DNA from: Bryoerythrophyllum caledonicum
Lineage: Eukaryota; Streptophyta; Bryopsida; Pottiales; Pottiaceae
Assembly: GCA_963971425.1 (NCBI GenBank)
Contig: OZ020525.1
Coordinates: forward strand, 8,105,560-8,169,559
Length of the DNA stretch: 64,000 nt
Direction of reading: 5' to 3'
Shown: positions 1 through 64,000 of the stretch, piece by piece
Numbering within the stretch: position 1 is the first letter of the stretch
How the letters are laid out: every line of letters starts with the position of its first letter
Notes under the pieces: model-generated
Seen by the model: the letters and a program-made list of their open reading frames with translations, nothing else
Database searches by the model: none
Told to the model about the DNA's origin: nothing
Translations under genes and position numbers: made by a program

Positions 1-1278
1 AAGAAGAATCATAACCTATGTTTCGACCATTTGGACCATCCATTAATTAGGAAATGAAGTTATAAAATGACAATGTGTTTTCACAATTTTAAAACCTTCT
101 TTCATTTCAAAATATGTTTAAAATACTGTACTTTTCTCCTACCTCTAAAACAAATGCGCAAAGAAATGACCGTTCAAATACACTAGAGTGTTGTGAGATT
201 TTTAAAAATTACATGAAAAAGCTGACTGTTACATTGAGTGAAGTCAAAATGTATTAATTCTTTCAAAGTAGGGAACATCAAACCTTTCATAATTTCATTT
301 CACTATGATATTCTATTATGTGGAATTGAATGTAATAAAATTATGTGAGCATGTGTTTTTTGCAGTATAGATTAAGATCTTTAATTGAAAATGGAATTAG
401 ATTTCTTTTTTATTTTTCCCACTCTTTGAAATGAAATTGACCTATATTAAAATGTTTAAGGAGAGTCTTAGCATGCAATGGGCAGGGCCTTAGTGTATTA
501 TGTTGCTTGCCATTCCTATTTAGCATCTCATTGGAGGAAAATAGAAAAGAGCATGAGATTTGCTCGTGTTCTACTTCTACTCATTTTTGTCTGGCACTTT
601 GAGTTCATAGTATATTTCCTCTTTGGAAAAGATTCTCAAGAAAACTCCATAGAACAAACAACTTTTTTTCAGCAAACTGACATTAAACCCAAATGCAAAA
701 AAAACCCCTTGAAGCAATATTCTTTCCTGTCAATATTCTCAAAAATTGGAGTATCCACATTACCAACTTTGAACCCGTAAAGGGCTAAGTAAGTGTAGAG
801 GAATCTCTACTCCATTCAGTAAAAACTACCAAAATTAATTTGTTGAGAATGTAATCGTAGGATTTTCTTCTAGACTTATATGAGATGATGTGGTACATAT
901 TTTGTGAATTTTGACAATACAGATTGAGAGATAATTGCAATCAAACCAAAAAAAATTGTTCTCAAAACGAACACATTGTCCCCCTGGAAACCAACCAAAA
1001 TACGTAACCGACACCTATACACTCGGGGTATATTTAACCCACTTCCATCCCTTCCACCTATTGAGCTCCAAATGAGAGTTGTTATTAGTCAGAACCCCTT
1101 AGTTTTGGTCAGTGCTTATTGTAGGTACCTTTGGCAGCCATGGGCTAAATATGGCAGCACATTTTGAAATTTCATAACTAACTTACCTTCATTGGAAAAA
1201 TATGAAATTACTTGAGTTGAAATTGTAATTCTAGTGGCTATCACTGGAAAATCAATGTAAAATTCTTTCTCCTTTCTA
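1..1278. other. AT-rich non-coding stretch
   Basis: I see no credible gene here; the short open frames have no recognisable domain. Around 775-960 the text (AAAGGGCTAAG, then a stretch like TTTTGTGAATTTTGACAATACAG) resembles diverged pieces of the TTAA-flanked elements described at 12.3-15.0 kb, so part of this stretch is probably an old relative of that family. Confidence 0.5.
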
Positions 1279-1673
1279 CATACCATAGGTGAACCTCTAG
1301 TTTGGCACCTCCATGCCAAATAATTAATCAAAGCGAGAAAAGGCTGTTTGGCATCGGAAATAACAATAAAGTATTTTTTGGCATGAAATCACATATTACT
1401 ATATTCAGCACATTTGGTGACCATGGGATTGCACTCAAGATTTGAGGTTCCAAACCAAAGCCTTCATGCATGTAAAACCAAAGCCTTCATGCATGTACAA
1501 CCAAGGATGAAGGCTTTTGCAAGTCCCACTCCCCTTTGATGTCTCTCCACATGACAAAATTTGCAGATATATAGTTTCTCCAGCTTTGGCATTTTCATTA
1601 AATAATTTTGCACTTAATTGGCATGCATTTTTTAAAATAATAAACTCCAAACTAGAGGTTCACCTATAGTATG
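1279..1673. mobile_element. Small inverted-repeat (MITE-like) element
   Basis: A 27-bp sequence at 1279-1305 (core GGTGAACCTCTAGTTTGG) returns in inverted form at 1647-1673 with one or two mismatches, enclosing about 340 bp. Inside is a tandem duplication of a 23-25 bp unit (CCAAAGCCTTCATGCATG, around 1454-1500). No coding capacity is seen. The size and inverted ends suit a non-autonomous DNA element, but I could not identify a clear target duplication. Confidence 0.5.
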
Positions 1674-2129
1674 CACATTGTTTAACTTGTCGGTTATGGA
1701 GAGTTACCTTAACCCTCAACCACGCTATCTTATGAGTGGCGAGCGGAGAGAGGTGAGTAGAAAAAACCTCAACACAGAAAAAAATGCAATTAATTTATTT
1801 ATTAATTTGAAGGAAATTAATGGCAAAACTATATAGTTTGAGAGAAAATGTTGGAAAATCTCTAAATTAAGAAAGTATCTTATAGCCATAGATACATTAA
1901 CCATTGAAATTTTATTTTTTCACAATCTTCACTCATGTCCCTCAATTGTAACGATGAAATTTTTAATTTATTTCCTCTGAAAGATAACATTTATAGGGGC
2001 CTCACAAATACATAATCAAAATCTCAAAACTTAGAATGAGTACGAAGTGTGGAAGTAGCGGATGTGGAGTAAGATAATTTATTCATCAAAGCAATATCAC
2101 AAGATGTTTCTATTGATAAATCAACGGTC

Positions 2130-2320
2130 CAAGATGACCCTAAACTACCGGGTGATGGTAGGAGATACCCAGTTTCTCCAAATGGAGTGGTTGCAGGTTC
2201 AAATCTTGGCTGTGATATGCGGTCTCTACTTGACGAAGCTGCCGGGAGTTGCCAACATAGCACCTCGTGAGCGGCAGAACAGAAGAAAAAATAAAATAAA
2301 ACAGTACTAGAAAAAAATAG
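2130..2320 (+). repeat. tRNA-derived SINE-like sequence
   Basis: A B-box-like sequence GGTTCAAATC lies near 2195, and TGGTAGGAGA about 35-40 bp upstream could serve as a diverged A box. The part after the B box (GGCTGTGATATGCGGTCTCTACTTGACGAAGC is its region, about 2205-2240) recalls plant Au-like SINEs, and an A-rich tail follows at about 2280-2300. It does not fold as a functional tRNA by eye. The open frames over this stretch are spurious. Confidence 0.4.
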
Positions 2321-2409
2321 ATAAAAAATAGCAATGAGAAAAACATTGATACAATTACAAGTAGCCATACCCACAAGATGCAATACCGATCCAACTTAAT
2401 CGAATACAA

Positions 2410-5340
2410 GCTCTCTGTAATTGGAAATAGCGATGATCAATAAGACTTTCTTGCGTTTGTCATGCTTGCTTCGCGATATTGGCAAGCTCCAATATGCACA
2501 TACTTTGTTGTAACTCTAGTTTGGAGCATTATCGTACTCTATTGGTTTGTAATTCTCAAAGTTAACCAAAATTAACCTTAAACGAGCCCACCTAACAGAT
2601 CATTTCCAGGGATTTTTATCGTGCATCAAACTCTTTAAATCTTAACAACACTTCACACTTAATACCTCAGCACATCCCAGAGGATGGCTTCTTCGGTACC
2701 TTAGTATTAACCGGTAATAAGTAACCACAAGTGTTTAGTTTAAACTCTGTTGAGCGTCAGAGTAGTTTTCTGGTAAGTTTTTACAGTGCCCGGAAAGTCA
2801 CTGCTCTCCGCTCTCACAGTCCAAAGGCCACAATATCCACAAATTAACTCTACACCTTAAAAGAGTTAAAAGGTTGCAGCTAGTTTACCGGTCTTCACAA
2901 TCTACCAGAAACTTGTCCCGGTAAACCGCTCACGCAAGCTCGGGTTCCAACTACAACCACACCCAATGAATCAAACAAAGAAGATACAAGACTCACAACA
3001 ACCGAATGCTAAGCAAATCACATAAGCGAGACAACCATCCACGGGGATTGTCGGAACTCATCCACTGTAAGAGTAGAAACTCCGGAATACTCCGGACTCA
3101 GGTTTAGCCGAGATTTCTTCCGGTGTACCGAGAGGGGGGATATCACCCCTTCTCTCCACCAATCCAAACACTTCCTACTGAAGGGAGGCTATCATAAATA
3201 GCCGTGGGCTTCCCAGATCCCATTCGGTAAAGCAACTCTTCCCGGTCCCATCGGTGAAGGGTTTGAAGTAGATCCTGGATCTTACTACACCTATCTAACT
3301 TGGATATCCTACATCCTCCGGAAGCCTCTAGTCACACTCAATCACATAACATTCAATAAGTCACAACCTTGTACATCCTAGCAAAGACTCAGTAGGAGGA
3401 CTCAACCCTTTCCACCTCTACTCACACAAACTCAACAAAAGACTCTAGACATAAGCAACGAAGGCAAGACACAACCAAAGAAACAAAGAGAAGAGTACTT
3501 AACACAAGAGCCCAAGGTTTTTTTAAGTACACAAAGACTATTAGCTACCTTCCAAAACAAGATTCCCAAAAGGTGGAAATGGCATCTAGAGAGTGCACAA
3601 AAGTCAATACCTACCTTTCAAAACTAGATTCACAAAAGGACAAAATGGCATCTAAATCCTAAAATCAAGGATAGCCTAGTCACTGGCAGATTACCCGTAG
3701 ACAGATAAACTTGAAGACTCCCGGTCCGGGACCGGTGAACCATTCCCTAATAAAAATAAATAGCCAGGGAAACCTGTGAAGTGGTAGCGACCGGGTGGAC
3801 AATGGAGCCCCATTGACATTACTACTCTCACCCTAGTGTTTAATTGTAGCAACTTTAACAACATTCCATCAACCGATGGGATAAATCAACAATACATAAC
3901 ACATAACAAAGGCTCAACCGGAAGACCCAACCGGAAGAGTGGAGTTATCTCCTGGTAAATCCATAGAAGGATTGACCGGGAGATTGAGTTTAAAAACTCA
4001 ACCACCTTCCTCAAAGTATTCTTTTTTTGCAATCTCTTCCTACTTGTTCAGGTCAATCTTGGAAAGCGTCCGTGTTACCGGTGGAGTCATGTTGTTTGGG
4101 ATGGACTTACTCCCGGATGTGCCTTGTATTTACACCAATCACCTATCACAAATTCTGGTCTGACCCGGAAAATATCAGTATACCAGACAACCGGTGTACT
4201 TTCTCCGGAAAACTTTTTATATTAATGTGGATATAGATATCGCACATATCTAGTAACACACCAAATAAAACAACATCACAATTGACCACTTTGAAGAGGT
4301 GACTTGAGAAACAAGAAGTTGGAAGAGGGTTTCTCGGTTGACCGGGAAGACCGATAAAAAGATAGAAAAATTAAACAAGACCTAGTGATGAGTGGGGAAG
4401 TAGAGAAAACATACAGAATATTTTTTCTAAACACTGGGATACTAAGGTAGACTCGCAAGTGCAAGAAACCAAGACCTAGGACATACAAGGTCTAGAAAAA
4501 GTCTACCAGTTGACTTTTTTCTAGATCGGAGAGGATGTTACCGGAGATCACTCCGATAGAAAAGAGAAAAAAAACTTAATAAACAAGGAAGTTTGCACAA
4601 ACAAGAGAAACCCAATATGGGGCAAGAATCACCTTTTTCCTCAACTTATTGCCACCTCCTTGTTGCATCCGCAACCTCCGTCAACTCTTGGTCTTGTCTC
4701 TTGGATCTTCTCGCCGTGGCCACAAACGTCCTTGCACCACCAAACCCTAGGTTTGAAGCTTCAAACCCTAGGTGCCACCACTCTCTTTCAAAACCCTAGC
4801 TTCCGCACTGCAACAGAACTCTTTCTTGCTTCGACAACCACCACGCCTTTGTCTCAGCTCCAAATGGGATGAAACTTGGCAATTGTAAAGAAGACTCTAG
4901 CTACCTTCCGCTCCCTAAAAAATCTCTTGAAAAGGTGCTACCATCAAGGAGATCTCGCGCTCCAAAGTACGGCCGCCAACCCCCTTGCACTTCCACGAGC
5001 GCCACTCCCTGGTCTCTACTCCAATCAACACGAAATTTGAGTATGTTGTAGGAGACTTTAAATACCTTCAGCTTGTGCAAAAAGAACCTCAAAAACTACT
5101 ACCGTTGAAAAGACCTTGGGCTTTGAAATACGCTGACTCAAACACGCCAGCCGCCAACCCCCTTGCACTCCGACGGTAATAACTTTTTTGTTTCTAATCC
5201 AAAAAACTTGTGTAAGGTGTCTTTGGAAATAAAATTTTCTAATCCACAAACCCCAATAATTTTTTTAAAGATCTATCCTAGGTTGTAAGAAATCTTGCAT
5301 CAAAGATATAGTTTTCTACTTCTCCTACCTTAAAACCCCA
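2410..5340. other. CCGGT-rich non-coding stretch, probably repeat-derived
   Basis: No gene is recognised. The motifs ACCGG, CCGGTAAAC and ACCGGAAG recur many times (for example near 2710, 2890, 2925, 3720, 3915, 4075 and 4190), as expected for old transposon or LTR material. Two similar segments containing GCCGCCAACCCCCTTGCAC lie near 4972 and 5150, about 180 bp apart, which suggests a local duplication. The frames of 60-75 codons here show no domain. Confidence 0.45.
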
Positions 5341-5510
5341 ATTTCTTCTTCTTCCTAGAAACTCCAACTTCTTCTTCTCTGAAATCCCAACTTCTTCTTC
5401 CTGAAACCCCAACTTCTTTTTTCTTCAAACCCCCAACTTTTGAAGAGAAAGAGAGAGAAAAGAAGGAAGAGAGAGAGAGAGAGAGAGAAGAGAGAGGGAG
5501 AAGAAGGTCG
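5340..5510. repeat. Degenerate CTTCTT minisatellite followed by (GA)n
   Basis: Units of roughly 27 bp containing CCAACTTCTTCTTC repeat several times at 5340-5440, followed by a purine tract rich in GAGAGA at about 5447-5510. The opposing open frames over it (Ser/Leu-rich on one strand, Arg/Glu/Lys-rich on the other) are by-products of the low complexity. Confidence 0.75.
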
Positions 5511-5599
5511 GGAGGGGGCTCGAGAGAGGTCGGTACCCGGGTCCGCTGGGACCCGGCCCGGTTGCCCGGTTGATATCCAAGTACTCCCGAGTATCAATC

Positions 5600-7199
5600 C
5601 AGTTTTATTTATTTGTTTATTTTCTTTTTATTCTTTTTTCCCCTTTTAATATTTTATTTCATATAACTAAATTCTCATTCTTTCAAATAAGAATTTCTGT
5701 CTACAACAATCAAAACAAAAAGAAGGAATTCAAGCTAATCTCCTAATTAATCTAACTACCTTCTAAACTTGACTAATTAATTTAGGCTAAGTGGTGATCT
5801 TAATAATACATCCCGGAATCTCTTCTCGGACTTTTTAATTTGTTTTCCGGGAATAAAACTAGTGAATTAAGACTCAATTTTATCACCATTATAAACCTAA
5901 TTAACTAATTAAGCATTTTTCTATTTCCACTATTTGTTATCTAATCTATTTCTACACAACACTAATTACTTTTCTAGTTGATTAAGACTAAAAATCACAA
6001 TTTAACTAATTTTTTTAGACTCCCACAGGCATGCATGAATAAGTCCTCCTTGTAGTCCATCTTACATAAGTAGTGTAAGATGTAATGCACATGCTTACAA
6101 TATTTCCATTGCCCTATCTTCCTAATGCCTCCGATTGAATCTTCAAAAAATCAAGACATGAACATCCTAGGAGTTCCGTGAAGGTGATACAATAGGGTTG
6201 CTCTTTCCCCGCGTCAAAAGTGATGATGCATCTCTATCTTGGATGCGGTATGGTATAGGAATTGGTGACATAACAATTATTCATGAGCACCGCGCTTGAC
6301 CACTTGTTCCGGTGCTCAACCGACGGCGCATTTAGAGTTCTGCAAATCTTGTAGCCGTTGCGGAAGGTATGGTATGAATATGGATTCTCTGGAATAAGGA
6401 TGTCGGACCATAGGAGAGGGATGTTCAAAGACACCTGAAATTGACTTTGAGGAGATAGGGCTCCACGTTGCTCTAACTGAAAACCTGTTTCTTTCAACGA
6501 TAACATCTAATATGCATTGTTAATTTAGTGCCAAACTCCACTGGCCACGTCATTGGAACTGATGGTTAATCTACCACAAATGATTCCTTTGAGCCCTTCA
6601 TGTGCCAACCAATATCATGATTCATCAGCACAAAGCCAAAATTCAATAAAAGCATTCCGAGGTGATCTGAATTCTTTCTTCCTATTAACATATGTCAGAG
6701 CTTATCATAGGACATGGTGTCAAGGGCCTCTCTGCATCATAGTGTTTTAGCTTAGATTACTTAGTTACTAATCTATGGATTTAGGAACGTACGGCAGCCC
6801 ACCACATTCATCCGTAGATGTTTTCCGTCCACTTAGGATTGTGGTTGTGTACGTGTAGCGCCGCACACGTCCTTGACTTGACGTCATTGTCAAGTCAAGC
6901 TTTATGAGTGAGTTAGACAGTATTTAGTGCATACCTTTGCTTGTAAATGATTGTTTATCATAAATAAAGGCTCCGCATTCTCTTATACTACTTGTACTGG
7001 TTGATTCTTCCTTCATGAACTGCAAGAAGCTTGACTATCCTAGTGATTCACTACTTATTCCCTTGACAAAGATCTCCACAATACTTCTCTCATTTCATCA
7101 CCACTTTTGCATAAGAAAAAACTCTTAAAAAAATTGAAAAATAGAGAAGGCAGCGTAATAAAAATCAATCGATAGTCACAAGTATTAGTTAGATCTTAA
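5600..7199. other. Non-coding stretch with a possible LTR remnant
   Basis: No recognisable gene. From about 6780 to 7060 the sequence has an inverted-repeat segment (CTTGACTTGACGTCATTGTCAAGTCAAG region near 6870-6900), an ATAAATAAAGG polyadenylation-like motif at about 6960 and a pyrimidine-rich downstream part, an order reminiscent of the U3-R-U5 of a small LTR. I found no second copy or target duplication, so this is only a suggestion. An open frame at 6234-6506 (-) has no domain I recognise. Confidence 0.3.
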
Positions 7200-8289
7200 G
7201 AGAGCATAATTTGCTTTATGAGTTGGAGTTAAAAGTTGCTTATAGTTCATACGGCATTGTAAATGGTTTTTGAGGTAAATTTAGAGGGAAAAATAAATGG
7301 CCTGAAAAGGAGGAGAGGTAAAAGGAACTTAAGAGGTACATGTATGGCGCAAGGTCAAAGAAGTAGGACCAACCCTTATGTCTTGCATGGGATAAGCAAC
7401 GACAAGTGAATGGCCATGGGTTGGCATAGACGGACTTGCAAGTTGCTTGAGAAGTCACTTGCAATATACTTTAGATGCCACTAAGTGGTAGTATAAGTAA
7501 AGGGCTTTGAAAGAAGGCAACATCTCACTCCAAGCATTGTTTGTACTATCTTGTGTGTCTTTCACTTGCTTGTGCAACCATCTTTTTACTTCTTTTAAAT
7601 CCGTAAAAATTAGCTGAAGTCAAAGAAGAATGCTATTCTTTGTGCAAGAACTTGTGGATGCGCTTGATAGTGATTGCGATATAATCTGCACGTTGAATCT
7701 TTGTCATAGGATTTACTGGCTTTTCTAACCAACGATGGTGGCCAACGCTTACCTCGATTGACCTAGGTATGCAAAAATAATGGTCTTTGTTCAGGCCCTT
7801 AAAACTTCCTTCAAATATCACTTCACGGTGTCTAGTTCAACACACACAGTTCAAAGTAAGATTACTAAAACACGAGCGTCCCTTTGGAGATTATCATGCC
7901 AACGCCGCTCAACACGAGGTTGTTTCAACGGACGAGAAGATCCAGCTTCATCTCATGGGTGGAGTGGCAATGGTGTGGAAACCGCCGGGCGAGATGCTTG
8001 AATTGGCAACCAAGACATGGAAAGCTCTAATTCTACCTCTGGTTCAGACTCTAGATATTGTGACTCCATAAAACCCTCTTGTTCGATATTTTACATTTCG
8101 AACTTCAAATTCAAACACAAATTCTAGGAACATAAAAGAATACTTTGAATTGGTGAATATTGTTTATGGCTTTTGACTTTTAAACAATTCCATGAGCAAC
8201 AAGCGTCACCTTGAAGCTACTCGAAACATCACCAATAAGCTTCGTCCTCCTAATCAAAAATATTTCCTAAATGTAAACAAGTATTTGTT

Positions 8290-8580
8290 TTACACACTAT
8301 AGATATTTATATCAGGAGAACGGGAGCAAAGGTCTCAAGGAAGTCTACTCCCGTAACTTGAGAGTATCACTTTGCCACCAACCGCGCATTGTGGTGCACA
8401 ACTTGACCCGAAGCATCCTTCTTCGTACAAAACATCTACTTGCATCCGATGCTTTTGCGACTCTTTGGAAGGGGAGCCAACTCCTAAGTTTCATTTGCCA
8501 TGAGCAAGTCATACTCCTCTTGCATGGCCGCCTCCCACTTGCTCGCATCCTTGGATCGCATGTGTCGGAACCTAATTTTT
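8290..8580 (-). mobile_element. Ty1/Copia reverse-transcriptase fossil
   Basis: Reading on the minus strand gives the typical start of a plant Copia reverse transcriptase: a segment like SKWEAAMQEEYDLLM, then the region before the finger domain (KSIGCK), a segment like NARLVAK and then DFLETFAP. Only this short part of pol is visible; gag, integrase, RNase H and LTRs were not found around it. It is an old, broken fragment with a few breaks in less than 300 bp, lying inside the inverted-arm composite element. Confidence 0.8.
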
Positions 8581-8934
8581 GAAAAATTGTTGTCTTAGTA
8601 TAAGTCCAAGGGAGAATGGTCGGTATTTTTCGGAAATTAGGAACACACCCATTGTAGATACTTAGTTTTACTAAAAACTATTGTAAGACCCCGTTGTCTA
8701 AAACCAGAAACCATAAAACTGCTAAGGAGGAATCCGGGGATCAGTGACCAGAAACCGGGTTCGAATGGTTATAACCAGAATCAGGATATAATGGTCAGAA
8801 CCGGAATCGGATCCAACGGCTATACCCGGAAGAGTGTTTGGATCACGTAATCATTACCAAACTGGGAATAAATAGTTAATCCCAGGGTTCTTCCCTTCAT
8901 CTTTCTTGGTGAGTTTTAGGTTGGTTAGCGGCAA

Positions 8935-11202
8935 GTGAGGGAGTGTGGGAAGCTGGGAGTTGTGAGTGAGGGCATTCGTAGCCAGGATTGCTATTGTGTG
9001 GGGGTTAAAATCAAGAAGTGCGAATTAGGGTTCGAGTGTGGACTCGATTGTGGGTCTTGGAAAAAGTCGAGGGTTGCAGGGATGACGCTAAAGAAGGCGA
9101 TCAGCAGCAGGGCGACAACGGAGGCAATCGTGAACCTTTGGACTGTGGCCCCGATGATTCCTGAATCCGAGCGCAACCGAAAGGCGTTGGACGCGAACCT
9201 GAAGAGGATCGGTTGTTTTGGATTGTTGAAGCGTCCGTGGGGATTTAGGGACGTCGTTATGGTCCGGGAGTTTATCGAGGGAGTCTCCAACGAATTCGAG
9301 GCCACCATCCGAGGGAGGCCGGAGAAATGGACTACAATAGTTTGGATTTCCATGTACGGATTCTCTATGCCAAGAGAAGGTATATGCTCTCGTAGGAAAT
9401 CGTTCATAGAAGGGAAGTTTACACGGAAGGTAGACTCGAAGGATGGACTGACCGTGGCAGATTGTAAGGATCTGGGAGTAAAGAGGGTGATGGAATTCCT
9501 ACTCCCGATCATGTATCCGGATAGACCCACTAAAATGGCGGCTACGTTAGCCAACACGATATGAGGAGCGTACACGGGTAAGAGACCGGTAGCATGGAGA
9601 GAGATAGTAGGGGAACTAGTGGGGAAGTTTCAAACCGGATTGGGGAAGGTGCGATCCAGCCCTTTTTTTTGGGCGAAAAATATCCAAATGGCGAAAAAAT
9701 ATATCTAAAAATATAATATTCTCGAAAAAAGTGGGAAATTTGTGATTTCACATCGCCAAAATTCCATCAATGGTTGTTGCTATGTCGCCACATTGCCACT
9801 AATGAACAATGGGGACTCCATCTTGTCGCCAAAAAGGATGTCCAAATCTATGTTTATAGAGATGAAATCTTCGAAATGAATATTTATGGAGAAAATTTAG
9901 TTTCGTTTGGATTGAGGAGAAAGCCAGAAGTGCTACAGCTCCCTGGCCTTTGCAGCCACTTTGGCGATTCCACTAAAACGAAAAAAAAAGGGCTGGTGCG
10001 ACCTACCCCAATCTCCCCATTCCTGTACCACCTCTACCAGCACGAGGATCTGGTGCGCGACAACGAGAAGACCACCTACGAGACAGCCAAGGTGTTGGCG
10101 AGCCACGACTCGGAAGATGCGGAACCGGATGCGGAACCAAAACCAAAACCGGATGCGGAATCCTCCGAAGACGACGTTCAATCAGCATCAGCTAGTGCGA
10201 CGAAGAAGAGGAAGCAGACCAAGAGGTGCAACACCACACCCCCGATCCGCATGAAGAAGGTCGGCAAGGAAAGGGATGACGACGATACTTTCGACATCAT
10301 TGCGGAAGGGTACGAGAAGGCCAAAGATAACTACGAGCAGATCGAAGTGATCCTGGCTTAGGCATGTTGGATTGCAGGAGACGTGGGACCAAATGATTTG
10401 TGTGGACACCTGGAGAGGGACATACAACCTTGAAACGTGCAGGAGTTGGAGGCTCGTCTTGCCTCCTTGGAAAATCAGAACCGGAAGATGAAGTCGGTGA
10501 TGGAGAAGAAAGAGGAAGAGGCGGCCGCGGCGATGGGGAGGGCTAGTGCTACCGCGATCGCCCTAACCCGTGTCACAAAGTTTGTGCAACACCCGGGCAA
10601 CATATTGTTGAAGGCTAGGTTGTTCGACGAGGGATTCGACGAAGCCCAGAAACTATCTCGTCTGGTAGCGAAGAAGCTCGTAGGGGTACTGGTGGAGTAC
10701 TATACGAAGATGGAGAATGTTGGAAGAGTGCCAAGAGATCCATGCAAAGATCTTCCATGACATTGGGAAAGGTAAGCGGAAGGTCTCTCCCGACTTGAAG
10801 CCACTAGACACACTTCCGAGAATGCTTGCGGAATCGGAACCGGAAGTTGGAATCCGAACTCTCGGTCCGGAATCCAAGAAGCGGAAGGACGAACACCCAC
10901 CAGTTACTGAGCTGAAGATGGAGGGTCGGTAGTGAAAGATGAGCAAGGAGGAGGAGGATACTCCAGATTCTCGGGTTTCCAAGAAGCGGACCATCTCCGT
11001 TTCTGAAAGGGCAACCTCCATGCGACAAACCCGATCAACTTCACGGACTGTCATTTGGGACGTGGTGGAGAAGACGCCCGCAAGCAAGCGGATCAAAGTG
11101 GATCATCCAAAAGACAAGGACGACAAGGATGAAGCGGCATCACCCCAAGTCGGAACTTCAACGGTGAAGCTTTCGGATTCGTCGAAGGAGGACGAAGATT
11201 AA
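8935..11202 (+). pseudogene. Decayed copy of the 504-aa ORF family
   Basis: Four collinear stretches in this interval match, in order, the protein encoded at 23890-25404. First is an N-terminal globular part with FLLPIMYPDRPTK and TLANT (compare FLVPILHPEKPTR and TLANT). Next comes an acidic/basic linker (SEDDVQ, compare SEEDVQ), then a coiled-coil-prone part with LLKARLFDEGFD (compare VLKAKMFDARLE), then an acidic, lysine-rich tail. About four breaks separate them. The family function is unknown; by position and build it could be a gag-like or LTR-associated protein, so I treat it as a fossil. It sits inside the inverted-arm element, unlike the second copy. Confidence 0.6.
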
Positions 11203-11499
11203 GATCAAGAAGACAAGGAATAGGGCCAAGCCCTATTTTTGTGATCAAGGAACTAGCCGTAGGAAATTGGAAGTCTAGGGGTAGGGTTAAACGGTCACGG
11301 CGGTGAGCCGGTAGATAGGATTTTTATCCAGAACCGGAACTTATTCCAGGAAAAGTGGATCTGATCCGTAACTTTTTGATCTGGTCGATTGTAGTTAGAA
11401 GCTGACAGGACAGTTGTAAACGGCCGTTTATTCTGTTGGGTAGGTGGACATTGTAGGAATGAGGTGTCCCCTTCTTTGCTTATGTACGCAAATATGGAG

Positions 11500-11970
11500 T
11501 TCAATGACCTCAATGAGCTTCACGTAGACTCCAATGTGCAACTAAGCACCTCAATCACTCAAATGAGCACCTTTACAGAGCAAACAAGCACATCCACTAT
11601 AAATGAATACTTACAAGGTTCAAAAGCTTGAATGTATAAAACCGCCGCTCTTTGCAATTCCTTGTGCCTTCCCAAATCGCTTCTAATGCTCCAAGTGAGC
11701 CCTTTTGCACCTCCTAAGCTTCAAATGAGCCCTTGTGCTCCACAAAAGCTCCAAAGCCTCTTTTGTACACCACCAAAGCGTCAAGGTCTTGTTTGTACAA
11801 TACGGAAGCTTCAAATCCTTTCTTGTGTACCACCAAAGGTCCAAAGCTCTAAAAGTTGTCGTCCTTGTGCACTTCCAAAGCTCAATATTAGCCCTTATGC
11901 ACTAAAACACTCAAATTCACTCAAGACCTCCTCCAAACAACTTAGCAACAAAATTCTACACTCGTAGCTC
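11500..11970. repeat. Degenerate short tandem repeat (GAGC/CTCCAAA units)
   Basis: Loose units such as CTCCAAATGAGCCCTT, AAGCTCCAAAG and TTGTACACCACCAAAGC alternate irregularly across about 450 bp, ending just before the right inverted arm. The 111-codon open frame at 11632-11967 is made of these units and is not considered a gene. Confidence 0.6.
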
Positions 11971-12264
11971 ACATGAGTGGGCCCATAACCTATTGATGTT
12001 AAAAGAAGTAAAAAGATGGTTGCACAAGCAAGTGAAAGACACACAAGATAGTACAAACAATGCTTAGAGTGAGATGTTGCCTTCTTTCAAAGGCCTTTAC
12101 TTAAATTACCACTTAGTGGCGTCTAAAGTATATTGCAAGTGGCTTCTCAAGCAACTTGCAAGTCCGTCTATGCCAACCCATGGCCATTCACTTGTCGTTG
12201 CTTATCCCATGCAAGACATAAGGGTTGGTCCTACTTCTTTGACCTTGCACCATACATATACCTC

Positions 12265-13215
12265 TTAACCCCTAAGGTACCGTGACAGTTTTACACCAAA
12301 AACACTTCAAAATTGTTGGATTCTAGTGCAATGAATAAACAAGGAAACAAAAAGTTTGATTTTTAGTTCTGACCGTAGGATATCAATAAAGGCTTATTAA
12401 GTAATACATGTACAAAATTTCATAAATTTTGACCGCACGGATTGAAAGATTACAGTGTTTGAAGTCAAGAAAATGGTTCATTTTCTTGCGTGCGTTTAGT
12501 GGATCAACAGACTTTGACTTCATTTGGTGTCAAAAATTTCACTACACAAGGTCTAAATCCATTACCATCTTGTTAAGCATGATGTTAGCTTCTTACACAC
12601 CAATTTTTAGAGGTAGAAACGGGGTATAGCATATTCAAAACAAGTGTGCAAGGAGTGGAGGCTTGAAATTTGTTAATTCACACTTAAATTTTTTTTTAAC
12701 CTAATATGTTTTTGATTGATAATCCGAATGGCTAATAAGAAGGTTTACATTACATATTGTTAAGGAAAAAATAAAAAGTGAAAAATATAAAAATACCTAG
12801 GTTTTATGTGGAAAAGAAGAAGTTTTTTGGTACCTTGCCCGACAATGAGTGACAATGTGTGAAAATGTTTGACTTGGGTTGATATGCTATTTTTCACTAA
12901 AGACAAGAACTCTTTTTTGACAATATGAAGGGAAATAATATTACTTGCGAGTATTGAAAATCTCACATTCAATAGAGTGTCCTATCAAAAGTTTTTGGAG
13001 GTGCCCGAGGTGCCCGCCCTTCCCATTTAAAATTCAAAACCCTATAACATTTTCATCAAATGTTTAATTGAGGAAAAAATTGTTTTCCCACTAAGGTCTT
13101 GGTAATGTCTTTCTATAGTAAAAATTTCAAAGAAGAATGTTGGAAATTGACACCATAGGAACCTGACCAAACTTTCAAAAAGCCCATTTTTGACACTTGG
13201 TCCTTTAGGGGTTAA
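12265..13215. mobile_element. TTAA-flanked DNA element, copy A
   Basis: A 943-bp body lies between TTAA at 12265-12268 and TTAA at 13212-13215. The ends are inverted: TTAACCCCTAAGGTACC on the left, and TTAACCCCTAAAGGACC reading inward from the right. It interrupts the right inverted arm. The left arm at about 7329-7345 keeps the uninterrupted site (AACTTAAGAGG), which shows that TTAA is the duplicated target. No ORF of note is present, so it is non-autonomous. TTAA targeting with ends starting CCC is characteristic of piggyBac-type elements, though other TTAA families exist. Confidence 0.8.
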
Positions 13216-13345
13216 GTTCCTTTCATTTCTCTTCCTTTTCTGGCCATTTATTTTCCCTCTAAATTTACCTCGAAAAAATATTTACAATGCCATAATAACT
13301 ACAAGCAACTCTTAACTCTTACAATAAGAACCATGCAAAAAACTA

Positions 13346-14069
13346 TTATAAATTCATTGCTTACCGCTTACAAGATAGCATTGGTGCTTTAATTCTTTAT
13401 GGCCGAAGATTTTTTTGGCCTGTGAGGATCCACAAGTGTCCTAGATCATGCAGAATGGCATCTACGCATCTCTTACATTTCAGTTCAAAAATCTACAAAC
13501 TCATCTCACGGAAACCACTGTACCTCGTTCATGATTGCATCTATTGTGGTGGTGATGGTCTCAATAAATGCCCATCTTCTTCTACTTCTAAGCCATGATC
13601 TATTTTTTCCTTTGAGGTGGTCTCTAGCGTTTTCTATAAAGATTTTTGTCCAGAAGGCACCCATGTATGATCGATCGGCCTTAAAGGGTTAACTCCCAGC
13701 CACCTTGAAAGATGCAAGACGAGTAATTGGTTCGAAGGCCATGAATGCTAAAACCCCATGATTACCTCAACATCTGATGTGGCTAAAATCCGCAGAGCTT
13801 CTACTGTCCGAAGCGATGGCTCTCTCCACTCACTGCACTGGATAGCACAGCAAACCAGGCTACAACAACAGACGTGGCTATGGGAGATTCTTGCCTTTCT
13901 CCCTTCGCAATCAGGGACATGGTTCATGAAAGCAACCAGCACGCCTCTTTCCACCTTTAACGTGCTAAAGCTCTGCATTTTCACAGCGCATCACGGCAAC
14001 TTGTAGAAACCATAGCAACCTCCACCTGGTTTCACTTCACTGGCATTTCATACAATCTAGACAACTCTT
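13346..14069. other. Spacer between TTAA elements
   Basis: No recognised gene. TTAAAGGGTTAA occurs at about 13680 and resembles the inner end motif of the neighbouring TTAA elements, so another truncated member may end here. An open frame at 13758-14006 (+) has no domain I know. Confidence 0.4.
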
Positions 14070-15039
14070 TTAACCCCTTACGTACCAAAAAAACACCGTG
14101 ACAGTTTTACACCAAAAACACTTCAAAAGTGTTGGATTCTAGTGCAATGAACAAAGATGGAAACAAAAACTTTGATTTCTAGTTCTAATCGTAGGATCTC
14201 AATTAAGACTTATTAAGTAATATATTTACAAAATTTCATTTACTTTGACCACACAGATTGAAAGATTACAGTGTTTGAAGTCAAGCAAGTGGGTCATATT
14301 CTTTCCTACGTTCAGTGGATTGGCAAACTTTGGCTTCACTTGGTGTCAAATTTTTGCACTACACAAGGTCTAAATTCATTACCATCTTGTTAAGCATGAT
14401 GTTAGTTCCTTATTCACCAATTTTTAGAGGTAGAGGACCGGTGTAGCATATTCAAAATAATCGTGCAAAGAGTGGAGGTTCAAAATTTGCAATTCACACT
14501 TTAATTTTTTGTGAACTTCATACATTTTAGATTGATAATCTAAATGGTGAATAAGAAGGTTTACACCACATATTGTTGTGGTAAAAATAAAAAGTGAGAA
14601 ATATAAAGATATCTAGGTTTTATGTGGAAAAGAAGAAGTTTTTTAGGGAACTTACCCAACAATGAGTGACAATGTGTGAAAATGTTTGACTTGGGTTAAT
14701 ATGCTATTTTCCACTAAAGACAAGAACTTTTTTTTGACAACAAGAAGGGAAACAATATTACTTGCAAGTACTGAAAATCTCACATTTAATAGAGTGTCCT
14801 AGCAAAAGTTTTTGGAGGTGCCCAAGGTGCCGAGGTGCCCACTCTCCCCATTTGAAATTCAAAACCCTATAACTTTTTCATCAAATGTCCAGTTTAGGAA
14901 AAAATTGTTTTCCACTAAGGTCTTGGTAATGCCTTTTTATAGTAAAGGTTTCAAAGAGGAATGTTGGAAATTGACACCATAGGAACCTGACTAAACTTTC
15001 AAAAAGCCCATTTTTGACACTTGGTCCTTTAAGGATTAA
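14070..15039. mobile_element. TTAA-flanked DNA element, copy B
   Basis: This is a close relative of copy A (12265-13215) in the same orientation, similar along its whole length of about 960 bp. Shared text includes CGTGACAGTTTTACACC near the left end and CCATTTTTGACACTTGGTCC near the right end. It begins after TTAA at 14070-14073 and ends at TTAA 15036-15039. That right-hand TTAA is also the left flank of the next element, so the two abut without any spacer. Confidence 0.75.
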
Positions 15040-15562
15040 GGCCTGACATCCATTTTTAGGTCGTTTGGGCATGCTCACTTTTGTAGCAAGCACTACATGC
15101 AACCTCTAAGGAATATTTGAGTAAAATTTAGAGGCCAAGCAAGATGAGCATCTATTGGAATTTAACGGCGTGGAAATCTTGTTTGATTTTCCACTCTCCC
15201 CGGGCATCATATGAGTATCACATTGGTATCACAGAGCTGCCATTGTTTATGGCGAGCTAATTCAGCAATTCTATTTAATCTTTTAAGGCCAATGAGCTCA
15301 CAAGGCCTCGAAGAATCCACAGGTGTAATGGATCATGTCGAGCAACATCTATACATATGTTACATTCCATCGCAATCCCACTACATGGAAATCACTGTAG
15401 CTGACCAATGCTTGCATCAATTTTAGTGCCGCCGGTCCCGGTAGATGCTCATCCTGCTCCGCCCTTTAATTCACAATTCATATTTTCCATGGAGGTGGCA
15501 TGTAGCACTTGTTACAAACGTTAACGTGCCCAAACAACCTAAAAATGGACGATAGGCCTTAA
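15036..15562. mobile_element. TTAA-flanked MITE with about 75-bp inverted ends
   Basis: A body of about 519 bp (15040-15558) has long inverted termini. Both ends carry GGCCT, then CCATTTTTAGG, GTTTGGGCA, and later CTACATGC and ACCTC, at about 80 percent identity over 75 bp. TTAA flanks it on each side (15036-15039 and 15559-15562). It is non-coding. Its end sequence differs from copies A and B, so it is a separate family using the same target. Confidence 0.75.
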
Positions 15563-16669
15563 CCCTTAAACAACAGCCAAAAATTGTATATACATGCGAC
15601 TACTTTTAATTTTATAGAATGCAAAAAATGTATAAAATTTTAGCAAGATTTTTACCTTTGGATTGGAGATTTTTCAACTAACATCTTTCATTTGGAGGTC
15701 ACTTCAATGTCTCAACCTTATCATATTCAAATACAACACCATTCACCATACTATGGCCACTACTCTAAAAATGATGTTTTGTGTATGCACTCTAATTGAT
15801 TTATAAATGCTACAACTTTTTACTCTTGATGAATATTTTACCAACTATGTCTACAATGATCCACCTCTTTCATTAGTAGTGCCCTTGGTAAAATTGTTCG
15901 TCAAAGGTAAAAAACTAAAGCACTTCCAATCATATAGTGTGGATACACTACACATCATTTACAGTATAGTGGCACCCTCTAACGACAAAGGAACCAAAAT
16001 GTGGTCATTGAGACCAGTTTTTGGGGGAGCCACGGCTGATTGAACCATTGGATTGATTTGCACTAAGGTTGGATGATCCATAACCACCACGAACTCCATA
16101 ACGGATAAGCAAAAGTGTACCAAAACCACCACAGACCCACCCCATTTCCGAAATTTTAGGAAGTCATATATGATTGGGTGTTAGTTCATGATTGGTTCAA
16201 AGCTGCCGGTTTTTAGTCAATGCAAAAGTGGTTTTTAGTACAACTTAGTGTGGAAATAGAGAGTTGTGTATGTCGAGGAATGGGTCACCGCTTACTATCC
16301 ACTTTGAAAATTTGTAGCAATTTCAATATGAAGAAATAAATGGTCACGACAATTGCAATATTCATGAAATCCTATTTTGAATTCCCAAAAAATGTCTTAC
16401 CACATATACAAACGCTATAAATAGGTCAGCAAGCTTAAGTTGGTGGTTATAGGTCATCCAACCTTAGTTGGAGCGGTTGTGCACTATGCTTTCCTCCATC
16501 TAACCCATCTTCCCGATCTCCAATCGGTTGAGTCAATAACAAACTACAATGAATTCTGTGAAAAAAAGCGATCAAGGAAGTGTACTTATCGTGTAGATGC
16601 TGTTGTGCAGAATCTATTAAATCGAAATATTTTCAGGGGCTGTGCATGGCCTCGCCGTTAAAGGGTTAA
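15559..16669. mobile_element. Third abutting TTAA element
   Basis: It starts TTAACCCTTAAAC at 15559 and ends GTTAAAGGGTTAA near 16669, giving short inverted ends around about 1.1 kb. Internal inverted segments are visible (AAGGTTGGATGATCCATAACC near 16060 against GGTTATAGGTCATCCAACCTT near 16444). No coding frame is convincing. It shares its left TTAA with the preceding MITE. Confidence 0.6.
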
Positions 16670-17188
16670 GAAGCCCTGGAGCGTGGGCAAAGGGCGAGTC
16701 GCGACGTCAGCCGGCAGAAAAGAGTGCCTCCTCATAGGTATTCACTAGCAATCAACCCCCATCGTGAATGAGACGGCATTGGCCAAGCTTCAATGCTCTC
16801 ACTCGGACAAAAGACGTTGCCTCGGGATCTGCAATAGTTGATCAAGGATAAGATCATTTCGATGACAAGAAAGGTGACGCTCCCGCTTTTTGGCGTTCAG
16901 ATTCCACGAGTTCGCACCCGATTGATAAATGCTACTTCCTGTCGCTCTCCAGGCCGATTCGCACTCGAATTAGGCGAGAGGAGAATCTGAAACGACGTCA
17001 CTAGCTTAGAACTTGGTACTATCTCCGATCCCGAAGGGGTAGCGTAAACAAGCAGTCGTTTCCTGAGTCTTGATCGGATAGGTCCTCTTGAGGAAATATA
17101 AGCACATGACCCTGGTGCGAACAATATCTCGGCAATTATAACTTAGGTCGAGGTGAGTCTCTGCACAATCGTTGACACTGAGGTAGCC
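16670..17188 (+). promoter_or_regulatory. Upstream region and probable 5' leader of the J8 gene
   Basis: This stretch of about 520 bp between the TTAA element and the J8 start codon is markedly more GC-balanced than the flanking repeats, as expected for promoter plus 5' UTR. A GACGTCA element lies near 16703. No clear TATA box or initiator can be assigned by eye. I see no other gene in it. Confidence 0.4.
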
Positions 17189-18036
17189 ATGAGGAAGCTG
17201 TTACGAGGAGGTCACGTGAGTGTCACGCGAGAGAACTCCGTGGTGATTACGCACAGTGTGTGTCCTGTGAGTATACAGAGATCTGTGAGGTTTCGGAGCG
17301 CGGGCATTCGGGCATCATACTCCGGGTCTGCGCCAGGCCGACATGGCGAGCACTTGGCGACCTTGGGGCTTAGCGCCGCCGCTTCTAGACAGGAAATCAA
17401 GCAGGCGTACCGCAAGCTGGCTCTCAAGGTAAGGTCTAGCTAGTCCACCTCTCAGATGCAGGAAAGTACTCATCTTCGCCCACCTTGTTGCAAATGATTA
17501 ATCAATGTCGTGTTTCTGCAAGCAGTATCATCCTGATGTTTGCAAAGGAGACCACTGCGCGCTCATGTTCAAGCAAGTGAACACTGCGTACGAGGTATGA
17601 TTTCCAGGTGATCTAGAAACTCTGGAAACCTGCAAAATCTTTCTTAATTGCCACCAAAGTGACGACTATTATAATAATTTAATTCCACCTCCAGGATTAC
17701 CAAACCTTATGTAGCCTAAGTCTCAGCTTATTGTACCAACTACTGTAATCTCAAGTTTAGGTCCACCCACTCCACATCGTAGCATACGTCCTGGTAAAAT
17801 TGTAAAGATATACTCAGAAGTTGGCAGTGTTTTTCTCATGTTTGTTTCGATTTCAGGTTGCGTTAGAAGCGGAAGAGGAGGAGGAATCGATGAGTGGAGT
17901 GGGGGATGAGTGTGATCTGGAGGGGTTCATGGGCGCCACCGACGAGTCCTGGGACGACTGGGAGGAGTGGATGGGGTGGGAGGGCGCCGGGACCTACGAC
18001 TTCTCCAACCACATCAACCCCTCGTACAGCTTTTAA
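17189..18036 (+). CDS. J8: Chloroplast J8-type DnaJ (J-domain) protein
   Basis: Three exons, 17189-17428, 17526-17594 and 17857-18036, with GT-AG introns give 162 aa, close to the length of Arabidopsis chaperone DnaJ 8 as I recall it. The first 45-50 residues are rich in Ser, Arg and Val and look like a plastid transit peptide. The J domain runs from about residue 54 to 103, with QAYRKLALK before the catalytic HPD (82-84) and KQVNTAYE at its end. The acidic tail carries [14 protein letters not shown] and SNHINP, which are hallmark sequences of plant J8 proteins. By family, the protein stimulates the ATPase of stromal Hsp70. I chose the ATG at 17189 because upstream in-frame codons include no other ATG. 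The gene looks intact and converges on CSL4. Confidence 0.92.
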
Positions 18037-18869
18037 GCCTGACTTCTATGTGTACATACCACCAATTTGCCGACAATTTCTCCTAGGTGATGAACTAGGG
18101 GGATGGGTCAATTCTTAGATCAATCTGTTTGCTTGATTTCTCTAATCTTACAGTGGATGAACTCCGGATCACTAGTTGAGCCTGGGACATGATATTAGAC
18201 CTGTACAGTTGGTATCCTTGAAACATGTGTTGTGTTTAACAGACTAGATTTCTGTGATTTTTCTCTCCCGGAAGTTGACTTAGATGTCTGGATTCTATCA
18301 CTAGAACAACTGGGGCTGTGTTCGACACTCTTTTTTGTGGTGTCAAAAAAAAGTGTTGAAAACTTGTGTATAATATAAAGCCTCATTTGCTCTAGTGTAC
18401 AGTGATAGATATCGAATGACCGTCTGAAATTTGAACTGTAACACTTGGAACAAACTCTAAATGTAGAGCTCATCCAGGTTCAGTACATCGTGGGTCATAT
18501 GGTCTTATGAATTTACGATTCAACAAACTCATTTAGCACTAATTTCATAGTAGCATATCTGCAGAATCGTGATAGGTCGGTCACAAACATTCCAATTTTA
18601 GTTCGAAGATGATTTTCTATTATGACAGCTTCTCAATGAGGACAGCCACAGCCTGATTCCTGACAATGATAGAGAAGTCGACCCGAGGCATTCCTTATCA
18701 TTTGTAACTTGATTTGCACCCAACTACGGTCATCATTTGCTGCTTTCTCCAAGCTCATCAGAAGCGCCAGCTATCATTGAAAGCCGTGATCTTGTACAGA
18801 ATGCCCGTATCTGCCTCAACCTGCAAAAGCAAGCCTGGCCACACATGCAGAAAAAAGTTCTAAAGCATA
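18037..18869. other. Convergent 3' intergenic region
   Basis: About 830 bp separate the stop codons of the convergent J8 and CSL4 genes and must hold both 3' UTRs. No further gene or clear repeat is seen. AT-rich text with AATATAAAG near 18372 could include poly(A) signals, but none can be assigned with confidence. Confidence 0.5.
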
Positions 18870-20809
18870 TTACACTACTTTGGCTACCTTCCGGAACTCC
18901 TTCTGGAAAGTCACAGGACATTGCATCTCCTGCCAGCTGATCGGCACCATCTGAGCTCCTGAAATCATATACAAACAAATCCTTTATTTAGTATATTAGC
19001 TCACTATGATATTTCCAAAGTCACCCAAAGTTTCAACAAGATACCCCTATATTTAAAACTATATGTTTACTCTAAATAGCTATTAGATCGATAGAAGAGT
19101 TTAGTGGTCTGATGAAGTATGGAAGAGCTTGGTAATCTCTAAGCTCAAGTCATAATAGTTTCAACCGTCTTTGAGAGCGAGGAAATGACATGCCATAAAT
19201 ATTGACAGCGTTTCTCTCCTTCGATGTTGAGCTGATATTGAGAAACATTAAGAGGTGATTAAAATGAAAATAATGAGGGAGGGGTGTCTTATTCACACTT
19301 CGGGTGACTTTACAGATACCATAACAGGTGAATCTGCAATTCAAGGGAAGAGAATAAATTAACACACTTACCAGCGTCGCTAGTTGCAGACACAACACCT
19401 AACTCATTCTTGGCTGTCGACAGGAAGTAGGCACGAGCATCTCCAAGCGAAAGCTGCGGAGTTTCATGGTTAAGGACAACCTTACCCTAACCAAACAAAA
19501 GGCTAATCTACACAGACACATGTATCCACAACGTAAACAGAAACAGGTCATAAGGATACCACTTCCGCTCTTATGATGTCACCAGGTCGAAATGAAAGAT
19601 GCATGTCCACCTTATCTATCTCAGTCGACCGCACATCTTGTTGCCTGTTTAATCAATACCAAAATGGTGTTAGTCCAAAGAAGTTTATTAAACCAAACCA
19701 AACAAGCATAAAGTAATGTACCTACCTCACTAGGCCTCTGAATTTTTCCTTCACTGCTCTGGTTCCCACACACAAGATATCAGCGATTGCTTGCCGCGGT
19801 TGAACCTTTCGTATCTGAAGCCAATACATACACCGAAATTAAGCCCTAATGGAAACAATTTTCTCCACACATGGGAGGGATTGTTGAAATTTAACAAACC
19901 TTAGCAGTGACAACCGCACCAGGTCCAGGAACTGCTCCTTGCTCCTTCTCCCTGTGCACTTCTATTGTTGGCTTCTGCACATACTCAAAGGGCGTTAAGC
20001 ACACTGCAAAAAATTTACAATGTAGCACTTAGGTCCTAAACCCTAATTTACAGACTCTTATCAAAGTCATCCATAATATCATTACTCCAAAGCAAACTTA
20101 TTGAGAGTATTCCTCTGTTTCAGACCTCGTATCTACTGCCTCTCAAGCTTGCGAACCTTCTTGGATCTGATAACTACATTAAAGATAATAAGACCACTTC
20201 CACCTACACAACAACCCTCCTCCTCCCGCTGTATTCTTAAACCCTGAAAGTCCTTAAACCCTAAACCCTACACCTAACTCCTAACATATGTTTCAGATTC
20301 TCAAGCGCCCGTTCCCTGCAAAATTCCTCTCAATCTGATAGCTACATTAAACATAACAAGACCACCTAACTCCTCCAAACACCAATGCAACGTCCTGAAA
20401 AATACTTAAACCCTGGAAGTCCTTAAACCCTAAACCCTACACCCAATCCCTACCATATGTTTCCAATGCACAGGTTCTCAAGCGCCCGTTCCCTGCAGAC
20501 TTCCTCTCAATTTGATAGCTACAAAACCACTTCCTAACTCCTCCAAAAACCAATGCAACGACCTGAAAAGTCCTCCAACCTTAAAATTTCTGAAACCCGT
20601 AAAACCTAAACCCTAACTCAGACATGCGTTGTATCGGGACCACCGAGCACCTGATCAGGTGTGCCGGGTGGAGATGGCACTACATGTTGCAGGCCGACGA
20701 CGGACGACAGCACGTTGCCGCCCCATGCGTAGGTTCCAGGTCCCGGGGCGTAATCCGCCAGGGATCCCAGCACCTCGCCCGGCGTAATGTACACCTGCGC
20801 GGAGCTCAT
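18870..20809 (-). CDS. CSL4: Exosome complex component CSL4
   Basis: Six exons on the minus strand (20809-20651, 19974-19900, 19814-19726, 19644-19560, 19453-19372, 18958-18870) have GT-AG introns and matching phases, giving 192 aa. Residues 8-30 (ITPGEVLGSLADYAPGPGTY) form the conserved N-terminal domain. The S1 RNA-binding domain follows, with VPGPGAVVTAK, ADILCVGTRAVKEKFRGLVR, EIDKVDMHLSFRPGDIIRAE and GDARAYFLSTAKNELGVVSA. The C-terminus, ISWQEMQCPVTFQKEFRKVA, matches the usual CSL4 ending. By family, CSL4 is one of three S1 cap subunits of the RNA exosome, which degrades and trims RNA in nucleus and cytoplasm. I chose the ATG at 20809 because it gives the usual short leader before ITPGEVLG; the frame stays open upstream to an earlier ATG at 20926. 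The gene appears intact. Confidence 0.95.
20120..20610. repeat. About 178-bp tandem repeat with telo-box motifs in CSL4 intron 1
   Basis: The segment with TCTCAAGCGCCCGTTCCCTG occurs near 20299 and again near 20476. It is accompanied by repeated GATAGCTACA, CTCCTCCAAA and TTAAACCCTAAACCCTA text, giving about 2.5 copies. AAACCCTA is the plant telo-box and is also the telomere repeat; here it is internal to an intron of a housekeeping gene and could act as a regulatory motif. The copies are unequal in length. Confidence 0.75.
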
Positions 20810-21117
20810 CAGGGCGGCTTCGATTGCACTGGAAATTTGTGTGGAGGCGACGAGGGCGAAGAAAAACAGAGCGAAGAGGCGCACCCTTGGATATGCAGGT
20901 GAAACGACGAAGACGAGGACTGCCACGGTCTCAGGCCCCGACCTTGGTCGGGCCTAATACCGTGAACCCATCTCGTCTGCAGCGGTTCCATTATTTCGGG
21001 TCCCCAACAAGGTAGAGCCGATCAATTAGGAAATATCGTCATCACAATGAGAGTTTCTTTATATAAGGCGAAGAAAATCTATCATTACCTGAGAAGACCC
21101 CATTCATGATATATTAG
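20810..21117 (-). promoter_or_regulatory. Upstream region of CSL4
   Basis: GC-rich text directly before the CSL4 start codon continues the open frame upstream to an in-frame ATG at 20926, whose product would be a hydrophobic leader. I consider that part 5' UTR, since CSL4 proteins lack a signal peptide. The sequence GGTCTCAGGCCCGACC near 20928 lies in the likely core promoter. No TATA box is obvious. Confidence 0.4.
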
Positions 21118-21139
21118 AAGCAACCGGTCAAAAAATGAA

Positions 21140-21240
21140 GCGCAAGGGCCATGAGCAAATGAGCGAAGAGCCGAGACACAACAAGAGCCACAGACAATGA
21201 CAACTGACGTGGATGAAAAAGCAACAACTAGAAACGTAAC
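21140..21240. repeat. Direct repeat flanking the Crypton region, left copy
   Basis: About 100 bp, from GAAGCGCAAGGGCCATGAGC through ACAACAAGAGCCACAGAC to AAAGCAACAACTAGAAAC, recurs in the same orientation at about 29013-29118 with roughly 90 percent identity. Together the copies bracket the Crypton-type recombinase gene. The repeat's nature is unknown; it may mark the ends of the mobile unit or be a shared flanking repeat. Confidence 0.7.
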
Positions 21241-22053
21241 GCCCGATCGGGTTTTGGTCTCATTCATTTCGGCACACATTATAACCTAGAATGTTTGCGA
21301 GAACAAGGCATTGTGGGATCTCACGGTCAAAAGCCCGGTTCTCGGAAACACCGGGCAACAGATTTAAAAAAGAGACTTCTTTTTTTTTCATTGAAAAATA
21401 ATGATCATACATTCGCCATTTCAACAGTTTGCTTTTAACACCATTGCTTTTTTAACATGTCTGTTTTTTCAACCCTGGTACTTTAACAATGTTGCTTCTT
21501 TTACAAACTCTTTACTTTTGATATAAATTAAATAGTCTGTTCAAGAGACCAGATTCATATTTTACTTCATACTTACACACGATTCATTCTAAACTATAAA
21601 TTTACATCCAAAATATCAATTTTTCTTAAGCAAAAAGTTTTCAAAGACTGGATCTCATACAAAGATACACAGATACAAGATCAAGAACCGCTACTACCAA
21701 GTAGACAGCATTTACAAATCACAAGTAGACATTTAGCTGTTGCAGTACCCATTGTTGACCATAGAATGTGCAAATGAACTACAGCTCTGGAATCAACTAC
21801 TAAACTCAACTAAGACTATGCATTGTTGAACTCCATTGTTGAACAGGACTGGAAAACAACTACTGGAAAACAAATAAACTACAACAACTACTAAACTACT
21901 TAACCAAGTCACTGATCATATTGCCTTCATGATGCCTTCACACTCCAGCATTTCAAATTACATTTCCCCCCTACATTTAATAGCAAAGAATTAGCACAGT
22001 TGCCACAATATAATCAGAAGCAAAAACAAAAGCAAAAGCAATTAAAAATCGTA
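21241..22053. other. AT-rich 3' flank of the recombinase gene
   Basis: No gene is recognised. The text is AT-rich with runs of T and repeated ACAACTACTAAAC near 21780-21900. It would include the 3' UTR of the minus-strand recombinase gene if the last exon assigned near 22054 is right. Confidence 0.4.
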
Positions 22054-22951
22054 CCTTCAATTGATTCAGAAGAATTTTCACAAAGCACCAATCAAGTACA
22101 CCGACAAAGTTGAAGAAGTTACAACCGTTAACGCTCCCAAACACCATTCCATTTGATCCCTCCTGTCCAAATATAATCAACTAAATAAGACTTCAACAAA
22201 AGGGCAATGAGAACGCAACTTACCACATTCTAACAGTTTCCTCCTTCACCAATCCAGTTTTTTCCTTCACCAAACCAGAGGCCGCCTCTTTCTTAAGAAC
22301 GTGAAGATATTTACCATGAAAACCAAACATACACTCAAAAACAAAAATTCATATACTTGATAAGATCCATTCTGAATAACCTCTGCAACAGAAGCGACAT
22401 CCGCCACCTGAAATATTAACAATTAGAAAATACTATGATTAGTAAAAGAACTAACAACACAGAAAATCACTACACACTACCTTAAAGACTTTCACTTTCT
22501 GTTCTTCCTCGAGGAGCACCTCTTCAAACTTAGCAGCTTTGCCAGATTTCAAACGAGCTAAATCCCCATTTATCGCATGTTGACAAACACTCATATCAAC
22601 CTGATCGGAATTGGCGTTGTATCGTTGATAAGACTTTTCATCCCGGTGACCAGTAACACGCATACATTTTTCGGTAGGAATATTCGCCTTCAGCATCCTG
22701 GTGATGCCAATTTGCCGCAATGTCTTGTTACTAAACTTACGGCCCGCGACGTTAATGCCCAACGTAGATGTCGTGCCATGAATTTAAAATTTTTTTTAGT
22801 TAGGTAGTGGAGAATGATATAATTAGATAAATTGATTAAAATTGTGCTTTGATGTAAACTTGAATTTGCATATAGGGAGAAATAACGTAGATAGAATAAG
22901 GGAACTCGGTAATCCCTTAAACAACATAAGGAGAAGCCTTCAACCCAGGCC

Positions 22952-23095
22952 CAGCTTGGATAGGGGCAGCTCGGATAGGGGCAGCTCGGATAGGAGTAGC
23001 CCGGATAGGGGCAGCTCAGAAAGGGGCAGCTCGGATAGGAGTAGCTCGGATAGGGGCAGCTCGGATAGGAGGAGCTCGATTTTGGACAGCTCGGA
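22952..23095 (+). repeat. 15-bp tandem repeat
   Basis: About nine units of AGCTCGGATAGGGGC with small variants run head to tail. As the period is a multiple of three, the repeat reads as a Ser-Ser-Asp-Arg-Gly-like periodic frame in the forward direction, which explains the 134-codon open frame across it. Confidence 0.9.
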
Positions 23096-23199
23096 GGAAG
23101 GCAGGAAGGGTCGAAGAAGAAGCCCCGGAAGTCACTTAGAAAGCAACCGTCCGGCCCAACCAGGGACTACAAAGCTGAGCCGAGCAAGAGCCGAAAGCA

Positions 23200-23720
23200 A
23201 GAGTTCCGAGCCTGTGAGTCCGAGCTGTGAGTTTCGAGCCTGGTGAGTTCCGAGCTGTGAGTGCCGAGCTGGTGAGTTGAGCATTGGTCCGAGCTGAGCT
23301 GGTGAGTTGAGCACTAGTAAGCCTGTGAGCTCCGAGCTGTGAGTTCCGAGCTCTGAGTGCCGAGCTGGTGAGTTGAGCATTGGTCCGAGCTGAGCTAGTG
23401 AGTTGAGCGCTGGTCCGAGCTGTGAATTCCGAGCTGGTGAGTTGAGCGCTGGTCCGAGCTAGTGAGCTCCGAGCTGTGAGTTCCGAGCTGTGAGTTCCGA
23501 GCCTGTGAGTCCGAGCTGTGAGTTCCGAGCCTGGTGAGTTCCGAGGAGTGAGTGCCGAGTTGTGAGTTCCGAGCTGGTGAGTTGAGCGCTGGTACGAGCT
23601 AGTAAGTTCCGAGCTGGTGAGTTGAGCGCTGGTCCTAGCTAGTGAGTTCCGAGCTGTGAGTTCCGAGCTAGTGAGTTGAGCACTGGTGAGCCTGTGAGTC
23701 CCGAGAGCTAGAGAGCCTAT
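23200..23720 (+). repeat. GTGAGTTCCGAGCT tandem array
   Basis: Units of 12-15 bp built on GTGAGTTCCGAGCT and GGTGAGTTGAGCGCTGGTCC alternate in a loose higher-order pattern over about 520 bp. It precedes the 504-aa ORF within the same element. The open frames on either strand are products of the periodicity. Confidence 0.85.
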
Positions 23721-23889
23721 GAGCCCGAGCTGATCTAGCCTGTGAGATCCCCGAGAGCAGTTGAGAGAACCAAGAACGAGAAGATCGAGTGAGCTTGGGA
23801 GAAGACAAGAGAATCTGGGGGAAACCTGTGGTGGTCAAGGTAACCTTGTGTGAACCATGGATTAAAGAAGCATCGTCCGAACAAGAAGA

Positions 23890-25404
23890 ATGGCGGCTCC
23901 CCACCCCACGGGCTCCATGGCCAAAGACATCTCCCCGGCTGTCCCCAAGGACCCTCAGGAGTTAACCGAACTCCAAGAAGACCTCCTTCGTATGGGTTGT
24001 CTATCCCCTCTAGATTTCTGTTGGAGTTTTCGTGTAGAATCTACTGTCCAGGAATTACGGCAAAACCCTTTGCCCATTCCAGAAGGGGATAGCATCCGCG
24101 CTTGTCCGGACCGATGGACAATGGGAAGATGGCAGGAGGTGTACGGATTCCTACGACAGGGAGGTGGTTGGACAAGTTTGAAGAAAGAAGAATATGCCAA
24201 GGGACGCTTCGGCACCAAGGACGCTAAGAATGGATACGCGGTGAGGGATTGCCTAGACCAAAGGGCCAAACGAGTCTTCTCCTTCCTCGTACCCATCCTT
24301 CATCCGGAGAAACCCACCCGAGTCACCATCACCCTTGCTAATACGGTGTATGGCTCTTATCTTGGAGAGCGAGTGGTGAATTGGGCGATCATTGTGAAGG
24401 ATGTTGTTCTCCGTTTGATTAAGAGTGTCAATAGCACTAAACGTTCCCCTCTTGCCCCATTCTTGGTCCACCTCTGTCATCATTTCAAGGAGACTACCGC
24501 CGAGGAAGCTATGGCCTTTGGAACTCACCTCATGATGAAGAAGTTCGATGGGACGGAGTCCGAGTCCGAGACGGGATCGGAAGGAGGGAGCAGCTCCTCA
24601 CCATCCGAGGAAGATGTCCAGCCACTCCCCAAGCGCCAGCGACAGAAATCGGGTGGAGCACCTTCTACCCGCACCGGTGCAGTCATCCGTGCTGCAGCCA
24701 CCGGACCAGCACAACTTGGAGGCAAGTTTTATCCGGCCTCGGAGCTAATAGAAGCCCTTCGCGTATATGTGGAAGATACCGACCGGACATTGGGACAAGT
24801 AAGTAGCTTGATGGGCAACCCTCCGCGGGAGGGGTTGATAGCGGCAATCAAGGAGAAGGACGGAGGAGCTGGGGATCTCCGCACCATGGAGCAGAAGGTC
24901 CACCAACTCACGCTCGACATGGCAAAGGTGAAGAGCCGAGCGTCGGAAGCGGAGAGGAGTTGTAAGGTAGCTCTTCTTCAAGCCAATGCCTCGGCGGCTG
25001 CATTACAACAGGTTGACGAGGCCTTACGCTTTCCCGCAGATGTAGTATTAAAGGCCAAGATGTTCGATGCGCGATTGGAGAGGGATGACCACATTTCCAG
25101 CAAGAGAGTGATTGCCTTCATGATGGAGCAAACCGTGAAGGTTGAGACCGCTTATGCGAACATGAGGTTATTGGTGAGCAATCTTACTCACATCCTACCC
25201 AAGTTTGTAGAAGACTCTGACAGCTCCGACAAGGATGGGGACTCGGGTTCGGAGACCAATCCGGAGGAGCGAGGTTTAGGTAAGCCCGGTCAGCGGAAGG
25301 GGAAGGAAGTGGTGGACCTTGATAGCCCGGATTTGCCCCCTCAGTACCCGAGTTCGAGGATCCTGACAGGACCACCTCCTTCGGAGGTCACCACCCAGAT
25401 GTAG
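23890..25404 (+). CDS. 504-aa protein of an unnamed transposon-associated family
   Basis: An uninterrupted 504-codon frame. Residues 70-200 form the most conserved part, with VFSFLVPILHPEKPTR, TLANTVYGSYLGERVVNW and FLVHLCHHF. This pattern (a segment before PxHPxxxTxVT, a short helix, then a final hydrophobic stretch) recalls plant 'putative transposon protein' domains found in LTR elements, but I cannot place it firmly. An acidic Ser/Glu stretch at about 215-235 and a basic cluster (PKRQRQK) follow. A coiled-coil-prone region (about 325-420, QKVHQLTLDMAKVKSRASEAE) and an acidic tail complete it. The decayed homologue at 8935-11202 shares every part, so the protein belongs to a dispersed family. 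Role unknown; nucleic-acid binding or gag-like packaging is only a guess. Confidence 0.7.
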   Translation: MAAPHPTGSMAKDISPAVPKDPQELTELQEDLLRMGCLSPLDFCWSFRVESTVQELRQNPLPIPEGDSIRACPDRWTMGRWQEVYGFLRQGGGWTSLKKEEYAKGRFGTKDAKNGYAVRDCLDQRAKRVFSFLVPILHPEKPTRVTITLANTVYGSYLGERVVNWAIIVKDVVLRLIKSVNSTKRSPLAPFLVHLCHHFKETTAEEAMAFGTHLMMKKFDGTESESETGSEGGSSSSPSEEDVQPLPKRQRQKSGGAPSTRTGAVIRAAATGPAQLGGKFYPASELIEALRVYVEDTDRTLGQVSSLMGNPPREGLIAAIKEKDGGAGDLRTMEQKVHQLTLDMAKVKSRASEAERSCKVALLQANASAAALQQVDEALRFPADVVLKAKMFDARLERDDHISSKRVIAFMMEQTVKVETAYANMRLLVSNLTHILPKFVEDSDSSDKDGDSGSETNPEERGLGKPGQRKGKEVVDLDSPDLPPQYPSSRILTGPPPSEVTTQM

Positions 25405-25434
25405 AGCGGTGGGAAGGAACGCCCGGGGTTAGCG

Positions 25435-25881
25435 ATGGAGCCACCACCCCCAGTGCCTCCTCACCAACCGCCACGCAGTGATCCTTCTCGCACTACACCG
25501 GGTGTGGTTCCTTTGCAGAAAGGACCTCACCATGGGAAGACCGCTAGTGAGAGTTCCTCCTACTTGTACACCCCAGGACCGGCATCCGGCCAAGAGGGTA
25601 CCATGGGGACCCCGAGTCAAGTATCGATTCCCCAGATACAATCCGGACTCCATCGGGGCATGACTACCGTGACACCCACCCCGGATGTCCCGGATACCGC
25701 ATTGCCCTCAAGGGAAACCTTGCTGAAGACACCGATGGTCCAATCTACACCTTCCACGGATGTCCTTGCTCCCTTGGTGATGCTGGCGGCAGCCGCTGCC
25801 ACCCTGACTTCCAGCCGAAGTTCCCGTAAGCGCAAGAGAAGAGAGGAGCGGAAGAGACTTGAGGAGTTGGCCCAGAAGTAG
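25435..25881 (+). CDS. 148-aa Pro/Thr-rich ORF downstream of the 504-aa ORF
   Basis: The frame begins 31 bp after the 504-aa ORF stop and encodes a Pro/Ser/Thr-rich sequence. It ends in an Ala-rich helix followed by a strongly basic stretch (SSRKRKRREERKRLEELAQK). No known domain is seen. It could be a second cistron or a continuation of the first product through splicing; the codon composition resembles that of the 504-aa ORF. Low confidence as an independent gene. Confidence 0.4.
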   Translation: MEPPPPVPPHQPPRSDPSRTTPGVVPLQKGPHHGKTASESSSYLYTPGPASGQEGTMGTPSQVSIPQIQSGLHRGMTTVTPTPDVPDTALPSRETLLKTPMVQSTPSTDVLAPLVMLAAAAATLTSSRSSRKRKRREERKRLEELAQK

Positions 25882-26906
25882 GCCAGGATCTTGGTTCGTA
25901 GGTCCCTGTTCAGTCTGGGATTTGGCCCCCGGTTGACTTTGGTTTTGACTTGGTTTTTGCCATGGGTTTTGTGTAACAAGTGACCTCTGACGGTGCACGT
26001 CGTGTGGAGTGGCAGCCACCGCCGCCAAGAGTAGTTATTATCACCGTTAGAAGGTATCGTTGAGTTTGGACTCTTGTGTGAGTCCTTTGCGGTATAAGAG
26101 AGGAGTCCCGTGGCACCTCTCTTGGCTGCTTGATGTGTGTATTTGCTTTCAGTTGAATTCTAAACCTACGCTCTGAGAAGACCTTCGATGGTTGGAGAGC
26201 TCGGATTGCATACATGACTGTGAGTGCCATTTCAAGTAGTCCACTCCTCGAGTCCATACTAACTATCTAATCACTATTTCCTTGTTCCATCAAAGTAGAT
26301 TAGTCCGGGTGGGTGAGAATAACAGGTGAGGTGAGAAGATAGCTAGTAGGGGCGTGACTCCAACTCTAACCGTTACAGTCGTTTCCTTGTTCCATCAAGT
26401 AGATTAGTTGGGTGGATGGGAATAACAGGTGAGATTGTACGTGTCTAGGGAAGGACGAGGGGGGAGTGACGGATGTATGAGGGTCATAAGTGAGTCTTGA
26501 GTGACCTCCCGGCGTACCGGTTGGTGTCGGTTGTGAAGACTCATGTCACTCCCTGCAACATCCCACCTCCAGCTGCATCGGAGGTGGAGGGAGACTGGGA
26601 GGAGGACGGATAGTGGGCGGGCAGGCCCCTTTCTCACTTACATTACGCCGCTCCCAGCCTTGGAAACACGGGTCTAACACCCCTTCGGGGGGATCTCAGT
26701 GACACCATAACCATCCAAGTGAGTGAGTAGAGTTAGAAGGAGAGAATGGGAGGTAGAATAGCTGTTACTTGTGTCCAACGCTAAAATCTCTATGAGTCCA
26801 CGGACTACGTCCGGGGTGATATAATCCTTATCCGGGTACTTGTGTACTCCAAATGTCTATAGTGTGCATAGTTGTAAAGATAACCCCCCCATTAACCGGG
26901 GCTAAG

Positions 26907-27150
26907 TCGAAGTAGGCTCCTACTCGAAGGTCCCTACCTCCGAGCGAAGTAGGCTCCTACTCGAAGGTCCCTACCTCCGAGCGAAGTAGGCTCCTACTCG
27001 AAGGTCCCTACCTCCGAGCGAAGTAGGCTCCTACTCGAAGGTCCCTACCTCCGAGCGAAGTAGGCTCCTACTCGAAGGTCCCTACCTCCGAGCGAAGTAG
27101 GTTCCTACTCGAAGGTCCCTACCTTCCGAGCAAAGTAGGCTCCTACCCGA
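26907..27150 (+). repeat. 37-bp tandem repeat
   Basis: Six to seven nearly identical 37-bp units containing GCGAAGTAGGCTCCTACTCG and AAGGTCCCTACCTCCGA lie head to tail near the 3' end of the 4.6-kb element. Each unit contains the dyad GTAGGCTCCTAC. The near identity of units implies recent amplification. Confidence 0.95.
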
Positions 27151-29012
27151 GGGAAAACACTCGTACGGAGAGCGGGGAGGTGGATGTAGATAACGCTCAG
27201 GCGTTGTAATCTAACCCTTTCTCCTTCTTTCCTTGGATGTAACTATTGTGATATAGTTAACTTGGTGTACATATAGATGAGTTGTTAGTCGTTGTAGTTC
27301 TCGGTGATTCTCTGTGGGAACGATTACCTTAAGGGTATCTTTGTGTTAAGATGTGAATAGTTGCCAACACGTACTACGACAGTAGACTCAATCAGGTCTC
27401 TAACAAGATTATCCAAGGGATTCTTCCCCATTGGACGCGGATGAAACCAAACCTTGTTGGCACACTTAATCTTCAATTTCGGCATCAAAAAAAGAGGATG
27501 ACCAACTTTACCAAACTTTGCTTCCATCACCGATTTCTCTGGCCGGTGCTCCATGACAGTCTTGAAAGTGAAGATTATATCAGGATCAGCCATGTCCACA
27601 GGACGCTGAAGCGAGTGGCTGGAGCATCGCTCTACAATGAATTTGTAATTTTAGACAATATTGGTTTATACTTGTCATTCCCACATGAAACCATAAGCAA
27701 AGAATAGATGGCCTAAGCATAAGTATACATAAGCAAAGTACATAACTTACCTAAGGAGCTCCCGGCCGTTCAACATCACCAATTCAAACTGGTCCACGAC
27801 AGTAGACCGTAACTCCTCCTTGCCGCGAATGAATATATTCTTGCAAGCATAATAACCAAGCCATGAATTGCAACCTTGCGGATGCTCCAAACTAGCATCG
27901 AAACTCCTCAGTACACGAACCTCCTCCTCGAATGATAGTACATCACTGGTAGAGCTTTGGTACCAAGACCACGTTTGAATGCTCGCAATACAGCCGCCAT
28001 CCCTTCGTCCTTCACCTTCTGATAACGAACATCTCTAAAAATGTCAAAAGGAATCTCTGGAACAGACGTTTCTATAATACGCTGCTCTTGGCGCTTTCGA
28101 ATTATACGACCGATAGCGCGAAGCAGATTCTGAATACTGAACAACCAAACACAAAGATAAGCACAAATATAAAAACAATAATTTAAAGCAAAAACTTCAC
28201 CACTAACATGAACGGGATAACAAGCAACACTTACGAGCCAGGCGGGTAAAGTGCACCGTCCTTCTTCGTAACCTGTAGAGCAAATTTGTGTAGCATGTGC
28301 ACGAATCCACGAACATTGGACTGCTCCAAGAGCTGCTCAACAGCCAAATCAATGGAATGTCCAAAACAAACATGTCATTCATCAAACGCGTTAAGTGCCC
28401 AAATTTCTAAGTGTACTCTTCCGATCCCCGCCGGCAACAACAAGAGCTACTTCCTTCTTGTCCAGATCAAGAAAACGACGCTCTCCTCCACCAGAACCAC
28501 CACTAGAGCCAAAAACAACGTCACCCTTGCTTTCAACCAAAAGAGGTCCACATGAATCATCATCTTCATCAAAATCCACAAGGCTCGAAGTGAAAGCACC
28601 AAAATTTGGATCTGGATCGTCTTCATCCTGCAATGACTTGATATCACCAACAAGAACCTCCACTTCCTCTTCCTCTTCTTCTTGTTCATCATCACCCTCT
28701 CCATTAGTAATATTGTCCTCGCCTGAGCAAACAAAACAACTAATCAATAAACAAAGATACATGATATCAAAAGATCAACATGATGAGATAAAGAATCAAA
28801 AAATAAATCAGATTTAATAAACAAAAAATAAATCAGATTAAATGAAACTAATACAATACATATATAAACAACATACGACAAAATATACAAATAAGATATA
28901 CAATAGAATCATATCAAAACTACCTACCAGAAACAACAGCATCCACATTTGCGTCATCAAAATCCCCGACGCTTGCACAATGATCAATAAAACTTACAAT
29001 CTAACAAGTTGA

Positions 29013-29118
29013 ACTTTCAAAAAAGCGCAAGGGTCATGAGCAAACCAACCAAGAGCGAGACACAACAAGAGCCACAGACAAAGACAACTGGCGTGGATGA
29101 AAAAGCAACAACTAGAAA
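29013..29118. repeat. Direct repeat flanking the Crypton region, right copy
   Basis: This is the partner of the repeat at about 21140-21240, in the same orientation; shared text includes GAGACACAACAAGAGCCACA and AAAGCAACAACTAGAAAC. The distance between copies is about 7.9 kb, or about 3.3 kb if the 4.6-kb insertion is subtracted. Confidence 0.7.
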
Positions 29119-29654
29119 CAAAAGTACTTGGTCAAAGTTTTAAATGAAGGGTGTATAGTGGGGTTATTTGGAAAGTTTCACTATACAAGAAAGAGTGCTA
29201 CAGGTGAGAATATAGTGAGACTAGTTTGATGTCGTTTGCATGAGCGCAAGTTTTGCCATTTTATCAATCTCTTTATATATTCTTCATAGAATCTTGTAAT
29301 CTGCCCTAATGATCTACATATTTCCATGCCAAAATATTCCATTTCTGAGAACTTGCCAGCTACAGACTTCAATTCAACATAGTTGTACAATGAATGTCAA
29401 ATAAACTTGAAACATCATACAAATCAAATCATGATTATGCTTCAAAGGATTGCATATTAGTACCATTACAGATATTTGGACATAAGAAATAGATCCTTTT
29501 TATTCTCCTTCAAGTTTTACACACTGAGCATAGTTTGGATGTTGACCTCATGTTCTTATTCCAAAAGCAAGCTCTAAATTGTGTGTTTACAATCTCTGGT
29601 CCTAATCAAAGACTATGCCCAAGAAAGTTGATTATGTTATTACGTGAGAGCTAA
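29119..29654. other. Non-coding stretch between repeat and HSPA12-like fragment
   Basis: It presumably contains the 3' UTR of the HSPA12-like gene (minus strand). No recognised gene; the 69-codon frame at 29181-29390 (-) has no known domain. Confidence 0.4.
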
Positions 29655-30058
29655 TCAGTTGAGAAGGTAATCAACTTCGACCGGAAATTGGGCTTGCTGA
29701 GCATTGAAGTTCATAGCCCTAGCTTTCACTTTCAAATTTGATCCTCCAAAACGCAAAGATACTTTGATGCTTTGACAATCCTCCAACTCTATGTCCGCGG
29801 ATATACCCATAACTGGTTTCCTCGCCTCCTCCATCCGTTTGCCTGTAGTGTATCTAGGAAGCATCATGTCATCACAGCTGAAAAGATTGAAAGCGAGACT
29901 CATACAATCCTTGTCGGATGGCTGCACAATATGGTCACGGCCTTATCCATCACGACCACATCACCTTTTTTCACCAATACCTGAAATCGATCTTCACACA
30001 ATTGCTTTCCATTATACTTTTTATACAAGCTCTTAGGGACACATGATACAAGAATACT
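29655..30058 (-). pseudogene. 3' end of an HSPA12-like (Hsp70-related) gene
   Basis: The minus strand reads YKKYNGKQLCEDRF, VLVKKGDVVVMDKAVT, then MSLAFNLFS and finally IELEDCQSIKVSLRFGG, VEVDYLLN and stop at 29655. This order (a Cys/Phe segment, FVxxGDxV, a short strand, then FGxxxxKxxA and VDFLN) matches the end of Hsp70-12 family proteins as I remember them. One frame change between AVT and the next segment (about 29945) suggests decay, or an unseen intron. The rest of the gene is missing because an LTR begins at 30059. The remaining 5' part may lie beyond the right edge of the window. HSPA12 proteins have an Hsp70-like ATPase fold; the physiological role of plant members is unclear. Confidence 0.55.
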
Positions 30059-31864
30059 TGAGAAGAACTAGAACCCTAAAGAACTAGAAGAGAGAAAACT
30101 GATATGAGCTTAAATTGATATGAACTTGGATTAACAAGATGAGTACACAAAAACAACAAGAGGGGTGAGCAATGGCTCGAGGAGATGCATTGCTGAGACT
30201 GAAGAATTCTTCAGTCTCAACCCCTATATGTACCCTAACCTAAAGTAAAAGGGAAGCAAATCGAACAATAAAGTAAAAGAAGTTCAAAAGTAAAAGAAAT
30301 TCTAAAGTAAAAGTAATCTAGAAGGTTCCAGAGGTTATGTCCCAAACATTACCCCCCTCAAGCGACGAGTCTCAAGAGGAGCCCTAGGCTTATTTGAATA
30401 AAGTTGATGAAACTCTTGTACTAATTCCGGCGCGTTTGCAAGATTCTCGATTGGTTCCTATGTCCGTTCATTAATATCATAACCGCTCTAGTGCACCAAA
30501 TACTCCAACTTGCCCCTCCTTTGTTGTGAGTCCTGTACTTTTTCCACCTCGTATTCTTTGTGATTTTCAATTTCAACACTTGGTGGCAGTTCTTGTATTC
30601 TTCCTGGAAAAGACAACTCCCGATAAAGTTCTAAAAGAGAGACATGAAAGAGTGGATGTACATTCACGGAAGCTGGTAGCTCAAGACGATGTGCCACTGA
30701 ATTGATTTGCTTTTGGATGAGGAATGGTCCCAATCTCCAGTAGTCCAACTTGTCACATGGGCGCTTGGTCTTGATATTTTGTCGAAGAAGCGATACTTTA
30801 TTTCCAACTTGAAACTCAAGTGCTTGATTGCAAAATTTGTCTGCAGATGTCTTATAAGACTCTTGGACGGATTGCAGTTGAAGCTTCAAATCACCTTGAA
30901 TTTGCGATAGTTGCTTTGCAAAGTCATCAGTTGTCGAGTTACTATTCGCTGGTGAACTCAACAGATCAGGTTTTGGGTGATAGCCATAGTTGGAATAGCA
31001 TGGCGTTTCCTAAGTTGAAGCATGAAGAGTATTATTATACGCAAACTCTACTAAAGGCAAGTATGCCGTCGAGTTGTCTTACTGGTAGTTGATGCTGCAT
31101 TGTAAATACTGCTCAAGAACTTGATTAACCTGTTCTATTTGACCGTCAGTTTGAGGATGGAAAGCTGAAGAGAGGTTGATATCCACCTTCAATATCTTGA
31201 AAAGAGAACTCCAAAACTTCGATACAAATTGGGTTCTCTGATTAGAAACAACATCGCTTGGTAGACCATGATATCGATACACATTATCAAGAAATAGTCT
31301 TGTTGTGTCGTCACTTGATGAAGACTTCTTGCAAGGGACAAAATGTTCCATCATAGTAACCGATCCACCACAATAAAAATGTTGTCAAATGAATTTGATG
31401 GCAACAAATTTGTAATGAAGTTCATAGACACCAAAGACCAAGGTCCACGCGGAATAGGCAATGGCTATAGGAGTCTATACGGGCGATGCTGAGGATTCTT
31501 AGACCTTGAACAAGTATCACAAGAGGTAACAAAATTCTTCACATCTTTCTACATTTGGAGCCACCAAAAATCTCTAAAAAGGAGTTCCAAAGTCTTGTTG
31601 TATTCAAAATGACCCGTAACTAGGAAGTCATGACGGGATTGAAGAACGCAAAGTTGTGTCGGACCTTCAATGATAAATAGGCGCTCTACAAAATATAAAA
31701 GATCTCCTTCCATCTTAAATTTTTTGTCTTCATCGAGGCGACGCTGGATGTCAAGGGCCACATAATCCTCAATGGTTGTGGTGCGCACTTAGTTGAGGAA
31801 GTCAACATATAGCCCAAAGGCGAAATAATTCCGGCTTCAACAAAGATGCGACGTTTAACTAAAT
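30059..31864 (-). mobile_element. Ty3/Gypsy chromovirus fossil, 3' part with LTR
   Basis: From 3' to 5' on the minus strand: a 290-bp LTR (30059-30348, TG...CA ends TGTTTGGGAC and TTCTTCTCA), a purine tract (GAGGGGGGTAAT) just outside it, a chromodomain (about 30360-30560), the integrase C-terminal part, the integrase core (HPQTDGQIEQVNQVLEQYLQ) and the integrase zinc-binding part (SRHDFLVTGHFEYNKTLELL). The family is a plant or Tcn1-like chromovirus. The coding part is broken, with several breaks. It continues at 63231-64000 beyond a 31.4-kb insertion. It lies within an HSPA12-like gene. Confidence 0.9.
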
Positions 31865-31873
31865 CTGGACTTT

Positions 31874-32608
31874 CAAAAGTCCACATTGGTCAAAGTCCGT
31901 ATTTGATTTGATAATATACCATGCTTCATCGTATAGGGGGAGCACCCAATCCAACGGGCTCTTCCTTGAGATTTAAGTAGATGACTTGAAGCATTAAACA
32001 TGTAACGTCTATCTTGAAACATTAAACATGAAACATGTATTAGAAGTTGATAGTAGTGGAAGCAATTAGAAGAATGAAACAATCGATACAAAGCATAGTA
32101 CATGCATTTTAGACGGAAACATCGGAGGCGCATCCAATCCGGACTGGAAGATTGGGGGAGCACCCGAACCCAGTGAGGAAATAGGGGGAGGACCCGATCT
32201 GAAGTGGGAGACCAGAAGAGCAATCGGTCGGAAGTAAAAGCGTCACACATTCATAGCATACAATCAGTTATAGTAGAATAGAAAGTGTTTGAAAAGGCTT
32301 CATTATTTTTGGATGCAATGTAAGGCAATGGTGAAAATGTGTGTCTTGAAAGTATCACTCTTGTGAATTTCGGATAAAGTCTTTTAGGTACAAGATGAAC
32401 GTTCAAATTCCTCGGACATACAAGGATCAACTGCGTTTGTAGCATCGAGGTTAACCAGTGCTACAATTTGGTCCCGTTTTGGAATTGTCCGTGTCTTCGG
32501 ATTTGCCTTAGTTGACCAAGAGGCGTATACGACGCAGTTACAATCCCAAAGACATGGACGACGACCGGGCTCCGGTACCCACGTCGCTTCCGAGCATCCA
32601 GCATACTT
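31874..32608. other. Left subterminal region of the giant element
   Basis: Non-coding. It opens with the inverted GGACTTT/AAAGTCC motifs (31867-31900). At about 32100-32235 it carries decayed copies of the dyad repeat (GGGGGAGCACCCGAACC, GGGGGAGGACCCGATCTG). The opposite end of the element has an equivalent dyad-repeat region at 62870-63180. Confidence 0.5.
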
Positions 32609-35334
32609 CTACTTGTGCTCCTTTATGGCATTTCTTGGCTCCCATAACTGAATGATAAATTTCCCGTACTCCTCGTGACCTTGCTCATTATTTACAGATG
32701 AACATGCTCTCCCCATCCAGACATGATAAATATCAGGGTCAGAGGGACAGAGGAGGACCCATGATCCCGCTATGATATGCCGCCATGGATTCAAAGCTTC
32801 CTTCGGTCTCTCCTTGAATGACTGTCAAAAAATTCAGGTACCCGATCTTCGGGTGTGACATCCCCATTAGTAATGAGGCACAAGAGAGCTGGAACCGTTG
32901 CTCTCCAATCATGATTTGGCCAAAAGCCTTCTGCCAACACGTCTGGAGTGGGAGGAAGGGATTTATCAAGTTCTTCAAGTATTGCTTTCCAGTAAGCGAT
33001 ATAAGGCGGCATACCGTTCTCCATCCGGCACATTTAACCATCCCTCCCTCCCAGAATGTTATATAAGCGCAAATTCCCGACTAAATCATAGACTTCTTAT
33101 CCACCACTTTTGTAGCCTTCTCTTTGGCCTTGACTTCATTGCCACGTTTAGAAGGCTCCTCGTCTCTCCACAACTGCTTGAAAGGCACTGGCGTTGGAAT
33201 ACCATAAGGTATCATGGGTCTCCGGTCAACATCTTCCTTCCAAAGCCGAACTCCAGGTTGGTTTCTAGAGAACCAATGTGCATCAATTGCATTTTTCTTA
33301 TACCGCATGATGGGCCAACTGTCTTCATCTATGTAGAACTGAAAGAGGTGTTGATCTTTCGTGCCAACAAGTCTGTCACCATTATCACATATATAGCCTT
33401 TCACAAATGATTTGAAATCAGCAACCTCTTGAACAAACTCGGGCATGAAACTCAAATCCTGCGACTTCATCAAGGACAACATCAAATCAGCGACTACATA
33501 GGTATTCTCACTCTTCAACTTCTTGGACAAGTGGCTGAAGTAAGCATCTATATCCTTAGGGGTGTGCCCTACCAACAAGAATCCAACCTGGATTTCCTTG
33601 AACACCCTCCGATAAGTCAACATGGATAAAAACGCGAAGAGATACTGGTTCTTATTATCCTTCGCTGAGTTGTCCAACTGCAAGTACAAATTTGTTGGAA
33701 GAGGGACCACCTGAATGGAGTGGTCGGTATCCACTCGAGGTAGGAGGTCCATACATCTGGACTTCCCTCTTAGCATTGCAGCAAACATCCAGTTTGTCGG
33801 CTTGTAAGGAAAAAGTTTGCCCGTTACACGAATGGGTGGTTCTTCCAGATGCCGAAGCAATTTTGCAATGGATGAAATAATGTAGTTTAAGTCTCCTAGC
33901 CACAAGTCAGTGGAGTAATGAGCATACGCGCCGTCCCCATGACCATGAGTGACCATGCCAGTGACGTTCATTAGAAGTTGTCCAAGAGCTGTAGTGAACT
34001 TCGTGGCAACTCGCATACGTGGGATTACGGTCTTCGCTGTATCCATCTTATTGTGGATTATGCAAAGAATCTCTCCCTTATTGCGCTTGGACTCCTCTCT
34101 CCAGCTATGGTACACAGGCCTACACGAAGCTTGAAGGTTCTGGTGTTGAGTTCGTTGTTTCACAAAAGAAACATATTCCACAGAGCCCTTCACTGACCTG
34201 TTAATAAATTGCTATAGAGTGTCGCAAACGGTGCACTTCGCAAAAGAACTACCTACCGGCATTACCGCAACATTGTTGAAGAGATCCCTCTTCATTCTAC
34301 TAACAGCTGACTGCGATATCATGGGCAACCCCAACTCCGTATTTGTTTGTAACAATGTCCAGAATATATTAATCGGAAACATAGGCAATCCAAGCATTCC
34401 CATGTGTGCAATTCAATGAAGTCATCATACACTGCGAAAGTGAAGAAAATGTTAGCTAAAGAATCCCATGGGACATAGGATCGGACTCCACAGTCCAGGT
34501 GCGCACACGATCTCTCTCCGACTTGCTAAATAGAGTAGCGTGAACACAATGCAATACCTCGTTAGCATCGGCCCGGATCTTTTTCCAACTATGTTCTGTC
34601 GGCAGAAACTTGAGTATGTCCATCCGCCGTGGCACAGTCGACCGCATCTGAAGAGGCATCTGATTAGCGTTCTCATTGATGATTGTTGTAATTGAACCCA
34701 TAGCCTGCACAGTACCAAGGTGGGGACGTTTGATGCTTTTGTTCCCGTGTGTTGATGACATGATGCCCAGTTTATACTAGTCAATATATTCGTGAAATAT
34801 CGACTTTGCAATATCGTGAATCTTGTACCATGCCGTTGCGCAGACATCCCAACCAAGCAATGTGACATATTGTCTTTTCCAAGTGTGGTCCAAGTAACGG
34901 AGTTGACCTCCAACAAATCTAGCATAATCTCGTCGATCGTCGAAACTCTTCAACCAGAACTTCTGCCGGATTAGGAGGGTATCCTCAGGACGGATTAGGT
35001 TAACGCATTGAATAGGGCAACATGACCCCGAAGTGACCGCTTGAATCGCTTCCAGCATAGTCTTCTTAGAGTACGCGGCGAGCTTCTCATCAGTTCGCTT
35101 CCGGCAACAGATAAACCGGTACGGTGCTTTGGGACAACCACCCAGGTGCGCATTCGTGTCCGCTAGTTCTAGAAGCCGAATGAAGTGATCGAGTGTCTCG
35201 CTTAGACCGCGCCCACCTTCGAATTTGCACTCCAAAATTGGCCAGCTCTGATCAGGGTTGTCTACATAGACGGACAGGGGCCCAAAAACAGCGGACGGAC
35301 GAACAGTAGAACGGACGGACAGGATGGACAACAC
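32609..35334 (-). pseudogene. DUF7869-type putative transposase gene
   Basis: Minus-strand reading in several frames, N to C: a Cys-containing segment ending RFVGGQLRYLDHTWKRQY and LLGWDVCATAWYKI (34777-35334); KRPHLGTVQA and FLPTEHSWKKI (34456-34761); SRMKRDL and FAKCTVC (34212-34403); then a 370-codon frame (33081-34193). The last holds IIHNKMD (45-51), HGHGDG (83-88), LQLDNSAKDNKN (171-182) and VGHTPKDIDAYFS (208-220). These match the core of DUF7869 proteins as I recall them, and the spaced Asp residues resemble an RNase-H-like catalytic triad. A C-terminal part at 32609-33041 has DIYHVWMGRA and EEYGKFIIQLWEP. A TAG stop separates FAKCTVCDTL from the 370-codon frame, and introns or frame changes separate the other parts. 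Likely role: mobilising the element that contains it. Confidence 0.6.
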
Positions 35335-35439
35335 TTTTTGGCGGACAGTTGCATGTAAAAAAAATTACAAACCCTAAATCAAATTTTCAACTTACCCCCT
35401 AGTAAAACACGTGTGCACGACACGTCAGACGGCTTTCCA

Positions 35440-36013
35440 CGTCACATCAAGAGGCGGGCGCGTGCCTTCGGACCGCGCGCGCAGCATTTGGGGCCGGGTG
35501 CGTACCAATCTAGACCGGGCGAGTTCATGCAGGGTCGGGCGCCTGCATATCAAGGTCGGGCGCGTACGCGTCAGGGCCAGGCGCGTACCACTCAGGGCCG
35601 GGCGCGTATCCTCAAGGCCAGACGCATGCATATCAGGGCCGGGCACGTACGCGTCAGGGCCGGGCGCGTACCACTCAAGGTCGGGCGCGTACCCCTCAAG
35701 GCCGGGCGCATGCATATCAGGGTCGGGCGCGTACGCATCAGGGCCGAGCGTATACCACTCAGGGCCGGGCGCGTACCCCTCAAGGCGGACGCGGGCATAT
35801 CAGGGTCGGGCGCGTTCGCGTCAGGGCCGGTCGCGTACCACTCAGGGCCGAGTGCGTATCCCTCAAGGCCGGGCGCATGCATATCAGGGCCGGGCGCGTA
35901 CCGTCAAGGTCGGGCACATACTGTTAGGGGCCGGCGCGCAGCGTTACGGGCTGGCGCGTGACCGTTGTGGGTCGCGCGCGCACCTGCCCTATCGGCGCGC
36001 GCAGTTAGGGCCG
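35440..36013 (+). repeat. 21-bp GC-rich satellite, forward orientation
   Basis: Head-to-tail 21-bp units of the form GGGCCGGGCGCGTACCACTCA alternate in a higher-order set of four (endings CGCGTCA, CCACTCA, CCCCTCA, CATATCA), about 84 bp. Because 21 is a multiple of three, several frames stay open; those frames are not genes. The array runs into the assembly gap. Confidence 0.92.
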
Positions 36014-36213
36014 NNNNNNNNNNNNNNNNNNNNNNNNNNNNNNNNNNNNNNNNNNNNNNNNNNNNNNNNNNNNNNNNNNNNNNNNNNNNNNNNNNNNNNN
36101 NNNNNNNNNNNNNNNNNNNNNNNNNNNNNNNNNNNNNNNNNNNNNNNNNNNNNNNNNNNNNNNNNNNNNNNNNNNNNNNNNNNNNNNNNNNNNNNNNNNN
36201 NNNNNNNNNNNNN
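36014..36213. other. Assembly gap of 200 N
   Basis: Exactly 200 ambiguous bases, a conventional placeholder for a gap of unknown size. It lies at the point where the 21-bp satellite changes orientation, so a hard-to-assemble palindromic array is the likely cause. Confidence 0.98.
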
Positions 36214-36430
36214 ATGCGCCCGGCCCTTTACCGCGCGCTCCCGGCCACTCGCGATACGTGAGCGGTCCTCCCCACACGCGCCCGGCCCAACACGATACGC
36301 GCCCGATCCTCTCCTATATGCGCCCGGCCCCTTCAGTGCGCGCCCGGCCCTAAACCGTTCGCGTCCGGCCCCTTTAGTATGAGTCCGGCCCATCTCCGTA
36401 CGCGCCCGCCCCTCTGTCTGCACGCGCACG
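36214..36430 (-). repeat. Same GC-rich satellite family, reverse orientation
   Basis: Units such as TACGCGCCCGGCCC are the reverse complement of the core on the other side of the gap (GGGCCGGGCGCGTA). Units are more diverged than on the left. Together with 35440-36013 this makes a large inverted array centred on the gap. Confidence 0.85.
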
Positions 36431-36678
36431 GCCCTGTTGACGACGTGTCAGCCACGTAGTCGCCTTCGTGGCAGTGGGTAAATTGATTTACCTCGACTCA
36501 TGGTCAAACCAGGGTTGACCCTTATCGGACGGACAACAGCCTCTACCGGATGGACAGCCAGACGGACGGATACTACCGAACGGACTGACGGCCAAACAAC
36601 CCTGGCTCTGATGACTCGTGATGTCACCACGATCCCCAATGAAAACGTCCAACACCGTAACGCCAACGTTCCCCTCCC

Positions 36679-37270
36679 CTAGGAAATATTTTGGAATGGC
36701 TCAGTAGCTAGGGAGCAGTTGACCCTGCCAGTGGCCGCTAGAATACCGTTGTTGTTATACCGCTTTACCACCTCACCCACCGACTCGATCTGAGGTAAAA
36801 AAGGAAGAGGGATTTCGGATTTAGAAGAAGGATCACAGTGCAGATCAATAGGAACATTCTTCGATGGAAGGACTAAGCACTCTGCCATCCAAAGGATTGT
36901 CCTACCAACAGAATCAGCCAGGACGGATATGCCATCCTGCTGTGGGTGCATGAGAAGATAACGGACCTCTAGGATGATGTCAGATATGCTAGTTAGCGTC
37001 AGATTGGCCAGGTGAAGATGAATGTTGACATCAAGCCAGTGACCGGTCGGAACAGCCTCAATGACAACGCCCTCTCCAACCACATCATGACGGGGGTAGA
37101 CAAGGGAGACTGCCTTGCCCGGAATGAATTCGAAGCGCGGCCTTGGGAAAAATTCGTGAAATCAACGGGGGGCGTAGGTGAAGTAGTCATCGATCACGGT
37201 CTGCTCGAACAAACAGTTCCACGCGATTCGGTTATCCTTACGAAATGACAAAAGTAAGTGGTGAAGAAAA
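36679..37270 (-). pseudogene. Second minus-strand ORF of the giant element
   Basis: One minus-strand frame reads RKDNRIAWNCLFEQTVIDDY, then RFEFIPGKAVSLVYPRHDVV, GEGVVIEAVPTGHWLDVNIH and LADSVGRTILWMAECLVLPS, with one in-frame TGA near 37165. Sequences of the type 'L-DAVG-I-W' occur near the C-terminus of several plant transposon proteins (for example in TNP2-type proteins), so I suspect a transposon accessory protein, but the match is weak. It lies upstream of the DUF7869 gene on the same strand, separated by the satellite. Confidence 0.4.
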
Positions 37271-37290
37271 TATGAGTTTAAATTATAGCA

Positions 37291-37930
37291 GTGAGACATG
37301 GAGCACAGCCGGTGAACACCGGCAGATCGAGAGAGCGCCCATCCCCTACTGAGAGATGGAGAGCGCACCCGATGAGCACCGAGAGATCGGGAGCGCATCC
37401 AATTATCACCGAGGAATGGGAGCGCACCAAATCACCACTAGAAGATCGGGAGCGCACGCGATCCCCGAGTCGCGATCGCGAGCACACTCAATCTCCATTG
37501 GAAGATCGGAAAGGCACCTCATCCTCTGAAGGTGATCGGAAGCGCACCCGATCGCCCACATGAGAACGGGAGAGCAATCGATCCCCCGCAAGAGATTGGA
37601 GGCGCACCCGATCCCCCACATGAGATCAGGAGAGCAATCGATCCCCCAAAAGAGATCGAAGGCGCACCCGATCCCCCACATGAGATCGGGAGCGCACCCA
37701 ATCCCCCAAAAGAGATCGGAGGCGCACTCGATCCCCCACACAAGAACAAGAGCGCACCCAATCGCCCACATGAAAACGGGAGAGCAATCGATCCCCGCAA
37801 GAGATCGGAGGCGCACCCGATCCCCCTCACGAGAACGGGAGCGCACTCAATCCCTCACAAGAGATCAGAGGCACCCCGATCCCGCGTAGGAGATTTGGAG
37901 CCTGACTCCTCTTCATTGCTAGATCGGGTG
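37291..37930. repeat. 30-bp array of GATCGGG...CCCGATC dyads
   Basis: About 20 units of 30 bp, each built on GATCGGGAGCGCACCCGATC followed by a CCCCACAT- or CCAAAAGA-type spacer. The core is an inverted repeat able to form a short stem. The long open frames on both strands (up to 146 codons) come from the 30-bp period and are not genes. Confidence 0.9.
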
Positions 37931-39110
37931 CCTGCCCGATTTCAGAATTTCTAGAACTGCTTTAAACGTATGGAAATATAGATACGTATGGATATACGGG
38001 TACGAATCTACGATAGCAAACCGAGTTCATGTTACAAACGTCTATGGACAAACCCGTGAGTCATACGGTTTGCTCCCGCACGAGATTGATCAAGAAGATT
38101 GAATGAGAAGAGATTGAGCAAGAAGATGTCACGGAGACAATCGAACAGACATCCATGAATTTAATGCATGCTGAGGGCCGAGTGCCAAAAAAGGACCATA
38201 TCTTAAATCGTGAAGTGAGTAACGCCTTCTTGCTTTGAATCAGAGCTGGATGCTACAGTATGAAGCGGCCAACTACAGCAGTAAAGAGTGATGAAAGCAA
38301 CCAACCACAACCAACTACAGCAGCGAAGAATTACTAGAGCAATCTCTACGCTTTAGTGTTCGACGCTCGCCGACTACCACGGTCATGGTCTTCAGTCTCC
38401 AAATTCTTCGCTTGGGCACTTCATAGTCATCAACTTCCGCGCTCAATCTCATCACATTCAATACTAACAGCACGCACAATATCTAACACATAGTTTAGAA
38501 CTCGCTCACAGACTGCAACCACATAAGAACTTCTAACGCGAAATGACAGCAGCCTAGTCTTCGAGAAATAGTGCGGGAATCTAAATTCTGTATTGAACTC
38601 CCATGTTGGCGGGAATAAAAATCATCATGACTTCCAACCCAAAGAGAGTGGTCACGTCGCTCTCAATAGCATAAATGATGGAAGACCTACACAGTAACCA
38701 ACATCATCTTCCTTTGTCCCTGAACACGACGGGGAAAAATTAGTTACACTGAGTAAAACATAATCAACCAGTATAGTTTAACTTGCAAAGGACCAATTGT
38801 CCCTGTTGGGGACAATTTCGATTTCGGGCATGTACCTAAAATTCGGAAAAAAACCCTTTCCAATAGAAATCAAATTCCTAGATTGTACTTGGTAAGAGCT
38901 TCATGGAGGTACTTTTTGTATTATCTTTGGATTCATGGTTTGAAAGTTAGTAGGACTCAAATTAAAAATAGGGACTTTTGGCAGCTCCAAAAGTTTTGCT
39001 AAAAGTGTCTATTGACAAGGGATTTTTCATACATAATATAGAGAACGTTACCTTCTTAGAGAATGACAGAAAACAATTCTTTTCTTTAGTTAAAAAAAAA
39101 ATGTAAACTG
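37931..39110. other. Non-coding stretch with a TTAA-element relative
   Basis: No gene recognised. At 38760-39110 the text (CATGGTTTGAAAGTTAG, then CAGCTCCAAAA) parallels 43020-43340, marking a diverged fragment of the longer TTAA-element variant found there. Confidence 0.5.
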
Positions 39111-40090
39111 AAGTCAAACATTTTAATTGTATTCTTACTTTTCCTACTTTTTACCTTTTAAACTTTTTACTTTTTAGACTTCCTACTCGTTCAACTATTT
39201 ACTTTTGAACTTTTAACTTTTTATTTATTATAATACTATTCTAATTTTTACCTTTTCAACTAATACTTTTTCAACTTCTTACTTTTACAAACTTTTTAAC
39301 CTTTTTACCTTTTCACCATTTTTTCAACTTTTTACTTTTCATTTCTTTACTTTCTCTCACTCTTACTTTTTATAACCCTTACTTTTCCTAACCTTTACTT
39401 TTACAATCCATTACATATTTTACCCATATTTTTTGAACTTTTACTTCTTCAATCTCTTATTTTTTCTAACCCTTACTTTCCAAGTCCCTTACTTTTTCTA
39501 AACTTTACTTTTTAAAACCCTTTCCTTATCAATCCCTTACTTTATATACTTTTACTTCTTATTCTCTTACTTTTTCTAAGCCTTTCTTTTTCATTCCTTT
39601 TCTTTTTCAACCCTTACTTTTCAAATCCCTTGTCTTTTCATGAATTTTGATTTCCAAATGTCTCCTTTCTCAAATGTTATCTTCTTGAATCTATTACTTT
39701 TTTAGTACTTCAAATTTTAAGCACCTTTTCAAAAAAATACTTTTGAAAAATATTAACTTTTTCAATGTTTACTATTCCAAATGTTAAAGGTACATTTTTC
39801 AAACATATACTTCGTAAAATGTTTCATGTTTCTATTGTATATTTTTCCAAATGAAATTCTTTACAAATGTCTCGTTTTTAATTGTGTATTTATTTAAATG
39901 TTTATTTCTTCAATTGTTACCATTTTCAAATGTTTTCATTTTCAAATGTTTATACTTTCAATTGTTTTCATTTTCAAATGTTTCCATTTTCAAATGTTTA
40001 AAGTTGCCAATTCACACCTTTCAAATCTAACTTTTTATTTTTCCAATCTTCTATTTTCAAATATTTCGTATTTTTGCAATTCCACTTTTA
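39110..40090. repeat. T-rich low-complexity tract (TTTACTTTT units)
   Basis: Irregular units such as CTTTTTACTTTT and CCTTACTTTTTC, then TTTTCAAATGTTT, dominate about 1 kb on the plus strand. No tandem period is exact. The 131-codon frame at 39898-40293 reflects this composition (Phe/Ile/Ser) and is not supported as a gene. Confidence 0.75.
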
Positions 40091-40519
40091 TTCCATATCT
40101 AGGTTCTATTTACTCTCAATCATTTATTTGCCAAATCAATTTTTGGTGCAATTTCACCTTCATTCCATATCTAAATTCTATTTTATCCAAATATTGTTTT
40201 ATTCCGAATGTACTTAAATCTTTGTCGCTTCTTATACTCAAAATGTACACAATATCTTCTTCTAATCTTGACACACTAAATGTGCACAAGTGAAAAAATT
40301 CATATTGCAATCTTAAGTGGAATTCACAAACAGTGTTGTACTTGACATTTAGTGTATTGATTTGTCACTACACTAATTGCCCAATTCACAATTAGTGTAC
40401 AGGTTCGCTTTTAGTGTAAACTACACTAAAAGTGATTTTTAGTGTAGTGGCAGTTTTGGAGTGTTTTATCTTGGGAAAACGCCGATCCTTTATGGGTTAA
40501 TGTAAGTATCAAGTCACTT

Positions 40520-42810
40520 GGGTAGGGTTTCTAGGTCTAGGATTTAGGGTCTAGGATCCATGATTGAGGGTTTAGGGTCGAAGGATTTCAAGGTTACGGG
40601 ATGCTTGGACTATCATGTATTTCTTTTCAAATTTTTTCCTTCATCCAAAATTTAAATTATATTAATTTGGGAGGTGAATCTCAATCAATTTAGAACCTCG
40701 AAACCATAATACGCAAAGATCGGCAACTTCCTTTATTTGTGCCCGAATGAAAAAAACCGTTTCTTGTGTGATTGTGATTGTGAGAAAAAATCCATGATTG
40801 CTAGTTAATAAAAATGGGAGATACCCTTGTTTAAAAAGAGGCTCTGTGTGCTAAAAAAGAAAATACCTTTGCTTGTGTTCCAAAAAAAAAAACCTAACAT
40901 TGCAATTGTACATCAAAAACAATGATATGATACCTTTCCAACAAGTAAAATAATGTACATATATAGAGGTAAATGCTTGTTTTGTTTTTCTTGTTAAATG
41001 ATAGCGTAAGAAATACCAAATTCAACCAAATTGATTTCATATTTTTCCATAATGTAAAGTATTAAATTTCATATTTTTCATATTGTAAATTTCTCCCCCT
41101 ATCCAAAATGTAAATTATTTAAATTTGGGAGATGAACTGCAATCTATTTAGATCCTCGAAGCATAATACACAAAGATCGGCCACTACCATAATAATGGTT
41201 TGTGTGAATAAAGAAAATCGTTGATTGTGTGCTTGAACAAAGAAAACCTTTCATTGTTAAAACAAAAAAACCTTGGCTTATTTTTTTAAAATGCTTTTTG
41301 TGCGTAAAAAGAAACCCCCTTTGCTTGACTGCTTGTTCTTTTGTAGCGATACCGTAAGAAATACCGAATCCAACCAAAGTGATTTCATAATTTTCCAATG
41401 AAAATTGAATTAGATATGACTTCTCGATTGAGGCGGTGGTAATGAGATAAGAGTCGTATGGATTTACCCCCGTTTTTAAAGGCTTTGGGATAAATATGTG
41501 GTGTAAAAATGAAAAACATTTGCTTGTGTGCGTAAAAATAAATTATCTTTGCTTGTATAAAAAAAATTGAAGGGCCACTAGGGTAGGGTTTATGGGTCTA
41601 AGGTATAGGGTCAAGGGTATTCGGTCCGCGGTTTATGGTCAAGATTTCGGGTCCAAGGTTTAGAGTCCAGGGATTCGGGTCCAAGTTTAGGATCTATGGT
41701 TTTGGGTCCAAGGTTTAGGGTCTATGGTTTTAGATCCAGGGTTGAGGGTCTATGGTTTAGGATCCAGGGTTTAGAGTCTGGGGTTTTGGGTCCAGGGTTT
41801 AGGGTTTAGGGTTTTGGGTCCAAGTTTTAGGGTCTATGGTTTTTGGATTAGGGTTTAGGATCTCTGGTTTTTGGGTCAGAGTTTAGGGCATAAGTATGCT
41901 AAGGTGGTACGAATAAACTATCACAAACCGATTTTTTCCATGTCACAACTTCTCCTTCGTGTCACATGCCCAATTTGCTTCGGATTTTAGATGTTGGTCT
42001 ACAAAATGTGATTCCTGACTTCCATGCCATCACACACATCAAAAAAATTCACGAAATCGGTCTACAGTTCAATGAAAAGAAGTATATTTGTAATTACTAT
42101 ATACTTGTCACAATTTTATAAAGTATACAAATATACTTCTTGTGGGAGACCAGAAGTTCACAATTCTACAAAACTTTGAGTTTACATGCAAAACATGTTC
42201 TTTTCAACCATTCCAAATGAAAAATCATGATCCGAGACTTTAATTTGCTTGTAACAGCAAAAAACGGGCTGATTGTCAAAAATGCTTATAATGGGGGTTA
42301 AATGTTGATTTTTGCTCCAAATTCTTATTGAGCCTTCTTTAGCATACAAAAATCTATCTTAAAATATAAAGTGTTTTCAAAAATATTTTTTTTTCCATCA
42401 TTTTCTTGAAAACTTAGTTTTCGGTGCCTTGAAAAAATTGATATACTGCGTAGTATTTTTGGTATATTTTCAGTCTCTGTAGTATGCAGTATTATCATCT
42501 CGGGAAAGGGTTCGGCCACTTATAGAGCAACATGTGTTATGACAACACAAAGTCCCAAAAATCAGCACTTTGTTCAAGAGATTTTTAGTTCACCTCACAT
42601 TTTGTTGGCCACGATTTCTCCACACCTAAAAAATGGACGGTTGGCATTCAACAACAATTTAACAAAGGGCTTCAAAACTAACATACTATGCAGTATATTA
42701 TTTTTGCCCATTTTGTACCCCCCTTAGCATACTTATGCCCTTTAGGGTCAATGGTTTTGGATCCAGGGTATAGGGTCCGAGGATTTGAGGGTTTTGGGAT
42801 GCTTGTTCTT
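40520..42810. repeat. Degenerate TTTAGGG-like repeats and three copies of a longer unit
   Basis: Variants of GGGTTTAGGGTC are abundant at 40520-40620, 41580-41890 and 42741-42790; TTTAGGG is the plant telomere unit, here strongly diverged. A longer unit (reading CAAAATTTAAAT, then CCTCGAA and AAGATCGGCCACTACC) occurs near 40640, 41095 and 42840. The third copy is displaced by the 855-bp MITE. This is an interstitial repeat, not a chromosome end. Confidence 0.7.
41886..42740. mobile_element. 855-bp MITE with TTTA flanks
   Basis: The left end GGGCATAAGTATGCTAAGG is repeated inverted at the right end (CCTTAGCATACTTATGCCC, finishing at 42740), and TTTA flanks both sides (41882-41885 and 42741-42744). 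It interrupts a TTTAGGG-like tract. No ORF is convincing. A PIF/Harbinger-like origin is possible, but a 4-bp flank would be unusual for it. Confidence 0.85.
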
Positions 42811-42998
42811 TCATGTTTTTCTTTATAAATTTTTTCCTTAGTCCAAAATTTAAAATATTTATTTTGGAAGTTGAAACGCAATTATTTTAGACCCTCGAAT
42901 CGTAATACAAAAAGATCAGCCACTACCTGTGTTTGTGCCCTTAAAAAAATAACTGTTGCTTTTGTGATTGTGCATGAAAGAAAATAACATTTTCTTGC

Positions 42999-44640
42999 TT
43001 AACCCCTAAAGGCCCAAGTGTCCCTCGGAGGGACGATTTGATTTCGGACAGGTTCCTTAAATTGGAAAAAAAAATAAAAATTTAAAAACTTTATAGTTGA
43101 TTGTCCTTGATATGAGCTCCATCGAAAAAATAAAATTAGATGTAAATATATATATATATATATATATATTTTTTTTAAATTTTATTTAAATTATAAATTT
43201 TTTTATTGGATTCATGGTTTGAAAGTTAGGCTTAGCACTCAAAGTTAGAAATGGGGACTCTAAGCAGCTCCAAAATTTTTCCTGGAGTCTCTATTAACAT
43301 TGAGATTTTCCATACATGTAGAGAATATTGCCTTCTTTGTCTTTAGTGTATAAAGTTTTTTTTAACTGAAGTCAAACATTTTCAGACATTTTGGACAAGC
43401 GCGGAAAATAATTTCATATTTTTTGCATAAAACCTAGAGATTATCATTCTAAAACATATCAAATTCTCAAGAAAATAAATTGTGAATTGACTCCTTGCAT
43501 ACTTGTTGTGAATATGCTACACCCCTTCTATACCTCTAAAAATTGGTGTATAGGGAACTAACATCATGCTTAACACAATGGTAAGAGATTTAGACCTTGA
43601 GTAGTGCAAAAATTTAATACCAAGTGAAGTGTAGTTATCGTTTTTGGTCGGATTGGAAATAAACCCAAAGCACCAAATCAGTATAGGTGGATTCGTTCGC
43701 GGGGAAAGACTGTTTATATGAATGCCACTATGTTATTGTCACGATTGATTACACACTTGCTTCCTAACTTCTCTTAACAATTACTATCACTCATTTACTC
43801 TCTCTCATCACTCTAAACCTAATTATTCTCCAATTCTCTTTCCTTCATGATCTCATAATCATGTCAATTTCTATCTTCTTCACTGTAATCACAATACAGT
43901 GCATTCAATAATACGTGATTATCTTCCTTAATCACTTTCAATAACCAATTCTTTCACAGAGATTACAATCTCTTCACATTCACAATTCCATTCTCTAACT
44001 TTTCTATCTTCACAATTCTCATACAGTACTCATAACTTCGCTTCCAATCACATAGTCACACTTTCTTAACTCCAATTCCATTCATACTTCATCTAATTAC
44101 AATCCTACACAAAGAAATAGAAAAATCCAAAGGAAAATAAAGAGGTAGCACCAAGCTTGCCCCAGCTTACGACTATGATAGTCTGGCCCTGAATCCATCT
44201 TCCGCAAAGTCTTTATCCAAAAACGAGAAACTAACTTCCAGATTCCAAACGTCACATTTGCTTCTTAACCAACTTTTCACGTAACTTCCCAATCTTACAA
44301 CTGAACTACAAAACTAACTTGCTAACTTCCGAAACTAACCAATTCAAATCCGCATGTGAACACAAAAACTAATTACACATTCTACATGAAGTCAAAGTCT
44401 GTTGATCCACTCAACGTAGGGAAGAAGATAAACCATTTTTTTGACTTCTAACACTATAATCTTTCAATCCGTGCGGTCAAAGTGTATGAAATTTTGTGAG
44501 TATGTTTTTTAGTAAGTCCTAATGGAGATCCTACGGTCAAAAGGATAAATATAAAGTTTTATTTCCTACCTTAGTCATTGCACTAGAATGAACAATATTT
44601 ATGTGTCTTTGGTGAGAAAATGCCTTGGGCCTTTAGGAGT
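42999..44640. mobile_element. TTAA element, third copy, inverted and split by an LTR
   Basis: It begins TTAACCCCTAAAGGCCCAAGTG at 42999 and ends GGGCCTTTAGGAGTTTA near 44640. Its right half (44391-44640) is the reverse complement of the left part of copy A (12265 onward), for example the text around CTTTCAATCCGTGCGGTC. Its left part differs from copy A and matches 38760-39110 instead, so it is a longer variant. It is interrupted at 43630-44386 and contains a (TA)n run at about 43147-43170. Confidence 0.7.
43630..44386. mobile_element. Solo LTR inside the TTAA element
   Basis: A 757-bp sequence starts TGTAGTTATCG and ends CATTCTACA, so it has TG...CA ends with a TGTAG/CTACA inverted terminus. 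It is flanked by the 5-bp duplication TGAAG (43625-43629 and 44387-44391). The uninterrupted text can be seen in copies A and B. No internal coding domain is present, which fits a solo LTR left by recombination. The family cannot be named. Confidence 0.85.
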
Positions 44641-45705
44641 TTATCAGAAGGCCCTGTGTTTGTAAGATAATAATGCCTTTGGTTGTAAACACAACAAAAA
44701 ACCAATCACCGCTTAGGGTACATATATTGGATGTTGAGTATTAGCCGGGTGTTGAGTATTTACCGGGTGAAGTACTTCTCGTTGCCATAAGTATTCAAAC
44801 ATCATGAGGAAGTGAACGACGTCAGCTTCAGTCTACAACAATCGATTGCTAGTCTACCGTCACTCTCACATGCCACGCTCACCTTCCTCTTCCCCATCCT
44901 CATTCTCACTTCCTTGCTCGAGCTCGCCATAGCCTCTCTTCCTTTTCGCCATAGCCATTTTCTTTTTTGTGGTTGTTTTTTGTTGTCTTCCTCATCGCCT
45001 TTGACGTCTTCACCACGGTCTTTCTCTATTGTTTCTCTTCTGTCTTTGTTCGCGGTTGGTCCATCGTTGTGTTCTTCATTCTCATCTTCGTGCTTGTAAC
45101 TGGAGAGCGCTTGGTCGTTACTAGAGACAGGTTGAACCGAAGAGGCGCATTGAAGAGGCGCGTGTGCATGGGAGGAGGAGCGATGAGGTACGATGTTCTG
45201 TGACCTTTTGTGATCTCCTTAGGTGAGCAAGGTCGATGGCGTTCACGACATACTAGCAAGAAGAAGATCAGACCTTGTATTTACGTATGTTGAATGTCAC
45301 ATTCCTCATTCGGAATTATGGTAGTATTCTAGTTAGAATTAAGTGAGCTGCTTCTTGGTTTCACTAAGTTCATTTCCAGGAAATTGCCTTGGTTTTTTCT
45401 ACTTATAATTTAGTGAATGGCTTGCATGCAGCAAATTTTCTAGCCATCTTGATATGCTGAGATGGTGTGTTGCAATTTTGAATTTCAGTCAATACTAAGT
45501 TAGTTGATTGATTAGAATGAAGTGAACTGCTTTCGGGTTTCATAAAGTTCATTTGAAGATAATTGATTTGGATTCTCTTAGTCCAAAAGCTTTAGATGGT
45601 TTCGAGGCCTGGTGTTTAGGAATTGCGATTTGGGTCTGGAATCATCGATGTTGAGGCAACCTATTGAATCAAGTCAGTACTCCTCAGCATTTATAATCGG
45701 CAGGG
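44641..45705. other. Spacer in the giant element
   Basis: No gene is convincing; the frame at 44812-45099 is Ser/Leu-rich low-complexity. Two related segments (TTAGAATTAAGTGAGCTGCTT near 45330 and TTAGAATGAAGTGAACTGCTT near 45509) show a local duplication of about 180 bp. This may be the upstream region of the plus-strand cargo genes. Confidence 0.4.
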
Positions 45706-46700
45706 ATGGCAGTGGCGATCAGTGAATTGAATCCGGCGCTAGAATAGCTGAACCAATAAGTATTTCATTGCTCATTCATATTTGAACTGTTCATATACTT
45801 CCATATACGTGAAACCGTATATTAAGTGACCGTATATACGCCGTCGACATCGGGCGCGCACCCAATGCCTCGGATGGGATCGGGTGCTCGCCCGATATCC
45901 TAGTCAAGATCGGGAGCTCGTTCGATCCCTACTAAAAGATCAAGAGCGCACCCGATCTTGTAATGGCCATTAGGTGCTTTCAAAATCTACCAATGATGAT
46001 CGGGAGTGCGCTTGATCTGAAATAATTTCGCGAGCGCTCCCGATCTATTTCAAGACAAGTTGCTCCCACAATCTCATTGGAGATCTTGGGAGTGCGTTCG
46101 ATAAAGAAAAAGGCAGTTAAGAGCGCTCGAGATCTCCTCGTATAGATTGGGAGCGCGCCCGATCTCCCAGTTGAAATCGAGATCGCACCCGATGGCAGTG
46201 GTGATCAGTGAACCGAATCTTGTGCCAGAGTGGCTGAACCAGTTAGTATTTCTTTGTTCAATAAAATTAGAATTGTTCATATACTTCCATACACGTGAAT
46301 CCGTTTGCCAAGTCACCGTATGTACGCCCATAATGCAGTCGACATCGGGCGCGCACCCGATGCCTTGGTTGGGATCGGGTGCACGCCCGATACCCTAGTC
46401 GAGATTGGGAGCTCGTTCAATCTCCACTAAAAGATCGGGAGCGCACCCGATCTTCTAATGGCCATTAGGTGCTCTCAAAATCTACTAGTGATGATCGGGA
46501 GCGTGTCCAATCTGCAATAATATCGGGAGCGCTTCCAATCTATTTCGAGATAGTTTGCTCCTACAATCTCATTAGAGATCTCGGGAGTGCGTTCGATGAA
46601 GAAAGTGGCAGTCGAGAGCGCTCGAGATCTCCTCGCATAGATCGGGAGGGCGCCCGATCTCGTGATTGATATCCGGAGCGCACCCGATGGCAGTCGACAT
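45706..46700 (+). repeat. About 486-bp tandem duplication containing dyad repeats
   Basis: GGCAGTGGCGATCAGTGAA at 45711 recurs as GGCAGTGGTGATCAGTGAA near 46195, and the following 480 bp stay parallel, including CCATATACGTGAAACCG against CCATACACGTGAATCCG. A third, shortened unit starts near 46688. The duplication increased the number of dyad repeats. Confidence 0.8.
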
Positions 46701-47190
46701 TGGGCGCGCACCCGATGTCTAGGTTGAAATCAGATGCGCGCCCCGATACCCTAGTCAAGATCGGGAGCTCGTTCGATCTCCACTAAAATATTGGGAGCGC
46801 ATCCGATCCCCCAATGGATCCCCCAAGTTCGGGAGCGCACCTGATCCCCCTAGATTGGGAGCGCGCCCAATCTACCATGTTATCGGGAGCGCTCTTGATC
46901 TCTTTTGTGATAGTATTCTTCGACGATCTCTTTTGTGATAGTATTCTTCGACGATCTCATTAGAGATCTCGGGAGCGCGTTTGATCGAGAAAGCGGAGGT
47001 CGGCTGCGCTCCAGATCTCAGATCCTCGTAAAGATTGGAAGCTTGTTGGATCTCCTTGTTGGGATCGAGAGCTCGCCCGATCTCTTAGTTGAGATCGGGA
47101 GCACACTCGATCCCCATTTGACATCATTTGCAATCTCGATCTCTAAGTAATGATCGGGAGCGCACCCGGTCTCAGCTCAATTGTTTGCAA
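45840..47190. repeat. Second large block of GATCGGG...CCCGATC dyads
   Basis: Roughly 25 variants such as CATCGGGCGCGCACCCGATG, GATCGGGAGCTCGTTCGATC and GATCGGGAGCGCACCCGATC are spaced about 35-60 bp apart. Spacing is looser than in the 30-bp array. The same dyad family also occurs at 32100, 37291, 48770, 52195, 53510 and 62870. Confidence 0.85.
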
Positions 47191-47338
47191 TCCCGCTGTC
47201 TTGTTCGTAATCCATTGCGCTCTTGTTTTCTGGCATGAATCTCGAATTAGGATTGCAGTTTCAGAATCATGTGACCAATTCTTAATAGCCTTATTCTTTG
47301 TTCATTTTTGCATAGCCAACCGTGAAGTGTAAAAGAAT

Positions 47339-47790
47339 GTGCCGAAGGAGTTGCTCCCGGTGAGGCTTAAACCTGCGATCAATTGCAGATTGTTCACAAT
47401 GCCGTATCAAGGAGATCCAAAATCGCAGCCTATCGCTTTTAACCTCGCCGACATGACCAAGGAATGGGGTCTGGAGTTGGGGATGGAAGAGGCTCATGGA
47501 AGAACGTTCGTCCCACCGGTCATCCTAATTGAGGAAAAAAAACAGCGAAACGGACGGCCACGCTTATTACCGACCAAGGACTGTCAGGTTCTGGGACTGT
47601 ACGAAATTCATTTAGCAGAACACGTCCTTGCGATCGTCACTGAATTTGTAGCATCACTAAACGCATAAAAAATGTTTGGTTTAGTTCTACCCACCGCGCG
47701 ATTGAATTATTCGCTTTGCGAAGATGTGGAGCAGTTGGGGTTCTTTATCGATGGCGATAGTGTCGACGCAAGTGACTTGTGTGATATATG
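47339..47790 (+). pseudogene. Cargo ORF 1 of the giant element
   Basis: A 109-codon frame (47339-47668) reads PVRLKPAINCRLF, IAFNLADMTKEWGLEL and VLGLYEIHLAEHVLAIVTEF. Directly after it, another frame reads LVLPTARLNYSLCEDVEQLG to about 47790. No domain is recognised. Composition is protein-like and unlike the surrounding repeats. It is probably the first exon or exons of the gene that continues at 47798. Function unknown. Confidence 0.45.
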
Positions 47791-47797
47791 AGGTGAG

Positions 47798-48660
47798 TTG
47801 ATGGGGGATGTTGTTGCAAAAAACACCAGTGAAGAAAGCCGGTGGCGTTTTCCGGTCACCCCTCCAAAGCGGAAGAGAGCTGCAACGGGAGGCGGTCCGG
47901 CTGTGGCAGAGGAACCCATCAAGAAGAAGTCGGCCAGGAAGAAACCCAAAGCCAAAATTGCTGAGGGAATGACATCGGTCAAAGATGTGAATCTTATCCA
48001 CTCCGCTGTTGCGAAATTCACTACGAAGGAGCTCCTGCAGTTGCGTGACTTTTTCGAGACGGAGTTTGCCCCGCTGCACATATTCGGCCAACGCCCTTTC
48101 AAGATCAAGGACGATCCGAATGAACCAGACCTCCTTGTCGACATTGACAACTTGCACAGGGCTCCGGCTCCAACAATCGTATACCGGCCTCTTTTACCGT
48201 TGCGAGTCGAAGCTTTGGTCACACAGACGAGGACGATTCCCTACTTCAACGCGGCGCTGCAACATGTCTTCGTGATGCCGATGAGGAGACCTCCTACTCC
48301 AGTTGATGATCCAAACACGGAAGACGGAGCTATGGAATTCTTTGACGAACAACCAAGTCGGGATGAAATCAACAGGGATACACACTTCTATATAATAGGA
48401 GGTCAACATGGCGTCGTAGCTCACGGACAGCTCCTTGAAAAAGGTAGCCTCAGTGATCGCGACGCCGCCAGCGCCCGTAAGTACTTTGTCACGATATTGT
48501 GGAAAAAATGGAGTCATTCAACCAGTTCACGACTTCAGCAAGTTCTTAAACCAAGACTTTGCTGGTAATCGGAAGGAGGGCAATTATTTAAATCAGTTGC
48601 AAACAACTCGAAGATGCTGGAACGAGCTCGGCAACCCGTAGCCCAAACGGAATGGTGCCC
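47798..48660 (+). pseudogene. Cargo ORF 2: GGQH-motif (ParB/DGQHR-like?) protein
   Basis: The frame opens with a basic, Lys/Arg-rich region (PPKRKRAATGG, KKKSARKKPKAK) that looks like a nuclear-localisation or DNA-binding tail. It continues through KFTTKELLQLRDFFETEF and FNAALQHVFVMPMRRPPTP to HFYIIGGQHGVVAHGQLLEK. A different frame then continues with VHDFSKFLNQDFAGNRKEG and LQTTRRCWNELGNP, so one frame change is implied near 48450-48520. A GGQH segment followed by a helix and an Asn-containing segment recalls the ParB/DGQHR nuclease-like fold, where the motif binds nucleotide. I regard that as a hypothesis only. No catalytic residues can be assigned with certainty. Confidence 0.45.
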
Positions 48661-48833
48661 TGAACACCAAATAATTCAATGAAAGTCGTACTATTCCATT
48701 TAGTTTTTTGAGGTTCATCATTTCCACTAAGTTTTCCAATTCTCTTTATTCGTCGTTTTTGCTTTACTTCAGGATCGGGGGCTCACCTGATCTTCTCCCT
48801 CAATCAAGACTGTACTAACTTCATTTCATGCTT

Positions 48834-49672
48834 TCAGGCGTTTGTTGAGAAGCTCAAAGCATGTTTCTCATAAAACAAACCAGGCGCTCTGGATCTTGAT
48901 AAAAGTAGTGGAGCGCCAAAATTGCCGTTGTTGTACGTTCGGAATCCTCTCTTCCAACAATGGGTCCAAATCGAGGAGTTAAACATCGACGGACTACTTC
49001 CCAATCCTTGGAACAATGTTCCAGGAGTCCTTTCTGTCAGTGTTGATGACAACGACGACGGAGCAGCTTTGTCATCATCAATAAGTCGTGCTTCGAAGCT
49101 GGCAAAGAACAGGGAGTCTATGGCGCTGACGAAGTTCAATCTTCGGAATTTGTATGGACTGACAAATGGTGAGTGTTAGAAGATGGCCGACATGGTGATG
49201 CGGAATGTGATTTCCGTAAAATCCTCGAAGGGATTTAAGAAGCCGGATGTTCAGAGTCTGAAGGACCTTTGCTTCATTGAGAGGAGGCTCAGAGTGTTGA
49301 AGAACGAGCTCATGCACCACTTTGAGGGGAAGCCGCTTCCACAGAAGACGGTAGAAGAACCATATAAGGAGGAGTACGAGGAATTTGTTGTTGTCGACAA
49401 GATTACAGAGGATGTACTTCTCAGCTGGTACAACAAACTGAGTCAAGACGAGGGTGGTCAAATATTCTTCTCAAAGCGGACTGCCAATCTGAACCCTTCT
49501 CATAAGACTGACGACATTGCACCCTTGCTAAAGACTATGTTTTAGCAGTTGAGGGACAGTGAGAGGGATAGTACTGGTGGTAGTCGTCGTGCATCCAGAG
49601 AAGAACCTGAAGAGCTGATAGAATCCTACTATTGTGTCAGGTCACTGGATAAGAAAACGGTGATTTAAAGAA
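48834..49672 (+). pseudogene. Cargo ORF 3 of the giant element
   Basis: Following an acceptor-like CTTTCAG at about 48836, one frame runs to 49672. It reads FVEKLKACFS, then PLFQQWVQIEELNIDGLLPN, NLRNLYGLTN, SLKDLCFIERRLRVLKNELM and DDIAPLLKTMF, crossing four stops (two TAA, two TAG). A TAG or TAA can arise from a glutamine codon by C-to-T change, and such a residue fits the local composition each time. The preceding intron holds a dyad repeat (GATCGGGGGCTCACCTGATC, 48774). No domain recognised. Confidence 0.45.
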
Positions 49673-50680
49673 TATCTTGAGAGACAACAGCCTGAAGAAC
49701 TTCAACGCGAAGAATTTGAAGCAGATCTACATTTACTGCTTTGTCAACCGAGGGCAGCGCGGATCCGGAGATCCATCCGTCCCGAAGCAAGAGATGGTGA
49801 AATGCTTCACGGCAATGGAGAGCAGAGATAAGCAGAGTTTTAGAAGAGCGCAAAGTCCATGTGTGTTTATAACTGACCGCACTCGGTTGGTTGTGGTGGT
49901 GAACTTGCTCAATGATAAGGATCGGAATTATCTTCAAGACCCTATTTTAGATTACACGTCGGTAGTTTACCTCACTTGTCCGGCCGAGCAGTTCGCTAAA
50001 CCGCTATCGGTTGAGCCAACCTTACCCCTCTACTTCAACTTTGTCTTCGGGAGGACCGATGACAACGCAACGGAGGCAAGCATCCGAGACTACTTTGGGC
50101 CCGATCTGCAGTTTCATCCTCTGTGGAATGCGAAGGACTTTGAGAGCGGTTTGCTAAGTTGTGATCAGGTTGGGCGTGCCAGCTTCAACGTTGGCGAGGT
50201 TGACAAATTGATTGGTGTACTTTGCCATCGCAACGTTGTTATTATCAACGTCAGAGCTGGTTCTGCGATTACCTGGATATCCCTGATAAGAATGATGTCA
50301 TCATTTGTCATCATTATCATTCTTGCTCTTGAAGTTTTTAGCAGCGTTGTTCATGTACCTTACGTTTGAAACGGGTCTTTTCTTGCAAACCAAAGGCGCT
50401 AGAGTCGTGGAGGTTGTGTTCTCAGCACCAGACAAAAGCTTCGCTTTTGACAATGCAAAGAAATTTTGGCATGCTCGTCAGGTTCTAGCCCTTATTCCGC
50501 CTGAGGCTCCATTTGTGCCTCTGCCTGCGGCTCCGCCGGCTAAAAAGAGGCTGTCCAAGGCAGAGAGAACTAGAAAGAAGTCCTTGGTCTTATCACGTGC
50601 ACATGCCCAAAATGTACAGCCAAAGAGAAGAAACTTTAAAAACAACGATGTGTTTTTGTTAAGGAATACAAGAGCTTAAA
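49655..50680 (+). pseudogene. Cargo ORF 4 of the giant element
   Basis: A 230-codon frame (49677-50369) reads LKNFNAKNLKQIYIYCFVNR, DRTRLVVVVNLLNDKDRNYL, then YLTCPAEQFAKPLSVEPTLP and VVIINVRAGSAITW. A second frame (50305-50679) continues with LFLQTKGARVVEVVFSAPD and ends in a basic tail (KKRLSKAERTRKKSLVLSRA). The order 'hydrophobic strand, G-x-G-like turn (RAGSA), then later VVEVVFS' could be a Rossmann-like methyltransferase remnant, but key motifs are not clear. It probably is the 3' part of the same gene as the preceding ORFs. Confidence 0.4.
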
Positions 50681-50689
50681 ACGTTGATA

Positions 50690-51486
50690 GATAGGCACTA
50701 ACTTGTGGCTGATATTGTAACACCATAGAAGAGTCATTACCCTTGAGACCAAAAAAAAAAATTGAGCTTTTATTTTCTTTTAACTTATTATTCAAGAGAA
50801 ATTGCTTACAATGGCTTTGAATTAGCATAGTGTTAATAAAACAATTAAGTCTAAATGATTTTGTTTATAAATTTTTAATTCATTTTTAAACAATCTTCTG
50901 TGGACTTTGAAGTAGATGATAAAACCAATTATCCTTTTCAGTTGTTAAAATCAAATTACAATTTAATGCGTGAACACCATATTCATTATATTGGGAGATT
51001 GGGAGCCTCCCAAAATATTATATGAAGCTTAAGTCGACCTAAGCATGCAAATGTTTAGGGAATTTACACAATGAAATTTGTCCTATATGTACAATATGGG
51101 TACATATTCAGCTCCAGTCGAGCTGAAAATGCACAAACAATTTCTATTGGGAAAACCATTCATACCTTTCAAAGTCCTGGAAATCTCCCAATATAATGAA
51201 TATGGTGTTCGTGAAATTATAGCTTAGAATTATTGTTTATAAATTTCTTTTTTATTTAATTTTTTTGATGCAATTTATTACATACTAGAAGATAGATTAT
51301 CAATATTAAATTTTAATTTGAAATGTTGCTACAATAAGTATAAAAGTGGAACATACATCTAGAGTATACTTGATGTGGTTTTGATGATTGCAGTGTGCAA
51401 AGGCTTGACGTTTGCATAATCTTTAACATTCGAAGGTATATCATAACCTTAGGTACCACACTCTTTGACAATCAATTATCCAAGCA
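50690..51486. other. AT-rich spacer with a small inverted-repeat element
   Basis: No gene recognised between cargo ORF 4 and the next plus-strand ORF. The only notable structure is the inverted repeat at 50968-51214 described separately. Confidence 0.45.
50968..51214. mobile_element. 247-bp MITE-like inverted repeat
   Basis: The sequence containing GAACACCATATTCATTATAT (50969 onward) recurs as its reverse complement ending at about 51214. The arms are about 32 bp, with an AT-rich core of about 180 bp. It is non-coding. A target duplication was not identified with certainty. Confidence 0.7.
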
Positions 51487-52154
51487 TTGATTCATCATTA
51501 TCTTACACGACAACCAAGAACTCTCAAGAGTGCACGACAAAAGGAGAAGACTCCGTCAGAATCCTCAGAAGAAGACGCTGGCACTAACTACGGTGGCCCT
51601 GAGAGCGACAAAGAGCACAACAATGAATCAAACGGTGACGACAAAGAGGACGACAATAGAGAAGGGGAGATACGATCGAAGCGTACTGAAGGGGGGCGCC
51701 CACGAAGAGGACAACAACGACAGTGGATCGAATGGAAGAGGCACCCCAATTAGAAATCCGATCGTTGCGCTACTTGGACCTGATGTGAATTGGCCTGCCG
51801 ACAAAACAAACCTCACTCAGCGCCATCCGTCTGAGTCTCCGAGACCGATGCCGAAGGAAGCGCTCTATTTACTGACACCACGCGACAGTTGCATCTTGGC
51901 CCAGACAACACTGACATTGGTGGCAACGTATGATCCAACGACTTCTTTTTTCCATGGACTTAAACACATTATAATTGACGTTGAACCAATTAATGCACTG
52001 CATGGTAATACATCTTTGGTAGTCCTCCTTCTTGCAGGCATCACGGAGTGTCGGTGCCTACTGCACGAGTGGATCGCCGTCCTCGAATTCGGTACAGCCC
52101 ACCCCCTTATTCTGAATACGCAATCTTTGTCTGCCACAACGTCTACTCCTCTTG
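51487..52154 (+). pseudogene. Cargo ORF 5: acidic/basic N-terminal region
   Basis: The first frame (51487-51753) is rich in Ser, Glu, Asp and Arg (SESSEEDAGTN, KEDDNREGEIRSKRTEGG). A second frame reads LLGPDVNWPADKTNLTQ, MPKEALYLLTPRDS and EWIAVLEFGTAHPL up to a possible donor site near 52154. It lies upstream of, and in the same direction as, the NIF-like gene and may be its N-terminal part, separated by an intron that contains dyad repeats. No known domain. Confidence 0.4.
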
Positions 52155-52194
52155 TAATGTTTTATTTGGATACTCTAAAATTCTGGTATATTGA

Positions 52195-52375
52195 GATTGA
52201 GTGTGCCCCTGATCTCTTTGACCGGATCGGGTGCGCTCCCGATCTCGCCGACGGGACCGGGTTTGCCTTCGTTGTCGTCTATCAGATCTGTTGCGCTCCG
52301 GATCTTCCAGATCGGATTGAGCGCGCCCCCGATCTCATGGTCCGGATTTGGTGTGCACCCAATCTTCTAGTCCGA
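52195..52375. repeat. Dyad repeats inside an apparent intron
   Basis: Five variants of the GATC...GATC dyad (for example GATCGGGTGCGCTCCCGATC near 52225) lie between a possible donor at about 52154 and an acceptor GCGCAG at 52442-52447. Similar dyads occur in the intron at 53452-53680 (53512-53590), and in the spacer before cargo ORF 3. Confidence 0.75.
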
Positions 52376-54659
52376 TCTTTTTAGGCTTTGGATATGATTG
52401 TCGACATTTGTATGTCCGTCCACTGAATGTATGTCCTTTGCGCAGCCAATTGCCGCCGATCCTCGCAATGTATCTCCATCTTCAGTACCCACCCAAGACA
52501 CCCTCCACTCCGTGAAGGATATGCACGTCGATATGTTGTCAAGGCATGGAATTGAGGTTGGCGGAGCTAGGCAAGGCAAAGCAAGGGAGGAGAGAATGGA
52601 AGAAAGAAGGGTGAAAGAGTCGGATGAGGAACGGGAGGTACTGGAGGCGGAAGAGAGGTGGTATAACAGGCCTGAATCCCCACCAAGGGAGCCAATTTGT
52701 ATTCGGTTCGATCATGAAAGGGCAATGAGAGTCCGAGGTGTCGGTTCTAAAACAAGACTAACGGTGAGGATTGTACATGTCCCAACAGCAATTACTGCTC
52801 TCGCAGATGTGGAGTCTCCTTTGTCTGCGCCGGCTTTGATGTAGGTAGATCAGTCCCATTAGTCTTCATCTGACGACGCCACTGATGGTCACGTGCCCGA
52901 CCCTAGGCAAGGCCCAACCGAAGTGGAGGTGGTGGTTGTCGGCGCACTTACTGACCTACGGTCTCTGCAAGTACCTCCTACTCCGGGGCGTAATCTTTCA
53001 TTGACGGATTCAACTTGCGAATGGGTAGTCGATGAAGGGGCTTACAAAGGCATGTTCGATGATGAATTGAAGCCTCTTAGCCCCGCTACCATTGCATAGG
53101 AGTCTACCGTTGCGGAAGTCCATGATGGGTTAATCTCTGAAAGAGCGGTGATTCAAGCTGATGTCTCGTCTTCCTTGAAGTGTTCCTCACTTGCTCGAGG
53201 AAATCCCCTTCTCCCAGGTAGGTATCTCATGCCTTTGGTTGTTTGTTCATTTTCCTCTGAGTCGTATATTCATCGGTCCTGATCTGCAGTTGGTCATCTA
53301 GGATCCACTGGTGCGGATGCGAAAAAAGATCTTCAAGTCGTTGCTCCTAGTGGAAGCGTGTCGAAGCTTGCCACAGCTTTGACCGAAAGCGGAAGCATTT
53401 CAAAGCGTCATTCGTCCAATAAACGTGCCGATCCGGCGTCATTAGTTGATGGTGAGATTCCACGCTTATGTTTCATTCTGAGTATTTCGTGTTGCAATTT
53501 CTTCTTGTTGGGATCGGGGGCGTGCTCGATCTTCCAGTGGTGATCGGGGGTGCGCCCGATATTTCTGTGGAGATCGGGTGCTTGCTCGGTCCTCTACTTG
53601 AGACGCCCTTCTCAAAAGCCCATTTCCATGTTTTGTCTGATAGAGTATGGCTCACCTTTGGATTTTGCTTCTTGTTTCAGGTGGTCTACTTCAACCAGCT
53701 AAGCCCCGAGCACCTCGGAAATCCATAGTAAAGGTACCGAGGTACACTGTCATCGTGGACTTAAATGGATTTTTAGTTCACAAGCCTGGCTTCAACGGCA
53801 TCTGCATTCCTAGACCCGACGGCGGGGATTGCTATTTTGCGTGCCCAAATTTGCGAACCGCGAGCCACGAGCCTAGGATTGCGAGCCTAGAAATAAAAAA
53901 GTTGTGTATTTTTTACAAAAGTAAAAGTTAAAGAGAAGCATAAAGTTAGGAAAAATATGATTTTAAAAAAAAAATTAGAAAAAAAATGAAGTTAAAAGTA
54001 AAAGTTCAAGAGAAGGGGCCCTATAGCCGTGGAAATTGATGAACCGTTGTCATTTATATTAACCTAGTCCTTTGTTATTAGGGCTTTGGGTTATAAATGG
54101 AGGTGATCTTGACTGCTAAAATGGTTTAGGCACCCTATGGCCGTGGGTGTCTGAACCTTGATTCAAAATAAATTGGTAAACCTATGGATACACCATAGGT
54201 TTATAATCATTATATCACACTCCACATAAATTTTTATTGGAGAGTGATTTAACATAAAGATTTCCTCACGCTCATATTATAGATAGCCTCCGGTAGATGT
54301 TTCCCCACGTTTGTCATAGATAGTCTTGGGCAATAGAATAGACTCTTAAGTAGAATGATGGGCTTCATTATTCAAAGCTACCTTGTATTGAACTCTGTAG
54401 AGCAATTCTTGAGAGGCTTGACAGTTCAAGTTATGTTGTGGTTTAGAGTCATATTGTGGGACTTAGAAATTGTACTTTAAATTGATGCAGCTAGAAGTAG
54501 TGAGTATATAAGGGTGGAGAGAGCAGTAGGTATTCATGAGCGTTATTCCAAAAGTCCTAAGAGTTGCGTAAGTGGATCATAGAGTCTTAGAAGTTTTGTT
54601 TATTGATATGGATCTGCTTGATTGTTAGAATCATTTTGATTTGCTAGAAATCAGGTAGA

Positions 54660-55245
54660 GGTGACACAGATGGAGGAGATAAGTCTGAATGTGGACATCA
54701 CAAAGCACATTTGCTTGGGAAATGGTGAAAACTCAAAACTACATTTTTTACTACACTATGACTTTTAATGCAACTAGAGGTGGGTGATAACACTGACATC
54801 ACCTTCAATGCGATTGGTAGTTTGGTGAAGGCATACAAGTGTGTCCTTTTGATGTACTCTCAAGTATTTGAAACAATGTTCAAGAATAATATGAGGGAAG
54901 CAATCACTTTGGAGTTTGATGTGCTGGACATTTCAATTAAAGAACTGAAGTTCTTCATGGTGATCTTGTATATTCCTTGGAGGAATTTACTTAGATGGAC
55001 CCGTTGAGTTGCTAATTATGGCGCCAGAGTTTCAGAAAGCTGTTGATATGCTATTTGATGAGCTACTTGTTGCATGCATAAAGTATGAAGCGTGGGCACT
55101 GGAGGCCACAGTCATTGCCGAAATGAAAGACCATTTGACGCGAGAAAGTGCAATGTGTATTGGCGCCAGAGTACGACAATGACCCAGAACGCGAATGGAA
55201 TGTGGATTTGCAAGAGCTACATCAAGCATTACATTCAACACCACT
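54660..55245 (+). pseudogene. BTB/POZ gene copy 1 (captured)
   Basis: The frame at 54768-55007 reads DITFNAIGSLVKAYKCVLLM, SQVFETMFKNNMREAITLEF and KELKFFMVILYIPW. That is the typical BTB pattern V-AHK-VL-SxVFxxMFxxxMxE followed by a helix and an FL-FLY-like segment. A continuation at about 55010-55130 (text translating as FDELLVACIKYE) looks like the next BTB helices. Stops and frame changes show decay. BTB proteins of this kind usually act as CUL3 substrate adaptors. Lying inside TIRs, it resembles a host gene fragment captured by the transposon. Confidence 0.6.
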
Positions 55246-56129
55246 AGGCAAGGTCGATAAAGGGAATGGACAGTGGTAGTGGTTTTACACCCGCATTTTT
55301 AAGCAAACTCCGAGAAGAGAATATGGATTTGTTTAAAAATGCGGGCAATTGAAATGATATGCAATTGCAACATCCCATGGGGCCATGGCGCAGTCTGAGT
55401 CAGGAGAGATATGCTCCGCCATCAGCCTGATGAAGTCATACAAATATTTGTGAAATAAATAAACAAAGAATGATGTTTGAGGAAATAACAAGAACTCCAA
55501 TTAACTTACTCAATCCAATTTTTTTTGTAACTTTGCAGATTGTTTGATCATAATAAAAATGCCAGGTAGTCCATAAACATGAAGAATCAACAATATACAT
55601 AAACATGAAAGAATCAACAAGTGCAGCGATTGTTTGATCGTGAAGAAGACGTCAGGGAAGACGTCAAATCTAAATGAAACAAAGCCTCCCAAGAGCCTCC
55701 ATCAGACAAAACAAATGCAAAAAATCAACAATTGTCAATGATCAATTCAAAAAGCACCTTGATAGGGCCGCCGATAGCGGCATTCCAATTGATGAGCTTT
55801 GTGAATTGCAGATGTTAAGTTGCTCTACTAGAAATTGAGAAATAAACTCTAAAATGAATTGTAAACGCAATTGTCCTATTCTTGTAGAGTTGGAGGGATT
55901 CAATAAAAAAAGGAGAGTTGAGGGAGATTGGATCATATGGTTAGTTTTAGATTTCTTAGTCTCTTTCAATAGATCTTTGTCTTTCTGAATTTTAGAGTCT
56001 TAAGATTGGTTGTGGATCAATGCTAGGGACGAGAGTGTTGAGGAGGCTGTGAGAGATGTGGTTTCAATTCTTTATAGCTATTGTAATTGTTGGCACTTGA
56101 GATTTGGATATAGTCAAACAATAGGATTC

Positions 56130-56640
56130 AAGATGAAGCAGACATGATAGAAAATTCCACGCTAAATTTGGACATCTCAGAGCTAATTAGCGTGGGAAGG
56201 GAGATTATTTGAAAGCTTCCATTTTGATGAAATTACAAGGTCCTCATCTAATTGGACATTGAAGATAATATAGATGTAACATTTTATATAATCATAAGAT
56301 TGGTGAAGGCACACAAGGAAGTTTTCTCGATGTATTTGATGGTATTTAGAGCAATGGTGAAACACAAGATGGAGGAAATAATTGCTTCCATGGACGGTCT
56401 ATAGCTGCTCATTGTGTTGTATGTTCTTGATGGAATATACTTTGATTGGACTAGACAAATTGCAGAAAATGCCAACGGAGTTTTCAGGAAGATATTGATG
56501 ACCATTTTCATGAACTCTTTGATGCATGCATTAAGTATGGAGTGAGGTCGCTGAAGGCCACGATAATCTCCGGCATGTGAATTGACGTTGATCAATGACC
56601 ATGACCTTCAATATTAGTGGAAAAGATGACTACAAGCAAT
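56130..56640 (+). pseudogene. BTB/POZ gene copy 2 (diverged duplicate)
   Basis: Nucleotide order parallels copy 1: AATTTGGACATCTCAGAGC, then TTGGTGAAGGCACACAAGG, TTTAGAGCAATGGTGAAAC and GATGCATGCATTAAGTATGG. One frame reads LVKAHKEVFSMYLMVFRAMV, again the BTB AHK...VF signature. It is more decayed than copy 1, about 1.5 kb downstream, in the same orientation. The pair implies a duplication inside the transposon. Confidence 0.5.
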
Positions 56641-56839
56641 ACTTTGTCAATCACAAGCACTTGCACCTTTCATTTTGGACAAAAGAAATAGACACAAACA
56701 ATGCATTTGCGAGCCCTTATTTGAATCAAATTTGAGTAGATAAGGATTTGGAGTTAGCTAAATGGCGTGGTTGATTGATAAGATTTGATAAGATTCAATA
56801 CAATATCATGCAATATTCTTCAAAATCATCATACTTGTA

Positions 56840-58140
56840 AAAAGGGTGCCGACATCGGCACCCCCTAAGACGCTCTTCCCATATCCTTTGAGAGGAGTCT
56901 CGAAGGCAGGACACATTGACACTCATCCAAAAGATCCTTGCTATCTGTAAAAAGGAAATCTTTAGAGGGAGTGCCGACATCGGCAATCCATAAGAGGGCC
57001 TATTTTATCTTCAAAAAGGGATCCTCTAAAGGGGATGCCGACATCGGCAACCCCCTAGAATTCATATCCACGCTCTGGAAATTTTTGAGAGAATTCCAAA
57101 ATGATATTGAACTTTATCATCCAACACTTTAAGAACAAGTTATCCACGGATGAAGTAGTGAATTCCAAGACTTCATCCGGAGATAACTTATTCTTTGAGT
57201 GTTGGATGATAAAGTGTGATACCATTCTGGAATTCTCTCAAAATTTTCTAGAGTGTGAATGTAAATTCCAGAGGGTGCCGACATCGGCACTCCCTTTTGG
57301 AAGTTCCATTTAAAAGATTGGATAGGCCTTCTTGTAGAGTGCCGATGTCGGCACCCCCTTTAGAGGTTCTCATTTTAAACAAAAGAAGAACCCTCTAGTG
57401 GAGTGCCGATGTCGGCACTCCTTTTGGAGGTTCTCTTTTTAACAATAGAAAAGATCTTTTTGAGGGATGTTAAATTTTAATGTCAAAATTCTTTTTGAAG
57501 GTTGCTTTTAATAAAAATGTAAGGGCGTCCTAGGGGTGCCGATGTCGGCACCTCCTTTAGAGGTCTCAATTTTCCTTTTCAAAGATGTACAGATCCTCTA
57601 GAGGAGTGCCGTTGTCGACACCCCTCTAAAGATTGATTTTTTAAAATGAGAAAGCTCCTTTAGACGAGTGCCGATATCGGCACTACCTTTGGAGGTCTCT
57701 TTTCTAAATATAGGAGGAGCCTTCTAGACGAGTGTCGGTATTGACATCCACTTTGGAGGTTTTATTTTTAAATATAAGAAGGATCTATAGAGGAGTGCCG
57801 ATGTTTGGCAATCCCATTGGAGGTTCTCTTTCTTAAAATATGAAGGGCCTTCTAGTGGAGTGCCAATGTCCGTACCTTCCCTAAAGATTCTTTTTTAAAA
57901 ATATAGGAAAGGTGTTTTAGAGGGTGTTAATGTCAGCATTCCATTTCTAGGTTTTTTTTCTAGACATGCAAATGATCCTTTAGTTTGATGCCGATGTCGG
58001 CATCCTCTTCAGATGGTTTTTTTTCATATGTAGGATGGATTCTCTTGTAGAGTGCCGATGTTTGCACCTCCTTTGGAGGTTTTTTTTTTTAAATATAGGA
58101 GAGATTCTGTAGAAGGGTGCCGATGTTGGCACCTCCATAG
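56840..58140. repeat. Array of GTGCCGATGTCGGCAC palindromes
   Basis: About 16 copies of a 16-bp perfect or near-perfect palindrome (GTGCCGACATCGGCAC or GTGCCGATGTCGGCAC) occur every 60-70 bp. In many units outer arms extend the dyad (CCTC...GGAG before, CTCC...GGAGG after). Two or three more lie at 58720-58840. Spacers are AT-rich and share text such as TTTTTAAATATAGGA. This is not a CRISPR array: units are palindromic, diverged and not separated by unique spacers of constant length. Confidence 0.9.
57068..57258. repeat. About 190-nt near-perfect hairpin
   Basis: Two arms of about 90 bp (57068-57158 and 57168-57258) are reverse complements at about 85-90 percent: for example TTTATCATCCAACACTTTAAG on the left pairs with its counterpart around 57200, and GAGAGAATTCCA pairs with TGGAATTCTCTC. 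The loop is only a few bases. A transcript would fold into a long stem like those that feed small-RNA pathways. It could equally be a tiny foldback element. It sits within the palindrome array. Confidence 0.75.
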
Positions 58141-58350
58141 TGGTTGGAGCGTGCAAGGATTAGCTCGGAAATTATTTTTATGTTCAAAAAATATTCTTGA
58201 GAAGACCCTTGCTTATGAGGAACTTGTCCTTGTCTTGGTCAAGTTCAAGCAAATGTTCTACCCTAGTATTTGAAATGAAATAACCACTTTTAGATATCTG
58301 CGTTGTTTTGAAGTAATGGGCATTTTTATTAAACTGAGAAGCTTTAATAA

Positions 58351-59330
58351 TTGGGCCTTCATCTAGGAGAAGCGTTTCCCAGGACAAGCAATGAACCCAA
58401 TAATGTTTTCATCTTCAAGATGGTAGAGATAGAACTTGAGATCAGGGTTGATTTAATTAAGACTATGCAACTTGGAGATGACTTAGAGGATGCGCGGATG
58501 ATGTTTAACCATGTCAAAAGTGTCAAGTCTTGGACCACTATGGCTGCCTATGTGTACAATTCTATTTATTGTCTCGTGATGACAATTGCGGTTTTTGATA
58601 TGTACTCTAAAATGTGGTATTTCAGCAAGTGTTCTGGAGATGATGCAATGCAATTTCAAGTAGGCATGACAATTCAAATCCAAATCTCAAAGAATTGATG
58701 TCCGACATCAAGATTCAACAACGGGATGCCGACATCAATATTACTTTAGAGTAGAATCGATTTCGGCATCCCGTTGTTAGTACTACACTATTCATTGTTA
58801 GAAGTCACTCTCAAAGGAGTGCCGACATCGGCACTTTCTTTTGGCGGTTGTCATACTTATCTAATTATACTACCTTATGCCGCTACTAGCTATATTTTGT
58901 AACCTAAGTTCTTCTATCAGTTCGCCATGCCAAACGTTGTACTAATCATAATTATTGATCAAACGATCTATCGGAAGCTGTTCAAACAAGTCAAGATGTT
59001 GTCATATATTTTGACGGAATTGGTGCACATCAAGTGGTTCCAACAGTCAGGCAAAAAATTATCATATGTATATTGCGGCTATGGATGATATGGTCTGGGT
59101 ATGCATAGGGATTGTTGCCTATTACCAATATCTGAAAGGTGAAAAAACTAGGCAACGATCTTGGGAAGGATTAACTCACTCTTTGCATTGCCTATCGCAT
59201 CATTCAACGCTCTGGAAATCATGCTGCACTCGCCAATAAGCTCGGTGCAGACGAGTTCTGTACCTGCAATCTTTACTTAGAAGGTGAGGAAATTTTTGTA
59301 TCTCTAAAAAGAAAAATAGTTTCTTCTGCA
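58351..59330 (+). pseudogene. Transposase-like remnants of the 7.2-kb transposon
   Basis: One frame (58351-58698) reads FIFKMVEIELEIRVDLIKTM, DDLEDARMMFNHVKSVKSWT and YCLVMTIAVFDM. I recall a similar 'MF-H...VK-WTTMA-HVY...Y-VMTIA-CDMQ' segment in large plant DNA-transposon proteins related to MULE transposases. Further pieces (WFQQSGKKLSYVYCGYG near 59030; ADEFCTCNLYLEG near 59250) may belong to the same protein. The reading is broken in several places. If right, this was the element's own transposase; alternatively another element was captured. Confidence 0.4.
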
Positions 59331-59339
59331 GGATTAGAA

Positions 59340-60930
59340 TTTGACTAGCATCACCCCGACAAAATAAGGGCATCACGCTTAATGATGAACGCTTGTCGTA
59401 TTGATCCAATGATTGTTGACCTAACAATTGAAGAGCGACCACAACACTCTACGTGCTCTTTTGAAGCAACTGAAGTACTTCCATCGGTGTCACCTGCACT
59501 TTATTTCCCGATTCAATACGCCAAAGTTGTGCAAGAGATTGTCTGTGATGAGAAGCAATGGCACATTGGAAGGCTTCCTAAGACATCCAGTAAAACATGT
59601 TTATTTCTATAGGCCGATATAAGGAAGTAGTGTGTGGGCAGGATTGTGCAGCACGGAAGAAGTACATCTGCCTCAATATACATGGGACTGATGGACAATT
59701 TCAAGAAATTGAGAATGAAAAGAATGCAATTCTTCTTTTGCAACAACGACATTCATTGTTGTGTTGTGGACACACGACAAAGCTGGATCCAATCTAAGCT
59801 ACATATCCCAGACTTCTAGCCAGTTGAGATGGGAACAAACTAGAGCATGATGGAGATATTTGCCCTCAAAAATGTCGAGTACCGTCGCACTGAGCGTAAG
59901 GCGTTGTCCCCTCAAAACTTATATTGTGTCACTCCAATTCTATATAAAAGGCGGTGAGACTAAAAGGGCCACTTCCACCGTTTGTACTAGCTCTTGTCCA
60001 TCACTCGTGAGTCTATACTTCGTAAAAATGACGGGACAAAGGGAGATTGAGATTGGAGATTTACACTTCCCTTGCAAGTATATAGAAGTCAAGTTTAATA
60101 TCTCACTCTTCTAATGTCCCCCTCCAAGACTCTTTCTAATTTTTCCAGTTCCAGTAACTACATTCTGGAGTTGCGAATTGTCCCTAAACTATCCTTCATA
60201 TCTCCCCACTTTTCTCCCTTATCTTTGGTTCTAACCACTTACTATTTCTCCTCTACCAATAGTTTCATACTTTAAATCATTTGCTCTCCCTTGCACTAGC
60301 TTTACCGCCAATACACCTTTTAAATCTCCCAAATTTATCGTGCCCCGGGTCATCATCCACCAAATTGAATCGTCTATCTCATAATCGTCTACCTCTAAAC
60401 TGCTAATCCTAACTCTAAATCTTTGTACTACAGTACCCTAAATTCAACCAATATTTTCAGATGTCCCACTCTCATTGTCCCCTACGCTCCATCTCTAAAA
60501 CCTTCCAAACTATACTTGCCATCTCCTTAAATCGCACTATTCCCACCCCCTCCGATCCCCAAATTCCTAGAACCACTACCACTCTCCAAGTTCTAAAACC
60601 TTCCTCCCCCTACTTCGTCCTCTCTCCCTCCCCTCTCTCCCTCTCACTGTCTTTTTATACATACTAAAATCATGCTCCAAAGCTTTATAACCTCAGAAAT
60701 TCTATCTTCCCTTCATTGTAGAACCCTAGACTCCACGGTCATAAGTCTATTTTTATAAAAAAAAATCAACAATATTGTCATTTTTAGATCCTTCTTGCAT
60801 ACAATTTCTCCACCCTTCCCCACGGTAATAGGTCCATTGATGTAATGCATTTAATCAATGTCATTCTAAAAAAACCTTAAAACTTTTACTTTTTTATGCC
60901 CTTTTCAAATTAAGAACTCAATTTGTGCCA
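59340..60930. other. Right part of the TIR transposon, no clear gene
   Basis: Frames at 59382-59612 and 59597-59797 show no domain I recognise. From about 60120 to 60660 the plus strand is C/T-rich, giving a Ser/Pro/Leu frame (60461-60667) that is not supported as a gene. Confidence 0.4.
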
Positions 60931-62009
60931 ACAAGGCTCGCAATCCTAGGCTCGCAGCTCGCGGCTCGCAAAATTACGCACGCAAAATAGCTTGGTCCAC
61001 CCGACGGCGGTCATTTTCTAGAGTGGTTGCACAGTAAGGCTAATGTGGTCATATGGAGTTGTGCGATGTCCCGTAGTGTGGATGACATGGTCACAACACT
61101 TCTACGTGATACTAAACTGACGCGAGATCAGCTTATAGTCTTGTCGCAAGATGATACGACGAAGTCTACTTATCCTAGAGTGGACCATCCTACCAAGAGG
61201 TACATGCTGAAGGACCTCTCTAAACTTGCAAGGGACCATGAGATCATCGACCCTAGCCTGACATTGCTTATTGACGATAGTCCTGAGAATAATCTCCTGA
61301 ATGACGAGTTCAGTGCTATTCACCCACCTACGTGGGCTAGTGATATGGATGACAACTTTCTCCGCCACACCCTGCGTCCGTGGCTGTTGAGTATGATAGC
61401 ATCATGTTGTTCTGTACCTCAATATGTGCGGGCCAATCCCCTTTCTGGATTTACTAATGGTTCTGTTCTTAGACGCTCTAAAGTAGGTGAATCTATAGTA
61501 AAAGGATGCTCTCAATTGTGGAATCAACAAGCTCGTAGATTTATTTCACCTGAATCTTCTTCGTCGTGAACTAAAGTGGTCTAGTACATTTTAATTTTAC
61601 CACGCCGTTTTTGTATACCTGTAGGGCTTGTAAGTTGTTACGCTCTTTTACGCTATTGAGAGCGCCATGTTATAGTTGTTTTGTTATGATTCCCCCCAAT
61701 ATTTTGTACATTATCTTGTCTATTGTGTATAACATTCTTTCTTTTGTTATGTTCACAGCGACGCCGTGACTACTGGAAGAAAGTTGTTGTATTGTCTGTC
61801 AAGGGATTGCTTTGTTTCTAGCCATACCATAACCACAACCCACAACGATTTGATCCGAAGAACATAATAGTTTGGCCTGGTCTTGTAGAATTCTTCTAAA
61901 TCCTTCTGAGGTCCTTCCGTGTGGGTATATGGTCGTCCATGCAAGCCAAGCGCGTGAGAAAGGTTCTTCAAATCATCCTCCCCAAAGATATATGAACAAA
62001 ACTCATTTT

Positions 62010-62331
62010 TGTTTATGGACGAAATAAGCGTTCCTTGCCGGAGAGGTATCCTTCATGCATGAAGGATCTAGTGAGGCTAACTCATGACAAGGCAACAAAG
62101 GAGTTTTGCATAAAGGACCAGGTATTGATGGTTGACGATTTCACATGGCGGAATTTGATGAATGGAAACATGGCATGCTACTTTCCAAAGCCATGGCATG
62201 GAGAGATGACCTTACCCAATGCAAGGAAAATTATACCTCACATTGCAACAGAATTGCTTCGATTTATCTTGCCACTGCGATCTTCAGCGTCTGTAAAGGA
62301 GTATCTTCAGTTACATGATATGGATGGTTAG
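62010..62331 (+). pseudogene. Second NIF/FCP1-like module, C-terminal half
   Basis: The frame reads MKDLVRLTHDKATKEF, QVLMVDDFTWRNLMNG, WHGEMTLPNARKIIPHIATE and VKEYLQLHDMDG. It aligns by eye with the second half of the NIF domain encoded at 61011-61569 (KDLSKLARDHEIIDPSLTLL, IDDSPENN). The order 'KDL-RL...VDD...N-L.. W-GE...' is the C-terminal part of FCP1/SCP-type HAD phosphatases, and the DD pair would be motif IV. The N-terminal half with motif I is not visible upstream in 61570-62010. It may be a truncated duplicate or the end of another spliced gene. Confidence 0.5.
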
Positions 62332-62869
62332 GTAAACGAAGACTATGTCAGCAATGGCAATATGACAAACTATTTAAGAATAGGTAGAGGTGATGCAATC
62401 TCAGCCTCCGAGTTCGTAAGAGCACTCGATTGGGGACTGCAAGAATAGAGGTGAACGCGATCAGGACTGTGGAATTGGGAGAGCCCCCAATCGAGACTGT
62501 TTTGGAAGATCTTGAGAGTGTAGGATATTTTCTGTGAGCGTTATTTTGAATACGTAGAGGTAACCTAATATAGATGGGTACTCTCTCCGTTTTTTGTTCT
62601 CACTGTTGTATGTTCCAACATTATGTGAATAAATTTTCAATTCCTTATTGGTCTTCAAATCATTGCATACATGAATGTCTATTTACTCCCTTTTATATTT
62701 TCAATTCTTTAAAGGTCTTCAATTTGATGCAACACATGAACATTGTCTACTTTCTTTGGTCGATCTAGGATGTAACATGGAAGTACAAAATTTTAAGAGA
62801 TGTTGTTTTGTTAGCTGGTCAGCTGTTAGCAGGTCAGCTGTTTTGATGAGATTCCCCTAAAAAAAATCT

Positions 62870-63180
62870 GAGATCAGGAGCTCGCCCTGGTCTAGATGTA
62901 TACTAGATGAGGACCTTCCCGGATCACGACATAACATGGATCGGGAGCTCGCCCGGTTAGACTTAACCTGGATGAGGACCTTCCCGAGTCTCAACGTAAC
63001 CTGGATTGGGAGCTTGCCCGGTTTCAGCGTCACGTGGATGAGACCTCCCCGGGTCACGCGGTAACTTTGATCAGGAGCTCGCCCGGTCTGGACATAACAT
63101 GGTTCGGGACCTCCCTTTTTTGTTTATGAAAATTTTATCTCCAGCTCTCCATGTAACCTACATCGGGAGCTCTCTGGGTC
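62870..63180. repeat. Right subterminal dyad repeats of the giant element
   Basis: About four to five units of 60-66 bp carry GATCGGGAGCTCGCCCGGT variants (62938, 63003, 63068, 63150), followed by GATGAGGACCTTCCCG text. They lie just inside the inverted end of the giant element and mirror the decayed dyads at 32100-32235. Confidence 0.8.
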
Positions 63181-63230
63181 TCGTAGTAAAGTCCGGATTT
63201 CAAAGTCTACATTTCATTCTAAAGTCCATT

Positions 63231-64000
63231 TTTACTTAAATATCGCATAAAGTTATACATTGTTGATCAAATTTTGATTCTCCAGCCTTGGGCGCAAGAT
63301 ATGATCTCCTCAATAATGCATTGGATAGTCCTTGTTGCTTCCCCGGTCAATAGGTGATGACAAAGTCAAATCGTGATAGTAACATATTCCATTGAGCTTG
63401 ACGCCAATTCAAAACCCGAGATGACATGAAATACTCCAAGTTCTTGTGATATGTATATACAGTCACCGGATGGGCGGCTCTTTCAAGGAAGTGACGCCAC
63501 TCTTGAAAAGAATCCACGATAGCTAGAAGTTCCTTGTCGTGGATCTCATAATTAATCTCCGCAGCAAAAAACTTCTGAGAGTAGAACGCAATTGGATGGA
63601 GCTTTCTGTCTTCGCCCATTTGCGAAAGTACAACTCCCAAAGCAAAATCCGAGGCATCAGTTTCCAAATAGAATGCCTTCATAAAATCCGGATGAATAAA
63701 GATTGGCACGTTAGTAAACACCGTCTTAAGATCTTCAAATTCCTTTTATGCTAAAAGGCCCCATTCAAGCTTGTCCTTTCATGTTAACTAAGTGAGCGCA
63801 GTAGCCACTTGTGAATAATTCTTAATGAAGATCCGATAGAAGTTAACAAAGCCAAGAAAACATTGTACGTCTCTAACCGTCTTTGGAACTTCCCACGACA
63901 CGATAGCTTCCACCTTCTATGGGTCCATCTTCAAACCTTCTGTAGATGCGATGAATTCTAAAAACTTCATCTCAGTTTTATGAAATAAACACTTCTCCGG
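63231..64000 (-). mobile_element. Ty3/Gypsy chromovirus fossil, RT/RNase H part
   Basis: The minus strand encodes the RNase H domain (63347-63721: FYLETDASDFALGVVLSQMG, HPIAFYSQKFFAAEINYEIH, LLAIVDSFQEWRHFL). It is preceded, running off the right edge, by the end of the reverse transcriptase. Family and strand are the same as the fossil at 30059-31864. Its pol text stops at the very point where that fossil's integrase text begins, so the two are one element parted by a 31.4-kb insertion. It is broken, with a few breaks in this part. The 5' LTR and gag would lie outside the window. Confidence 0.88.

Follow-up and report, generated by a model that had tools for sequence, protein, structure and literature searches.

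The 64,000-nucleotide stretch of the moss Bryoerythrophyllum caledonicum analysed here (the window) contains a giant transposon carrying a DUF7869 gene (31846..63248, plus strand, 31,403 bp, delimited by colinear copies and shared ends), which moved in the past as one unit. A self-contained giant DNA transposon had been proposed in the initial annotation; that it moved as a whole is supported by the occurrence of its ends in many copies, by 4-bp target-site duplications and by empty sites. With a probability of roughly 0.8, we consider the block to be a copy of a giant, multi-gene, cut-and-paste family (family A hereafter) in which the DUF7869 protein is a DDD transposase and which is likely to be a member or relative of Sola.

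Termini, target site and copies in the genome

The element lies within a minus-strand chromovirus, whose 3' part (30025..31845; integrase, chromodomain and LTR-like repeat) is found on its left and whose RT/RNase H part (63253..64000, running past the window end) on its right. Translation of the left flank revealed an integrase zinc finger, SH3_Tf2-1 and a chromodomain, all on the minus strand, and that of the right flank showed RT RNase H homology on the same strand. A 276-bp LTR-like repeat of 90% identity (window 30025-30300 and C14:8172033-8172307) brackets both parts, and the chromovirus without the block measures ∼5.3 kb, a size suited to one chromovirus. The splitting of a single chromovirus by the block, as first suggested, is thus borne out by domains that are divided over both flanks, lie on one strand and are bracketed as a pair. 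To look at the unoccupied site, both flanks were joined by a single AAAG and used as a probe, for which 40 matches were scored of 163 candidates; six loci in which the junction was crossed without length difference were picked from these 40 matches. All six chosen related chromoviruses aligned through the junction with no gap and with one AAAG-like copy, so that the empty sites which had been named as a check on the proposal do exist. Longer and more distant chromovirus matches exceeded the probe by ∼20 bases at some point along its length.

On the basis of the flanks of the corrected termini and of these empty sites, the target-site duplication is AAAG (4 bp at 31842..31845 and 63249..63252, neither assigned a strand). 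It encloses a left terminal inverted repeat, ATGCGACGTTTAACTAAATCTGGACTTT (31846..31873, plus strand), and a right one, ATGCGATATTTAAGTAAAAATGGACTTT when read inward (63221..63248, minus strand), which are identical at 23 of 28 positions by a count made by eye; the termini are inverted and read ATGCGA...TGGACTTT. The ends had originally been given as TGGACTTT...AAAGTCCA. In the loci read, however, similarity among family-A copies extended ∼8 bp past the former before it was lost, and TGGACTTT was therefore rejected as a terminus. Because the likeness of other copies persists out to ATGCGAC, we placed the termini at 31846 and 63248, 8 and 7 bp farther out. The 11-bp flanks reported to match at 9 of 11 positions consist of terminal-repeat bases, the real duplication being 4 bp long. 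The inverted ends and subterminal GGACTTT clusters described before were present, with five of the 15 occurrences of GGACTTT/AAAGTCC in the window located no more than 65 bp from a terminus. The ∼30-bp dyad repeats described before were also found; repeats of the GATCGGGAGCGCACCCGATC type occur densely inside the element (window 37292-37901, 45705-47173 and 52187-52360).

A search of the 437-Mb genome with 147 bp of the left end yielded 226 candidates, of which 40 matches were scored. Half of these (20/40) had an inward-facing right end within 70 kb, whereas the wrong-orientation control gave none; the whole-genome search by ends proposed at the outset thus identified a multicopy element. Facing ends spanned from 5.6 kb to 63.6 kb, seven pairs falling between 17.9 and 22.0 kb. 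Copies E3, E4 and E5, with both ends, measured 31.1, 39.9 and 26.4 kb, respectively, and no right end of E1 or E2 was present in the stretch fetched. The duplication count comprised 18 of the 20 facing pairs (leaving out C2:3.099 and C841, the latter at the same site as C846) plus E3, which stands outside that list. Exact 4-bp duplications, and not the expected 11-bp ones, were observed in 15 of these 19 pairs (AAAG, TGAA, CAAC, ATGT, ATGC, ATAC, CTTA, AGGA, AATG, CCTA, CCTT, ACAT, AGAA, AACT and CAAG); the imperfect ones were ACCT/ACAT (E5 on C852), CCTA/CCTT, ACGT/ATGT and GCCT/ACAT (C846). It should be noted that the copies on C852, C846, C841 and at C2:3.17 Mb have a common insertion site, reflecting segmental duplication or an alternative haplotype; the flanks of those on C852, C846 and C2:3.17 are identical, and therefore these three look like one insertion multiplied by segmental duplication. 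Contig C1 (65.18 Mb, 14.9% of the genome) was enriched for family-A ends (19 of 40 left and 27 of 42 right matches), and may be a sex chromosome.

Native size and gene content

Comparison with five other copies showed that 19,510 of the 31,403 bp have a counterpart in one or more of their alignments and 18,935 bp in two or more. The core common to copies is thus ∼19.5 kb and the rest of the window element consists mostly of nested insertions; therefore the native element is ∼20 kb and not 31 kb as previously assumed. One hAT-like insertion (35253..36604, plus strand; ends CAGGGTTG...CAACCCTG, 8-bp duplication GCTCTGAT) has no aligned sequence in the five other copies and contains a 200-N scaffold gap (36014..36213, no strand); the identical GCTCTGAT on either side of it supports the scaffold join. 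A MULE-like element of 7.2 kb (53826..60998, bounds approximate, plus strand) with a BTB domain, 58-bp inverted arms and the 12-bp duplication ACCCGACGGCGG interrupts the phosphatase gene described below and is absent from E3, E4 and E5. The BTB gene, formerly counted as cargo, thus belongs to this nested element. An insertion with inverted ends GGGCATAAG (41889..42740, bounds approximate) and a fragment related to a second DUF7869 family, family B (43490..44614, interrupted at 43631-44386), neither assigned a strand, were also identified, and smaller nested pieces account for more of the non-core sequence.

The DUF7869-type gene noted in the block was verified by a Pfam match (PF25273, 33288..33710, minus strand, E 1e-36). 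Its main part (32423..35252, minus strand) was delimited by open frames and by tblastn with moss and database proteins, and a possible N-terminal part of the transposase lies past the hAT-like insertion (36679..37161, minus strand), a tentative assignment from an open frame that is colinear in copies. The window copy of the gene is broken by stops and frame changes. A first look at the genome gave 3602 DUF7869 candidates, 150 of which were scored, and in structure prediction a homologue of the protein was modelled as a transposase of the RNase H type showing a DDD pattern. Gene 2, a divergent partner gene with several exons (47333..50679, plus strand), is kept in copies; one exon carries a GGQH motif and a third-position excess was observed at 47896-48345. 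This gene order was also examined at 79 related transposase loci (20 close and 59 sister) taken from 110 matches: gene 2 lies divergently upstream of at least 50 of the 79 among the gene-2 matches listed, a part of 151 from which partial and weak ones were excluded before counting. In addition, a NIF/FCP1-type phosphatase gene on the plus strand is divided into a first part (53644..53825, an open frame assigned by eye) and a second part (60999..61569, PF03031, E 2e-14) with a third-position excess (chi-square 13.6); the gene is kept in E3, E4 and E5.

Family B was characterized by comparing three loci with open DUF7869 frames of 1077 aa. The elements are 12.6-13.0 kb long and ∼99-100% alike, with inverted ends whose first 27 bp are identical in copies a and b and carry one substitution in the third, and with exact duplications in all three cases (AAAC, TGTA and TGAA). 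These ends and duplications provide an independent tie of DUF7869 to 4-bp duplications. In copy a, the only one for which frames were listed, a frame of 1371 aa is divergent from the transposase, and a homologue of this partner is modelled as a ParB-fold (predicted structure). All three copies contain a 200-N gap, so something there resists assembly. Outside the giant block, window 12265-13215 and 14099-15034 are ∼84% identical to part of a family-B element.

Classification and alternative explanations

Among known superfamilies, several could be ruled out for the whole element. hAT elements generate 8-bp duplications and CACTA elements have CACTA ends and a 3-bp duplication, neither of which agrees with ATGCGA ends and a 4-bp duplication, and Helitrons lack the terminal inverted repeats and the duplication that are both present here. 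Fungal Starships, Teratorn and Polintons depend on tyrosine recombinases, piggyBac or polymerase-integrase machinery, and no domain of this kind was found in the window-element frames scanned. What these systems have in common with the present element is a very large size and the presence of additional genes (partly covered in PMC6431247). Mutator/MULE elements are excluded by duplications of 7-12 bp, as given in a section of PMC10741241. Pack-MULEs and other Mutator-like elements resemble the present one as plant DNA transposons able to carry gene fragments, but no MULE transposase domain occurs in the window-element frames scanned and the duplication is 4 bp.

Sola agrees better. Terminal inverted repeats in this group measure 11-1124 bp. 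The section of PMC10741241 on Sola describes DDD transposases, 4-bp duplications and sizes mostly of 2-9 kb, some exceeding 15 kb, with occurrence in Physcomitrella, and a listing in PMC9033089 includes 'Physcomitrella Sola1'. The elements studied here have 4-bp duplications (exact in 15/19 cases in family A and 3/3 in family B), terminal inverted repeats (23/28 positions in the window element; 27 bp in family-B copies a and b) and a moss host, and a DDD pattern is predicted in a modelled homologue. They differ in that family A exceeds the usual 2-9 kb and carries, besides a phosphatase gene, a gene 2 that is conserved and divergently oriented. Thus, as compared by described traits and not by sequence, the element most likely belongs to Sola as a giant representative or is closely related to it. 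Among the titles listed in searches of the open-licence literature, none describes a comparable giant DUF7869 or moss element. Calling it an undescribed class would be too strong, since the modelled DDD pattern, 4-bp duplications and moss host all fit Sola and it is the size and gene set that are unusual.

In the favoured explanation, the DUF7869 protein would act as the DDD transposase of the element, recognizing the ATGCGA... terminal repeats and the subterminal GGACTTT boxes; it would excise the complete unit and then insert it at a 4-bp staggered cut. The divergently transcribed gene 2 would be an integral second gene of the element; in family A the phosphatase gene is present in addition.

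The same gene pair might instead define a distinct, unnamed two-component superfamily only distantly related to Sola, whose large partner (of ParB-fold in family B) is needed for units of 12-40 kb. We regard this as unlikely, given the traits that fit Sola and the lack of detectable homology between family-A gene 2 and the family-B partner. It is likewise doubtful that the moss DUF7869 elements form a giant superfamily in which the divergent partner is obligatory, serving as a DNA clamp or mark for synapsis and movement of 12-40 kb units; such a partner could possibly combine a ParB/sulfiredoxin-fold with a methyltransferase-like domain, as predicted in family B.

The broken transposase gene of the window copy speaks for a non-autonomous or composite unit moved in trans by another transposase, with DUF7869 as a passenger. 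This is improbable, however, because in the five other copies the DUF7869 gene has its 3' end ∼0.7-5.8 kb inward of the left end, both ends and a DUF7869 match are retained in the internally deleted 5.6-kb copy at C11, and the independent family B, with intact DUF7869 frames, has terminal repeats and 4-bp duplications of its own. Moreover, Pfam scans of the element frames (excepting, on the plus strand, the third frame at 38004-47002 and, on the minus strand, every frame past 59802) detected no other transposase domain. An assembly artefact or segmental duplication in place of transposition, which the 200-N gap and the four copies at one insertion site might suggest, is hardly credible in view of the many loci with different flanks and different 4-bp duplications, the empty sites, and the position of the gap within a nested insertion flanked on both sides by GCTCTGAT.

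Plant cut-and-paste elements are usually small, whereas the multi-gene units of ∼20 kb identified here moved repeatedly and their duplications are still clean. This suggests a transposase function for DUF7869, a Pfam domain of unknown function. Family B, whose copies are almost identical, is a convenient system for experiments, and the conserved partner gene that travels with the transposase makes the question of how distant ends are brought together a testable one.
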